Positions 1 through 64,000 of a stretch of DNA of 64,000 bases are shown here, piece after piece. Each line of letters starts with the position of its first letter. Positions within the stretch are counted from its first letter, which is position 1. Location of the stretch: positions 231,189,178-231,253,177 of the forward strand of contig CM057009.1 of assembly GCA_029891345.1 (NCBI GenBank), read 5' to 3'. The position numbers were made by a program, and so were the translations under genes. Source of the stretch: Dryococelus australis (lineage: Eukaryota > Arthropoda > Insecta > Phasmatodea > Phasmatidae). Below the pieces are notes generated by a model, which did not search any database, was not told where the DNA came from, and saw nothing but the letters and a program-made list of their open reading frames with translations.

Positions 1-2770
1 CATAATGGTAAAAGTCAGGGACCTATATACAATAAGGAGTGCATTTGTAACTGCAAAGGTTAAGGAAGATGCAATATTAGGTGTGCCTTGGTTACAGGAA
101 CAGAATATCATAGTAGAACCAGTGACTAGGAGAATTCATTTTGGTGCAAAAGAGCAGTGGTGCGCAGTGTACACTGTAGAGAGGGCAGTTGCTAGAGATT
201 TACCCCCGGTATCATTAGAAGAATTCGATCATGAGTTCCTGCAACAACATCAGGCAACATTCCAGCATATACTAAGCAAGAGGAGGGAGGTTTTTGCCAA
301 AACCGATGCTCTCAGAAGAACAACTGTAGCCGAACATGAAATTATGTTAATGCAAGAAGGGCCGATATATGCAGGACCACGGAGTTACATGCCATATCAA
401 ACTAAAAAAATGTGAATAAATTAAAGGGATGCTAGCAGATGGGGTTATCAAGCTCACACGCAGTAAATATAAGTCGGCCATCATAGTAGCGCCTAAAAAA
501 GACTGGAGTTGATGTTTCTGCGTGGATTTCCATCTGATCAACCAAGTCACATGTAACAATCTGCCACCTTATATCGGCATAAAAGATGTGCTCACAACAC
601 TCGGCAAGGCAATGGTAATGACACCACTAGACCTCAGATGCGGATATTGGCAAATTCCCATCAAACAGAAAGACAAGGAGAAAACCGTATTTATGAAACC
701 TCACGGGTGGCTATTCCATTTTTGCATTATGCCTTTTGGCCTCAAAGGAGCACCCGCTACCTTTCAGTCAATGATGGTCTGTGTGCTGGACGGACTTATC
801 GGCGACTTTACGTTAGCGTTCCTGGACAATGTAATTATTTGGCCGAGCAGTTGGGAGGAGTACATGTTACTAGAGGGGCTCGCAGACAATCGACGTACCT
901 GCACCTCAAACAAATGCCATTTGGGTAAAAGCAAGTTAGAATTTTTAGGACACATTGTAGATAAGGACAGAAACACACCTAATCCAGAACAGTTGAACTT
1001 AATAGAGAACCACCCAGCACCATACACACACAAACAGCTCCGCAAGTTTTTTGGCTTAGTTAATTGGCTGAGGGTGTTCACTAAAGATTTCGCAGTAATT
1101 ACAGCCCCTCTCACTGATCTGCTTTCGCCCTAGAAGTGGTTCGTGTGGGGAGAAGCAGAAGAAAATGCACTCCTTTCTTGCCTCAAACTAGCATGTTACG
1201 AGCCAGGCAAACACCTTTACTTGCAGACAGACGCCAGTCAGGAGGGGTTGGTTGCCATTTTGTATCAATGTGTGGAGAACAGCATAAAGGGAGTCATCGA
1301 TTTCGCCAGCGCAAATTTGGGACAAGTAGAGCGCAGATATGATGTAAACAAGCAGGTAATATTGGCAGTAGTGTAGGCGGTGAAAAAGTACCAGCCCTAC
1401 CTAGAATACAAACGTTCCACATTACGAACAGACAACAGGTGCTTGTTTGGCTACACACAATGAAAGGATCTCGCAGTAAACTCACCTGGTGGGCGTTGCT
1501 CTTATAGTTCTACGATTTCGCGGTTGAGCACATCCCCATGAATGAGAATCAACTGACAGACACATTATACTGCTCGCCCGATGCAAGCATTGTGGTAACA
1601 GACAACGCAGAATGGGATGAAATTCTCCCCCAGCCATGCACGAGTTATTCCGTAAGGTGCAAGTGAACCAGATACGAGCTATAGAAGGTGATATCTTTGT
1701 AGACGCACTGTACTGGGAAATAGTCGAAGCAAAAGGCAGCTGCGTGGTAGTAACGAGAGAGAGAGAGAGAGAGAAAGGAGAAGTGTGCGAGAGAGATGGT
1801 GGAACAGTGGTGTGTGATGGAAGGTAGTTTGAAAATGTGTGCAGCAAACAACAATACAAAATTGTGTCTGTTTGTACCAGCAACAAGTAGGGCCAAAGTA
1901 TTGGAACACGCACATACAAATAACGTAGCAGGGCATCCAGGTGCACAGCAGACGATCTGAAACATCAGACAACATTTGTTCTGGCCAGGACTATCGCACT
2001 ACATACCAAAATACATTCAAAAATGTGTTATGTGCCCAACATTCAAATCACGCTGGACAGATGGGGCACAGCAGCAACAGCCCTGCCTACCGAAACAAGC
2101 ATTCGAGACCATAAGCCTGGGCATAATGGGGCATATGCCCATACCCCCAATGGGAAAAAGTTTATCCTGGTCGTCACAGACAACTTCTTGCAGTGGGTGG
2201 AGGCATATGCAATACGCAGTGCAAGAGTTATCAACATCGTACAAGTACTGGAGTGAGAATTTATCCCCTGCTGGGGCTACCCCTATCAAGTACTGATGGA
2301 CAACAGAACCCAGTTCATCGGAAGAAAGTGGCAATCAAAGTGCACCTGGTGGAGGTGCTACACTTGAAGATGGTGGTGTACCACCCCAGCGACAACCCTC
2401 CAGAGCTGCCGCAACCAGGACCTGAAGGTACAACTGCAGCTCCGTGTGGGTGAGGTGCACACCAGCTGGGCAGACCACCTGCCTGCTGCCCTCTTCACCC
2501 TCCGCCGGTGTGTGAGTGCCGCAACAGGCCGGTCACCTGCCGACATCCTGTTTTGCCAAAAACATTCTGCTTACCGGTGAAAGAAACTGCCCACACAACA
2601 GCACTAGCAAGAGTACGGAGGAATGTATGGCAAGACGAAAGAGGAGGAAGCAGAGAGACAGAGAGCAGAGAGAGAAGCAGGAAAGCTACGACTGCAGCAG
2701 CCAACAGTTCCAGAACATAGGGACCTGGCAAGAAGCCCCTATGTGCAACGTCCACAATGGTTAGAAACAA
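1..2770 (+). mobile_element. Ty3/Gypsy retrotransposon relic 1 (pol; 5' part cut by window edge)
   Basis: Polyprotein relic of an LTR retrotransposon. In order: the tail of a retropepsin (ILGVPWL near 90), a linker, reverse transcriptase about 330-1130 (TPLDLRCGYWQIPI, PFGLKGAPATFQ, FLGHIV, LRKFFGLVNWL), RNase H about 1190-1520 (LQTDASQEG) and integrase about 1890-2560 (zinc-binding N-terminal region ending in CPTFKSR, then the core). A charged tail follows to about 2760. The order PR-RT-RH-IN is that of Ty3/Gypsy, not Copia. The upstream gag lies outside the window. The element is broken, with more than five breaks, so it is old and cannot be active. Family assignment is firm; subfamily is not attempted. 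Confidence 0.9.
1755..1774. repeat. (GA)n microsatellite
   Basis: About ten GA units, followed by a second short GAGAGAGA run near 1789. It lies between the RNase H and integrase regions of Gypsy relic 1. Confidence 0.9.
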
Positions 2771-2774
2771 AGAG

Positions 2775-3140
2775 GTGTGTCTGCCCTTAGTGATATGTGC
2801 GGCTGCAAACTGTCTTGCGATGGGAGGGGGAATTTGGCGTTTGCGAACATTGAATACTTTTCCTTAGCCCGTTTACCCGCTGCTCCAGGTTCTGTAATGC
2901 TGTGTGTGCACGCTCTACGAGTGAAATTGCAGCGCAGTGAGGCAAGGAACGATGCTGGTGTAGAGCAGAGTGAGCGCAACAAGGTGCACATGATGCAGGA
3001 ATCCGAAAACAGACCCTATGAAATTTCTGTTATTTAATTTCTGTAATAAAGGGCAAGGTAAGTTCACACAAGGGGAAGCAACTAATAAAGACGCCTGCCT
3101 TCACAGCCCTAAAGTTCTCATTGTTTTCAATGTGTCTTTA
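2775..3140 (+). mobile_element. Probable 3' LTR remnant of Gypsy relic 1
   Basis: Non-coding stretch directly downstream of the integrase tail. It holds two AATAAA signals (3045 and 3084). The second sits in TAATAAAGACG, an 11-mer also present at the poly-A site of the clearer Gypsy LTR near 22,246. That shared signal is the main support for calling this the R region of an LTR. The exact ends cannot be fixed because the upstream LTR is outside the window. Confidence 0.45.
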
Positions 3141-3279
3141 TATAATTTTCTCTAATGTTGATTCATGTGTCTTTCATATACACATCATCCATGCAGTACA
3201 TGTTTTGGTAAAATGAATAATATTTACAGGGTTAATATTACGAGCAATATGTAACAACCGGTGCGCATGTTACGTATCC

Positions 3280-4040
3280 GATTTACAAATTTTGTGTGCA
3301 AGGAAGTAGAAAAGGGGGGGGGGTGCCAGCTCGCCAAGCCGGATGGCACGCCGCCCGGAGAAATCAGTAGACGTTCGTTTTTGTGAGGAGTGTGCCGCAT
3401 CACGTTGGGGCATTTTTTTCGCACGCTCGGGCAGCCATCACCATGTTGGACTAACCATTTCACAGTAATAGTAATTTTAGTATTCCGGAACCTTTTTCGT
3501 ATTTCAGCTGTCCGTGACTTCACTGCCCCTGGCACCTATCCAGTGCTTGCATTGCCTGGGTAGGCTTAAATTGTACTTAAGTTATTTCATGTGACCACGT
3601 GTCTTTGACACAGTATTACCTGAGCTAATGGGTTCTAAGCAGTGTCAAATGTAAGCTTTTCCCGACAGGAATGTAATCATGCAACTGAATAAATCGCAGC
3701 AGTGAGAGTTACCATGTGTGGTTTATTTCAAGTTCGCTGCAATGCATTTAAGGTACGGGCCTTCTCGTACCAATTTTATCAAAGTGTAACTTACTGTGCA
3801 AGTATGATTGAAATGGTCACAAGTCGGTGTAATAAGTAACAGTGCTTCATATGGGCGTGTGGGAAGCCCAGTTATCCCACAACACAACAAGTAAGGGAGT
3901 TATTCAGTTAGGATTAATTTATTCTACGAGGAGACAACAACTGCACTTGGAGGATTTGCAGTGGTTGTTGGCTGAACTACCCTGAGGAACGAGTCCACAG
4001 CTGCTCTCCGACTTCACGATATTGTCTACCCAACAATATA
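3280..4040. repeat. Diverged non-coding repeat, copy A
   Basis: Aligns in order, with gaps, to 7845-8530. Matching blocks include CATTTCACAGTAATAG against CACTTCACAGCAATAG, the shared CCGGAACC, GCCTGGGTAGGCTT against GCCTGGGAAGGCTT, a poly-A-signal-like A/T run before a GTGAGAGT/GTGAGTT block, and ACGAGGAG further on. No open frame of note. It may be an old solo LTR or a short non-autonomous element; the two copies are too diverged to see terminal repeats. Confidence 0.5.
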
Positions 4041-6330
4041 TGCTGCACTAGGTAATTATCACCACCAAGATTCTAAAACTATATTCACCGCTCCTCACCC
4101 AACCATTATCCTTATTGAGCAACACCTTGACTCTAGTTGCCAGCCTCCTGCACATTAGACAAACATTAAATGGCTTGCCTGAAAGTGCGGCAGATCTCTA
4201 CCACCATTCCGACACTTTGATTAACGTCAACGTGTCTGGCAGATTGGTCTATGTATTTGCTTTTATTATTATTGGAAAAGGGTCTTGTTATTTCTGTACA
4301 GTTTAAGGCACAGTGTTTATGAGTGTTTTGATATTTTATTTGGAGTTTATAAGGGTTTCCTTACCATTATGTGCAATGGATACAGGCCATGTCATGAGCA
4401 CAACAACAATTATGTGCATCATGTGCATACACTATTTTAATGGCCCAGTGTATACATAAAGATAAGGGAATTATGCTAAGTACATATAATCCAGCACCTG
4501 ACCAATTCATATGTGATATTTCACAAAAGTCAGTAGTGTCCAGTATCATGGACAGTATCATCCAGGTACATTAAGCTTATGTGTAAGCATATGGCTCCAC
4601 AGCCTTTGGCATTATTACAGCTATGTGCATTTCCTAAGCTCCAAATCCTAATTTTATTTAGCCAATGTTTTATGGCTTATGATGTGTTAATGATTAAATA
4701 TCCCATCCTTGTGTTCATGCTTAGATATGAATTTTTGTAAATATTGAATTTATCACATCAGAATGACCATATGATAATATTTACTTTTAAGTTATGCTTT
4801 AAGTCAAAGGCAAAAGCTGTTATAGTTTCCAACCTAAGTATAAGTTGGGTTTTGTAATTTTTATATCAATTTACTTAAATTAAAGTAAAAGTATTTTTGT
4901 TCATCACATCTAATCATCACTGCATGATCACTACACATTTCATTTGTCATCATTAAAATTTACATTAAGTGCATTTTTTCATGTTTGTGCTGCAGAGCTC
5001 GGCCAATCAGAGCATGGCACCAAGACATATTCAGTATCATCTTCGAATTCTCATGGGGTGACCACCGCATCACGCCACTCTTAGCATGCGCCCATTTTCT
5101 TCAATCACCTTAGTGTCTGAAATGTAATTTACTGATACCAGATCATTTAAATGTTTTTTTTTTACCCAGAGCATGTGCCACCCACAACCCCGGCTTGTTT
5201 GTACACGTCCGGGGTGTGATTTTCACTTAAGTCATGTAGGCCCTTGGCAATTTTTCTGTATCAGAGCTTGCCTCTCTCTGGTGGTGAACATTTCATGTCA
5301 GTGCCCCATATAGGGGAAGGATTGTGAATAAATCTGTTGATGTTAAATGCCTGCATTTGTTTATTTACAACAGGTGATTCGCGGCTGCATTACAAGTGTT
5401 CACTTACCGTAATTTATATGACAAAACTAATTGTGTGGAAGTGACCTCTTACAACTTCCTCGGAAATGAGTACAGCATTTGAAGGTGGCCAGAACAACCT
5501 TCACTAGCCTAGGCATGGTTAAAGGATTACAGAACTGCTCCAACTTGGATGCCGGACATCAGTAATGGCCATGTGTGTTGGCGGCCACATCACCCAACTC
5601 CAACAACTCCAGCTTTCCACTGAGAGCTAGCCCCTGACTGGTGTTGTATCCTGCCTATTTCCCCTGATATATAGAAAATATGTTAGTGCCTTGTTTAGTC
5701 ACTTATACACACTGAACAAAATCAGAGTAGTATAGTTATGTTTACAAAAACCTTCTAGGCAGTGAATAATTAACATTGTGTATTATTTAGTCTTGAAGAC
5801 AAAGACATGGAAATTAATTGAGCAAACATTTACTGTACTATTCTATATACAATTTCAGTACAACTTAAAAAACCTTAATTGTAGCGTAATCAGTCTGTTA
5901 TAAACAATCTCGTTAAAAAAAGCAAAATATTAATTTAAGCTAATACTTTGGTTATATAGGTGTTAAACAATTAAAAATTCCCAGGTTTAGTAATGATGCT
6001 TGCAAACTAAAAATTACATGAGAATGTCTGCCTCCTGTGAGTTCTCAAATTAATTTCGCATTTGCATGTACATAATCACATGCTTATGAGCAGCACCTGC
6101 TTTGCTTAATATATATTTAAAAACAACATAAATATATTAATTAGATGTGAGCATTAACATATATGATTCAGACACTGACTGAAAATAACTAAAAGATTTT
6201 AACACAGTAAATAGCTTGCCTTTAAATATACAACAAACCATTGTAATGAAACATAAAAATGTTTCTGGTTTTGTACGAGTGAATTCGACAATTTTCCTTG
6301 AAAATGTATATACCTCAGTAAGGCACTACT
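4041..6330. other. No gene seen; AT-rich intergenic DNA with a possible solo LTR near 4990-5370
   Basis: I see no coding sequence here. From about 4990 to 5370 the DNA is less AT-rich and contains a CCAAT motif (GGCCAATCAGAGC near 5003), the word ATATAGGGG near 5310 and an AATAAA at 5327. That resembles the promoter and poly-A layout of a solo LTR, but no terminal repeat or duplicated target site is evident, so this remains a guess. The rest shows only short A/T-rich words. Confidence 0.35.
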
Positions 6331-6334
6331 TTCT

Positions 6335-6408
6335 AGTCTGGAGTCGGTAACCGAGTGGCTTAGTATGCCCGACTTAGATCCCAAATGTTCTGAGATCAAA
6401 TCTAGACT
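6335..6408 (+). tRNA. tRNA-like sequence, probably a tRNA pseudogene or SINE head
   Basis: A 74-nt stretch whose ends AGTCTGG and CTAGACT pair over 7 bp (one G-T pair), as in an acceptor stem. Inside is an A-box-like word CCGAGTGGCTTAG, which resembles the D-arm of Ser/Leu-type tRNAs, and a B-box-like word GAGATCAAATCT (consensus GGTTCGAATCC). The anticodon arm does not fold convincingly, so this is not a working tRNA gene. A tRNA-derived SINE head or an old tRNA pseudogene fits best. Confidence 0.4.
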
Positions 6409-7844
6409 GAGCTTGAAATTTTTTAAATGTTATGAGCTGTAATTTGATAGTGTGTAATATGTTTATGTTAAAATTTTTAATCCATTTTTACATTACAAAT
6501 GCATGTCAAATACATTTTACTAAATTTTTCAAAGATATTTTTTGTTGCAATTTTCAAATGATAAATGAAATAGATTGGAATAATTCTACTTATTTATAAA
6601 TGTATAACATTATAGATGTCTAATTGGCAAGGCCGACCAGCCGAGTTACTCATGGTCATTGGCCTCCAATCCTTTCCCTGCGAGGTGCTTACCTATGTCA
6701 CTATATGAGTATGTCACAGCAGGCATGTCTGCCCTGGTGAACCTGTCGGCACATGCGGGGTTACAAGGCTAGTCGACTTAATTTTTGTACAATAATAAAA
6801 ACAAATTGAATAAAGTAAAATTTAAAAAAATATTGATTTTAAAAATATAATGAAGTTTTTAAAATCGAATATGTTTTAGAAAGTGCTGCCGTGAATATGC
6901 CTTACAATATAATTTTATTTATCTTCTAATGTAAAGAAAATATCATTTTTTATTTCTTAAAAAACTATACATACGGGTCATTCGCACACTCAAACAGGCA
7001 ATGAAGGCACTATGTAGAGAGTACAGTGGAATAAATGCAACTAAAAGAATAAGTGTCTGTAATTAGTCGAACATGTGACAAACAAGAGAGAAAGGAAAGA
7101 GAGAAAATTAATGTGAGAAACAAGTGAGAAAGAGAGAATTAACAATATATCTTTTTAACCTAAAAAAATATAAAGAAATTGAAATATACTTTAAAAAATT
7201 TAACATTTAATAAGATATAAGTTAAATTTTAATAATAAACGAACTTAAAATTTTATATTTTAAAACTAAATAATAACAAAAATGTACTAAAAAATGTATA
7301 TCATGTATAAAATACCCACTTAAAAATTATTTAAGTTAATCCTAATTAATTGACACCATCTGCTTCCCCCTAGCCCGTTTGCCCACCGTCGTCGGCAGTT
7401 GCTGCAGCTACCAGCACTCTACCGGGCGCTCGTGCACACTAGTTGGAGAGTGCAGCACAGTAGTCGAACTGCGAAGACCTCATTTATGAGTGGGGTTATG
7501 GGGGCCGAAGAGAGCGTTCATGACATGGGCAGGAAAGGGAAAGTGTTAAGGAAGCTACGTGCGCCCGTGTGCACACGTCTTTAAAGAAGACCCTGCAAAT
7601 TTGGGCCGCAGTGCAATCAAGCTTAATTAGGAAACGGCCAAAGGTGCCCGTTCACAAAACAGCCATTCAAGGAGCCCTATAATAATGCGATGCCCCCCAT
7701 GCCCTTAATTACAGTGTTTCGTATTTTTCATTAATTATCATTATCGCGTATTTCATACACATTTCATTTCATATGTCAGTTAAAGGGTTCCTGTGCCAAA
7801 GGTAATTGTTTTTGTTAATTTTAAGCATTTAAAGTAACGTGGAT
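6409..7844. other. No gene seen; mostly very AT-rich DNA
   Basis: No supported gene. 6780-7370 is extremely AT-rich. 7370-7780 is more GC-rich and contains an open stretch of 61 codons that resembles nothing I know. A weak tRNA-like D-arm word occurs near 6636 but is not supported by paired ends. Confidence 0.6.
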
Positions 7845-8530
7845 GTGTTTTCTGGAGTTTGAGCTTGTAAGAAAATAGACATAGCGGGTGGCCTACCTGC
7901 CACACCTCGGCCGGCATGCTGCATGGGACAGTCAGTGATACCATGATGTATCGAGGAGTTGGACATGCTGACCGACGGGGTCGTGTTTTGCGCACTTGTG
8001 TGGAGCTTCATGTTTGTTCACTAATCACTTCACAGCAATAGACATTAATTTACCGGAACCCCTAGTTAACTTCACAGCTGCCCAAGATTCACCACTTCTC
8101 CCTTCTGGTGGAATAGCATCGCCTGGGAAGGCTTCATGAGAGTGCTTTGTCGCCTTCGGACCGTTTATACAATGTTACCCTGCCGGCAGGTTACGCCTGA
8201 CATCGTGTATAAGTTTCCTTCCTGGAGGAGCTATTAAAAAAACCCAATGATTCAACATAAAATGGTGTGAGTTCTCATTAGGGTTTCCTACAGGCCATAG
8301 GGGCATGGGCCACCACCTTTCCCGCCAATCATTAAGGGTTATGTATCAGTGTTTTATATTATATTTCAGTGTTTTTATCTAAGTACATCTAATTATGGGT
8401 GTGTGAGCCGGTGCAAGATCTCACTGCACAGTGTTTCAGTAACATCACGAGGAGGACACAGCCTGTAGGTCGTCGGCACTGAGTCCAGAGTGGAGAAGAG
8501 TCTGCTCTACACTAACAATTTGGTATTTCA
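7845..8530. repeat. Diverged non-coding repeat, copy B
   Basis: Second copy of the repeat at 3280-4040, same orientation, alignable in order with many differences. It ends with CACGAGGAGGACA and GTCCAGAG words that match the 3' part of copy A. No coding capacity. Given the divergence, both copies are old. Confidence 0.5.
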
Positions 8531-9970
8531 TTTATAATACCTGGCGCCCGTCGTCTAAAGGTAGAAGAGTTGGTGAGAATCTACGGAACATTTGCGTGTC
8601 CTGCTCACATCCTTAATGAATACCACTTTGCTCCACTTCCTTGGTGACAAAATAAATATTTTATTTAAACCTAAACAATAAAAAATAAATACTGAAAAAA
8701 CATATTTAAAAATTTATTATATGAAAAAGACACCTTAAAAATTATACAACTTAAAAAATGTAATATCTTTAATGAGATGCAAGATACTAATAATTTGTCT
8801 ATAAGCTATATACTCCTTATAAACGCTTGTCCAACCTCAAGAGTTTCACTTTAACCTGAGCAGATTCCCCTCATTGGTTAGCTGGTGGCCTTCGGACATT
8901 TACAACTCACGTAGAGACCCTGTGACCACCCCGTTAGTGGTCAATCGGCCTGCCCACACTTGGGATTCCCCATGCAGATCCCCACAAGGTGTTAAGTTGC
9001 ACCCCTTTGGTTGACTAAAGCATGTGGCCACATGGGTAACCAGTCGTGGAACCACCATTTTCCATCGTTGGTGAATGTGGAGTGCAAGGAAGCTGTCATC
9101 ATTGACATTGGATTCCAGGAATTGTAATGTTAACATTTATCCTCTCTCTCACTCTTTCCATGAATTGCCCTGGTCGTCTACATAAACGTATTGCAGCGGG
9201 GAAGGAGCACGTTCTTGACCAGCCCCGCACCAGCTGCTACAAACATTGCAGTAAACATGTTCCATGTGTGTGGGACAATCACGTGAACGGTAGGGCCATT
9301 GCCCCGTGAATATCACTGTGCAACAGCATATCTCTCGTGAAAATGTGGATCCATGTGCATCAATGTATTCGTGATGGATTTTTGGAGCACAATTACATGA
9401 GTAAATCATGGAAATGTTAATGATAGCAACCCATTTGAAAAGTACAAGCCAGCAGAAAACATCTGCAGATGCCTTCCAGAACACACTTCGATGGCATATA
9501 TGCCAACACAGTGCATACGATAAGCCTGACGTTCATTTTCAATAACGAAATACGACAGTGGCGTGAAGAATCAGAGCAGGATCTCGTGCCCTGCACGAGT
9601 TGCTGGAACCAACAATGGGTAAGGATCCTCAACATGGCAGAGAGAACAAGTGTGCATACAGGACAGTTTGTGTGCTACCAGTGCTGTATTACCCATGGGT
9701 GGTCTTGTAGTAATCACTCGATACCAGTGGACTGCACCATCACGAGAGACTGTACAGTGTCAGGTACTTGTAATGTAAGAGTGTGTGGACAAACTAACAT
9801 ACACCACACTCAGTGGTGTCTGTTGGTTGTGAATGTGGGGACACTCTCGGAACAAGTGCTTCCAGTGATGGGCCTGTACGAGAGAACTTATCGGACTGAC
9901 AATCTTAACCGCACAACCACAAGTGCAAATAGAAATGACACATGACGTGACATAACCAATAAGAAAATAA
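8531..9970. other. No gene supported
   Basis: AT-rich to 8830, then mixed composition. Open stretches on both strands between 8900 and 9945 (up to 158 codons) are rich in Cys by chance and match no family I recognise. I looked for Tc1/mariner-like motifs in 8900-9480 on the minus strand and could not support them. Confidence 0.5.
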
Positions 9971-9972
9971 CA

Positions 9973-11720
9973 TTGATACCCTTACTGCCACTCACACATA
10001 ATATGTTGTGCCTACCGACCCAACAACGTGCTGCTGCATCCTCACCATTTGTACTATGCCATTCTCCAGCTCCCTATGCTATCCAATTTATCAAACCAGC
10101 AAGATCCCAAGCTCTCCTAAGCATTGCGGGAGAAGGCTCTGGATACTCACAGGAATTTATCGAGGAGTGTGTACAATGACTGCAGATGTACAGAGTCCCG
10201 GTAGAGAAATGGCCGAGTGTTGTAGGTGCTCAGCTGACAGATGATGTGGGTTATGGTGGAGAGCCATTACCAAACATAAAATGACATGGGAAAAGTACAT
10301 CACGAAGTTTGCCATGTGACACAGCTGAGTTACATCAACAAGGAGCACTGTCACGTGGTCCAGCTAGTGTAAACATTGCCACGCCCCCCAGCTTTCAAAC
10401 CAATAACAACACTGCACCTAGTCGTCCACCAACCGCAGAACCAGGAGCACACAAGTGGAGCATACACCAGCGAAGAGTTCAAGACCAAGGAGACCTCCGT
10501 GCTAGAACAAAACATGCCCTGAACCATGTGAAAATGACAGGACTGAACGACCACTGCCTCTGCTGTGCAAATATTGCCCCGGCGAGCAAATGAACTGGCT
10601 CCAAATCTGCACTATATGAAGAGCAAGAGAGAATCCGTAGTCGTGAATCGCAGGACAGGGGTAGGGGACACGCCCCTTATCCACGAATACACAAGAACAA
10701 ACCACGAGAAACCAGTTTACCTCGGACAGATTTTTAAAGACTGCGACAGTTTGCCATGTATTCCTGTCAACATAAACACAATTTCAATAGTGGCACTCAT
10801 AGACACAGCAGCATCCCACAATTTTACTAACGAAAAATAAAAAATTTCTGAGCAGTGCAACCAATATAAACAAACAGTATGACTTGCCACATGTGACATT
10901 ACTGGACATGCTAACAGGACCACAATAGTTATGTCAACATCCGAGATGAAACCATGCCAGTTCATGTACTTATCATGCCAGAATTCAGGGAAGATATCTT
11001 TCTGGGAGTGCTGTGGCTCAACGACCAACAGGATATCATCAAAATTTTCTGTGACCACATCCACATCGGCATGACACAGGGAAATATGATATAAAACATA
11101 GGAAATCATCAGCAAACCATATTTGAAGATGTAAACCTACAGGACTTCGACCATACAGTGCCGGAAAATTGCAAAGCGCCATGGAAGTCATCTTAAATGA
11201 GCACAAGGATGTGTTTTCATGTGGGGACCCTCTGCAGTGCACCATCAATGCGGAACACCCCATACCGACCAGCCATGAGAAGTCACTGTACAGACACCCA
11301 GAGATAACATGCAATAACACCGCAGCCTCACTAACATGCAGGTTAGTGATATGTTAAGGGATGGGATTATTGAGCCCTATGAGTGTAACTATAACTCAGA
11401 AATAACTTTGGTCCCTAAGAAACACACAACTTGAAGGCTTTGTGATTTTTTTCGCCTGGTTAACCTAATAACGAAAAGTTCCCCACCACCAGTGATTAAT
11501 GTCAACAGTGCTCTCAGGTTGCTCGGGTCTACAAAAGTAATGTCTTCTTTCGATTTTCATTTGGGTTCTGGCAAGTACCAGTCACCCTGAGTTGTCGCCA
11601 CAAAAATTCATTCACTACACCAGATGGCAGAGGTTATCAGTTTTGCGCTATTCCTTTTGGCCTGAGATACGCACTTGCTACTTTTCAAATTATGATGGTA
11701 CATGTGATAGATGGTTAAAT
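9973..11720 (+). mobile_element. Ty3/Gypsy retrotransposon relic 2 (gag-PR-RT part)
   Basis: A truncated Gypsy relic. A gag-like region lies at about 10,150-10,570 (VEKWPSVVGAQL, then a degenerate Cys cluster). A retropepsin active-site motif ALIDTAASHNF is at about 10,790-10,825, and the linker motif EVILNEHKDVFS near 11,180. Reverse transcriptase fragments run to about 11,720 (RDGIIEPYE). RNase H and integrase are not seen downstream, so the element is truncated. It is broken in many places (more than five breaks) and looks older than the neighbouring relic 3. Confidence 0.8.
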
Positions 11721-12190
11721 TGGCATGCACATGGGTGACATCAGCGATCCATGTGACCACGTGGTCTGGCAGAACAAGAATGCTACGTCAAGATGGACTT
11801 CTCAGGACAACCGAATCGTGCCCGCAGAGTGGGATGTTTGGGTTGGCAAAACATTAATTGATAGAACTCTTCATTGTGCAACAAATGCTTATGCTTTGTG
11901 CCAAGCCCATATCCATTTTCGTTAAATTTTCTCCATGGGAAAACATGTGTATGTCATGAACTGACCACCACATGCCAACTACAGCGGGACATTGAAAAAT
12001 TAAATACAGTAATCTATCAAATTGCTTTGGCAAAAATTGTGGTCGGAAAATCCGGTAACAATTGTGACACCTATATGCGACCAACAGAAACCCAGGGCTT
12101 TGTCAATCTGGCCTGAAATACAGCAGTTTGTTTGTGCGTCAATATGCTCAGGAAAAAACCTGAATTGTCATACTTGATGCGAGTACTGAG
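11721..12190. other. Gap between two Gypsy relics; no gene supported
   Basis: Short open frames on both strands (up to 80 codons) with no recognisable domain. It may be the decayed 5' leader or LTR of relic 3, but no terminal motifs can be identified. Confidence 0.4.
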
Positions 12191-12193
12191 GAA

Positions 12194-12442
12194 ATGTGCG
12201 AATGGGAGCATATGCAATGGAGCGAAATTGCCACAGAGGCATGTGGACAGTGCTTCCGCACGTACCATCAAGACTGTCTGACAGCGGAAGAGAGAGTTAC
12301 CTGGCGATTACCAAGTTTTATCCATTGCACACAATGTCAGCATGTATCTAAATGGCAAGATTTATTGAGGAGTCTACATGTCAAGACCGAACAGAACCTC
12401 TATTGCAGGAAGCCTACACTCCACGGCCGTAAATCAGTACAG
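12194..12442 (+). mobile_element. PHD-like Cys/His cluster at the 5' side of Gypsy relic 3
   Basis: Reading frame with the spacing C-x2-C-x4-H-x2-C followed by W and a final C-x2-C (CGQCFRTYHQDCL, then IHCTQC). This is the second half of a PHD-finger or similar zinc-binding fold. It lies about 200 bp upstream of the gag frame of relic 3 and on the same strand, so it probably belongs to that element's 5' coding region, perhaps the N-terminus of Gag. Zinc-binding domains of this kind are not part of a standard Gypsy Gag. A chance match is possible because the first ligand pair is not obvious. Confidence 0.4.
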
Positions 12443-12636
12443 TAAAGCAGTCCCGAAAACCACCAAAAATGTGTGCATCACCTACGCCAGAACAGCTACT
12501 ACAAAAGCTACTGCCTGTGTACTACCCATCAGAAGACGTGCCGCTGGCAACATCCACCCAGTGCACAATGGTACGGTCGACAATCTGCCCTCATGCCAAA
12601 ACAACCCTAACATGATTACAGTAACTACTCACATAC

Positions 12637-15600
12637 ATGGGAATGATTAGCAAAGACCTGCTGGGCTTCTTGCAAGACTGCGAGGATCACTTACACCGCT
12701 ATGAAATGGGCTGGGCAGACTGGCCCAACTGTGTGGGAGAGTGCTTGTCAGGCGATGCGAAATTCTGGTGGTGGGGTGTGGCACATTATGGAATCACGTG
12801 GGAGGAGTTCCACAGTTCCTTCACATGTCGATTTTACAAGATGTATACATCCCTTCAAGCAAGGAGTAAGACCATCCTAGAATAATACGGAAAAGAAAGC
12901 ATATACAACTTCGTCACTAAGAAAATATGCTTGTTATAAATGTATTATCCGATGCTCGCCTTGAAGGACATGCTTGAGGTTGTGACAAGTACAACCCGGA
13001 TGGAGCTTGGCATCCGTGATTCACGTGTCCAATGAGGAGTTTGTCCAAACGACCATGCCAAAAAATGCCAGTATCAAGCCTCAACCTCCGCAGAAAACAC
13101 TGTAACAGAAAAACCGGGATGGCAAGGCCACATAAACGATGTCAGGAAGTCCTGTCCCTGCCGCAGGAACCCGCTGGACACCCACAACCATAACAGCACG
13201 GACAGAGACTGGACCCCGCATGGTCCACTGACCAACAGGAGGTAGGCAACCCTCTCGCCCCTGTCGCATGTGTGGCAGAAACCACTAAGACAATGACTGT
13301 CCCACATAGGAGAATTATGGCAGGAGGGAAGAACCAAGCAAGTCGATGTAATGAAAAAGGGATATGGGGGACGGTGCCAGACGCCACCTGCCCCAAGCCC
13401 GCAATACATCAGCTCAAGTAATGTCACCACTCATCACTGTCACTCAAATAATCCAGAATTCTAACTGTTTCACCCACATCCTGGTATCCATTAATGGACA
13501 CTCTTGTAGGGTGTTAATCGACTCTGCGGCATCACACAATTTTGTACATTCGCAGTTTCTAAATGCCTGTAATGTAAAGCCTGTGCAACGTACCATACAA
13601 CTGGTTACCCGACAGAACACAGGAGAAATAGCATGGAAAGTTCATATACAGGTCATCATACGGGACATAACATCTATGGCCAGGGCGTTCGTGGCCGACG
13701 AAATCAGAGAAGATGCCATCTTGGGAGTACTGTGGCTTACAGATCAGGATGCTGTATTCGAGCCCACTGCCCGCAGAATTCACTTAGGTAAGAAAGAGCG
13801 AAGAACAGTGCACAACCTTGACCTATGCCCGGCAGACTGGATGCCGGAGATCTCTCTAGACGAACTGGATCATGAAGTTCCACCTGCTTTCAGGGCCATG
13901 ATGCAAAGCCTGCTCAATGAACGGTGCGATGTGTTCATGGTCGCCGACCTGCTGTAACGCACCACCGTGGCAAAACACTGCATCCCGCTCACTACCGAAA
14001 CACTGGTGTACGACCTACCATGGCCGTACTACTCACACCAATGTAAAATCATAACAGAGCAAATTACCGAAATGTTACAAGTAGACATCATCGAACCATC
14101 GGAAAGTGACTTCAACTCGGCCATCACACTGGCTCATAAAAAAGATTGATCATGGAGATTTTGCATCGATTTCCGCCACCTCAACCTGGTGACCCATAGC
14201 ACACTGCACACCTACATCCACATCAAGAATGCTCTGAGAACCTTGGGATGGGTGAAAGTAATGACAACCATTGATTTGCAAAGCAGCTACAAGCAGGTGC
14301 CAGTTAGACCAGAAGACCACCACAAGACAGCTTTCACCACACCAGATGGGCGGAGGTTTCATTTCTGTGCCATGAACTTTGGCCTGAAATGTGCACCATC
14401 CACCTTCCAAGCCATTATGGTCCGCATCCTGGATGGATTCAAAGGTAGGTTTTATTAGCATACTTCGATGACGTAATCATATGGTCGGAATCCAGGGACG
14501 ACCAAATACAGCACTTTTCCTGGCGATAAATAAACTCACGTGCACCAAACGCAAATGTCACCTGGAGAAGGCAAACATACAGTTCTTGGGGCACATCGTG
14601 GACGAGAAGGGCAGCTGGCTGACACCACAACAACTGCAACTGATCGATGGACATCCTCCACCCACGACCCGGAAGCAGCTTCGGAAATTCTTCGGGCTGG
14701 TGAACTGGTTGCGTTAGTACATTAACAACATTGCCAACATAATGGCACCCCTGATGGAATTGACGTCACCCAGCAACCGGTTCAAATGGACCATCCACCA
14801 ACAGCAAAGCTTTGGTGTTATAAACAGTAGCTTCTGAACATGCCCTGCACTCGCATGGTACAATCCAGCAAGGAATTTGTACGTCCAGACCGATGTGAGT
14901 GAGCAAGGCCTGGGCATGGTATTGTTTCAAAAGTCAGAAGAGGGAAAGCGTCACATAATTGTTTCGGCAGCGCGGAGTTCAACGCCATGGGTCAGAGATA
15001 CAATATCAACGAATGTAAGTGTCTGACAGTAGTCTGGAGTCCAAAGAAGTACCAGCAGCTTCTGGAATATCAACAGTACCGACAATCGTTGTTTACTTTG
15101 GCTGCACAACATCTGCGAGAGCAAAAGCAAACTCACCTGCTGGGCCCATTTCTTGCAATTGTTTGACATTGAGGTCCAGCACATTGCGGGAGAAGATAAT
15201 CTGCTGGCCCATCACCTATCATATGCGCCGGGAGAAAAGGTCACACAGGACAAGAAGGAATGGGAGAACATTCTCCCCCTGGAAGTGTATGCCCACGGCG
15301 AACAACAGCAGATTGCACCCACACCAACGTGACAAATGACAGCATCACCTTGCCAACTATGCACGAGATAATCGTCCGGCAGCAGACAGCCGGCAAATGG
15401 AAGGAGGCTTGTGCAACAAACATGGTAAACAAGTGGTGTGTTGTTGACAACTGTTTGGAAATGCACATGGACAAGAACAGTGAAAAGTGTGCATGTATGT
15501 ACCGACTGCTGCACGAGGTGCAGTATTACAATATGGACATGCAAGTTATATTGTGGGACATCCCGGAGTAGCGCAATCAAAGTCCACCATTCTCACATAT

Positions 15601-16560
15601 TTTCACTGGTCTGGTTTGGCACGAAGCAGAAGTTTTTTTGCACATATGCGCATTCCATGTAACTGCTTTAAAAGCCGCAGGCAAGACGGTGTGCAACAAC
15701 AGCAACCCCGTGAGCCGACAGAACCATTCTAATCCATTACAATCGACCTCATGGGACCTTACCCCAAGACTCCGAATGGCAAACGCTTCATTCTAGTGGT
15801 TAAATATCTATTTTAAAGGTGGACTGAGGCTTTGCCCCTGTCCAGCGCATACGGGAGGACAATTGTAAAAACATTACAGGATGAGTTCTTTTCCCGCTGG
15901 GGATACCCGTGTGTTGCTGAGTGACAATGGAACCCAGTTCACCAGGAAATCTTGGCGAGATTTATGCACACACTGGTGTGTACGACACCACATGACTGCA
16001 ATTTATCATACACACGCAAATATAACAGAATGCAGGAACCATGACCTGAAAACTCAGCTGTGTTTGGGTGGGGGTGATATCCAAGCATCATGGGCAGAAC
16101 ACCTTCATGCAGCGCAGTTTACACTACGGACCAGCATGAATAAGGCCACCGGCAAGACACTTGCTCAGCTGCTGAAAGGTCATGACCTTCCCCTCCCAGG
16201 AGAATTCGTTGCCGGGGTAAGGGAACACATCGCCAGCGAAGGAGAACAGAGGGTGGAGAAGGGAGAGAGAAAGGGAAATAGCCGAGACGAGGGAAAAACA
16301 ATGCCATTACTTCTAGCAATGGCGGCCAGATTCCGCCCGCACCCATACTCCCCACCACGCCGGACAACTGGTCTACGTGCATGCACACCTGCAGTCAGCT
16401 GTAAAACGAGCATTTTGCGCAAGTTTCACAGCCCACTGGAGTGGACCCCATTACATAGTGCGGGCGAAATGAGACTTGTGGTATGTAGTGAAATTATTCG
16501 GTGCCACACAGCGGTTTTCCACAGAGACACTACGCAGAATGCGAAAGATTACATCATTCC
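12637..16560 (+). mobile_element. Ty3/Gypsy retrotransposon relic 3 (gag-pol, nearly complete in domain order)
   Basis: The most complete Gypsy relic here. Gag/capsid region 12,637-12,885 (GDAKFWWWGVAHYGITWEEF), a CCHC zinc knuckle near 13,260-13,305, and retropepsin about 13,430-13,800 (VLIDSAASHNFV, then ILGVLWLTDQD). Reverse transcriptase about 13,960-14,730 (TIDLQSSYKQVPV, FGLKCAPSTFQ, FLGHIVDEKG, LRKFFGLVNWLR), RNase H about 14,870-15,230 (VQTDVSEQG), then integrase about 15,490-16,560 (core motif LLSDNGTQF at 15,910). The retropepsin and integrase segments closely resemble relics 1 and 2, so all belong to one broad lineage. It is broken, with more than five breaks. LTRs were not located. 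Confidence 0.9.
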
Positions 16561-16806
16561 TTCAAACACTGAAGTTTCCCCAACAATGCCTAGAGGTAAA
16601 AAAGATAGTAAGGTGAAGGGGGAAAATGTTTCTATTGTGGACCTGCACAAAAAGATTACATCAACAGAGGAGTGTGATACAAAAACCCAATGCGAAGTGG
16701 CCTTGCGCAGAAAGGGGAGTCTTAAATTCATAACGGTTTTTTCACAAGTTACAAAATATTTCTTCCCAGTGAGTAGGTTAAACTCGCAATTATCTATGTG
16801 GCCATA
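16561..16806 (+). other. Open frame continuing past the Gypsy integrase; origin unknown
   Basis: The last integrase frame of relic 3 stays open to 16,806 and ends in a basic stretch beginning MPRGKKDSKVKGENVS. This part does not look like an integrase C-terminus. It could be the N-terminus of an unrelated DNA-binding protein or simply flanking DNA read through. An overlapping frame of 200 codons is open on the minus strand (16,549-17,151), also unrecognised. Confidence 0.25.
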
Positions 16807-19585
16807 AAAAAAAGTAATATTGGAGGGGCAGAGGGAAATACAGTGTGTTTTACAATTCGCCAAAGAAATGTGGTTGACAGTGGCAAAGTGTTTACAATGT
16901 AGGCTAGGAATGAGGTACTCATGAACATTAAGATGCAAATATCTGTCCAATATGGAAAACAAGAAGGGAAAAGGAATTAGATGGTATCTTTCAAACAAAC
17001 TGTCCTTGTTGGACAAATGAATGTTGATAACAACGGTAAGACAGGAATTGTTAATATTAGCTTTAACAATACTCATGCCATAAAACATGTATAGGTTCTC
17101 ATGCACAACAGGTGCTAACATATACATATAATGTGAGAAGTTGCTGAACATGTCTCAAAATCTCCAAGACAGCATCGGCGCTCAAAAGGGTGGTACTGAG
17201 TTTTCCATGTACACTGGTTTCGATAGTATGTCAGTGGTCATAAAATCCTTAACCCAGGGATTTTTCGTCGAAATTGTATCAAGATGTTGTTTGTGTAGTA
17301 TTGTATGTACTGTCTCTGTTTTTCAAGCTTTCTAATGAACTATCTTCTCTTCGCTTATCTATTCTACGCTTCTTGTGTGTCTACTTCTCTGTGTCTGCAT
17401 TTGTGTTGTGTCTGATGATCTTAAAAACAAATTGTGGAAGCAAGGGGGAAAAAATTTGGGTGGGAATTAGAACACTAGGTGTTTCCGAACAGTTTAATAA
17501 CCCTTAATTGCTTGCCATACACATGCTTCTCGGCCAACTCGCCACCCGCCCCACATAGTTCTCCTTCGATTCCCTCTCCTGCGCCCTCCCTCCATTACCC
17601 GCTTGGTTTGGACTATTTAAGCCCCAACATTGCCCACCCCCTCCTCACACACCATGCTTTTGTAATCAGGGACACCTCTACATAAAAATTTGCCTACACC
17701 ACAAGCGATGACTACTTGGACGAGCCATACCTGCTGGCCCAGGGCCGACATATTGGGCAACACCACTCGTTAGCTTCAAGCAGCATATGCTTCCACAGCG
17801 ATTACGACGGTGAGTTATGTCGAACTGGGTTGGAATTCATTTGAGAAAGATGAAATGTCAGTTCGTAGTTTTCGGGTCACAATTTTCTGTGGTAATGCCT
17901 AGGTAGCTTTTCCCTCATGACTCGTGTCATAAAGATTTACCTGGCAGCCCTATTGTCAATTCAGTCGTTGTGTGCTGGGTTTAGTTGCTTACAGCCCTCA
18001 GATAATCTGGCCGACGTGTTTCTCAATTTTGTCAGCGCTTATTTCAATTAATGATAGTTTTCAGGTTTTTTTCTAGACTCCAACGAGTGTTATGCCCAGA
18101 GAAGTTCCGAGTTAATAGAATGCGGCTACGACAGGGCACGGAGTGACAACCGCACATACCAGCATAGAATTACGAGGTACAACCCTTCTATGTTGGGTTG
18201 TGTTGGAGGACGAATGAGCTAATATTCTCTTGCAAATTTCTGATCCTTTAATTTTGTTATCTGTGGTTGTCCGCCTTGTTAATAAGTTACGTATATGTGT
18301 CATTGAGGAATTATAGCGATTTTTCCGTTGGCCAGCTTGCGGTTTAGTTATTGATCGATTTTGTAAATGGCTGACACTAGAATGCTTAATCCCGCATTTG
18401 ACAATTTTGCTAGTCACATGGTCACACGACATGCTGTCGCGACCTCATGAAAGAGGTAACTTATTGTAAATTATCATTGTGTAGTCAACATGTGTAATAT
18501 AATATTACTTTGTTATTTCAAACATACACTTAGGTATAAACTGAGGAGTGGTTGTTAAAACAAAAAGGTCAGGAATATTGGCTAGTGATTACCCATTCCT
18601 TGCGAGGCACATTGTATGAGGAGAGCTTGGTTAATTAGGAATTTTGTGGCTTTCCTATCAAGGTTACAAGACTTTTATATAAAATTTTAATATGTTGTGC
18701 TCGTTAGGAATTTACCATGTCTCTATTTAGTGTGGAGTATACAGTCTTGTAAGTCAAGAATACTGGACTGGAGTCCTAGTTTAATTCTCAAATTAAATGT
18801 GTTAATGTTATAACAAACAGTCTATTGTTGTTGGTGACATTGCACTGGCAATATTGAAATATATCAAAGGGCATAATTTCGTTAGCTCATTTCAGAAATA
18901 CATAAGCACAAGAACACCTGTAATATTGAAATGTTCTTATATTTAAAGTTTTGATATTATTGGTTCCTAGTGATATTAATTTTAATGGATAATTTTATTA
19001 TATGTGTATTAGTTAGTCAATGATCCTTGATGTGGAAAACTAGTAACATAGCATTTCTAGCAGCTTACTTTGAAAGCAGTCCTTGATTTTAAAAGAGTTT
19101 CAGAGAAATCGTTGTTGGCCATGCAACTGTACACGCAAAAGCAGATTTCGTTATCCTAATAATCTTTTATACTGATTTTTAATTATTATTAGGAAACATT
19201 GAGTATTTGTTAAAGTGGTCACTTTTTTTGAAGAGGTAAAACTGCCTTGCATAATCACTTGTTGAAGGAATTTAAGTGGTATTAATTTGTCAAGCTGTTG
19301 TGCTAAACTGCAGTGGTTTATAAATATTGTGTTTATAAATTAAATATTTTGTCAGCAAAATAATAAGCTTTAATATTCTATGGTTTTGGAAGCTCGTATT
19401 AACCAAGTGTAACAACTTTAGTTTTGGATGCCCTATGTCAACATTTTTCTATAGTGAGCATTTTAAAGAAAGGAAATCTTTGTGTAAATAAAAATAGTTG
19501 GCATTGATTAAGTGTTTAATATTCTGTGTACGAAAGGTTCCCTTGAGTCCTTAATTTTACGGCACAATGATCCCGGCAAGGAAAA
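16807..19585. other. No gene supported
   Basis: AT-rich DNA without recognisable coding sequence. Around 17,550-17,650 a CT-rich stretch with a TATA-like word (CTATTTAAGCC at 17,613) looks promoter-like and could be part of an old LTR, but no downstream gene or terminal repeat supports this. 18,440-19,560 is strongly AT-rich and featureless to me. Confidence 0.5.
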
Positions 19586-19589
19586 TTAA

Positions 19590-21960
19590 TTAGTGGATGT
19601 ATTTTCAAAAGCCCCCAAAAATGATGTGATCATATGGGACGAAGCATAATGGGAGGAAATTCCACTGCTGGAAGCATGTGATCCCATGACCAAAGTCTAT
19701 GTACAGCAGATGCAAATGGAAACTAAAATCTAATCAGTGAATTGTATAGGGAAGTAGTGCAGGCAAAACAAAACTGTAAGTTCATACAGGCCAAAACAAA
19801 ACAGAGCGCACAGCATGAAGTTGAGGGGTGGTGCGTATTTAATGGCAGGTTGGAAATGATTTCAGCACAACAACCCAGGAGGTGGAGAGTGTTTGTCCCC
19901 ACGTATGTGAGGAATTAGGTACTCGCCTATTCGCACAGTGGCAGTGCTGTGGGACACCCCAGAATTGGGCAAACCATAAGGAATATGGATGAGCAATTTT
20001 TTTGGGCAAGTCTGAATATGAGCGTGAGGCAGTATGTGCAACAGTGTCATAAATGCAACTTGTTTAAGTCATGCAGGTCAGATGGAAAACAACAAAGGCC
20101 ACATATTCTGTGCAAGACTTTTGAAACAGTATGCATTGATCACATGATACCATATCCCAGGACAAAAGGGCGACAAAAATTCCTGATTGTAGTCACGGAG
20201 GATTTTCAAATTGGACATAAGCATACCCCATGAGCAGTGCAAGGACAGGCAACATTGTGAGAGCAATATAAGAACAGTTTTAACCATGGTGGAGTTTTCC
20301 AAATAATATTCGCAATGATAATGGTACACCGTTTAGCAGGAAAAAGTGGAGGGAGTTGTGTACTCGGTGGGGGTACACCATTTTACAGCTGTGATTTACC
20401 ACCCCAGAGCGAACCCACAGAGCACCGGAATCAAGAGGTTAAGGTGCAGTTATATATCTGTGTTAAGAAGTAGCACGCAACATGGGCTGAGTATATGCCT
20501 GTCGCCTTGTACACTGTCAGATGACACGAAAATGTGGCAATGGGCAAGTCAACTGCCAAAATCCTGTTGAGACGCAATCTACGACTGCAGGGAGAAGTCA
20601 AGTATCCACACATCGAGGATAGTAGCGAATTATCCAACAGAGATTTGCAACAACAACAATGTCGGAAGCACATACAGGAAGAGCGAGAACAACATAGCAT
20701 GTACACCACAAAATGGCTGCCAGTCAGTAAGACCACCACTGGAACTACAAGCAGGGCAAGAAGTTTACGTGAGAACGCACCAAAAATCTGCCGCACGTAA
20801 GGAGTTTTGTGCTGGTTTTGTGGCTAGATGGAGTGGCTTGCATCGCATCCTTCGAAAGCATGTACCGACAATATACATAGTACACATGGGCAGGAGGATG
20901 GCGATAGTACATTGAGACATCAGCTGGCTCACCCCAGGTGCCATCGGCGACGAGTTCGATTCTGATGTCTCTCGGCCTCATGATGGCGATGGCCGTGTCA
21001 AGCCTGCATCAGCACCTAGCAACACGGGAGGTGTCACAGCACCTCAGGAGGAATGGTCAGTAGTAGATCCGCACATGCAGGACGAGGAAGGAGATTCACA
21101 CGAAGCGACCCTCGATGGCGACTTCGCCAACGATCTCCCTAGGGGAAGCAATGAGGAGCAAACTGCATGAGCATTTTGAGTAGAAGAAATAGCAGCTGGA
21201 GAGAGTGCACACGTGTTGCCTGGCATCACAGGGCTTAGCAGGGAGCACTTGATGACTCATCCAGTCGACTTGGACAATGAGGTTCCTAAAAGCGCACCCG
21301 TCACCACATCGGTGCCAACATCAGTGCACACAGTAAGCGGAGGAGCATTATCAGCTGTTTTCACAGTGCCCAAAATCGCGATGCCAACAGGAGCAGGAAT
21401 AGGATTACATAAAAAACCGAACGCACAAGATACCAAACTGGAGCACCCAGACAGATTCGATGGCGTCGGGGCAGCTACCATGTCAGTTTGCTGCAGGCAC
21501 GTCAAGTAAGAGTGTTTGTGCCCATAACGCAAGACAGGAGGGAGTGCATGAGGGGATGAAGGCAGATGACTGGACTCCTGCAGTAATTGTTCAGCCGGGT
21601 CGCACCTGGAAACTGCAACGACAGCATGGCAGCAAGCAGAGCAGTGAGAAGGGGACCACAAGTGTCGACAGAGACAGCGAAGGCAGCAGATCGGAGCACT
21701 CTTTTCGTCTATGCGGGTTACGCAGGTGGACACATCCGCCACAGTAGTGCCACCAGTGCAGGCTTGCACAAGCGCCTTGTAACAATGGCAAACAGCAACC
21801 ACCGCAGCAGCAGGCGATGCGAGCAGACCACAGTGCTAGGAGGAGGGCGATACCACTTGTGGCCATGCAGGTCACCACGGGCCCGCAGCTGTTGCTCGTA
21901 GCAGCATTCGGCCTACAAATGGTCTAGAATTTATGGTCAAGAGGGGGGGAAGGAATTTGA
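19590..21960 (+). mobile_element. Ty3/Gypsy retrotransposon relic 4 (integrase half)
   Basis: 3' half of a Gypsy element. Integrase zinc region and start of the core lie at about 19,950-20,230 (CHKCNLFKSCRSDG, TFETVCIDHM, KFLIVVTEDF), and the rest of the core to about 20,560. A C-terminal region at about 20,745-20,960 has a GQEVYVRTHQKS motif and a WSGLHRI motif. A long region to 21,940 follows in which no domain is recognised. It ends in a polypurine tract (A/G run at 21,939-21,953) just before the LTR. Broken, several breaks. A trace of the RNase H to integrase linker is visible from about 19,610. Confidence 0.8.
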
Positions 21961-22430
21961 TGTGTGCCGCGTCCCTCTCCATAAGACAGTTTGTCTGGCC
22001 GAGCACTCGACGCCACCACAAGCTGGATTTGGCACTCTAAACATGTGCAGCAGAGCATGGCGAGGTTGTAATGTGTGTGCAAAGTGCAAGTGTGATTCAG
22101 GGCACGTCAGTGCAGCGCAACAGGTATCTGGCCGGCCGATTGGCCAAGACTCTGCTCGGCAGAGGTATATAAATGCAAATAAGGCATGCAATTCACCTAA
22201 GTGAAGAGTTTGTGGATCACGCCACATGAGCAGGCATTACCTGTGTAATAAAGACGTTCATTTACTGTGTCCTTTTCTGTGTCCAGTGCATTATGTATTT
22301 TTCTTGTTGAGTTGTTTGATTTTATTTTTCATCCATGCTGTGCTCAATTCATTTCCACTAGTGTTTTGCAAGTGTATCATCATCATGGGTTCATGTGTAA
22401 CCTGTGTACGATGTAACTTCTATAGATAAC
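21961..22430 (+). mobile_element. 3' LTR of Gypsy relic 4
   Basis: Begins TGTGTGCC right after the polypurine tract. It contains a CCGATTGGCC element (inverted CCAAT) near 22,135, a TATA box GTATATAAATG at 22,164, and AATAAA at 22,247 about 80 bp further on. This is the layout of U3, R and the poly-A signal. The right end is uncertain because the 5' LTR is missing; 22,430 is an estimate. Confidence 0.6.
22161..22176 (+). promoter_or_regulatory. TATA box of the Gypsy LTR
   Basis: AGGTATATAAATGC, preceded by an inverted CCAAT box about 30 bp upstream and followed by a poly-A signal about 80 bp downstream, as expected of a U3/R promoter. Confidence 0.6.
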
Positions 22431-22589
22431 CAGGTAAGCTTAGTGACTAGTCATAAGAGTGTAAGAAGTTGTCCCTCCTTGGCACGCAAGCCTGCTCTTG
22501 CCCGCTCCAATGCCAGGATGGGAGTTCTGTAAGTGTGTCGCATCGAAGAGGGTTTTGTTTCATATGGCCGCACTCCTTTTTTTATCCCA

Positions 22590-24050
22590 AAATTAAAATT
22601 ATACTTTTTTCCAAATAATATCGTAGGCCTGTAATAGCTGTGCCCGACAGGAAAGTTTGCTTCGAGCTTCGTACATGCTGTTCAACCATACTAGGCAGTG
22701 ATAATCCATTCTGAGAGTAAAGCGTCTGTATTCTAAATATGGCCGGTATTTTCTCACTGCCCAGATGACAGCAAGGCATTCTCGCTCGTTAACGTCATAC
22801 CAGCATTCTGCATTCCCAAGTTTTGCTCTCGTAAAATCAATTACTCTCTTTTCGCCGGCATCATTGTACTGGTAAAGTAAGACGCCCAGCCCCTCCTGGC
22901 TGGTGTCGGTCAGCAAGTACAAGTGACACTGGGTCGTTTCTTGCCATTGCGTGGCACAATCGGACTATTTCCTTGATGTTCTGGAAAGCCATTTCCTGCG
23001 CACTACCCCACTCGTACCGCTTCCGTGAAGATAGCAGGTCCATGAGGGGCGTGGTAATCATGGCGAAGTGTTCGATGTGTTCCTGCAACCAATTGACCAG
23101 GCCAAAGAATTTTCTCAACTACTTTTGTGTGCGTGGTGTTTGTTGACAGTCTATCAGTCTCTGCTGTTCGGGGTTTGGCCGGTTACCTAACTCGCTGACC
23201 TTGTGACCTAGAAATTCTGTATCCATCTTCCCCAGGTGGCATTTATTCACGGTGCATGTCAATCCCTTCATCTCTAGCCTCTCTAGCACTAATGACTGGT
23301 AGTGCAAATGCTCCTCCCATGTTTTGGACCAGATTACTACGTTGTTCAAGTAGGCCAACATGAATTCACCTACTAGGCCGCCCAGCAGCCTTACCATCAT
23401 GCTTTGGAACGTGGCCGGTGTGTACATGATGCCAAAGGGTGTGGCACAGAACTGGTATCTCCTACCATCGGGAGCTATAAAGCAGTATTTTCCTAGTCTT
23501 CCTGGTGTACTGGTATTTGCCAGTAGCCAGTGCGCAGGTCGAGTGAAGACATAATTCTGGCCCTCCCTTAAGAACTCAATACGTCCTTCATGCTAATGTA
23601 GGGGGGTAACGTACTACACGTGACCTGTTTGATGGGCCTGGAGTAGATGCAAAATCTCCATGTGCCAGCCTTTGTCAGCGCTAACGTAATAGCCGAGTTG
23701 TACCTGCTTCTGGTTGGCTAGAATTTCTGAAATTTACTCTTTAATAATGCGGGTTTGATGAGGAAGGTAGCTGCATGGGTTACCAAAAATTGGTTCTTCC
23801 TTGGTTAACGGTATTTCATGCTCCGCCACAGTAGTTCGGCTTAACGCATCATGTTTAGCTAAAACAATTTTCCCTTTATTTAAAAGACGTAATTCAGCCT
23901 GGTGTTCTACTGGGATGTTCTTAAATTCTGCTAAGTGAACTTTCGGTACTTGCTCTGCTCTACAGCTATCAACATTGTAAACAGTTTGCCTTTCTTTTGA
24001 CCCAAAACGAATACGAAGTTCGGCTGCTTCTACAATCATATTTTACTCTG
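22590..24050 (-). mobile_element. Ty3/Gypsy retrotransposon relic 5 (PR-RT-RH part)
   Basis: Minus-strand relic. Reading from high to low coordinates: the retropepsin-RT linker at about 24,040-23,730 (LRIRFGSKERQTVYN), reverse transcriptase to about 22,990 (TPATFQSMMVRLLGGLVG, CHLGKMDTEFLGH, MRKFFGLVNWLQ), then RNase H to 22,599 (LTDTSQEGLGVLLYQ, IDFTRAKLGNAE). The sequence is close to relic 1, so it is the same family inserted in the other direction. Gag and integrase are not seen next to it. Broken, about four to six breaks. Confidence 0.85.
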
Positions 24051-25755
24051 TTACCCGTGCCCTGGGTAAAAGGCATGGCGAGATTCCACCATCATCCCTT
24101 GGAATCCGCCACCTCATATATGTCGCCTTTCTGTAGGGTGCATCTACAACTCTGTACTCAACAAACCATATTTCCTCATGTCTGAAGTGCTACCAGGCAC
24201 ATGGGATCAACGAGCAAGAAAGAGCAATGAAAATCGGTTTTACGAATGGGGGAAAAATTGTCTTAAAACCCCACAGCAACACAAAGCATCAAGAGACGAG
24301 TATACTGTGATTGTAATATGTGCCCAATTTGCCTTTTTTTTGTCAGTAATCCCACATGAAAATTAATATAGTGCAAAGCCCCTTTTTAAAAAAAAAAGAG
24401 AACATTAAATTACAAGCAGAATTGGTCATGTGTATGGGATACATACAGAAATGCAAACGGGAAAAGTTTTCAAAGTGCAAATAATTCAGTGCAGTATTTT
24501 TGAATGGGCTTGCATAACAAGAAATAGCATCAGGAATATATGTCAAGTTGCAAACTTTGTAAATATATGAATTTTTTCTCAGTGCCTTGTTATGTAACAC
24601 TTTTACATAGTAAAAGTAACATGCCATCGCTTTTAGCGCAATAAGGAATCAGAGGGTTGTAATATGCAAGCACGAAAGTAATTTGTTTCGTACACACAAA
24701 CGAATTTGAGAGAAACTATGATTAATAAGTTTAGTATTCACACATAATTTTTATTGACATATCACGAGTCAATTGTTTCTTCCTCTACTTCATATTTATC
24801 ACACGGAACATGTAAACAGCAGTAACCATTTGCAGTTTGATAACAAGTCAAAACCAAGAATTACTACATATTTAAAAACATAAAGAAAGCTTGAAAATCA
24901 CAAGCAATTAGCAGGCATTTACCCATGTCATAAACACGTGGTGGCCTGATGAAAATTCCAGCCTCAGTGCATAAAATAGCACTGTTTGTGAAATGTGTAA
25001 TGAACTGTAGTCAGTGTAATTGCCAAATGTACAAATTTAAGAGTGCATTGAGAGTCATATGTATGTGTGCAAAGCCCGCCAAACATCAGAAACAAGTGCA
25101 AGTAACTTGTGCATTTCAACAGTGCATAATAAAGTAGCATTATCAGTTTTAAGATCACATCATCAAAGCATAGGAAAGGGTTGCGAAATAACACCATCAA
25201 AAGGCAGTGCTCTATAAAGTATGTAACATTTCTGTTAATATTTTGCTCGTATATTGAGTCGTGCAGTATAGTATCAAGCATGCAGTTTTCAGCAGTAGAG
25301 AAAGGAAATTTACGTAAATTAGCATTGTTGGTCATATAAGCTATAAATTCAATTTTTATTATTTTATTAAATTTTGGATAGCAAGTACCAACATTGTGCA
25401 ACTGAGGAAGGGAGCATCAAGCATCGCATTGAAGGAAAGGCTCGCATCGCGATTAGAAGGTGCTACTTAAAAAGCACGACCTTCACTGGGGCTCAGGGAT
25501 GTATCACCAGTTGGCTGCACATGCGTATAGATACCCCCACCCCCCTTATGCACCAAACATGTGGAGCCCTTCCCAGCATGTGAAATAAAGGAGGTCAACA
25601 CCTGTGGAGCCACAGCTGTCATGGTGAAAGATACAGCGTGACATGCAGCGAACCGGTCGTGCCCATTACCAATCACCTCCCCCCGTGCATGTTGTGGGAC
25701 AGCCACAAGCAGCATGGCACGTTTGTCGGGAATAAATAACAGCTGAATACAGCAC
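24051..25755. other. No gene supported
   Basis: Mixed to AT-rich DNA. Frames of up to 145 codons are open by chance and resemble nothing. An AATAAA lies near 25,582. I see no repeat boundary. Confidence 0.5.
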
Positions 25756-26045
25756 CATGCCAAAAAAAACCATCAGCAGCATGGGATTTCATTTGAAATT
25801 CAGACAGTAACATGTCAGTAATGCAATATACTAAAATGTGTGGGTGAACTCTCTGGAAATCCCCCAGAATGTAACTGTCCCATGCCAAAACCCACCAATA
25901 GCATTGGTTTCTAATTGGACATGCACACATTAACCTGCAAGCAGTGCAATAAGCTGAAAGGTGTGGGTGAATTAACGAGTAATTACACAGCATGCTAATG
26001 ACCACACATGCCAGCATCATTATCAAAAGCATGGTCCCAAATGAC
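25756..26045. repeat. Degenerate 122-bp tandem repeat, about 2.3 units
   Basis: Unit starts at 25,778, 25,900 and 26,028 (each AGCATKG), preceded by CATGCC-type words. Inside the first two units GCAATA-x5-AA-x1-GTGTGGGTGAA recurs 123 bp apart (25,823 and 25,946). The units are clearly diverged, so the duplication is old. No coding capacity. Confidence 0.6.
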
Positions 26046-26199
26046 TATACACAACCAGTGCCCTAAATATACCTGCTTAGGGACCGGAACATCCACAATA
26101 CTATGTCAGTACTGCTTATGGCAATATCATCACGAGTGCATAGACACAGACGATTAATTGTTGAGCAGTTGCAAGCCATAATACGTCACAGTGAAAAAC

Positions 26200-27830
26200 A
26201 GTGTGTCGTTGGCGACTTAAACCAGACTTACTAGTAGATGTTACCTTCTGCAGACATCACAGGGTGAGGACCGCTCCATTTGTCCGCAAATCCCGTGCAA
26301 AAACCTCGCTGTCCAGTTGACTGGGGATCGGTTCGCAAGTAGACAAGTTGCCCTCGTAACAGCAAAGATAATGAGAAGGGGGGAGGGCGTATCCACAGTT
26401 CACTAGGCAGTATAGCAGCATGGTTTCTCCCTCACCTCCTACATCTCCCTCTCTTTCGTTTTTTCTTCTGTCTCATCTTTTCGGCGCATGGCGTTTCCTC
26501 TCAAGCCGCTGGTGAACTCATCAGGGAGGGGTAGGTCATGGCCTTGAAGAATGTGGGCCGGTGGTTTCCTGAGTGGATAAACTGAGCTGCCGGGAGGTTT
26601 TCTGCCCCCGGCGTATGGTTGTCTCCGACACGAAGGTGTTATTGTGTATTCACATCCTGATTACATCATTCCATTTTATTGGCCGTTGAATGATACACAG
26701 CAATCATGTCGTGTTGTATGCCCCAGCACGTAAAAACTCCCTCCAGACACACCCAGTTAATTGTGTTCCATTATCGCTCAACATAATGCAGGGGGTAACC
26801 CCAGCAGGCGAAAAATTCAATTTCAAGTATTTCGCCAATTCCTCACACACGTGCACTGAACATGGGGTATGCCTGTACCCACCGAGAGAACAGACCTGTA
26901 GCCAATAAAATGAACTGTTTTCGTTCGGTGTTCGGGGGGTAACACCCCATTAGGTCGAGCGCTACTGTCTCAAATGGCTCACTCGACTCACGTGGCTGTT
27001 GTTGTAACCCATCGGTGGGCCGACTCTTGAAATGAGTGCATGTGACACTTTCTCTCACAAATGCCCTCACTTGCAGTGCAACACACGACCAGTAGAATTA
27101 TTTGCACACCTTGAACCTGGTGTGTGCGGCCACTGGATGTCCAGAAAAATTAATAGCGCGGGCGTGATGCAACAAACACATGCCACGTGTCACTGTTTAC
27201 ATTTTGTCATTACTCAACACATCCTTCTACAACTCGCCAATTGATCTGCTGTTTGCAGTGCACATTACTCTCTCTCCACTTCCTTGCAATGGGGGATCCT
27301 TGTTGTTCTCTCTGTAACATGTCGCGCAGGGTGGTCAAGGTCGAGACAGTTGACAGTACTGTAATGTTGACATACTGCACAGCTGGTAGGCTTGATGAGC
27401 TGCGTGAGAGGGGGAGAATTTCATCCCACTCGTCCTTGTAGTGTGCCGTTTGTTCGCCTGGCGAACGGGATAAGTAGTCAGCTAGTTGGTTCTCGACTCC
27501 AGCGACATGTTGGATCTCGAAATCGTTGGACTGGAGCAGTAGTGCCCAGTGGGTCAACTTCTCTAAGGCTCGCTTTTATTGTGTGCAGCCACAGCTGGCA
27601 GTAATTGTCCGTGTGCAGACTCTTTGCTTACCGGAATGTTTTGTGTCTTTAGCTGCCCTGCTCTCTCCTTCCCAGGAATACTCCAGTAATGGACGATACT
27701 TCTTAAATCATCACACCATGGTGAGGCATTCCCTCTCATTAACATCATACTTCTGCTCCACTGGGTCGAACTTCACACTACCGAAATCGATTATGCACCA
27801 GCTTCCATTATACAGAAGTGAAAATGAATT
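26200..27830 (-). mobile_element. Ty3/Gypsy retrotransposon relic 6 (RNase H-integrase part)
   Basis: Minus-strand relic. From high to low: RNase H about 27,780-27,440 (ALLLQSNDFEIQHVAGVENQ, then LADYLSRSPGE), the linker, integrase zinc region and core about 27,080-26,690 (VTCTHFKSRPTDG, FETVALDLMGCYP, KQFILLATGLFSRWVQAY), and an integrase C-terminal region about 26,400-26,250 (GQLVYLRTDPQS, WSGPHPV). It supplies the domains missing from relic 5, but its order relative to relic 5 does not fit a simple single insertion, so I treat it as a separate copy or a rearranged one. Broken, more than three breaks. Confidence 0.8.
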
Positions 27831-28980
27831 GAAATGTCTAGCCATGCGTATGATGAGATGGAAGCATTAACACATGCTTTTATATAGACCAAAAATGTTA
27901 CGTGTAAAAGTTACCAAAAATAAAAACATGTTTTACCACTGTTATTGCTGTGGAAATCTAACCTCACTTTTGTTCAAGTATTTCCAGGCAATTTATTTAT
28001 GCAAGGACTCCTCCTGCTTTTAACTGGGCATTTTATTACACATCATATTCACAGGAAAGCATAATATAACAAATTTCAAACACAACACACACAATAAATC
28101 TTATTACCATTATTAATTTTCCAGCCACGTGGTCGAGCACAACACTTTCACCGGTTGGTTCGATAGCTGAACTTTTGGTATCACCATGATTGCCCAGTAT
28201 TTCAGTACTGTCTTTCTACGCTATGGTTGGCAGATTATTATTGTGGCTTATTTGTCAAGTAGTTAATATGTCAATAATTTCTCATTAATATTGGCACTCT
28301 GCAGATGTAGTTTGTTTACACTTTACGTGTGTCCACTATCAAGTGTCCTAAAGAGAGAGAGTGCGGAGTGCATAGGTTACTATAATACGTGACATATAAT
28401 AACACTCAATTAAATACAGATATTACTTATAAAACACATGACACTTTAAAATATAGACATAAATACAGTTTGTTTCTTTACTTATGTGTAGGTAAGGTTA
28501 TGAGGGAAACAAGAAAAATAATACATGGCATGACACACTGGTACACAATAATCTAAATGAAGACATAACAAGCACTGCAGATTCAAAACAAACAACACAT
28601 GCACTGAATCACATGGGCGATATACATGTGCGATGCACTCACTGAGTTTAAATAATATTTACCCTCAAAAATAAAACATGCAAAACTTTACACCAGACCG
28701 CACTGCACAGTACACACTCGTGCACACACGTTGGATGGTGGCTTCGGCTACAACACCCACACGTGGTACAGAGATGACTGTAGCGGCTGATAGATGGCAG
28801 CGTGATGAATGGGCTTAGGGCCAGTGGAAGCAGTCCACGTCAGAGTGTATGAAAAGGTGGAAATTAGCAGACATATTAAACATGCAGGTGACAAGGGTTG
28901 ATATACCAATGCCACCCCCACCGCAAACACCACCTACAACCTAGCTTACAGCGGTGGGTTGTACTGTGAGCTGTATGTTA
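27831..28980. other. No gene supported
   Basis: AT-rich, no recognisable coding sequence or repeat. Short frames up to 61 codons only. Confidence 0.6.
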
Positions 28981-30860
28981 GAGGCATAATGTAATGCACA
29001 AATGGCAGGTCCATATTCACTACAATTACTTCCATGTGTCACAATGCCGCATATAGGCATCCTGACGCCAAGTGACACAGCAGCATTGATAGCCACCACA
29101 GCACATGTTCCCCACCTGCCTCAACACATCAGGCAGGCTGGGAGACACCGTGCACTCAGCAGCTGCCAGCGGACTCGCAAGTCAGCCACACGCTATCGAT
29201 TGGTGCCGACGGTAGGGCAAACGAGTAGTGAGAGCCGAGGCAAGCTGCGCCAACGAAGAAGCAATACTCATTGGCACGATTGGTATAAATTCGAACGAAA
29301 ATGAAACAGCATACAGAATACGCAACTCAAGGGCAAGCATCAGCAGGATGAAACGAAACGGTTGTGTTTTCTGTCGGTTCCCCGACTTAGGTTAAAGATG
29401 CCCACACAAACAACAGGTTGTGTCAGCAATGAACTGCACAGACACAACCCTACATCATGCAACAGCTAACAGTGGAATGGGCCACATCCAGCTGGAAAGC
29501 CATGGGCTTGCAAGTACTACCTCGTTCGAACGAGTAGTACAAATAGTATTGTTCTGCACCATGACGACCCCTGGCTGGCAATGAAAGCGCCAACACCCCA
29601 ACACCCAGCATCATGAAAACCACACCAGAAGTGACAAACATGCCAGCAAGTAACATCAACCTCCTCAGGAAGCGAAGGGAGTTTGCAGAGCCCAGGAAAT
29701 GATGGAGGCACACTCCGACGATTGTTTCCAACCACAACACCCGGCATTGAAATGCCCATCAGGGATCTGGAGGAAATAATGTCGCCCAAGAAGAAATACA
29801 CCCATGTGAGAAGCATGATAAAACAGCAAGCATTACTGCAGAGAGGCCATATACAGACTGTGGCATCAAGACGCATACAGTCGTGATGCCAGGCCCTAGA
29901 GTCATCACCGAAGGCGAGTTGGAAGAGACACCAGTTGGAGTGATCTCCCCACTTTAATGTCCCGTGGTTGGCGCAGCCACGTTGCCTTTGGGAGCACAAT
30001 CAGCAGTGGAATACACACCGAGGGACGATGGTCAATGCCACAGGGGGAGTTTAACCAGCCTCATCTAGTCTGCTATCTCCTCCCCCCGCCAGTATCCAGA
30101 TTTCAGCAGCAACAGAGGCAGAGCATCAGGAGCAGCAGGCAGCATCAACAGAGCATCAGAGGCTGCAGGGGCAACAGCATAGGCAGTAATAGCAACAGCA
30201 TCAGCAGGAGAAGTAGCAGTAGCATCAGTATCATCAGCAGTGGGGATGAGTCCTCAGCAGGAAGGGAAACTACATCACGGTATGTGTTGGCTGCGGTGGG
30301 CACACCCCCCATCTACACATGCATGCAGCATCTCTGCATAGGCAGCAGATACATATGGAGAGTGCAGCAGACATCAGATATAGCATGCAGTGGAATGGGC
30401 CTTATCGCCTACGACCTCGCCACCTGCTAAAGGCACCAACCACATGTTGTACCTGATGGCATCGTGGAGCATATGTGGGATTGTGGGGTCAAATGGTCAC
30501 CGGGGAGGGGGGGTGTTTGACTTGAATGCATGGTTCACATGCGTCTACCTGACCATTTGCACCATGCAGTCATTTATCCCATTTAGAGCATGCCAGGGAG
30601 ATGAGAACAATCACAAATACACTGGTGTAGGTAGTCGAGAACAAGCAAGTCACTTTTCTCGGGGATCTAGATAGCATTACTCGCAAAAGCTGTTTTAACC
30701 ATTTTCTTCCAAGAGGAACCTCTTTGGGGGAAATTAGTTAGCGGTCTGGTACTGCGCCCACACGAAACCACGGCCACCAGGTAAAATGGCAATTGCAGCG
30801 AACAAGTGAGATGTCCATGCAGCAGTGTAATGTGTGATGCTCAAACTCCTACTTATGTGA
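28981..30860. other. No recognised gene; possible decayed gag-like DNA
   Basis: More GC-rich than its surroundings, with open stretches of 67-160 codons on both strands, none of which I recognise. The composition and the Gln/Ser-rich part resemble decayed retroelement leader or gag DNA, but no capsid or zinc-knuckle motif can be supported. Confidence 0.35.
30103..30245 (+). repeat. CAG/AGC-rich low-complexity stretch
   Basis: Interrupted CAG/AGC/CATCAG trinucleotides for about 140 bp; in one frame it reads as a Ser-, Arg- and Gln-rich run. No neighbouring domain. Confidence 0.8.
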
Positions 30861-30867
30861 CTAATGG

Positions 30868-31221
30868 TTCTGCAGGAGCAGACCTACCTGCTGTGAGGGA
30901 CGACACCATCTTTCCTGGACAACTCATGTCAGTTCCATTGGTATTTTAGAACATCCAAGAGGGCATTTTGGATATATAGTACTGCGGACATCTATATGTA
31001 TACAGGGTCGACAACTGTATGCAGGAATATACGATCCGAACTACAGAGGTGAACTTCGTGTGTGTTTGCTAAACACATCTGATCATTCAATTGTGATAAA
31101 AGCTGGGCAATGTATTGCACAGTTGTTCGTACCACCTTACACAAGCATCATCTTTGAAGAAGTCCCATTACTTGTCTTTACCACTAGAGGAAGTGTTGGA
31201 TTCGGCAGCACGGGGCAATAG
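30868..31221 (+). pseudogene. dUTPase relic (trimeric type)
   Basis: dUTPase hydrolyses dUTP to dUMP and keeps uracil out of DNA. Conserved motifs of the trimeric family are visible in order: motif 1 SAGADLP at 30,871, motif 3 YAGIYDPNYRGELRV at about 31,015-31,062, motif 4 GQCIAQLF near 31,110, and the C-terminal motif 5 RGSVGFGSTG ending at 31,221. Length fits a single-domain enzyme of about 120-140 residues without introns. It is broken, at least one break. It sits 80-250 bp upstream of the densovirus relic, but dUTPase is not a densovirus gene as far as I know. It could come from a retroelement, another DNA virus, or a host retrocopy. Confidence 0.75.
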
Positions 31222-31299
31222 AAGATGTAGGTTTAGTGGAAATCTTAGTAGTAATTGTTTGCACTAAAGCACTAAAGCTGAAGCGTGCATGCTGGGCGG

Positions 31300-33031
31300 G
31301 GAATGCCAAATGGCGAGATTGGTGGAGACGACCGTTGTATAATTCTGCCCCGATGGGAAATTATCAAAGATCATATGTCACAAGATTAGAGAAATATATG
31401 CACAAGTATAAATATTTATTCCTTATTGCACCTCCAGTTCGCAGAGGTGACATCAACCATCATCATCGATGAAATCTTCCTGGTCATAATTATATTAGGG
31501 TAGGTAATGATTTAAGTAACGGCGAACCAGTCGACAAAGACAATCGTATTGCCCAGCATTACAATCAAACATATGAAGCTGCTACCTGTGATTGATAATA
31601 CGTTGTGCTGATTGGACTTCTATAAAAGATTTCGTTAATGATTTTGGATACTGGTAATTGGCATTCTATTGTTGGTGCTGATGGTCTTCGTGTAAAATAT
31701 GTACTAGAAGTTTTTACTGGTGTATTATGTCCATCTATGGCTGGTAAATTTTCACCTAAACATTCTAGGGGACCTAAAGTGTGGGCTAAAATACGTTATA
31801 TTAATTTAGCTAAAAGGAAAGAACCCAACCGAGGAGCTCAAGGACATCCAAAAACTATTGCTGGCGATACTTGTAATGACATGTCTGATAAATTTTTCAA
31901 CGAAGCCCTCACATGGAGAAAGTGGTCATCATTATGACAAACAATCTGGTGGTTCATCGTCTTTGTCGTCTCCTGATAGTATTCCCATGTAAAGTTCAGC
32001 TGCGGGAGGAAGCCAAGCACAACCGGGTGATACAGAAGACGACATAAATTTAGTCGACGTAAAAGGGTTATTTAATTTAACTGTCATTGATCCTAATCAA
32101 ATGGAGTCTGATGTTCCTGATGCCGGTATTCGTGCTGAAAGAAGTATTCCTGGAGGACAATCTGCTGGAGGTGTTCATTATGGTAATGCAACAGGAGGAG
32201 CAACAATATTTGTGACACCAAGTGAAAATGGAACTACATTGACCATTCGTAATGAATTCTATTTTATATTTTGGGGAAATTCATGGCTTCTGGTTGATTT
32301 TAGTACCTTAGAAACAGATAGACGAAGTTTAATTACATCTATGAGATGGTGTCCAATTAAGTGGTTATTTTTCTATTTATCTCCTTAACAATATCAAGAA
32401 TTTATTCCTAATGCTAGAGTTAAAAATATGTCTTATGCTATTATTATTGTTGGTGAACAAACTAGTTTTGCTACTGGTTCTATCGAAGCAGGTATTGCAA
32501 CTGCTTTTCATTATGTGCAGGGGGGGATTGCCATTGAATTAAATAAAGTATATGCAACACATCCAGTTACAGCTACTTATACTTCTGGAATGAATATTTC
32601 AGGACGTAGAGATCAAAATGTAACAAGTTGGATTAATGGTCTATGGTGTCCTATAGAGAGTGATGAAATGCAGCAAATGATTTTCCTATGATGTCTGGCA
32701 TTCTACATGATAATCCGTAGACCATATATATTTACATTAATAATCCTGCTCAAGGAGATTAATCAGGAGTATTACCTGCTCAATTTCCCAAATTAGATAA
32801 ACAAATTCAAAGATTTACATGGACATGATGCTAAATGACAGCCTTTTACTTATTCATACTACCGAAAATGGGATTATTAAAATACCATTTACAAATGAAT
32901 TACTGTCATATAATTAAAACACATTTTCAAGGGAAATATAACTTTATTTCTCTTATTTTATCTACATGTAATGCAGAAAATTATCCTACAGTTCAAGCAG
33001 ATACTTCATATAGACTGTTAATGGTAAAGTG
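31300..33031 (+). pseudogene. Densovirus (Parvoviridae) capsid gene relic, VP1 with PLA2 region
   Basis: Endogenous densovirus capsid gene. The phospholipase A2 part of the VP1 unique region starts near 31,473 (NLPGHNYIRVGNDLSNGEPV), the stretch used by parvoviruses to leave the endosome. Next comes a VP1 stretch with KFSPKHSRGPKVWAKIR near 31,745, then the common capsid part with GGQSAGGVHYGNATGGAT near 32,155 and jelly-roll-like segments to a C-terminus ending near 33,031. These motifs are typical of ambidensovirus-like viruses of arthropods. No NS1/NS2 genes are seen nearby, so only the capsid half was kept. Broken, about six to eight breaks; AATAAA follows at about 33,172. Confidence 0.8.
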
Positions 33032-33390
33032 AACACGTCTGAGGGCTTAGATACTTCTTTCTTTCAGCCATTTATTATCCTTTAGCCACCTTTTTTTTTT
33101 AAATATAGCCATGTAAGTAATAAACACAGTGTGTATGTTCCACTGCACTTGGAAGTTAACATCTAAGGTTAAAATAAAATATATTTATTGATTTTTATTC
33201 CAAATGAGAGGGCTTTCAAAAGTGCTCACTATGCCATGAATAGCCTACATCACTTTAAACATATTCCATATGATTCTCAAACAGCATGATATTAGGTAAT
33301 TATATCGTACTGCATATCGTAATGGGAAAACCACACAAACATTCAGTGTATACTATAAAGCATCCATCCCAAGTGTTTAATTTGCAGTCT
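33032..33390. other. Intervening DNA between densovirus relic and Merlin-like unit
   Basis: AT-rich, no gene. It contains a T-run near 33,090 and the AATAAA near 33,172. The 33,391 boundary is set by the first inverted motif copy. Confidence 0.5.
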
Positions 33391-33470
33391 AGTGCCGTTT
33401 CGCGTATCCAGCAAAGTTCCGTTTAGCGTATCCAAATTAGGCAACAATTGTTCCGTATCGCGTATCAAAG
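33391..33470 (+). repeat. Left-end motif array, three copies
   Basis: CCGTTTCGCGTATCC at 33,395, CCGTTTAGCGTATCC at 33,419 and CCGTATCGCGTATCA at 33,453: 15-mers spaced 24 and 34 bp. Each is the reverse complement of the core of the right-end array at 35,881-36,375. Confidence 0.75.
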
Positions 33471-33507
33471 CATTTTTTTCCGCAAATTTTCTCTCGCGAA
33501 TCGCAAG

Positions 33508-34399
33508 ATGGTGTGCGGTGGATGTAAAATCACAATGTTGAAAGCCAAGCAAGTTATTCATTCCTCGTCAGACATAAACACATTTCTCATCGAGCATGAC
33601 ATTCTCTAATCGGCGATGCAGTGCGAAAATTGCGGGCAAGGCGAAGCGAAATTGGTGGAAAACAGGGTTTGATTTACTGGTGCCGACGGCGAATGGAGTA
33701 CGGTACAAAATGCAACTTTAAAGTGTCGGCGAGACAGGGCAGTTTCGTGGGAGATTCAAACTTGTCTCCGGGCAAGAAAGTCAAGTGGTGTTTACTCTGG
33801 TGCCTGATCAAATACCCTCGACAACAGACCATAGTGAACGAACTTTTGTGCTCGGGAAAGACGGTCGTCGCCTGGTCGAGTTTCTGCCACCAGGTGTGCA
33901 TAGACTGGGTTTGATGTACAGGAAACGCATCGGCGGGCTGGGCAAAGTGGTCGAGATCGACGAGTTGAAGCTGGGCAAACGCAAGAACTGCAAAGGTCAC
34001 AAAGTTCACGGCCAGTGGGTTTTTGGGGGAGTGCAGAGGGACGATCCAACGAAATTCTTCCTGGTGCCGGTAGAAAATAGGAACACGGCGAGCCTGAGCA
34101 AAATCATTCGCGAGTGGACCACTCCGGGCACGACGAGAATTTCAGACTGCTGGTGCGGTTACAGCAACTTGGATATTCACGGCTATCGACACATACAGGT
34201 GAATCACAGGAGGGAATTTGTGTGCAGCGATAAGAGCGGAATGGTAAACACTCGAAACACGCTAAAGATGAAGAGAGGCGAGACTTTGAGGGTGCACACT
34301 CAAAACATCGAGCGAAGTTGTTGTTCTGTGCGATACAGCAATCTCTCCTTTGACCGACGGAAAAAATCTTGGGTCAGCTTCCTGGCCGAGTACGTCTGA
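33508..34399 (+). pseudogene. Merlin (IS1016/ISXO2-like) transposase, frameshifted
   Basis: DDE transposase that would cut and join the element's ends. N-terminal zinc-ribbon-like CxxC pairs (VCGGC after an ATG at 33,508; CENC after an ATG at 33,616) are followed by a second part with YWCRRR, KCNFKVSARQGSF and SGKTVVAWSSFCHQVC. The catalytic domain follows: EIDELKLGKRK with the first Asp at 33,959, GQWVFGGVQRD, the second Asp at 34,145 (SDCWCGY), VNHRREFV, and the Glu at 34,310 (VHTQNIER), so D-62-D-55-E is kept. The ISXO2-like domain match is strong. Two frame changes are needed along its length: one after the zinc ribbon around 33,640-33,670, one around 33,880-33,925. A stop also lies in frame after the first CxxC segment. 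It is therefore a pseudogene of what would be about 290 residues. A host gene of this kind is not known to me. Confidence 0.8.
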
Positions 34400-34529
34400 A
34401 AAAAGAATCATCGGTATGGAGAACGACTGCACACTTTGCTGATTCACGCCGCCGACATGCAACATCGTAGGTTGCAGTTTAAAAAAAGTTCATTGATTTG
34501 CTGTTGCCATTGCAGTATAAAATTAAAGT

Positions 34530-35290
34530 GTGATTGACTTGCTGTTTGTTTCAGTTTAAAGAGAGATTGACTTGCTGTTTGATTCAAATTAAAATTAATA
34601 TTTATTTGTGTTGTTGTTTGAGTAAATTTACAGGTGCGAATGAGAGAGTGTAGCAATTTCTTTCAGTTAAAAAAATGTTTTATTGAGTTGCTGTTTGATT
34701 CAAGTTTAAATTAATGTTTTATTGAGTTGCTGTTTGGTTCAAGTATAAACAAATGTTTAATTGACTTACTGTTTGATTCAAGTTTTAATTAATGTTTAAT
34801 TGAGTGCTGTTTGATTCAAATTAATATAAGTTTTTAGTTAAGTTGTTGTTTTATTAAAGTAAAAAATGTTTAATTGAGTAGCTGTTTGATAAAAATTAAA
34901 ATTAATGTTAATTGAGTTGCTGTTAGATTCAAATTCAAATTAATGTTTAATTGAGTTGCTGTTTGATTAAAGCTTAAATTAATGTTTAATTGAGTAGCTA
35001 TCTGTTTCAGTTAAAAATTAATGTTCAATTGAGTTGCTGTTTGATTCAAAATAAAATAAATTTTTAATTGAGTTGCAGTTTGATTTACTTTAAAATTAAT
35101 GTTTAATTGAGTTGCTATTTGATTAAAATTAAAATTAATGTTTAATTGAGTAGCTGTTTTATTCAAATTAACATTAATGCTTAATTGAGTTGCTGTTTGA
35201 TTCACGTTTAAATTAATGTTTGATTGAGTTGCTGTTTGATTCAAGTTTAAATTAATATGTAACTGAGTTGCTGTTTGATTTAATTTGTAG
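34530..35290 (+). repeat. 39-bp tandem repeat array, about 19 units
   Basis: Unit close to TTAATTGAGTTGCTGTTTGA plus TTCAAATTAAAATTAATGT. The GCTGTTT word recurs at 35,270, 35,231, 35,192, 35,153, 35,114, 35,075, 35,036 and so on at exactly 39 bp down to about 34,919, with spacings of 36-39 further left. The array is bounded on both sides by a longer related block (AGGTGCGARTGAGASAGTGTAG at 34,633 and 35,290), a higher-order repeat. Confidence 0.9.
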
Positions 35291-35481
35291 GTGCGAGTGA
35301 GACAGTGTAGCTGTTTGTTTGAGTTAAAGAAAAGTTTGATTACCATACTGTTTGTGTAAACATTCATTCGCAATCTGGAAAAAAGCCTAAAATTGTCGAG
35401 TGGGTCGTGATGGGTCTGCCCGGCGACGACGGGTGTACTTGCATCTGTAGCATCCACAAAACTTGTATCTGCGAGTTTCAA
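35011..35481 (-). CDS. Hypothetical protein of 13-residue repeats encoded by the 39-bp array
   Basis: An open frame of 156 codons on the minus strand. The first 65 residues are unique (MKLADTSFVDATDASTPVV start, one hydrophobic patch); the rest is seven repeats of 13 residues close to NLNQTATQLNINF. Because 39 is a multiple of three, the frame survives indel-free expansion, and that alone can keep it open. No Shine or Kozak evidence decides the start. The repeat is Asn/Gln/Thr-rich with alternating hydrophobic residues, which could fold as a beta-solenoid. It may be a by-product of the array and not a gene. Confidence 0.3.
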   Translation of the reverse strand: MKLADTSFVDATDASTPVVAGQTHHDPLDNFRLFSRLRMNVYTNSMVIKLFFNSNKQLHCLTRTYKLNQTATQLHINLNLNQTATQSNINLNVNQTATQLSINVNLNKTATQLNINFNFNQIATQLNINFKVNQTATQLKIYFILNQTATQLNINF

Positions 35482-35493
35482 TTATTGAGGTAA
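35410..35493 (+). CDS. Cys-rich mini-ORF, copy 1 (27 residues)
   Basis: ATG at 35,410, then a short Gly/Asp stretch and CTCICSIHKTCICEF, ending LLR-stop. The stop lies in GAGGTAAATT, which also looks like a splice donor, so the true product could continue into another exon. It overlaps on the other strand the start of the repeat ORF. Its partner lies 151 bp downstream. Confidence 0.35.
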   Translation: MGLPGDDGCTCICSIHKTCICEFQLLR

Positions 35494-35533
35494 ATTCATT
35501 AAAAAAAAAAAACATTCATGTGCTGTCCCGAAG

Positions 35534-35644
35534 ATGCATAGCGCGGTCGTGTCTGTCATGACCGGTTCGGCCGGCGGCGGATGCAATTGCATACGCTATT
35601 GCTTTCGCTGGCTTTGGACCTGCCAGTTTCGAGTGTTGAGGTAA
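35534..35644 (+). CDS. Cys-rich mini-ORF, copy 2 (36 residues)
   Basis: ATG at 35,534; Gly/Ser-rich start, then CNCIRYCFRWLWTCQF, ending VLR-stop. The core C-x-C-I and the tail C-x-F-(x2)-L-R-stop align with copy 1, and both are followed by GAGGTAAWTT and an A-run. The nucleotide identity is low while the Cys pattern and the ending are kept. Product unknown. Confidence 0.35.
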   Translation: MHSAVVSVMTGSAGGGCNCIRYCFRWLWTCQFRVLR

Positions 35645-35880
35645 TTTATTTAAAAAAAGTGATGGCATATAAAACTTAAAAATCTATATAGTTAAATTCA
35701 CGATTTTGGTGTATCCTTTTAGTGATGGCGTACGTATAAAATATTATGTATTATATTGTTACATTTATTTAAAAAATTAAATATTATTAAATATTCTCTT
35801 TAAAATAAATAAAAAATTACGCATCGTGAATTACGTGGATTTAAACAGGGGCGAGAAAAAGGCGAAAAAATATATCTTTT

Positions 35881-36375
35881 GTATACGCGACAGGAAACTT
35901 ATAGCAATTGTTACTTTTAGCACCTAGATACGCCACGAAAACAAATGTGGTCTTATACCCTATATTCCGTTTTCGTTTTGGATACGCTATTGGAAATAAT
36001 TGGGTGTACGTTGAAATTTCCCCCCCCCCCCCCAATTCTTCACGGCTGAATACGCAATTCGAAACAAGTGGGGTGTGGCACCAATTCCCCCCCCCCCCCC
36101 CCCCGGCACTCCCGCTTGGATACGTAATGTCGTCCTTTGCGGTCCTGCACGTTTTGTCACCTGGATACACAAAAGGAAAGTTTTGGTAAAAACCAGCTTT
36201 TCCAAGATGCACTGGATACACAGGGGGGGAAATTTGTATTTTATTTGGGCTTTTTCCTGGTCGTAGTTGGACACGTAATTGGCAGTTTTTTTTTCTCGAC
36301 TCTTTGTATCATTGGATATGTAATACAGTGGTTTTTGAGCTATTTAGATACGGAGTATGGAACAATCCCCGGTCT
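35881..36375 (+). repeat. Right-end motif array, ten degenerate units of 32-70 bp
   Basis: GGATACGC-type cores at 35,881, 35,926, 35,980, 36,048, 36,118, 36,163, 36,214, 36,269, 36,314 and 36,346. Several continue as AATTSGAAA and end in a T-rich stretch with ACCT. Two neighbouring units each carry a poly-C run of 14-18 (36,020 and 36,087) at the same place in the unit, showing that they arose by duplication. The cores are the reverse complement of the left-end array. Confidence 0.8.
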
Positions 36376-36426
36376 TTTGAATTTTTCACCCACAGATCCC
36401 TGGTGAATCTCTCGAGTTCCTGCCAA

Positions 36427-36540
36427 ATGGAGGATGAAACAGACACGGAGAATGTGGAGGAAATGGATGAGATGCTTTCGGCTACAGATAATGAGTCATC
36501 AACCTCTTCTGTCCCTGGCCCATCAACTTACTATATTTGA
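36427..36540 (+). CDS. Acidic short ORF (37 residues), unknown
   Basis: ATG at 36,427; very acidic and Ser-rich (MEDETDTENVEEMDEML, then a Ser/Thr-rich tail). Just after the stop is a T12 run ending in GCCGACAG, a plausible splice acceptor, and then a frame rich in Lys/Arg to about 36,903. An exon pair is possible but unproven. It lies between the transposon unit and the virus-like block and may belong to either. Confidence 0.25.
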   Translation: MEDETDTENVEEMDEMLSATDNESSTSSVPGPSTYYI

Positions 36541-36964
36541 GAATAATATTTTTTTTTTTTGCCGACAGAACTGTTCGAAGATCGCAAAGGCACAGATCTA
36601 CAGTCGTTTCCCACCAGTCGAGACCTTAAACAACTTCTGCCCTCCATTATCAGAGAGGCACAAAGCGAAAATCGGCACCCGACATCACTTATGCGAAGTT
36701 AAAACAAGCACCGAGTAAGCGTTCAAGACAAATGCCAACAACAAACGTCTCCCACCATCGAAGAAAGAATCCTAAACTAACCAAGATGACCGATATTTCT
36801 CGTCGTGAATTACAACGAGAAACAGCCCTAAAGACTTGTTATAATCTTAGAAAAACAAATCAAAGAACATATCAGAAATATGGTTCTGATTTTGTATTAT
36901 AATTTATCTGTAGATGTCATTTACTTACAAAAAATAAAAAGAATTTAATATTTTTATAGTTCAT

Positions 36965-37840
36965 TTAGTCTTGTTTAGGGTTTTTCCCCCATGTTCAATT
37001 AAAATTTCACAAATTTCATTCATAGTATCCCACATAATTGCAGTTTCACCATTCAAATCCTCGTTATTTAGGAAATCTTCAATTTTTCCCTTGCCGTTAT
37101 TCAATGCCTTTTCAATATTGTCCAAAACACACAAAACTGTCGATATATTTTTACTAGATACAGCTTCGTGTTATACTGTAATGTTATTACGTCCCATTAA
37201 TGAAACACGTGCTCCATTTTCTAGCAGATAATCTACCACTTCCACGATGCCGTCTTGGGCCGCGAAATGCAGTAACAAATCCTTTTCTAAGAAAACCTGT
37301 TCACCCAAACTTTTTTTCAGTTTGGTAACGCACAATGTTTTTTCGATCTGCATTAGCCGCTTTTATCAACAATTTCCAGTCTTTGTGAATCCCTTTCACT
37401 ACCACGTCTATTGTTTGCACGAAATACACAAGTAGGTGCCAATTTTCAAAATAATAATTGGCATGCCCCAATACGGATATACCCGCTGAATCTATGGCTA
37501 AAACGTTGGATGTGAACGTTCTATTAGGAATTTTACAGTTTCGAAATTCCCCGCAGCGGCTGCTCGCTGAACTGGAAATTTACCACCAAAATCCTTTTCT
37601 TCAAAATTCAATTTCATCTCCTTCATGCGTACAAGTTCATCTAACCAACCACGATAAGCAGCTAAACTTACTGGCGACAGTTCCTTCTCGTCAAACAAAT
37701 CTTGTTTGTCTTCACTGGCTCTGATGGTGTATTCATTGGCTCTGATGGTATCTTCACTGGCTCTCATGGTGTCTATGCTGGCTCTCATGGTGTTTTCACT
37801 CTGTAGTTTGCAGAGAGCGAGTGTGATCCCTTGGTCCAAT
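36965..37840 (-). pseudogene. Ankyrin-repeat protein relic, first locus of the virus-like block
   Basis: Minus-strand gene of about 290 codons. Ankyrin-type units are visible (SPVSLAAYRGWLDELVRM; FPVQRAAAAGNFETVKFLIE; LLHFAAQDGIVEVVDYLLEN), typical of host-interaction proteins of large DNA viruses and of ordinary animal proteins alike. The N-terminal part carries heptad repeats TMRASED/TIRANEY encoded by a 21-bp tandem repeat. Broken, about two breaks. Whether it belongs to the virus-like block or to a separate insertion cannot be decided from sequence alone. Confidence 0.6.
37713..37802 (-). repeat. 21-bp tandem repeat, about 4 units
   Basis: TGGCTCTGATGGTGTATTCAT-type unit repeated four times in the N-terminal coding part of the ankyrin locus. 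It encodes heptads of the type T-I/M-R-A-S-E-D. Confidence 0.85.
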
Positions 37841-38390
37841 CGTCTCGTTTTTATACATGCAATGTGCGAGTTTTATTTTTATTTTTTTATTAATTAATTA
37901 ATTAATTTTTTTGCTGAGAAGGAATGTAAGTTTTTTTTATCGGCCGAGAAGGAATATAAATTTCTATATATGGCATTGTGAGTTTTACCTACCTTCATAT
38001 ATCGAATAATTTTGTGTTTTTTTTTTTTTTACTTTCCCATACACGATTAATTTCAGATGCAAAAAAAATTACTAGGATATGTCAGCACGATCTTGTCAAT
38101 TAAATGAGCGAAGTGTAAAAGAAAATTAAGCTTAGATTTATGCGAAATGTTAAAATGTAACGCCGATTGTTTTGTTCCAGCAATCATTACGCAAGTTTCA
38201 TTGCAAACTTGTTTATAATTTTTAACTTTCAAAACATTTTTATGTAAACGACAGATGGACTCATGAGAGAGCAGTTTGACTCGCGCTCTCTACCTCAGCA
38301 GTCGGGTAATCGGAGTTAGATTTTGTTTATCAAAGTTACCAAATAGAGCAGCGACCACTGATGAAACATATATCATTTAAACATTCGGTT
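37841..38390. other. AT-rich spacer in the virus-like block
   Basis: No gene. It contains an (ATTA)n run at 37,887-37,905 and T-runs at 37,932 and 38,018. It is one of the longer spacers in an otherwise tightly packed block. Confidence 0.6.
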
Positions 38391-38394
38391 ATTA

Positions 38395-38960
38395 CTTTTA
38401 AAATTTCAGAATAGTTTTGGCATTAGTGACGAAACTGATTGAAAACCCTTTGAGGTTTCTGGATGCCTCGGGAGATACAATCACGATTCGTTTGTTATCG
38501 GACCCGTAAACTAATTCGATTCCATTTTCAAAAGTCCATTCAATGTAAAATTGTTTGTAAATTAGCGGTTGGTCGAGTAAAGTTTAGTAATTTATTTCAT
38601 TGACATCCAATGAACCGTTGACTTGGGCGTCTTCGTTATCGTTTAGACGAATCATGAATATAGTTTGTGAATGTTCGTCCAAAAGTTCGGAAATCGTATT
38701 AGATGCTCCGAAATTTAACCGTTTCAAATTCTTAAATATTGACCGAGTTATTACACATCTGGGAAATTCCATAGAGTATCTGTTTGCCGTTTTTAAAACG
38801 TCATGCACGCCTCTTCCGACTTGATTTATGACTGTATAGATGATTTTTTTCGTCGGTTAAACTAGATTCGTTGGTATTTGTAAAATCATCGGTTTCGGTA
38901 GTAAATTCATTTTCTATAGATACGGTCGTGGTGGAGATCTAGTTTTTTCTTTCCAACCCA
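38395..38960 (-). pseudogene. Unrecognised protein relic
   Basis: Minus-strand frame of roughly 180 codons, with a stretch MHDVLKTANRYSMEFPRC in the middle and a C-terminal part containing IELVYGSDNKRIVIVSPE. No domain recognised. Predicted soluble, mixed alpha/beta from the hydrophobic pattern. About one or two breaks. It overlaps no other locus and is followed on the same strand by the ankyrin relic. Confidence 0.4.
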
Positions 38961-38965
38961 CCACC

Positions 38966-39450
38966 CTACTCGTCCAATTCTATTACAGAGGTGCCAAATA
39001 TGTGGCGTTTTTTCCAAATGTATATACCGAGTGGAATTACAATAATTAAACTAACTATGAGTAGACCCAATCCCACGTAGAGTTGTTTATTTCCTTTATT
39101 CATAGTTCTTATATATATTGGCAAACGATAGTAAAAACTCACAATTACATAGAGCGGTTGTCGGTTGTATAGCTGTCCATCGGGTGCCATGACGACCGAG
39201 CTCGGATCGCAAATGATTGTGGGCAAACCATAAAATATTTGCCGCACCGATGTTTGAATGACGTTTTCATCGTATTTTACCGACAGGTAAGTGAGGAATA
39301 CAGAAATTATTTCTCAAATTTGAGAATAACTCAAGGTATCGATAAGACGTGCCATAGATTTACGTATTTTTTGGGGATCGTTTGTCTTTGGAACACCCTC
39401 CTATAATGTATCTACCTCAGCCAATACGTCTTCGCGGTATTTTGAAAAGA
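38966..39450 (-). pseudogene. Membrane protein relic with C-terminal anchor
   Basis: Minus-strand locus. The C-terminal 93 codons contain a clear transmembrane segment (YVGLGLLIVSLIIVIPLGIY) followed by a basic KKRH and a short acidic cytoplasmic tail, the layout of a type I membrane protein. The upstream part is mostly polar. Not recognised as a known virion protein. About two breaks. Confidence 0.45.
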
Positions 39451-39452
39451 AT

Positions 39453-39660
39453 TTATTTATTTTTCACGCGATTGAATGTTTTTTCATACTTATGTCGTAC
39501 AGAACCAACTTTATTCCTAAATTCCTCAATTTGAAATGATAGGAAATTATCTTTGTATAGTAATTTTGTCAACTGTTTAATATTTCCATTTTCTGCATGT
39601 TGTTCGTCTCTCAAGAATATTTTATAATTTTCGCGAGTGACATTCGGGCCCAAACAATTT
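39453..39660 (-). CDS. Small basic protein, unknown
   Basis: Open frame of 66 codons, rich in Lys/Arg/Asn, helical (NIKQLTKLLYKDNFLSFQIE). No recognisable domain. It lies between two minus-strand loci with short spacing and could be a fragment of either. Confidence 0.3.
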
Positions 39661-39745
39661 TTAGGCTAGTATGCTGCTTAAGATACATAAAATTTAAACG
39701 CTGAGTTAATTGCGAAAATTAAAATTTTATTTCAGAAGCGAGTTT

Positions 39746-39809
39746 ATCACGTTCAGTCATTAACGAATATATATATAATCACGTTCAGTCATTAATGGAT
39801 ATATATATA
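39746..39809. repeat. 32-bp direct tandem duplication
   Basis: ATCACGTTCAGTCATTAACG plus a TA-run at 39,746-39,777, repeated with two differences at 39,778-39,809, in the spacer after the helicase relic. Confidence 0.85.
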
Positions 39810-39851
39810 TACATAATTTTTTTATTTGAGCGAGAAGAGTAATCGACACAC

Positions 39852-41187
39852 TTAAATTGAAATAGTGTGATTCGATGTTTGTAAAGGAAAAGAAAAAAAT
39901 CCGGGAATCTTTACCAAGTTTTCCTGCGCCCAGATCAAAATATATTTTTCGTTGAGTACCAAACGTGAAGCCGTTTTGATTTTCGTCTCAATCACAGTTG
40001 CCAACAACTCTACCGGATACTCAAAATCCAGAGTGAAACAACTCATGTTAAGATTGTGTAAGCCGAAATGACGTGTAAGTAGTTTCTTCCAATTCGGAGC
40101 GGTATTTAAAGTTTTCAGAAATTCCTGGTAGGTTGAATCCATGTTCTTAAACTGTGTGGTAAGGAAAAAATTATCACCGCATAGTTCACGAATAAGCGAT
40201 ATGGCATTGGGTTTGTTTGTCACAAACGGCTTTAGCTGATACTGTTCGCCCCAAAAAAAAAAACAAAAAAAAAATAGTTTACTAAAAGTGTGCTTCACCA
40301 TTTGGAAAAATTCAACTATAAATGTTGCTAGATATACGCTGATCATACTGTATTCGTCAACAAATAAAACAATAACCGCATCGAAGGAAATTGAATAGTC
40401 CTTGTTGCATTCCACAAAATACGAAGCCGTATTGTATCCGATATCGCAAAACTTGCTCAATTCTTGTATCACTGTAGATATTTTGTCAATATTATTCAGT
40501 GGGAATAACTGCATAAATTTCTAATATTTGTAGTAACTAAATTTAGTCAACCGAATTAGGAGACTTGATAACCTCAAACCATTTGCTAGTTTCATCTGTC
40601 GACAAATATTTCGCAATAGAGTATGTTGCGGGGTCGTGTAAAAAACTCTGTACTTTTTTCTTCGAGAAAAATATGCAATAATGTAGATTTCCCACTGCCG
40701 GCAGGACCATTTAACGTTATATATTTAAGTGTAGCCAACTCACCATCATTCTCATCGAGCCATGTAAACAAAGTTGTTTTAAAAAGTTCTAGTTCCATTG
40801 AAACAGTTAACTTTGCCGACGTAAAATTTGTCGTTGTTTCCACAGCTTTCGGTTCGGAATTCGATGAGTATACAAAAGTAATTAACTTGCCTTCGGGATT
40901 TTTACGTGGAATTCGTTGCGCCCATATACACATTTCATTACTACTCAACACATCTCTAAAACATAAACTCTAATCTCGTTTAGCCGGGAGGCCATGCTTC
41001 ACTCGTAGTTTATACTAGACGATTTTTCCAAAGGTATTGATCCGCGAAATGGGTTTTTTATATTTGCTGAGGAGATTTTCGAGGAACAGCCAAAAAAATA
41101 AAGGGACCATTGCGATATTTTAAACTTTCCACCATGGATGTTGCTGATATAATAAACTGAATCTTTTATAGTATATTTTTTATCCAT
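39852..41187 (-). pseudogene. SF1 helicase relic (Pif1/RecD-like)
   Basis: Superfamily 1 DNA helicase. The Walker A motif LNGPAGSGKSTLL lies near 40,700, the Walker B-type motif VLFVDEYSMI near 40,350, and a Q-L-x-P motif (QYQLKPF), typical of Pif1/RecD motif III, near 40,235. Total length would be about 445 codons with a start at 41,187. A Pif1-like SF1 helicase is known in nudiviruses (helicase-2), and a helicase is also present in white spot syndrome virus; eukaryotic Pif1 and Helitron helicases are longer. No Helitron Rep motif is present. Broken, about three breaks. Confidence 0.7.
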
Positions 41188-41276
41188 AAAAAATACAAAC
41201 CAATATTTTTTTTAGTTCGATATAGTGTAAATGAAAGGTTATATGTTGAGAAAAAGGGTAATGTATATTTTTTTTT

Positions 41277-41290
41277 GGTATATAAGACTC
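41277..41290 (+). promoter_or_regulatory. TATA box, divergent promoter region
   Basis: GGTATATAAGAC in the 297-bp gap between the minus-strand helicase relic and the next plus-strand locus, about 195 bp before that locus's first ATG. Confidence 0.4.
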
Positions 41291-41483
41291 TTAACTAAAA
41301 TATGGGAAGTTCGCAGAGTTTTTAAAACAATAACAATTTAGGTGATACCAATTTTAAAAGAGGGCTTTTACAATTTCAAAAAGTATAACAAATGAATATT
41401 AGAAATTTTTTTTCTTATTAACACGATAAAATTAACCGATTATAAAAATTTGATTTACAGTTTACAAAATTTACCATCATTGA

Positions 41484-43001
41484 ATGGCTAAACTTTTTTC
41501 TAAACTTTTTCAGGGAAACCTTTTGGATAATTTATATCAAGAAGAGGCGGGAAAAAAGGTATATGGGATTAAACGTATTAAACAAAAATTTTTAATTATA
41601 TCACAATGTTTACGTAGTTTGGAAACAAATTATGCGACTTTTAAACGTTCCCACATTGGCCTATTGGCAAATGACCCACATCACATTATTTGTGCAGTAA
41701 ACCAAAATTGTGCTGAACCATTTGATTTTTTATATAATGCAGATACCGTTTCTTTCGAGAATATTATCGACTTGGCGGAAATCGAATCAGAAAATAGTTA
41801 AATATTTATCAATCCACCCTAATTAAAATCACTTAAAGTTTCCCAACATCGTTTGAGATTTAATAATTCCGATATATTGGATAGATACAATAATTACATA
41901 ATGGTTGCCGAATCGAATTCGTTAAAAGACCTTGCCAAAATAATTAATAGTTTTGACAAAGTACTCGATACTTGTAAAACTGGATTCGTAATACTTGCGA
42001 AAAACTTACAACCTCGTGAGACTCTATATTTAACCAGGTTGATGCAGGATGTTAGTTCTAAATCGGGTAAATGTGTAAAACACGATTTTGAAGGATATGT
42101 AGTTTTCGTGTTGAACTACGCGAACGTAAATAATTCGATTATTAAATTTTAAAATGCGGTCACTTTACAATTATTGATATCCATCATCAGCCAAATCGAT
42201 AGTGATTTTACCTACGGGTTGGATGCTCAAACTACGGCAGCGGTCAAGTCATATAACAAGGGTAAAATTCTAACATCAAATATCATAAAATTTACTAACA
42301 AAGCGATCGTGGCGAAATTGTTTGAGTACACGGATAAAGAGATTCGCTTAAAACCCAATACTGAATTGGGAAAATTGTCAATTTCCGTTCTCGATGAAGA
42401 CAATGACTGATTGGGGGCACAAATCGTTAATAATTTACAACACCTATCAAAGAAACACTTGTTTTTTAAATGCACGTCTCAGTTTTATAAATCCGATACT
42501 AAATTGATCAACCTTCCCGTCGAGTATTTCAACCTACAAAATAATTTCGTCGTGCCGAATAACTTAAAGAATAATGTAGCAGTGACATCGATGAACAATT
42601 TGGTCAAAGTAATGATCAATAGTTCTACATCACTAGCACTCAACGCGGCTCAGATTCCCGTTCTCGATAAGTTAAAAGAAGAACACGTCATTGTTTATGT
42701 TCCATCTGGTAACAATTCATACATTTATCCCTTTCGTAGTTATACTATAGAGTCTTCTTTGAAATTCCAAAATTACAACCGAATATCAAATACAAAAACT
42801 ATCATGGTGAATGACGAAATTTAACATACTGATTTGAATAATAATAAATACCAATATTTTGCACTCATTCGATCCGCTTCAGAGCTGTTGATAGGAGAGG
42901 CGATGGAATTGGTCAACAACTAAAACATTACCTATTTGTTTCAAGTCGAAAGCAATTCAGTATCTCTGATGGACAATCCCAGGATCAAAAAGTACATTTA
43001 A
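41484..43001 (+). pseudogene. Large unrecognised protein relic (about 500 codons)
   Basis: Begins MAKLFSKLFQGNLLDNLYQ. One frame is kept over nearly the whole 1.5 kb, which shows this was a real gene and decayed recently. Helical N-terminal half (LQPRETLYLTRLMQDV), Asn-rich C-terminal half (VEYFNLQNNFVVPNNLKNNV). No known domain; predicted soluble. By size and position it could be a structural or replication protein. About four or five breaks. Confidence 0.6.
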
Positions 43002-43073
43002 AATGCGCAATATCAGCACGAAATGTTTGTTCTTTCAAACACATATTATTTTATTATATACCATCCAATAAAT

Positions 43074-43196
43074 ATGCCTGTTACTAAGCGACTAAACGAC
43101 GATCAAAATTTCCAGTTTTCCTACCCGCCATCCTCGTCCTCCTCTTCTTCCTCCACTCCTTCCACTAATATATTAGTAATTGGTTTTTCCAAATAA
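43074..43196 (+). CDS. Short Ser-rich ORF (40 residues)
   Basis: ATG at 43,074, 20 bp after a TATTATATA word. Basic start (MPVTKRLNDDQ), then a run of eight Ser, ending in a hydrophobic ILVIGFSK. It may be the N-terminus of the next locus, a possibility I leave open. Confidence 0.3.
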   Translation: MPVTKRLNDDQNFQFSYPPSSSSSSSSTPSTNILVIGFSK

Positions 43197-43199
43197 TTT

Positions 43200-44655
43200 T
43201 AAACAAGGCAAAAATTTTGGATTTGGATGTAAGTACTGCTAATGTTATCTTTTCGTTGAAACTAAATAACTACGAGCAAAATAGTCAAGAGGGGGTGTTT
43301 GAATCCTCGGATATGCTGTTTATTCATCAGTAGATATGAATTGGCATATAGTAAACAACCACGAATTAAAGTTGGTGGATCGTAGGAAAGTTCACGTAAT
43401 AGCTATCAATAAAATGCGAAATTCGTTAAACTCGAATGATGCGTTAATCAATTACTTTGTGACACTTACGTTTTCTCTAATTTCCATCTTTTTTTCTCAA
43501 TGTTTCCGAACAATTTTTCCGCGTTTTGATGACGAATTTGGCGACGTTTAAAAGCCAATGGACCAAATACACGCCCATTTTTGTTAAGACGGATAGGCTA
43601 AACGATAATTTTCAGGAAAACCAACTAAAAACACAACTTACCGGTGTTTCGTATAAAATGCGCACCACATCCAATAGTTCCATGTATCAATACATTTGTA
43701 TAGGAGATCTAAACACATCCCTGCTCTACGACAGAAACAAAAACGAGCAATTGTCCAAACGATCAGGTCGAATAAAACACTACGATTTGTCATTAGTGAA
43801 AACTATGATGAAATCCATCATTATGATAAAATGTTGAATTATTTATGTGTATCTAGTGCGAGTAAAATAATTAAAGTTATTGAGAGAGGAAATAGTTCAG
43901 ATAGCATTTACATCAATGATTTTTATGGTATAAATGATAAAATTATGGTGTATGTGGATTCGACAAGGAACCTCATACTACCTACTGGTGAAAATGTTAT
44001 TTATATTTCGTATACAAAATTTTGCATTACAAATAGGCTCGCATATTTAAAAGGAAATACTATTTTAACACCACAATATAAGATCAAATATCCTTCGAAT
44101 TTATATGCAACTAGTAATCTCGACACATTCAACCAAGAGTTGATCAGGGCGGCGAAAATGAGTCAGATGTGGGATTTTCTTCAAATCTTTCAATCCCTTT
44201 CCCAATTTTAATACCATATATTATAGACCATCTATTGTTGTTATACGTTGGGAGTCTGAGGAATATGAACCACCATTAAGAATTCTTTGGGTAAATATTT
44301 GTGCAAAATATATAACAATCCTACAGTGTGTGTGTTTTCTAAATCGAAAAAAAAAACAATCACAATATTCGCCCGAAAGTATATTTAAATTTGAAAGAAA
44401 CAAATCCAATACGAATAACAGAAGAGGAAACTCAAATAGAAAAACTTAAAAAAAATTCCTTTTTATCTATTTGGTACATTCGGGTGAGAAAGGGAATTTG
44501 TGCACCCGTATAATAGAGTACGTAGATAATGAAAATAAATTTAACCACAAAATCTTTATCCGTCAAACTGGGGAAAAAAAACTTTACGACCACCCACTAC
44601 ACATAAAATTATATGTGTATGAACACGACAAAGATTTAAAAGAGATTTGACGTAT
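43200..44655 (+). pseudogene. Large unrecognised protein relic
   Basis: Plus-strand locus of up to 480 codons. Segments such as KIMVYVDSTRNLILPTGENV, YKIKYPSNLYATSNLDTF and VIRWESEEYEPPLRILWV indicate a mostly beta, soluble protein. No family recognised. It is followed after about 115 bp by another plus-strand frame. More than five breaks. Confidence 0.5.
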
Positions 44656-44771
44656 TACAAATAACACCTTTCACTTTAAAAACAATTTTCGTGTGAAAGA
44701 AAACCGTAATTTTGACCTTTTTGATGGTGGTAAGTTGTGTTGTGCTCGAAGGCACTCAATAACAGTAAAAC

Positions 44772-45083
44772 ATGGCGGCTGCCAAAATATTTGCAGCTGC
44801 TGAAAAAAGTTATACTTTTTTCAACAATTTGATTCAAAATGTAAATGTTTCGAAAACTAAAACCACTACTGCTACTTTAAACACTAAAGATGAACGTAAA
44901 GAGAAACGAAAATTTACAAAACAACACCTTCGATTGGCAAATTTTTTTTTTAAATACGATTACACCGACCCTCATGACTATCGTATTTATGCAAATAACG
45001 CAGATGACGATTATAAAAACCATAATCATAATGATATTTTTAGCACATATAGCATTAATTTATGTAAGTCATTATTGATATAA
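44772..45083 (+). CDS. Hypothetical protein, 103 residues, looks whole
   Basis: MAAAKIFAAAEKSYTFFNNL start with an amphipathic N-terminal helix, a Lys/Arg-rich middle, and a Tyr/Asp/Asn-rich C-terminal part. A/T-rich with AATAAA repeated just after the stop (45,083-45,095). No recognised family. The basic middle suggests nucleic-acid or membrane-surface binding, but that is a guess. Confidence 0.4.
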   Translation: MAAAKIFAAAEKSYTFFNNLIQNVNVSKTKTTTATLNTKDERKEKRKFTKQHLRLANFFFKYDYTDPHDYRIYANNADDDYKNHNHNDIFSTYSINLCKSLLI

Positions 45084-45125
45084 ATAAATAAATAAAAGAA
45101 ACATTTAAATATTTTTTCTACTTTT

Positions 45126-45147
45126 CTCTCTCTCCCCCTCTCTAACG

Positions 45148-45178
<31 letters not shown>
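45126..45178. repeat. (CT)n microsatellite
   Basis: CTCTCTCT runs with one interruption (CCCC...AACG) for about 50 bp, in the short spacer before a TATA box. Confidence 0.9.
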
Positions 45179-45179
<1 letters not shown>

Positions 45180-45183
45180 ATTG

Positions 45184-45194
45184 GTATATATAGT
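45184..45194 (+). promoter_or_regulatory. TATA box
   Basis: GTATATATAGTG followed 12 bp later by TTCAGAG (initiator-like TCAG), 79 bp before the ATG at 45,263. Confidence 0.5.
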
Positions 45195-45262
45195 GTGGTA
45201 TTCAGAGTGTTGTAGTAAACTTGTAGTTGGTGTAAGTAAAGAAACACATCAAAGCGCTCCAG

Positions 45263-45603
45263 ATGGCTACGAAAATAAACATCAACATTTTCACAGAGTC
45301 GACCGAAATGACTTATAATAAAGTCGTAAATAAGTATGACGTTGAATCAATTACCTTTATCATCGATAGGCTGACGAAGAATGTTTGGATATTTCTTTAC
45401 TTTCATCAAGAAAGGTATCAAAAAAAACTAAAAAGTTATTTGTAAACACAGTTTGCGAGATTTTCAAATTAGCCAAGGATCGACAATTACATCACACAAA
45501 ATACTCACCTGTTGAACTCTATGACTTGTTACTTCTACCCACGCGTGACGAAGAACAACTACCTATTAAGAAAGTCTCTCAATTTAGCTATTATAAATTT
45601 TGA
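45263..45603 (+). pseudogene. Small unrecognised protein relic (about 110 codons)
   Basis: Starts MATKININIFTESTEMTYN; the C-terminal half is helical and charged (VNTVCEIFKLAKDRQLHHTK, then LPTRDEEQLP). It has its own TATA box at 45,184 and ends 60 bp before the convergent PIF-0 relic. The pattern of a short N-terminal part followed by a KYSPVELYDLL segment resembles no family I can name. One break. Confidence 0.45.
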
Positions 45604-45661
45604 TAAAAGGTAGAGATTTGTATAAAAGTCGCCATTACTAATAAAATAACTGATACAAAAA

Positions 45662-47640
45662 TTAATGTATTGTTTTATTGGTGAAAAATGCAGTTATTCC
45701 CGAGATTAGTATCGAAATTCCCAGCAAATACAATCCTCTATCGATCATGTTCATTCCAGAGTTAATTTTAGATGTGTAGCGTGTAAAGTTCAACACTTGA
45801 ACTGGATTTTGTAAACTAAAATTTTTCAATTGATTTGACAACATCGTATCATCATCATTGCTGCCCATATTGTTCCAATCTATACGAGATCCATTCGAGT
45901 TGACTTTGAGGGCCAGTATGTATTGTAAACGAAATTGCAATAATGTTTTTAAATTGTCATCTCTTACTACTTTAGAAGGATGAATACCTGTAATAGGTGT
46001 GTTAAATATGGCATCTTTTTTTTTAAAAGGCAGCTAATTTACCGGTGTCGGCATCATTATCTATAGAAGATGGTTGTATGGAAACATGATTCGCTAAATC
46101 GATATCTCCTTCGTGCACGTTCTTCCTCATCATCACGAACATGATCAGTGTATATTCCATCTTTCTAAAACCCCAAATATTTTGTTTTAATTCCAATTCC
46201 AGCTTTGATACTTCATCTACGTAATCTTGACCTTGTAGATTTTGCAAGTTGAATGGATCGAATATGGTCAAAAACACATCGGTGACTGCAGTCATGATCA
46301 ATACAACATTAAGTATGGGCACCCAAGAAAGAGAAACTGCAGCAAATGTTCTAATGGCGAATCCCACCATTTTCAAAGCAGTCGATATCACAGCTCTCGT
46401 AATAAATTCTATCGTCAAGGATCTGAATAAATAAATTCCCAACTGACGATTCGAGATCTTTGCACCCGTTGCGGTCGTTGTGGGTCCGATATGTTTGACT
46501 AAGGTCTTGAGAACCATATTCAGATCGACCTCACCGAATAACTGCAGTAGGAACTCGTTACTACCCAATCCTTGGATGCAAGAGGTTTTAATATCGGCAA
46601 TTATGTCGGAAATATCTCTCGTATTGGATAAATCATCGCGATATTTGGTCGGAAAACCAGCCATTAAACCGAGCATTTGATATTCGTCGGTTTGACGTTT
46701 ACTGTTATCTATATATTTCAAGTGGTAAGGCACCGAAACGTCTTGCGGTCCGATTCGAACCCGAGTATCTTTAGGAAACTATGGATTCGACATCGCGGGT
46801 CAGTATCAAAGGCTACACAAGCCTACCCCCTCCTCCATACTCTGTGGTCCAAAATAAATGTCTCGGGGTTTTTTTCTGTGATGCCCAGGTCGCTGAGTTT
46901 AATGTCTGGATTTATGCAGAATGCCTTGTGATCGACAAAGTTATTCCATTCCGCGACGTAATCGGGCACTTATCCCATTGGTGGTACCTTCGGGCTCTTT
47001 ACATCGTAATGATCGATTACATGAACCAATTCCACGAAACTATATTCGAAAATCTTGTATGAGTAATTTCCGATGAAAAAGGCTATAATTGTATTATCTA
47101 AGTGGTCTGTGCATTCCTCACCCGCCAGAGACATGATAAAATTATCGCAATAATACGAGTTTAGACGAAAGAGTATTGTTTCTCACCCATCTCTGTCACA
47201 TACGGCGAAGAATCGACATCGAAAACAGTTCCTATCGAGTTTACGTGCGGAATAATCCTGCCTTCTTTTAAGTGCCAATAATCGTCTATTCCCAAAATGT
47301 AGGCTTCTTTATTATCCAACGTACATGCATCGCAGCGGTCGCTCCAATAGTTATTTGATCCGTGATATTTCGATTCGGAATCTTTGGTTATAAAACATGC
47401 TCCTTGGCATGCAATCACATCTGAATTACCACTCGAATATTTTAGGGATATATCGAGGCGTGCCTGTTTTTCCCCGTGGATAATGCAGATTGCATCGAGA
47501 TGCATCGCAGAATCGTTTTCCACCTTTAAGACGAACCTGATAGCAATAATAAAAAAAATCCAAGTTTGCCTTTTGTAACTCTACATCTTGCCAAATTTCT
47601 ACGCAAACATGAGAAAATATTTGCGGCACTCGCAGTAAGT
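45662..47640 (-). pseudogene. pif-0 (p74): PIF-0/P74-like per os infectivity factor relic
   Basis: P74/PIF-0 is the envelope protein that binds midgut cells in baculoviruses, nudiviruses and their relatives. Visible in order on the minus strand: a Cys-rich N-terminal region (KRFCDASRCNLH, SDRCDACTLDN), and a long middle part. Then the hydrophobic helices with RSLTIEFITRAV and SLSWVPILNVVLIM, followed by the hallmark IFDPFNLQN near 46,255. After that come ILALKVNSNGSRIDW near 45,890 and a C-terminal transmembrane segment (LYLLGISILISGITAFF). Domain order and length (about 650 codons) match P74. Broken, about five breaks. This is the best marker of the virus family in the window. Confidence 0.75.
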
Positions 47641-47877
47641 ATTCGTAGTAAGTTAATTTTTTTTTTTTTCAAAAACATTTCTCAAAACCATTGAATAATC
47701 TAAGTTTGTTGGTCTGGTGAATATGGATATCTTATGTGGTTTTTTTTTAGGTAAATATATAAGTAAATAACTAAATATGCAATCACAGAGTCAACTTCAA
47801 ACTCAAGGTAGTTCGAATATCTTTTAGAATATCAGTACACATTCATCAAATCATACTATTAATCTAAATAAAAAAAA
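47641..47877. promoter_or_regulatory. Divergent intergenic promoter region
   Basis: 237 bp of AT-rich DNA between the PIF-0 relic (minus) and the next plus-strand locus, with AAATATATAAGTAAA near 47,753 as a TATA candidate. Confidence 0.35.
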
Positions 47878-48880
47878 ATGAAATTAATAGATATTATCCA
47901 ATCATATTTGTTCATCGAAAACTCAACCCCAGTAATGGTTGTAACAGTTCCGTCGATATGGAATTGACGCCTATTTGTTTCTTGAATAACGAACGATGCG
48001 GTGCAAACACACCAGCTAGCGAACAGTTGTTGATTGGTGGATTGTGCGAGACTCACAAGTCAGATTCCTGCAACGTCGATTATAATTTATTTCGAAAATA
48101 CAACAAAGCTATATTAAGCCCCATCTCAAAGACGAGCATTTCGGTCGGCCAATGTCCCTTGTATCCCATCCTTGTCGGACAACTATTTAAAGCCTCGGCT
48201 AAAATGTTCATGAATATATTCTCCAACAACAACCATAAATTTATCGAATCGTCGAAATGGGTCACTTTATTCGAGTATTCTACACATCCCGAAAACATCG
48301 CTAGTACTGATAAACTTAAACTTTTTAATAAACATGATCGATCACGGATCTAACGTGGGCTTCTGTTTTGGATCTAGCGTATATCGAGAAGGCTAAAGTG
48401 CATATGTTTTTCGACCAGGAATATCTAGATATGGACATGGTCAAACAAAATTAATCGATCCATGACATAACAACCTCTTTGCCAAACATATAAGTCGCTA
48501 TGGAGGATGGCAAATAAAGATACAATATGTGGTTCCTTTGGCACAGTTTACCTTATGTGATATTTTAACAATCCTGAGCTACCTCCCCTCATACGATATG
48601 AACGTCAATTCGCTCGGATACATGGCAAACATCGAAATTTTCAACTCGAACTTCATTTACAGCATGGGATTTGGAATCAGGCATGATTTGAGCAACATGA
48701 TAAATGTTGAGTTGGACAATCGGTATCCAAAATACGTCCAGGCCATCATCAATTCCAAACCATTCTATCATAACATTGATGTGTTGTGTTTGAACTACAT
48801 GGGGGTGGAGGGACTAAAAATACCAATCGTCAAAAGAAAAATCAACCAATGTTCCGAATATATCCCAACACTTTGATAAT
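47878..48880 (+). pseudogene. Unrecognised protein relic (about 330 codons)
   Basis: Start at 47,878 (MKLIDIIQSYLFIENSTP). Middle part with several Cys (CFLNNERCGANTP, LIGGLCETHKSD) and a C-terminal 115-codon stretch with QFTLCDILTILSYLPSYDMN and MGVEGLKIPIVKRK. No domain recognised. Soluble with possible disulfides. About four breaks. Confidence 0.5.
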
Positions 48881-48929
48881 ATCGTAAAAAAATATAAAAA
48901 AACACATTAGAGATTTTTTTTAAATTACT

Positions 48930-51640
48930 ATTTCGAAAATGAAATGAACTCGTCCAATTTTTTCATGTCGGCACAAGTCAAGTCTTTTTCGTATAAATCA
49001 AAATTGACATAACCAGAAACATCTTTTGTAGTGGTAAATTCCCTGTTCTTTTTCAATATTAGAAACAGATGAAGCAGTTGCTCGTATGCTGTCGGCAAAC
49101 ACTTGTACTGTTTTGTTGACGAATAGGCTCACTGGAGAATATTGTAAATGGCAGCATTACAAGTTATTTATCGACAAATTGTCGAATTTCATAAAAACCG
49201 ATGTTCTTACAAACAGATGCACTGTTTTTCACCACCGCCGTTGACAACTTGCCGCAAAATATATTTGTTGGGAATTTTTGTTCTCGATTAATACTCATTT
49301 CTTTCAACTGCATCAGCGGCGATCGACCAATTACCAAGAATATCGAAGCCATGCAATCGATATAATCATCTTTCATGGGCAAAGTTACAGCTATTCTCTT
49401 TTGAGATGATGTATTGTTCAATTCTAAACCATGGTAGAATCGATGCCGGGACTCTACAACAACCTCGAAAATGAGCCAATTAATATGCACGAAATACACG
49501 TTCGTCCTTACTCGTTATATTTTCGTAAATGGAGATAGAACGTCGTTGTCGTCAACTGCCAACGATATTCTGTACATGTTTGTCGACACACGTTAAAGTG
49601 AGGGTTATTGAAATATTCCAGTGACTTTGTCGAATGAACCTCGCCACAATACACGTGTATTTGGACAAAGACCAACTCGGATTTATTAAATGGTAGATAT
49701 ACTGGCTGAGAGTCCTTACTCAAGCGAATGCGAAATCTGGTTTTGGAATCGTGGTTGAAAATCACCCGGAAACGACGACAGTGTATGGTCGCAATGACTT
49801 TATTGGTGTTGATCGCATACCCATCTTCGGTGAGTTGCGGATGACTGGTAAAGACGGTTTTTAATTTCATAAGCCTCGCATCGTCACCCTCCCCCTCTAA
49901 ATGTTCGACTTTGCTGTCCTGTGATTTCAGTTCCGCAATGTCCAGGTAAACACCCATGTTTACTATACTGAGCTCGAAAAAACGAACAAGAGGTTTTGTG
50001 TTTAGTTTCGTCTTCAAGTAGTTTATCGCGGTGAACAGCTTGGCAATTTTCCCATATTGGAATGTGGATCATATTTGCTTTTTGATGTGTGTTCCGAAAC
50101 AATTATCCAGAGTCAAGACATGTCCGAATCGCCGTCCACTGTCAATTCGAACGTGGATTTAGTGCATATTCTTCCCTTCACCTCGTCCACAAATGAATTG
50201 AACAGCATACCTTGGAAATGATTCACGTTGAATATACCTTCAAACACAAGCACCTCGATGAGATGAAATCAGCATCGAATCTTTAAGCATAGTCTATTCA
50301 CTTTCACGTTTGAATTCAACTTGTAATTCAAGTGATATATCGAGTTGAATGTGCACAAGTGACCAGTATAAGTACTGTTTATCATATCCATGATACAGCA
50401 TTCATCCAGCGGCAACCCTTTAGCAATCAGTTTGGAAATCAGTTTGTCGATCCTTCACGAATCGGTGCTCGTGGCCATATTCATGTCCAAGACTAGGGAG
50501 AAAACACGATTGAACGAATTGATGGCGACATTTTTTTCGAAAAGACACAAATATCCCAAATAATCTATGGGTATAGTAGATGTGCCATTGTTCTTCGACA
50601 CAGGTCTGATGACGAGCCCAAAGTAATCTCAATCGCGGATCTGAGGAATCAATGGTGTATGGTTCAAGTTTGAAAATTTTGTTCCTTTTTTTCATTTTGT
50701 ATGTATTCATCATGGAAACAAGTTTGCACCAATTGCCAGTCACAACAATATTTTTCGCCTGTTCTTCATTATTGTAGAATGTATACAAGACCAGCCGAAC
50801 CAAAAAAATTGATGCGAAGAAAATTAATTTATTGGAGGAACTATCAATGGGCCGAATATGGCCGACAAATCGTTTTTATATGTACCCAAAGAGTTGATGA
50901 TCATAGACAATGAATCTATAATCCATTTCAAAAGAGTGTAAAGTACACAAATCAAGATCTTTTCCAAAGTTTTCACCTTCAGGATTACGGTGAACTATCA
51001 CATATGGTTCTTTACCCACGGGCAAAATGAGTTCAAAACATTGTCCTTAATTTTTTTGGTCGTAATTTCATTTGTGATGCAAAAGTGATGACTGTGTGTT
51101 CGACTCACTCGAATGTGAGGTAATTCGCGATTATTCGACAATATATAGGGAACCCAACACAAACGATCATTTTCGACGAAATGACCATGAGTTTAGGAAT
51201 TTATCATAGAATAACCTTCCATGTTTAATCTCCTCTTTTTAGAATCTTTCTCCATTCAGTATTCCATCACACATTCGCAAAACAATGGTGGTGATGAAGA
51301 TGATGAGGGTGATGATGTTCTTTCGATGCCTTTACAATAACCACAATAATGATGAAGTAATCTCAAATCTAAATCTGATCCCAGCATCACGGGGAATATA
51401 TTGCAACTATGACGATCCTCTATGGTTATACAAGTCGTATAGTTCAAGTTGTGATAATGGCACAAGTCCAAATAAACATTATTGAAATGAGAACACAATG
51501 GAATACCACAGATGTCAATCAGTTTGCATTTTAGAATTGTATTTTTGAGACAAGGCTGAACAGTCACATTACGTTTACAAGCCAAGTATTCTACACAGTC
51601 GTTGAACTGATTCAAGTAAAGGCAAAGAAGAATTCACAGT
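48930..51640 (-). pseudogene. Large minus-strand coding block, unrecognised (one long gene or two)
   Basis: Nearly continuous minus-strand coding signal for 2.7 kb. At its upstream end is a Cys/His-rich part (DICGIPLCSHFNNVYLDLCH, HHYCGYC), then segments such as GNWCKLVSMMNTYKMKKRNK, SIVNMGVYLDIAELKSQDSK and a C-terminal CADMKKLDEF. It could be one protein of about 880 residues. Large proteins of unknown function are common among naldavirus late and virion genes, but I cannot assign it. About ten breaks. Confidence 0.5.
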
Positions 51641-51687
51641 GCATGGTCGTAAAAGAACTTAAATATTCTAAAAGGGAGGTGTTGTAT

Positions 51688-51700
51688 TTATATAAAGAGA
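51688..51700 (+). promoter_or_regulatory. TATA box
   Basis: TTTATATAAAGAG, followed 30 bp on by TTAGTGTG; it faces the plus-strand locus beginning near 51,840. Confidence 0.5.
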
Positions 51701-51839
51701 GTTTTTTATTAGTGTGTTTGGAAGCAAGATTGTGGCCTACTATAATTGGTTGTTGATTTCCCCCACTCCGTATTTCAACAGCCAATCACATTGCAGCATT
51801 TTATTTCCCCTACCTCCCGCTCATTTCAGTTTGCCTATA

Positions 51840-52680
51840 TGACGGAGAGATCTGGAAAAAAGACTTCATTCGACGGCGAGAGCTGGACATAGCAATAACG
51901 ACCTTCCTTCTCTCCAGAATAGAAGAGAAATGAGGTAAGAACAAAGATGGGTTATGTGCTGCATAAAATCCAGCTCGGATCCAAAAAACTAAACTCGTTG
52001 AATCCAGCATTTAATAAAGCCACTAATTCTAACAACTTTGTAAACCTAATTATGACCGATCCCAAGCTCACAAAAGTAAAAAAAAAAAAAACATTTTTTC
52101 TCTCAGAGAACAAAACTTGTTGGTTACACCCTTCTTTCTACCGTCTGTGTTTCAGGTCTGACGGCCTACATCGATAGGTACAGGAAGGCAATAAGCGGAT
52201 GCTTTCGCTACGAAAACAACAATGGAAAACTCAAAGTGTGTAAAGTCAATCATCTCAGTTGTCGGACGTTTTCCAACCATAGTTACGTGGATTAATGAGA
52301 CATAAAGTTTTATGCGATGAGGTAAAAAATACCCAGTGTTTGGGAGCAGATGGTGATGTTGCGTGCATTCATTGTGACAGTGTTCGAAACAATCCTCCAG
52401 TGACCGACATCAATGTGGAATATCGTTGTGTCGATGCCTTGTGGATGGATTCGATCGCCGATATATTGGGTAAAGACATGGAGAATGTTGGGACTTTTGG
52501 TGTGATGTATTCGACTATACGAAAAACATATTATGGTATTTGTATTATGGATTAATTTTTATCAGTGGGGTCATTATTTTGGGTTTTGTCGGCTACCTAA
52601 TAAATTTTTTTCGGTTGTGGTTAAAGGTTAAAAGAAAGATAAGTGGTAATGATGAGCACGGGCAATGGGAAGCCCATACT
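51840..52680 (+). pseudogene. Cys-rich membrane protein relic, candidate envelope/entry protein
   Basis: Plus-strand locus of about 250-280 codons. An N-terminal polar part is followed by a Cys-rich ectodomain-like region (CRTFSNHSYVD; TQCLGADGDVACIHCDSVR; EYRCVDALWMDSIADI). A hydrophobic, probably membrane-spanning stretch lies at about 52,555-52,620 with a basic flank. The Cys spacing and anchor recall PIF-type envelope proteins, but I cannot match it to PIF-1, -2 or -3. About four breaks. Confidence 0.45.
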
Positions 52681-52688
52681 GAAGCTGT

Positions 52689-53248
52689 TTGAGGTGTACA
52701 CAATCTTGTCGCAGATACCCAGTTTTATCCGATCGGCATTTCAAATTACTCTCAAATATTTTGGCAACTTATTGTATAATTGATAGCCCACTAAATTCCC
52801 TTACCGACATTTCATTAACCGACTATTTAACAGTCGATTTTGCAAATCACTTTCCATGTGATATGATAAACAAAAAATCATTCACAATGGATGTGCAAAA
52901 TCAATCTCGACTGGTTGTGGCTGTTGTAAACAAAAAAACAATAATTCCACATTAAACAAACAGTTGAATCTTATCTTGCAAGCGTATCTCTGGTACCGTA
53001 ATTTTCCACTAAATTTTGTGTACCTCGAATTGAACTCTGAGTTGGATTCTCTGCTTGCAGGAATCAATGATTTCAACGAGCGGTTTGCACTCATAATGCC
53101 AAATGGCAAACCGATACTTTCGCTCTTCACCAAGATGGATCGTGGGATATTAAATCCCATTAATGTTAATTTATTGACAGTTCTCGAATTGAACACACCA
53201 GACTATCAACACATTGTTGGTATCTCACACTCAATTCTTGTTGACTAG
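52689..53248 (+). pseudogene. Unrecognised protein relic (about 185 codons)
   Basis: Plus-strand frame; N-terminal half with TDISLTDYLTVDFANHF and C-terminal half with FVYLELNSELDSLLAGIN and GKPILSLFTKMDRG. Soluble, mixed structure. It ends almost on top of the convergent minus-strand locus. One break. Confidence 0.45.
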
Positions 53249-53640
53249 TTTGCATATTCCCATTTTTTTGTCCGTGACTTCGTCCCTAAGTTGTTTCATC
53301 GTTTCCCTTAATTTAAAAAACTCGTGCACTTTATCGCCAAAGTAATCGTTACTAATCTCATCAAATCTCTGGAGGTAAACACTCATCAATTTCAATGTTA
53401 ATTCTGTCCATTAATCCACAATGTTGACATAGTTGACATATGTATGAGATGTGTAGAATATCTGCTTGCTTCGAATAAAGTTGTCTGTCGCAATGCACTA
53501 CTCATCAAGTCGCGATTTGTCATCCACACAAGTTTTTGGAAGTTCAGCGCATTTCGATTTTATTCTATTCAAGTACTCTTCTTCGAAATTTATCGAAAAT
53601 ATTTAGCCCATTTTTTAAACTAGTTCTTATTAATAAAGAG
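53243..53640 (-). pseudogene. Helical protein relic, probably coiled coil
   Basis: Minus-strand reading with long charged helices (VHEFFKLRETMKQLRDEVTD at the C-terminus; EEEYLNRIKSKCAELPKT near the start). About 130 codons. No family. Spaced tightly between a convergent locus and a divergent one. Two breaks. Confidence 0.4.
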
Positions 53641-53641
53641 T

Positions 53642-54097
53642 GTGTTTGATCTAATCAGGTTTAGCAGTCATAATCCATATTCTATAGACCGCATTTATTA
53701 CGAGTATCAAGATGTTGCATGTAGAAAAACCCTAGACTATTTTATTCGAAAGAAGCAGAGTTACGATGAGACCCGGTTGGACCATTTCCTCGACAACGAC
53801 AAGAGGGAATTGTTACTCTATTTGAAAAATGTTCACCAGACGTCCGATAGATACAATACAGTCTTGAAAAAAGCCAACGAGTTTTACACTTTTAATTAAA
53901 AATCAAAGTTACTCTCGTTTTACAAACAGCTCGAAATTTACGAAAGTGTTCAGAGACCAATTTCTTTGGCACTGCGTTTGAACGATGTTTGGTGTTCCTT
54001 GCAAATGGAGATTGTGGAAACGTTTAAACTTTTTAATTTTTTTCCACCTTCTTTTGTAAACGAGGAAAAGGATATTCCTTGCACCTTATTGTGCTGA
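53642..54097 (+). pseudogene. Unrecognised helical protein relic (about 150 codons)
   Basis: Starts near 53,642 with MFDLIRFSSHNPYSIDR; charged helices DETRLDHFLDNDKRELLLYL and a C-terminal half with QRPISLALRLNDVW. AATAAA-like A-runs follow at 54,103. No family recognised. One break. Confidence 0.45.
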
Positions 54098-54140
54098 AAA
54101 AATAATAAAAAAAAATTTTAACTACAAAAAAAGCAAATTT

Positions 54141-54150
54141 GTATATAAAG
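54141..54150 (+). promoter_or_regulatory. TATA box
   Basis: GTATATAAAG followed 25 bp on by TTTCGTATT, about 130 bp before the nuclease relic; the spacing to the first ATG resembles the other plus-strand TATA sites in the block. Confidence 0.5.
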
Positions 54151-54277
54151 AGACGAGAGTGCCTATTTGTTTCGTATTAATTGTTTTCCTTTCGTAAGAG
54201 AATAGTAATTTTGGGGCATATAGAACTGAGAGATTTGTAAGATTTGGTATCTCAGAGAAAAAACTCACAAGTATTCG

Positions 54278-55008
54278 GTGTGCAATGATCTACGCAAAAC
54301 CTTTATCACTGCTTCGACATGTGTTTCAAACACCTTTCCCATATTTCAGTCAAAGAAAAGGGCCTCTTACATCCTGAATATGTCCAAGTTTTCCATCGGG
54401 CCATATGCTGATTTCCGAACCTATGACGATCCAGTAGCCGCAATCGAAGGAAAATGGAAAAAAATTCAGCCGAGAAGTCATTGATTTGGGAGTTCATCTA
54501 CATACAAATATCGAAAATTACTACAAATCGAAAGCGCAAAAACTACCCGATGTGATAGACGATACGTTTACACAATTTTTAGATTTCGACCGTGATGTTA
54601 GACAAGCTAATGGCCGGACAATATATGTGTCGAAGCTAAGAGTGTGAGATTTTGGTTTCGCTCTTTGTGGAACCATCGACATACTTTTCAAGTCCAAGCA
54701 GGGTGATTTTGTGATGGTCGATTGGAAACTTTCGCCAAAAACTTTCGCAGAATCTCGCAGCGATTATTGTCTGGGACCTCTGTAATGTATTAGTATCACA
54801 AATAAACAAGTACTCTTTGCAGCAAAATATTTATCGTTATATATTCAACAAGGAAAAAAATTATATTCGACCATGTGCGGACGGAAAATCACCGATATGT
54901 ATCTGCTGCAAATGCACTCAAACCTGTCGAATTACGAGTTACTGTCGGTAGTTGATTTTGACGAAAATGTGATTGAGAAATGTTTAATTTACACAATCGG
55001 TAATCAAT
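54278..55008 (+). pseudogene. PD-(D/E)XK exonuclease relic (RecB/MGME1-like)
   Basis: Single-strand DNA exonuclease of the PD-(D/E)XK superfamily. Visible in order: RKTFITASTCVS (a start like that of MGME1-type nucleases), the helix motif DLGVHLHTNIENYY near 54,490, the first metal-binding Asp in CGTIDILFKSKQG near 54,675, then VMVDWKLSP (the D-x-K part) near 54,720. The Y-x-S-L-Y-I helix near 54,835 is typical of this family. About 235 codons, the length of a minimal nuclease. In a virus it would process replication or recombination ends. Broken, about three breaks. Confidence 0.65.
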
Positions 55009-55027
55009 AAAAATTGTTTGGTTTTTA

Positions 55028-56424
55028 CTACTTGTCATCTTGAAATTTGTTATATTCTTCTTCATTCATTGTTCTTGTATTAGCATTTGATTTGTTGAAA
55101 TGATCCAAGTTTGGCCTGAAGAAAATTCGGTCGTTGGTCAGGATGCTGTTCTGGCACAGTTCGTAGATGGGTTCGAAACGCCAAGTCAACACTGTCGATT
55201 CGTTTGCATTTTTGAGTACTTTTAGCGCCATTTCATACGAAATGTGTTGACCCGTGTAATTTTCCTTTGGTATCTGTACGAGTAGAGATTGATTGACGAT
55301 CGCGAACGAGAATGGCTCGTCTTTAAAGTTTTCCAATCTCGCCATATCATGTATGGCCATGACGTTTCGAAAAATGAAGTATTATGGTAGAGAAATATTA
55401 TCAATCACCCGACGTTGGTATTCTTCATACCAGTCATTAAGATGGTGATTATTAAACAGCTGCAAGATACCAATTAATGGGCCGCGATATTCTTCCTCCA
55501 AGGGCAAGTTGATAAAGTAAAAGGCATGGGCTTGGTCGAGGATTGTAGGTCTTATTGATTTTTTTGTAATTGGTTGCAGCTACAATTAAAACATTATTTT
55601 TCATTTGAACACCTCCTTCGAGACTGGTTTATAGGGTAATTGCCACACTTCGTAAATAGGGTGGAATTGCCAAGTTTTACGAAACTATCTCGTCGATTTC
55701 GTCCAGGGATATCACGAATCACTGGTTCTGGTTCTCGTTGATCATCTTGAACAAGTTGGCTAATTTGCATTTGGTATCACCGATGGTGGGCGAGGATAAC
55801 TGCCCGATGTTGATTTGATAGAGTTTGGATATCCATTCGGATGCGATTGTGTGGGCCAGTGTACTTTTACCCGTACCCAGAGGACCGAAAAACATAAATT
55901 TGAATCGTGGGTTAAACACCTGCGTATAAATTAAAATGCTGAGTTCTGCTTTCAACTGGTCGCGGCCAGGTACATCCTTGAAATAAAATTGGGGTTCGAT
56001 TCGCCAGGGGTCCAGCTCGGGTGTAATCTCCGAATTCGATTCTCCTCCAAATAAATCGCTCGCATTATTTGGGATTCCGAAAGTAACCCAGAAATAAACT
56101 TTCAAACTCGGCCATTAAACATTCGAGGTTATTTTTCAATAATAGCGCGCATCTAAAAATTGCCAATTTTTGTACCAAGTACACCCACGATTTGTAAATA
56201 GTGTATTGATTTTCAGCCACTGTAGATTTACGGTTCGTTGAAATTTTTGAAAATTCTTCCCTTAAACCAAAGAGCGTAGTCTCTAAATCATTTAAAAGAT
56301 TGTCACCTTTCTCCGAAGTGATTTGTGTTTTTTTTAAGCGAAGATGACAAACACTATGCACGGTACAGCATTTGAGATAATTTCTCCACATTTGTGTGTT
56401 CGCCAAATTCGATTTTCGGCGCAC
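55028..56424 (-). pseudogene. AAA+ ATPase relic, Vps4/katanin-like
   Basis: Minus strand. The N-terminal third is helical (ENQYTIYKSWVYLVQKLAIF), compatible with a three-helix MIT-type domain. Then comes a segment KDVPGRDQLKAELSILIYTQ equivalent to the WSDVAGL start of Vps4-class ATPases. Walker A FFGPLGTGKST lies near 55,880, GDTKCKLANLFKMINENQ near 55,755, and a Walker B ISLDEIDEI near 55,700. A C-terminal region reaches 55,028. About 460 codons, close to Vps4 length. Vps4 disassembles ESCRT-III filaments in membrane remodelling. Such a gene is not one I know from baculoviruses or nudiviruses. Broken, about four breaks. Confidence 0.65.
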
Positions 56425-56694
56425 ATGTAAATTGAATCAGACCAGCTTCTACGATGGCACGAACATTTTCATTGAATGCTTTTTTTTTAATCTGGGTTTT
56501 CCACAGTTCTTATAAGATAATTTTTTGTCTTTATGCGACACCAACAACAGCAACAGCAAAAAACCTCGTTTCCATAATTGCAACTTCAACCACTCAGACC
56601 ACAGTGCACTAACTCTGACATTCTCGTAACGAACCAGCAATCTTCTTCTCATCTTCTAAATTCTTTTCCTTCCTCTCAACAACGACATCCACCT
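56425..56694. other. Spacer between divergent loci
   Basis: Contains a minus-strand open frame of 67 codons with a Leu run (FLLLLLLVSHKDKK), probably chance in a CAA-repeat stretch. It separates the AAA+ relic and the next plus-strand locus and presumably holds their promoters. Confidence 0.3.
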
Positions 56695-57414
56695 ATGACT
56701 GAAATGTCCATTCCTCTCATCGGCATGCGAATAGAGCTAGATGATGGTCAAAAATAATTGGCTCATAAACTTAGAAATTACACATCTCGATTCGTGGAAA
56801 TTTTGATGGGAATCCAGACAACCATCAAGCAAACAAAAAAGGTGGTCGGTGATACTTCTTTTGTGTTAAATACCTCGGTGGCTATGAAACGAGTGGCTAT
56901 ACATTTCGCCGAGCTCGGCCGACTAGAATCGGAAATGGTGAATGATGGAACGGTCAGTCATCAGTACATGGAAATTATAAAATCCATCCTCGATTCGAAA
57001 TATGAAGACTTGCCGGAAAATATAATACGGTTCGGTCGAATCCTTGAACAACAAAATCTCCTAACCACATATACTCTTGTTAAAATGTAGCTGAACGGAT
57101 CCATCGAAGCACAGCCTGTACTTAACACTCATTCGTTCATAAAACACATTAAATTAGATCAACCTTTGCAATCTCCATTCGATGCATTTATGAAAGCAGC
57201 TTTGGAAAAATGCAGCAACAGAAAAAAAATCGACTATGAACTTTGTTGTATAATATCGGACAATTTGGAAAAGAACAAAGCGTATGTCTTCAGCGAACTC
57301 AGACAAGAATTTCTACCACTGAGTGAATTAACATTCAAAATGCATCTTTCAACACCTTCAAGGAACAGTTCGATGGATTTTATAAAAAGTCTTTGTTTGT
57401 TATCGAACTGGTGA
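56695..57414 (+). pseudogene. Unrecognised helical protein relic (about 240 codons)
   Basis: Starts at 56,695 (MTEMSIPLIGMRIELDDG). One frame kept throughout. Helical with NYTSRFVEILMGIQTTIKQT, MKRVAIHFAELGRLESEMVN and ALEKCSNRKKIDYELCCII. No family recognised. Two breaks. Confidence 0.55.
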
Positions 57415-57531
57415 ATAAAATAACTTGCAATATATCTAATGTATATGCAAATATTCAAGTTTTGTAAAAAAAATTGTTAATAAAAAATATTTCTTTTTAC
57501 AAGTTGTTTTTTTTTATTTGTGTATTTTGTA

Positions 57532-57544
57532 AATGTATATAACC
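57532..57544 (+). promoter_or_regulatory. TATA box
   Basis: TGTATATAACC followed 29 bp on by TCATCAG (initiator-like), about 150 bp before the ATG at 57,692. Confidence 0.5.
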
Positions 57545-57691
57545 CATGAGTTTGAGTTCTGTGCTCTTGTCATCAGATATATTTTCCTCGCGTCATAATC
57601 GTTAAACTCTACAAGTTCATATAATTCCCGTTGGGAAAACAAATGTTCAACATTATAAGCTACCATAATACCTAATATAAGAGCGAAAATC

Positions 57692-58401
57692 ATGTCTGGC
57701 GAAATCGTTGGTGAATGTGTTCTTATTTATAACGACCAGATACGTATTGACACCTTTGATGTTGATTTAGCTATTCACAATATCCTTAAAACTTTCGAAT
57801 TAGGCCTAACGGTTGTAAAGAATAATTTCCTCATAAATTTAAATAAAACCGATATTGATAATGTGCGATATTTATTTAAGAATATTTCACCAGTGTTGGA
57901 TCAATCAGTCAACTATTATGACTACAAGTGGCTGGTGCTCATCGAACAAAATTGGTGAACCGAACACACTATATCGACCAATACGAATAGCATCTTCAAT
58001 TCACAGGCAATGAGAATTTCGCATTCGACTTTCACAACAACGCCAACAATGTGCGTGAAGTAAAACGTCAAAAGACTCCACCGCAAAATGAAAGAATCCC
58101 GATAATGAACCAGGTTCAGACATCACCCGTGTATTTTAATGAACTATTGGCAATCAACACACCTCACATTTTCGTCGTGGACATGGTGTTTCAATCAGAT
58201 GTTTCAAACAACTATTCGTCCGAGAATCTCGTACAAGAACAACACCAATTACTAGAGCAAAACCAATACACATCAAATTTGGTACCTAATAATTACATAC
58301 CCAATAAACAACTAGAATTACCAAAGCAAGAACAACAAACTATTAATTACATACTTGACGAGCAACAACAACAATTACTAGAGCAGAACCAACTTAGCTA
58401 A
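57692..58401 (+). pseudogene. Unrecognised protein relic with Gln/Asn-rich C-terminal half
   Basis: Starts MSGEIVGECVLIYNDQIRID; the first 88 codons form a compact mixed domain. A later part becomes Gln/Asn/Leu-rich with imperfect internal repeats (LLEQNQYTSN and LLEQNQLS, about 130 bp apart, each from CAATTACTAGAGCARAACCAA). It looks like a flexible or prion-like tail. No family. One or two breaks. Confidence 0.5.
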
Positions 58402-58600
58402 CGAACAAAATATTTTAGAAAAAGTACAAGAGTTGTACACTAGAAATCCAGGCTGCCCACACGACAAAACTTCGACATGAGTCGATGAGTGGATGTTTTT
58501 GGTTCAAACACCAAATATTTCCGAACAAGCAATGATTGGATTGTATAATGGAGGTTGTGAACTACAAGCTTTCATCAAACAGGCACTAAATTAGAAACTT
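58402..58600 (+). pseudogene. Short relic, possibly the tail of the preceding locus
   Basis: Plus-strand segment with WMFLVQTPNISEQAMIGLYN and GGCELQAFIKQALN before a stop. The size and amphipathic pattern suggest a small helical domain. Its relation to the locus before it is unclear. Confidence 0.3.
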
Positions 58601-58732
58601 TCAAACAAAGTGGTGGTGCTGAATACATAGTTCTAAAATAACAACTTCTGACACTGGATTTTAAACTTGACCAGATTAAACATAAATACAACATACGTTA
58701 CTAAAGTTTATATATTAAGATTATTTAATAAA

Positions 58733-59560
58733 ATGACTGATGAAATAGAGGGGAAAATGTTTTACCTCGATCGATCTAGACACAATGCAAGTAAAACCTC
58801 AAATAATTCAATCGACTATAACAAGAGTGGTGACAGATAATCCCCAATTACAACGATAACAACAACAACGATAATTAACTATATCCCCAACTCTGGCATT
58901 TTCGATTCAAAACATTTCGCCCGATTATAACCTATCAGATTTTTTAACCTTCCAGTCTCTTAAAAGCTCGTCTGTATGTTGTAATCAACAAACATCACTC
59001 GATGATTTAATGTTCAATGCCTTACGATGCACAATCTAACCCCTTCGAATGAAGATGTGATGGCTGGGGGAAGCAGTAAAGAAAACGATCCAACTCGGAT
59101 AAATGAGGTAAACACACCGGTCGAATTCGACCCGACGACTCAAATTCAAATAAACGTTCCTCCCGAGAGGGACTTAACCCTTGTTCCACAAGTTGCTACA
59201 TTACCCGATGAGTTGCAATTTGCCACGAGGGAAGAAAGCGATACATCGCCATCGTCCAACCAAACGGCCCCATTATCTGATGAATTCATCATCAATTTGG
59301 CAAAGGAATGGGGCAAAAAAATAGTAAAGCCATTAACCCAAAAGAATTACTTTATAGTATCCACTTTTGCAAAGAATTCATGGAACGAACATACGACAAC
59401 AATCAAGTAAAAGCGGCCCTTTCTCTCGCTGAAATGCATTTGCTTAAATTGGCTGCAGAAAAGAAGTGTGCGACAATCTAAGAATCGCGATCGAATCTTA
59501 TCGAAAAGACAATGCATACCTTACATAATTTACCCTTCCGGGAAAAAAAGTGCGAAGATT
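58733..59560 (+). pseudogene. Unrecognised, partly disordered protein relic
   Basis: Begins near 58,733 (MTDEIEGKMFYLDRSRHN). A Pro/Glu/Thr-rich, probably disordered middle (DPTTQIQINVPPERDLTLVP) is followed by a helical, basic C-terminal part (LAKEWGKKIVKPLTQKNYF). The layout of a disordered linker plus a small folded end is common in viral phospho- or scaffold proteins. No family. About four breaks. Confidence 0.4.
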
Positions 59561-59693
59561 AATAATTTCGTAAAAGAGGATTGTTGTTAATAAATTTTTT
59601 GTCCGGGCACCGTCTCATCGCCTCGAGCCAATTGGGAACAAATTTAAAAGACTTAGAAAATTGAAGGTACGATTTAAAAACTTGTAGTGTATT

Positions 59694-60044
59694 TCACGCA
59701 ACAATAATATAGTCAATTAAAAAGCCATCTTCCACCTTCTCGGCCAAATTTGCAAAAACATCTTTATATTTTTGCGTATATTTTTCGGTATCAATTTTTT
59801 TGTATTTTATAAACCCCTTGTATGAATTGGAAGAAAATTTCTTCTTGGCATCGATGATTTCCGTAAAATCCATCAATAAAACACCTGCGAAAAACGTCGC
59901 CAAATACAACTTTGATTCTGCGATGTATCTCCTATATTCTAATTTTAGCGTAGGTTTAACGGAAATTATACTTTCTTCGAAAGGAACTTTACCGAAATCA
60001 AGATCTTTTCTTTCGTGAATCAATATTCTTACACTTCGATGCAC
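59694..60044 (-). CDS. Hypothetical protein, 116 residues, looks whole as a short frame
   Basis: Starts MHRSVRILIHERKDLDFGK; beta-rich first half, then a hydrophobic stretch SKLYLATFFAGVLLMDF, then a charged helical end. No family recognised. It lies next to the chitin-binding locus on the same strand. Confidence 0.45.
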   Translation of the reverse strand: MHRSVRILIHERKDLDFGKVPFEESIISVKPTLKLEYRRYIAESKLYLATFFAGVLLMDFTEIIDAKKKFSSNSYKGFIKYKKIDTEKYTQKYKDVFANLAEKVEDGFLIDYIIVA

Positions 60045-60127
60045 TATTTTGTCGTTTTTTGGAAAGATTTTTTAATTTTCAATGGCCGGTTGTAGTTGTT
60101 TATTCCTATCGCGTTGTGTGAATAAAA

Positions 60128-61262
60128 TCAATTTGTATCCGGCACTATTTTAAACCTTAACTGCAGTGATGAGTATTCTGGTAAATGACAGGGAACAGGA
60201 AGGACATCGAGGGTGGGATTTTCACAACTACCGGTGTCTACATTGAATACTTTATCAACATAGGGATAAGTCAGGCGACATCTATCGCATTCGAAATACA
60301 AATATTTTAATTTTTGATCACATTCTTTCAACTGTTCGACTTCTCCATTTCAGCAAAAATAGGCATTAATCTTATACAGATGCATAATACAACCATTTTC
60401 GTTTTGCAAAGATTCGGCAAGTAGACGGTTTATTCTGCTTTTAGAAAGTCCGTGCTCACATTTGACGATTTCTGGTAATCCGTAATTACAAACGATGTAG
60501 GCATCGTCCGCGTAAGGCAATCTGATTTTGTTTAATTTGTCGACACAAACGTTGCCAATATCCCACTCCATCCTAATCGCATCATTGTTCGTACGGCACG
60601 CGGTGCCATCAAAAATCATATTCTTTGGGCATACTTCCAAAATCCATTTACGATCACGCCCGCATCTCATATGCATATCCTCGAGTTTTTTGTTATTGTT
60701 TGCGGATTCGGAGCCATCGATGTTCACCAAGTTGCAATATTGTTCGTACGTTATGTAATCGACTTGGTTCGGATTACTGCACTCACTGTACATCAACTGC
60801 AGACCTTCGGAAATGCTCAGTTTCAGTGAGATCGACGCAAAGTTTAAGGGATTTAAATCACCGCGTAGCGGGATTTTACAATCTGTCCCGACTTTGACGA
60901 GTTTCGGTGAAAGTGTTTGCGTGTCACTACGTTTGAACCAATTTTGTTTCTCGAAATTCCATCCCTTTTCGTGAGTTGTTTTGCCCGATTCGCCGAAAAA
61001 TATTCACCTAGATTTTCGAACTTTCTGCATTCTCTGCGCCCGTCGGAAAAAACTTCGTACTCGCAATACCTATTCGTTTTACACAAAGTGACAAATTTAA
61101 ATTTTTTCATTTTTGACTGGGTTCAACCTAAACAAATCTTTACCCGATATCACAGGATCGTATTTTGTAGTTTTCGCATGTAGTAAAAACAAATACACCA
61201 ACAGTATTACAAGCGATAATACAGCTTGAACGATAATGCTAATCGAGTAGGAATCCATCAAT
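60128..61262 (-). pseudogene. Chitin-binding membrane protein relic, PIF-8/VP91-like
   Basis: Minus strand. The N-terminus at 61,260 has a signal-anchor (IIVQAVLSLVILLVYLFLL). Several Cys-rich segments of the peritrophin-A kind follow: CKTNRYCEYEVFSDGRREC, CGRDRKWILEVCPKNMIFDG, then YADDAYIVCNYGLPEIVKC, then ECDRCRLTYPYVDKVFN. Baculovirus VP91 (PIF-8) has the same plan of an N-terminal anchor followed by a chitin-binding region, and helps the virion pass the chitinous gut lining. Length (about 375 codons) is shorter than baculovirus VP91, so the assignment is tentative. Broken, about three breaks. Confidence 0.5.
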
Positions 61263-61325
61263 GCATTTCATTCTCTCTTCCTCTCACACTCTCTCTTAGG
61301 GAACAAAAAAATCAAAGGATTACTT

Positions 61326-61724
61326 TCAAAACCAATGTATTTGAAATATACCAGCCGATATCGGCTGCTTCAACACAAATAAAATCGTCACAATAACCAC
61401 CCATGCAATAAGGTATAAATAATCAAAGGTATTTTTAAAAGTATTTACCAAAATTCGATTTTGTGATTCAGACTCGATGGCTTCCAGTTCCGATGATAGT
61501 TGGACCATTTTGCCAAATTCATCCACGAAAATAAACCACGGCGAATCGATGGAATGAAGCAGATCTACTAGTCTAGATAAATAAAATTCATATTTGAGAT
61601 ACATATCAAACCTTTTTAAAATAATCGATTTCCATACGATTTCATTTATGCTTTTATCCAGCATGTATAAAACTCGGCCATCGGATGTGTAAGTTTGAAT
61701 CAAAGGCGTTGTACCATTTAACAC
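61326..61724 (-). CDS. Membrane protein, 132 residues, looks whole
   Basis: Starts MLNGTTPLIQTYTSDGRVLY; a soluble alpha/beta part (PWFIFVDEFGKMVQLSSELE), then a C-terminal hydrophobic segment (YLYLIAWVVIVTILFVL) that should span a membrane, and a short tail. Tail-anchored layout. Not recognised. It lies next to the PIF-8-like relic on the same strand, 60 bp apart. Confidence 0.5.
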   Translation of the reverse strand: MLNGTTPLIQTYTSDGRVLYMLDKSINEIVWKSIILKRFDMYLKYEFYLSRLVDLLHSIDSPWFIFVDEFGKMVQLSSELEAIESESQNRILVNTFKNTFDYLYLIAWVVIVTILFVLKQPISAGIFQIHWF

Positions 61725-61889
61725 TTAATTCAAATGCTCGATATTGAGCGAAGATTTTTTTTACCAAGCATCTTTTTTTTTTTTTTTTTAATTATCGGCC
61801 AAAATCATCAAAGAATCGAACCACATCCCCTCTAGAAGAAGGTGCATAATCTCCGTAAAACCAGATGTTTTCGTGTAAACCGAGCGCCG

Positions 61890-62499
61890 CTTACACCACG
61901 AGTTCCGTGAAACGTTCGATGATCGTCAGTTGACGATCGTGGGGGATGTGGAAATGACATTTGAGGTATCGTACGCTGCTGTGAAAAATATTTTTCGCGA
62001 TATGTTGAAGTTGATGAAAGGCAAGTGTCTCGCGCCGGTTAAATTCCAACTGCTTGTACCTACATTCCAACAACACAACAATTTACGCACGCATGAAATT
62101 CACTTCGAGAAATGAAGGGCGAATATGTCATTTTATAAGTGATCTTGACGACTATGTGCTGAAGGAACTGGCAGTCACCAGCATTTATGGTTTCACCGAA
62201 AGGCGGCTCTTCAAATCTCTGTATCCGTGGAAAGTATTGGATGATGTAAGGAAAATATTCACCAATTGGCATGGCAAGATGGCGAAATTCCCTGTGATGA
62301 AATTGAAAGGGAACTATTTCAATTGATAAGGAGCCAATACAACAAATATATAATATTTGTTGCAGGTTCACATCAAATACAATGGCTAAAGAAGTTGCGC
62401 AAAATCGATCATTATCTCGAAATTGTGGATTTGCAAAAAACTTACAAATGCCCATCATTTAAGACTGGTAGCTATATATGGGAATACAGGCAATTATGA
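61890..62499 (+). pseudogene. Relic of an uncharacterised, recurrent short protein family
   Basis: Plus strand. An upstream part has DDRQLTIVGDVEMTFEVSYA. The main part has SDLDDYVLKELAVTSIYG, YPWKVLDD and IPCDEIERELFQLIRSQ. It continues with IIFVAGSHQIQWLKKLRK, KTYKCPS and KTGSYIW. From memory, this pattern (F-x-V-K-E-L-A ... Y-x-E-L-E ... V-x-G-x-E-K-x2-W-L ... G-C-P-S) recurs in uncharacterised arthropod and virus-associated proteins. It might be a nuclease-like fold, but no catalytic set is clear. About two breaks. Confidence 0.4.
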
Positions 62500-62842
62500 T
62501 TGTTGGAGACACTTTCGTGGATTTATGTGAGTAGATAGAAATTAGAAATTATTGCATTTGTGATTCCGCGATAATGTAGTGGCAAAATGGGAAGAGTTCC
62601 AAAAACAACAAAATTTAAATAAATTTTTTCAAAGACTTTACATTTAAAGTTTTTGGTGCATATTCACAATAAAAGATATAGTTCGACCGGATTGCTGCAG
62701 GTCATTTCATTTCATACAATGAAATTGAAGATGACTGACAAAAAAATCACATTGTCTTTGACTATATTATATATTTCACAAATGTATTTATTTTGTAAAT
62801 TAAAATAGTTTTACATTTTGTTTGTAAATTAATTTTTTTTAT
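62500..62842. other. AT-rich spacer near the right edge of the virus-like block
   Basis: No gene supported. A 29-codon frame at 62,719 (MKLKMTDKKITLSL, then hydrophobic) is too short to judge. Confidence 0.5.
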
Positions 62843-63004
62843 TTACTCGAGATGAAGTAATTGGTTACATAAATTTCCCACACCTATCAAAACCAAACCA
62901 GATATTACTCTTATGTTTGTTAAATTATCAAAGTAGGCCAGCATTAATCCCAAAACTGTAAAAATAACACTTATGCCTATAAAATAAGCTTTTATTTTTC
63001 GCAT
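62843..63004 (-). CDS. Small two-segment membrane protein (53 residues)
   Basis: ATG at 63,004, stop at 62,843. Starts MRKIKAYF, then two hydrophobic stretches (IGISVIFTVLGLMLAYF and ISGLVLIGVGNL) separated by a polar turn, ending LLHLE. A basic N-terminus and two predicted membrane helices are what one expects of a small viral or host membrane peptide. The frame is whole. PIF-7 of baculoviruses is of similar size, but I see no sequence reason to equate them. Confidence 0.45.
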   Translation of the reverse strand: MRKIKAYFIGISVIFTVLGLMLAYFDNLTNIRVISGLVLIGVGNLCNQLLHLE

Positions 63005-63063
63005 TCTGTTATCCCTTTACGGTATAATTGTCGTATTATGGTAATTGTAAACTAGTTAGAATT

Positions 63064-63151
63064 CAACTACAATTTTTAATAAAAAAAATTGTAGTTGACT
63101 TTAATAAAAAAATTGTAGTTGACTTTTGACAGGTTACCAGTCAAAAGTCAA
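63064..63151. repeat. Nested palindromes
   Basis: A 14-bp stem CAACTACAATTTTT / AAAAATTGTAGTTG (63,064-63,077 and 63,084-63,097, loop AATAAA). A direct second copy of its right arm follows at 63,107-63,121. Overlapping that, a perfect 12-bp stem TTGACTTTTGAC / GTCAAAAGTCAA (63,119-63,130 and 63,140-63,151, loop AGGTTACCA). Confidence 0.85.
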
Positions 63152-63178
63152 TTATTTTTATTTATTTGTTTTTTTTCT

Positions 63179-63189
63179 GAATATAAGCC
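63179..63189 (+). promoter_or_regulatory. TATA-like box
   Basis: GAATATAAGCC, 27 bp before the ATG at 63,216 and just right of the nested palindromes. Confidence 0.35.
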
Positions 63190-63215
63190 ATTGGGCTTTT
63201 CACAAAACGATTACA

Positions 63216-63810
63216 ATGGCAACATCGTTGGATAGAAGATATCTTTGGTTGTCTAATTATTTAACATATATTGTAAAAACGGCTCAAAAAATTCATTTTT
63301 AAAATAATGACTTATGGGGAATAATACAAGCAGTTTGGGAAAGAGATGGATTCGATATTCTGACGAATATGAACTCACGAAATATAACGTCCAGAATACA
63401 GACCTTTATAATAAAAATATATTGAATTGAGGGAAATGGTAAAACAATTAAATATCAGAGGATATTCCTATAAAAGAAAGTGTGAACTTATAGAGAGGAT
63501 TGACAAAGTTGAAACTAACCATCTGGATAACAATAACATAAAAAAACTGAAATTGAAGCATTAAATTTAAAAAAATTTAATGCTATTGGAAAAGTACTAA
63601 AAATAAAAATAAAAATATTATAATCTAAACATGGAGATACAGTGGTGGAACAAATGGTTATTTATAAATTCACTTCAGAAAAAAAATTCCAAAGAATTTA
63701 GAAGACTTTAAAGTTTCAAAATTGAAGCAAATTACTAAAGAATTCAGAATTAAAGGTTATGCATACAGTAATAAAAACAAAAGCATTAAAAAAATAATTT
63801 GATATGTCTC
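63216..63810 (+). pseudogene. Relic with two SAP-like motifs
   Basis: After an ATG at 63,216 (MATSLDRRYLWLSNYLTYIV) the coding signal continues with two similar segments. One is ELREMVKQLNIRGYSYKRKC near 63,425. The other is KLKQITKEFRIKGYAYSNKN near 63,715. Both follow the L-K-x3-K-x2-x-I-x-G-Y-(S/A)-x3-K-x-E/S-L/I-I pattern of SAP-like or Rho-N-like DNA- or RNA-binding helices. Broken, about four breaks. It may be the last gene of the virus-like block or part of a separate element; the run to 64,000 adds nothing recognisable. Confidence 0.4.
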
Positions 63811-64000
63811 ATACTATATGAAAGGGAGAAATCGATGAAAATTCAATAATTTTAATTTAATACAGATAAATTTGAAAATATCTGTATTCTAAATTTGTTG
63901 TCAAATACCAACTGATATAAAAGCTCGTTTCTTATAAGAAATTAAACATAATTTCATAAAACCATTTGAAGCGAAATGTCGTTGATTAGAAGGACTAATC

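Follow-up and report, generated by a model that had tools for sequence, protein, structure and literature searches.

The nearest known systems to the locus described here are the endogenous nimaviruses of crustaceans and the Teratorn elements of teleosts. Endogenous nimaviruses are large DNA viruses of the class Naldaviricetes that occur as repeated giant elements, with copy numbers per haploid genome estimated at 22 to 477, and their insertion is tied to an acquired recombinase (PMC10871703). Teratorn, the fusion of a herpesvirus genome with a cut-and-paste DNA transposon of the piggyBac type, shares with the present element the joining of a large DNA virus to such a transposon and differs from it in virus, host, and transposase superfamily (PMC5601938, PMC10175614). 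For endogenous elements of ants, the available text makes no mention of flanking transposons (PMC12548425). The locus that we analyzed lies in a window of 64,000 nucleotides from the stick insect Dryococelus australis (contig CM057009.1) and is a single truncated copy of a dispersed element of roughly 100 kb. The explanation that we consider probable (about 0.6) is an endogenous naldavirus-like virus that multiplied in the germline of the stick insect in the form of a giant composite transposon, this locus being one of its truncated copies. A Teratorn element carries a single set of transposon ends, whereas the virus here has a complete transposon on either side. The plan is that of bacterial composite transposons, in which two insertion sequence copies enclose a cargo within one outer target duplication; the cargo here is an animal virus genome.

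Profile searches for the genes of the interior bore out the initial annotation in its reading of this DNA as naldavirus type, virus derived, and unusual in gene content. A PIF-0/P74 gene was recognized in the window by Pfam matches of Baculo_p74 to two adjoining pieces, at 46,023-46,778(-) (E 1.2e-7, 32 bits, cut-off 23) and, just at the cut-off, at 45,662-46,033(-) (E 6.8e-5, 23 bits); the same family matched the P74 of another copy (L022:1-747, E 1.7e-8). In copy L006, a more extended open piece was weakly matched by Baculo_p74_N, below the cut-off (E 0.007), the window piece at 47,161-47,580 matched no Pfam family, and a protein search with P74 yielded 350 candidates, none at an E value of 0.001 or lower. 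Genome-wide, all 150 scored P74 places matched, giving at least 150 (618 first-look candidates), and these listed places are spread over 15 contigs; PIF-3 likewise matched at all 150 scored places, again at least 150 (269 candidates, best 9.5e-21). There were at least 79 matches for PIF-1 (83 of 170 candidates scored, best 5.1e-15), 39 among 104 scored for PIF-2 (best 1.1e-9), and at least 33 for DNA polymerase B (93 of 204 candidates scored), of which 13 were removed as multi-exon host rows and 20 were left as element type. Single open pieces exceeded the curated cut-offs for PIF-3 (E 3e-24), PIF-1 (E 4.4e-15), and PIF-2 (E 5.9e-12). One PIF-3, with 4 stops, lies in the same element at C17:231,280,140, dUTPase (E 5.4e-23) and BRO-N (E 9.5e-17) lie beside the window, and PIF-2 is weakly matched in this element (0.0028). 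None of 14 control genomes matched PIF-1, PIF-2, or PIF-3, the named controls being bacteria and archaea, which say little on insects.

PIF-0, -1, -2, and -3 and DNA polymerase B are shared with the Lefavirales and their endogenous forms (PMC10271883). The Lefavirales markers LEF-8 (PF04941, 3 candidates scored) and LEF-9 (PF05094, 15 candidates scored) gave no match here with profiles that had no positive control, and we do not assign the element to that order; nimaviruses are reported to be without lef genes (PMC10271883). Under the same lack of a positive control, no match was obtained for PIF-5/ODV-E56 (PF04639, 3 candidates scored) or the P33 sulfhydryl oxidase (PF05214, 22 candidates scored), unlike in endogenous nimaviruses; all four families of Naldaviricetes are described as sharing both proteins (PMC10271883). 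The PIF-4 profile also found no match. These missing matches count against our preferred reading and, together with the lack of a known family for most pieces of the element, in favor of a nonviral cluster of host or transposon genes with a chance likeness to naldavirus proteins. We regard that explanation as highly improbable, since four PIF families exceed curated cut-offs and are linked with polymerase B, and no other viruses are said to have yielded PIF homologs (PMC10271883); finding PIF-0, -1, -2, and -3 together is strong evidence against it. Scans of IMG/VR returned no relative and no named naldavirus sequence. Two relatives of PIF-3, P0001 and P0002 (63% and 53% identity), lie on 1.2-kb contigs with the source code "lgn," and a wider PIF-3 search found nothing beyond them.

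Other gene calls in the window fared unevenly (Table 1). The proposed AAA-type gene is matched by its Pfam family, and what had been called an SF1 helicase gave P-loop NTPase matches below family cut-offs, both in the window and in a second copy of the element (best 0.0039). The supposed chitin-binding anchored protein is better described as cysteine rich: neither the window piece nor a 400-amino-acid open relative matched any Pfam family at an E value of 1 or lower, and there was no PDB match. A genome search with 60,350-61,003 gave at least 154 matches (150 of 552 candidates scored). The piece at 59,694-60,071, which we took to be the "MGME1-like" gene, matched no Pfam family at an E value of 1 or lower; the best Pfam match among 44 further window pieces was 0.01, and PDB searches gave no meaningful match.

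TABLE 1 Features of the window, numbered from its first nucleotide
Feature	Positions	Strand	Basis or remark
Left terminal transposon unit (T), IS1595-type DDE	33295..36370	+	Ends by comparison with other units
IS1595-type transposase open piece	33722..34399	+	DDE_Tnp_IS1595 PF12762, E 4.6e-9, 36.9 bits, cut-off 27
39-bp/117-bp tandem repeat in T	34566..35280		Tandem Repeats Finder; matched in units of L017 and L023
Virus-derived interior	36371..64000		Continues past the window to at least about 104,953 on the window scale
Weak ankyrin-repeat piece	37498..37872	-	Ank_2, E 5.9e-4, below cut-off
Two P-loop NTPase pieces (initially SF1 helicase)	39852..40969	-	All matches below cut-offs, best 0.0045
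P74/PIF-0 conserved region	45662..46778	-	Two frames, Pfam Baculo_p74
Probable P74 N-terminal part	46779..47580	-	In the window by position only
Collinearity break versus second copy	51700..51710		blastn match ends at 51,707
AAA-family ATPase piece	55719..56114	-	PF00004, E 8.5e-9, 36.4 bits, cut-off 21.2
Cysteine-rich protein (initially chitin-binding protein)	60128..61267	-	Membrane anchor judged by eye

The interior had also been set apart from a left flank thought to be gene poor. It holds 38 stop-to-stop frames of at least 100 amino acids between 36,370 and 62,500, compared with a mean of 6.5 and a maximum of 11 in 20 order-1 Markov shuffles; bases 1-33,293 hold 56, compared with 17.3 (maximum, 26) in shuffles. 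Because the resulting densities are similar (16.8 per 10 kb in the left flank and 14.5 in the interior), the two regions are not separable by frame counts, and the contrast does not stand. The initial annotation took the small number of breaks as a sign that the insertion is younger than the Gypsy relics; frame breaks are a poor clock in the D. australis assembly, since the PacBio CLR reads behind it contain numerous indel errors (PMC10268593).

The element is larger than the segment from 36,965 to 62,500 that was first delimited. Comparison with other copies of the terminal unit places its left limit at 33,295, and on the right it reaches at least about C17:231,294,130 (104,953 on the window scale), where the match to the second copy ends. 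The second copy aligns by blastn at 85-90% identity over pieces within 36,547-51,707, and beyond the right edge of the window L012-L013 find matches in its L019-L020. From 51.7 to 64 kb there is no DNA match to it except short repeats at 51.7-51.9 kb, and the second copy has a deletion or rearrangement opposite this part. The window copy itself has probably lost PIF-1 and about 10 kb near 51.7 kb, because the distance from P74 to the cysteine-rich gene is short (14.3 kb, compared with 19.2-26.1 kb in 21 of 34 ordered pairs); none of the at least 79 PIF-1 matches listed genome-wide (83 of 170 candidates scored) falls near 51.7 kb.

At the left end of the element lies a transposon unit, T, of about 3 kb with inverted ends of about 24 bp, whose superfamily we take to be Merlin. 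Merlin elements make target duplications of 8-9 bp. A solo T found elsewhere (S1) is enclosed by an 8-bp duplication of its own, and the 323-amino-acid open transposase frame of a solo T matches PF12762 (E 1.3e-10) and, below the cut-off of 75, NCBIfam IS1595 (E 1.6e-15, 57.6 bits); the solo T shows that T moved by itself or was left behind after recombination. In the window, the 8 bp outside the left T are TGATATTA. Three complete elements, E2, E3, and E4 (a small, chosen sample), have the structure T, viral genes, T, with the two T units as direct repeats, and inverted ends with an 8-bp target duplication are present in these elements as in S1. In all three, the duplication surrounds the whole unit of 60-100 kb and not each T: the outer 8 bp are identical on the left and right, differ from the inner flanks, and are different in each element, while the inner flanks are nearly alike across E2, E3, and E4.

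Among the listed places, the genes, where linked, mostly keep one order: P74(-), PIF-1(-), cysteine-rich gene(-), dUTPase and PIF-2(+), PIF-3(+), and DNA polymerase B(-). The cysteine-rich gene lies at +7.0 to +29.3 kb from P74 in one orientation in 34 of the 39 pairs within 80 kb (1.05 expected). For PIF-1, 21 of 26 pairs with P74 show a spacing of +3.8 to +9.3 kb (0.76 expected). Measured from the cysteine-rich gene, PIF-2 lies at +7.5 to +15.4 kb (15/18 pairs; 0.38 expected), PIF-3 at +5.9 to +51 kb on the plus strand (38/48; 1.45 expected), and DNA polymerase B 26-62 kb to the right (6/6). T belongs to the same arrangement. It pairs with P74 within 120 kb 36 times, compared with 1.58 expected, with the same relative orientation in 32, lying 11.5-17.0 kb to the left of P74 in 17 pairs and 24-83 kb to the right in 13; in five of eight pairs, DNA polymerase B is 10-12.5 kb to the left of a T. 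A listed viral gene lies within 100 kb of 76 of the 150 listed T units (random, 5.2; maximum of 10 in 200 rounds) and no listed one lies in that range for the other 74, a point against the composite reading. Linkage and target duplications together rule out T as an unrelated neighbor.

The initial view of one fossil is ruled out by the dispersal of P74 to at least 150 places. A related account, in which one illegitimate joining near a T-rich site was followed by multiplication through unequal exchange between T units or through segmental duplication, can draw on the abundance of T and on the truncated or deleted state of the window copy and E2. It appears unlikely in view of the 150 listed P74 places on 15 contigs, and the three different 8-bp duplications of the complete elements count against it because segmental duplication would bring host flanks along.

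The more serious alternative is homologous recombination, by which a circular virus genome carrying one T would enter a resident solo T; on exit, two direct T units would recombine to give a circle and a solo T, and the 8-bp duplication would be that of the resident T. Circular genomes are known in naldaviruses (PMC10271883), the two T units are in direct orientation, and solo T has the same kind of duplication. T is also more numerous than P74 (2,364 and 618 first-look candidates genome-wide), and a head-to-tail row at C17:272.51-272.59 Mb has one T between two P74 copies. An element's own two T units pair in the 5' part in E3 (support, 0.91 and 0.93) and E4 (0.84 and 0.69) and in the 3' part in E4 (0.93), as recombination would have it, whereas those of E3 are unpaired in the 3' part (0.185). 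Recombination further predicts that right T units should be alike in their 5' parts, and these were more divergent among E2-E4 (K2P, 0.147-0.172) than those of left T units (0.107-0.120). The 8 bp on the inner sides of the two T units are not a duplication (NGTCTTTT versus NCCGCNTA), so T did not simply insert by transposition into a viral circle. Trees of T are close to a star in shape, with the two T units of E2 never sisters, and give no means of telling transposition from recombination, which counts against the preferred reading; taking these points together, we hold the recombination account to be possible, though doubtful.

With the composite transposon as the preferred reading, the transposase of T would recognize the outermost inverted ends, and the whole unit would move as cargo; alternatively, it might move virus DNA made during replication. 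We infer such movement, none having been seen. A large DNA virus would in this way have become at least 150 chromosomal copies. To judge by their likeness to known members, its PIF proteins may once have enabled an infectious virus to enter by the oral route, and its polymerase may have replicated the viral genome. The complete elements measure 60, 74, and 100 kb, compared with 268-579 kb for complete endogenous nimaviruses (PMC10871703), and their host is a stick insect rather than a crustacean. By eye, three flanks showed no telomere, 28S rDNA, or (AT)n target, unlike those described for endogenous nimaviruses, and no telomere-type repeats (three or more) were found in the window and L009-L028. 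The recombinase is IS1595 type and present in two terminal direct copies, whereas that of endogenous nimaviruses is a tyrosine recombinase or Ginger2.

We found no description of an endogenous naldavirus as a composite transposon in the literature searched. The fuller proposal, that a Naldaviricetes lineage of family rank, not described before, lives or lived as a composite transposon, its whole genome captured by two autonomous Merlin/IS1595 elements and carried to at least 150 sites in the stick insect, in excess on the X chromosome, has in our estimate an even chance of being correct. To our knowledge, large DNA viruses rarely turn into dispersed repeats; if the composite reading is true, we know of only two other ways in which a large DNA virus has become fused to a cut-and-paste transposase, and of no earlier case with a complete element at both ends. 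An acquired recombinase goes with Teratorn and with endogenous nimaviruses alike, and the present case adds an insect order, a transposase superfamily, and a composite architecture. D. australis is critically endangered, and 1.56 Gb of unclassified repeats has been reported for its genome (PMC10268593), of which the element may be a part. With at least 150 places in a single genome and element ends that can be dated, it becomes possible to test whether the gain of a transposase recurrently turns animal DNA viruses into transposons; the architecture suggests that such viruses can spread via chromosomes as jumping DNA.

The naldavirus-like genes of the window lie in one truncated copy of a dispersed element, whose complete copies carry at either end T, an IS1595-type (Merlin) DDE transposon of about 3 kb. 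E2, E3, and E4 were every complete element examined, picked since both T units had already been fetched (E2) or listed (E3 and E4); in each, the outer 8 bp to the left and right match while the inner flanks do not, and the duplication is therefore a property of the whole unit. T also occurs alone: a solo T on L051 (C6:69,287,600-69,292,000) has a perfect 8-bp duplication, CTACATTT, and an open transposase frame of 323 aa. In a further unit, S2, T is followed by viral interior and the 5' part is unmatched; this T, like the solo one, was read as a T with no viral gene listed nearby. The window copy has T on its left only; no T match longer than 80 bp was found within 80 kb to the right.

Complete elements (lengths calculated by hand) and features in and beside the window
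Feature	Location	Length	Ends or profile match	Outer 8 bp, left/right	Inner flank after left T	Inner flank before right T
T in window	33,295-36,370					
E2	C17:236.84-236.90 Mb	59.6 kb	T at both ends, direct orientation	TTCTTAGG/TTCTTAGG	GGTCTTTT	ACCGCATA
E3	C2:274.49-274.59 Mb	99.7 kb	T at both ends, direct orientation	TCTTTATT/TCTTTATT	AGTCTTTT	ACCGCTTA
E4	C2:191.95-192.02 Mb	74.5 kb	T at both ends, direct orientation	AACCTATT/AACCTATT	TGTCTTTT	GCCGCTTA
BRO-N	L009, directly right of window		E 9.5e-17			
dUTPase	L009, directly right of window		E 5.4e-23			
Weak PIF-2 match	Directly right of window		E 0.0028, below cut-off			

The element architecture, the target duplications, the linkage of the genes, and the occurrence of T alone with its own duplication are established. 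We infer, with a probability of roughly 0.6, that the unit moves in one piece by way of the T transposase, the viral genes travelling as cargo. Viral circles might instead have recombined T-to-T with a resident T, which we regard as less likely. Among the papers listed by literature searches, with preprints and most subscription papers outside their reach, none described naldavirus-like elements in stick insects or a Merlin-virus fusion, and the word "virus" is absent from the main text of the D. australis genome paper (PMC10268593).

Across the 5' 1.15 kb, the K2P distance between the two T units of one element (left versus right) is 0.126 (E2), 0.127 (E3), and 0.134 (E4), and T units of different elements lie 0.107 to 0.172 apart; across the 3' 560 bp, the within-element distance is 0.134 for E2, 0.185 for E3, and 0.128 for E4, and distances between elements run from 0.125 to 0.206. 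The T trees are near star-like, suggesting an old burst. If both T units were alike at insertion and substitutions accrue at about 3e-9 per site in each generation, the 5' divergence would correspond, roughly, to about 20 million generations. Error-prone reads went into the assembly, so frame breaks cannot be used to date the copies. A 39-bp tandem repeat inside T (window 34,566-35,280) is also present in other T copies; translated on the minus strand, it gives a repeated peptide.

Copy counts are lower bounds, since only part of the candidates was scored. All 150 scored candidates matched for T (2364 first-look candidates), P74/PIF-0 (618; 62 to 100% identity to the window piece), and PIF-3 (269), giving at least 150 places each. 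The cysteine-rich gene yielded at least 154 matches (552 candidates, 150 scored; 150 listed and used), PIF-1 at least 79 (83 of 170 candidates scored), PIF-2 at least 39 among 104 scored, and polymerase B at least 33 (93 of 204 scored), of which 13 in multi-exon rows on C3, C4, and C11 were set aside as host genes and 20 kept. In window orientation, the main order in kilobases from the left T, a summary drawn from pair distances, is P74(-) at ~13, PIF-1(-) at ~22, the cysteine-rich gene(-) at ~38, dUTPase (placed from stretches L009 and L044 only) and PIF-2(+) at ~51, PIF-3(+) at ~60-72, polymerase B(-) at ~85, and the right T at ~97. Exceptions to the spacing were 5 of 39 pairs for P74/cysteine-rich gene, 5 of 26 for P74/PIF-1, 3 of 18 for cysteine-rich gene/PIF-2, and 10 of 48 for cysteine-rich gene/PIF-3, and 4 of 36 T/P74 pairs departed from the main relative orientation; these may reflect inversions, neighboring elements, or chance. 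At C17:272.51-272.59 Mb, one T lies between two successive P74 copies, as in head-to-tail tandem elements.

PIF-0, -1, -2, and -3 and the polymerase are described as shared by all four Naldaviricetes families, and lef-8 and lef-9 as markers of Lefavirales reported missing from nimaviruses (PMC10271883); PIF-5 is stated to be present in every sequenced member (PMC12548425). Genome profile searches, run without a positive control, gave no match for LEF-8, LEF-9, PIF-4, PIF-5, or P33. On its four PIF genes, we file the element as naldavirus-like and assign it to no family. Two PIF-3 relatives, P0001 (208 aa, 63% identity) and P0002 (211 aa, 53%), each lie in a 1.2-kb contig. Near the right end of a second copy, pieces of L019:2972-6459 resemble DNA polymerase B by eye; five pieces scanned had no Pfam polymerase match, and one tried had no PDB match.

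Within the window, profile matches bore out the P74/PIF-0 and AAA ATPase of the initial annotation; its chitin-binding protein (the cysteine-rich gene, 60,128-61,267(-)) and SF1 helicase are without profile support. Counting frames is by itself not enough to bring out the contrast it drew between a gene-dense interior (38 frames of at least 100 aa versus 6.5 in shuffles) and a gene-poor left flank (56 versus 17.3); window 1-33,000 is a GC-richer flank with long frames above shuffle level. A 21-bp tandem repeat (window 37,707-37,800) lies within an ankyrin-like piece, and a second copy has a similar repeated peptide.

The assembly searched comprises 3,415,067,245 bases in 646 contigs, the five largest of nine looked at being C1 (403.5 Mb), C2 (376.2), C3 (373.0), C17 (326.6), and C4 (262.28). 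The published D. australis assembly is given as 3.42 Gb, with an N50 of 262.28 Mb, an L50 of 5, and 17 large scaffolds, of which Scaffold_4 is the X; it has 1,879 scaffolds versus 646 in the version searched, and the deposited version may differ (PMC10268593). From these assembly statistics, C17, fourth largest of the contigs seen, would be the X chromosome. Among the 150 matches listed for each, C17 holds 39 for P74 and 37 each for the cysteine-rich gene, T, and PIF-3, against a length-based expectation of 14.3 (p 5.6e-9 to 6.0e-8); for P74, the cysteine-rich gene, and T, the lists consist of the best matches to C17-derived queries and may be biased. The PIF and polymerase profile searches are free of this bias, and they place on C17 16 of 79 PIF-1 matches (p 3e-3), 14 of 39 for PIF-2, and 8 of 20 for polymerase B.
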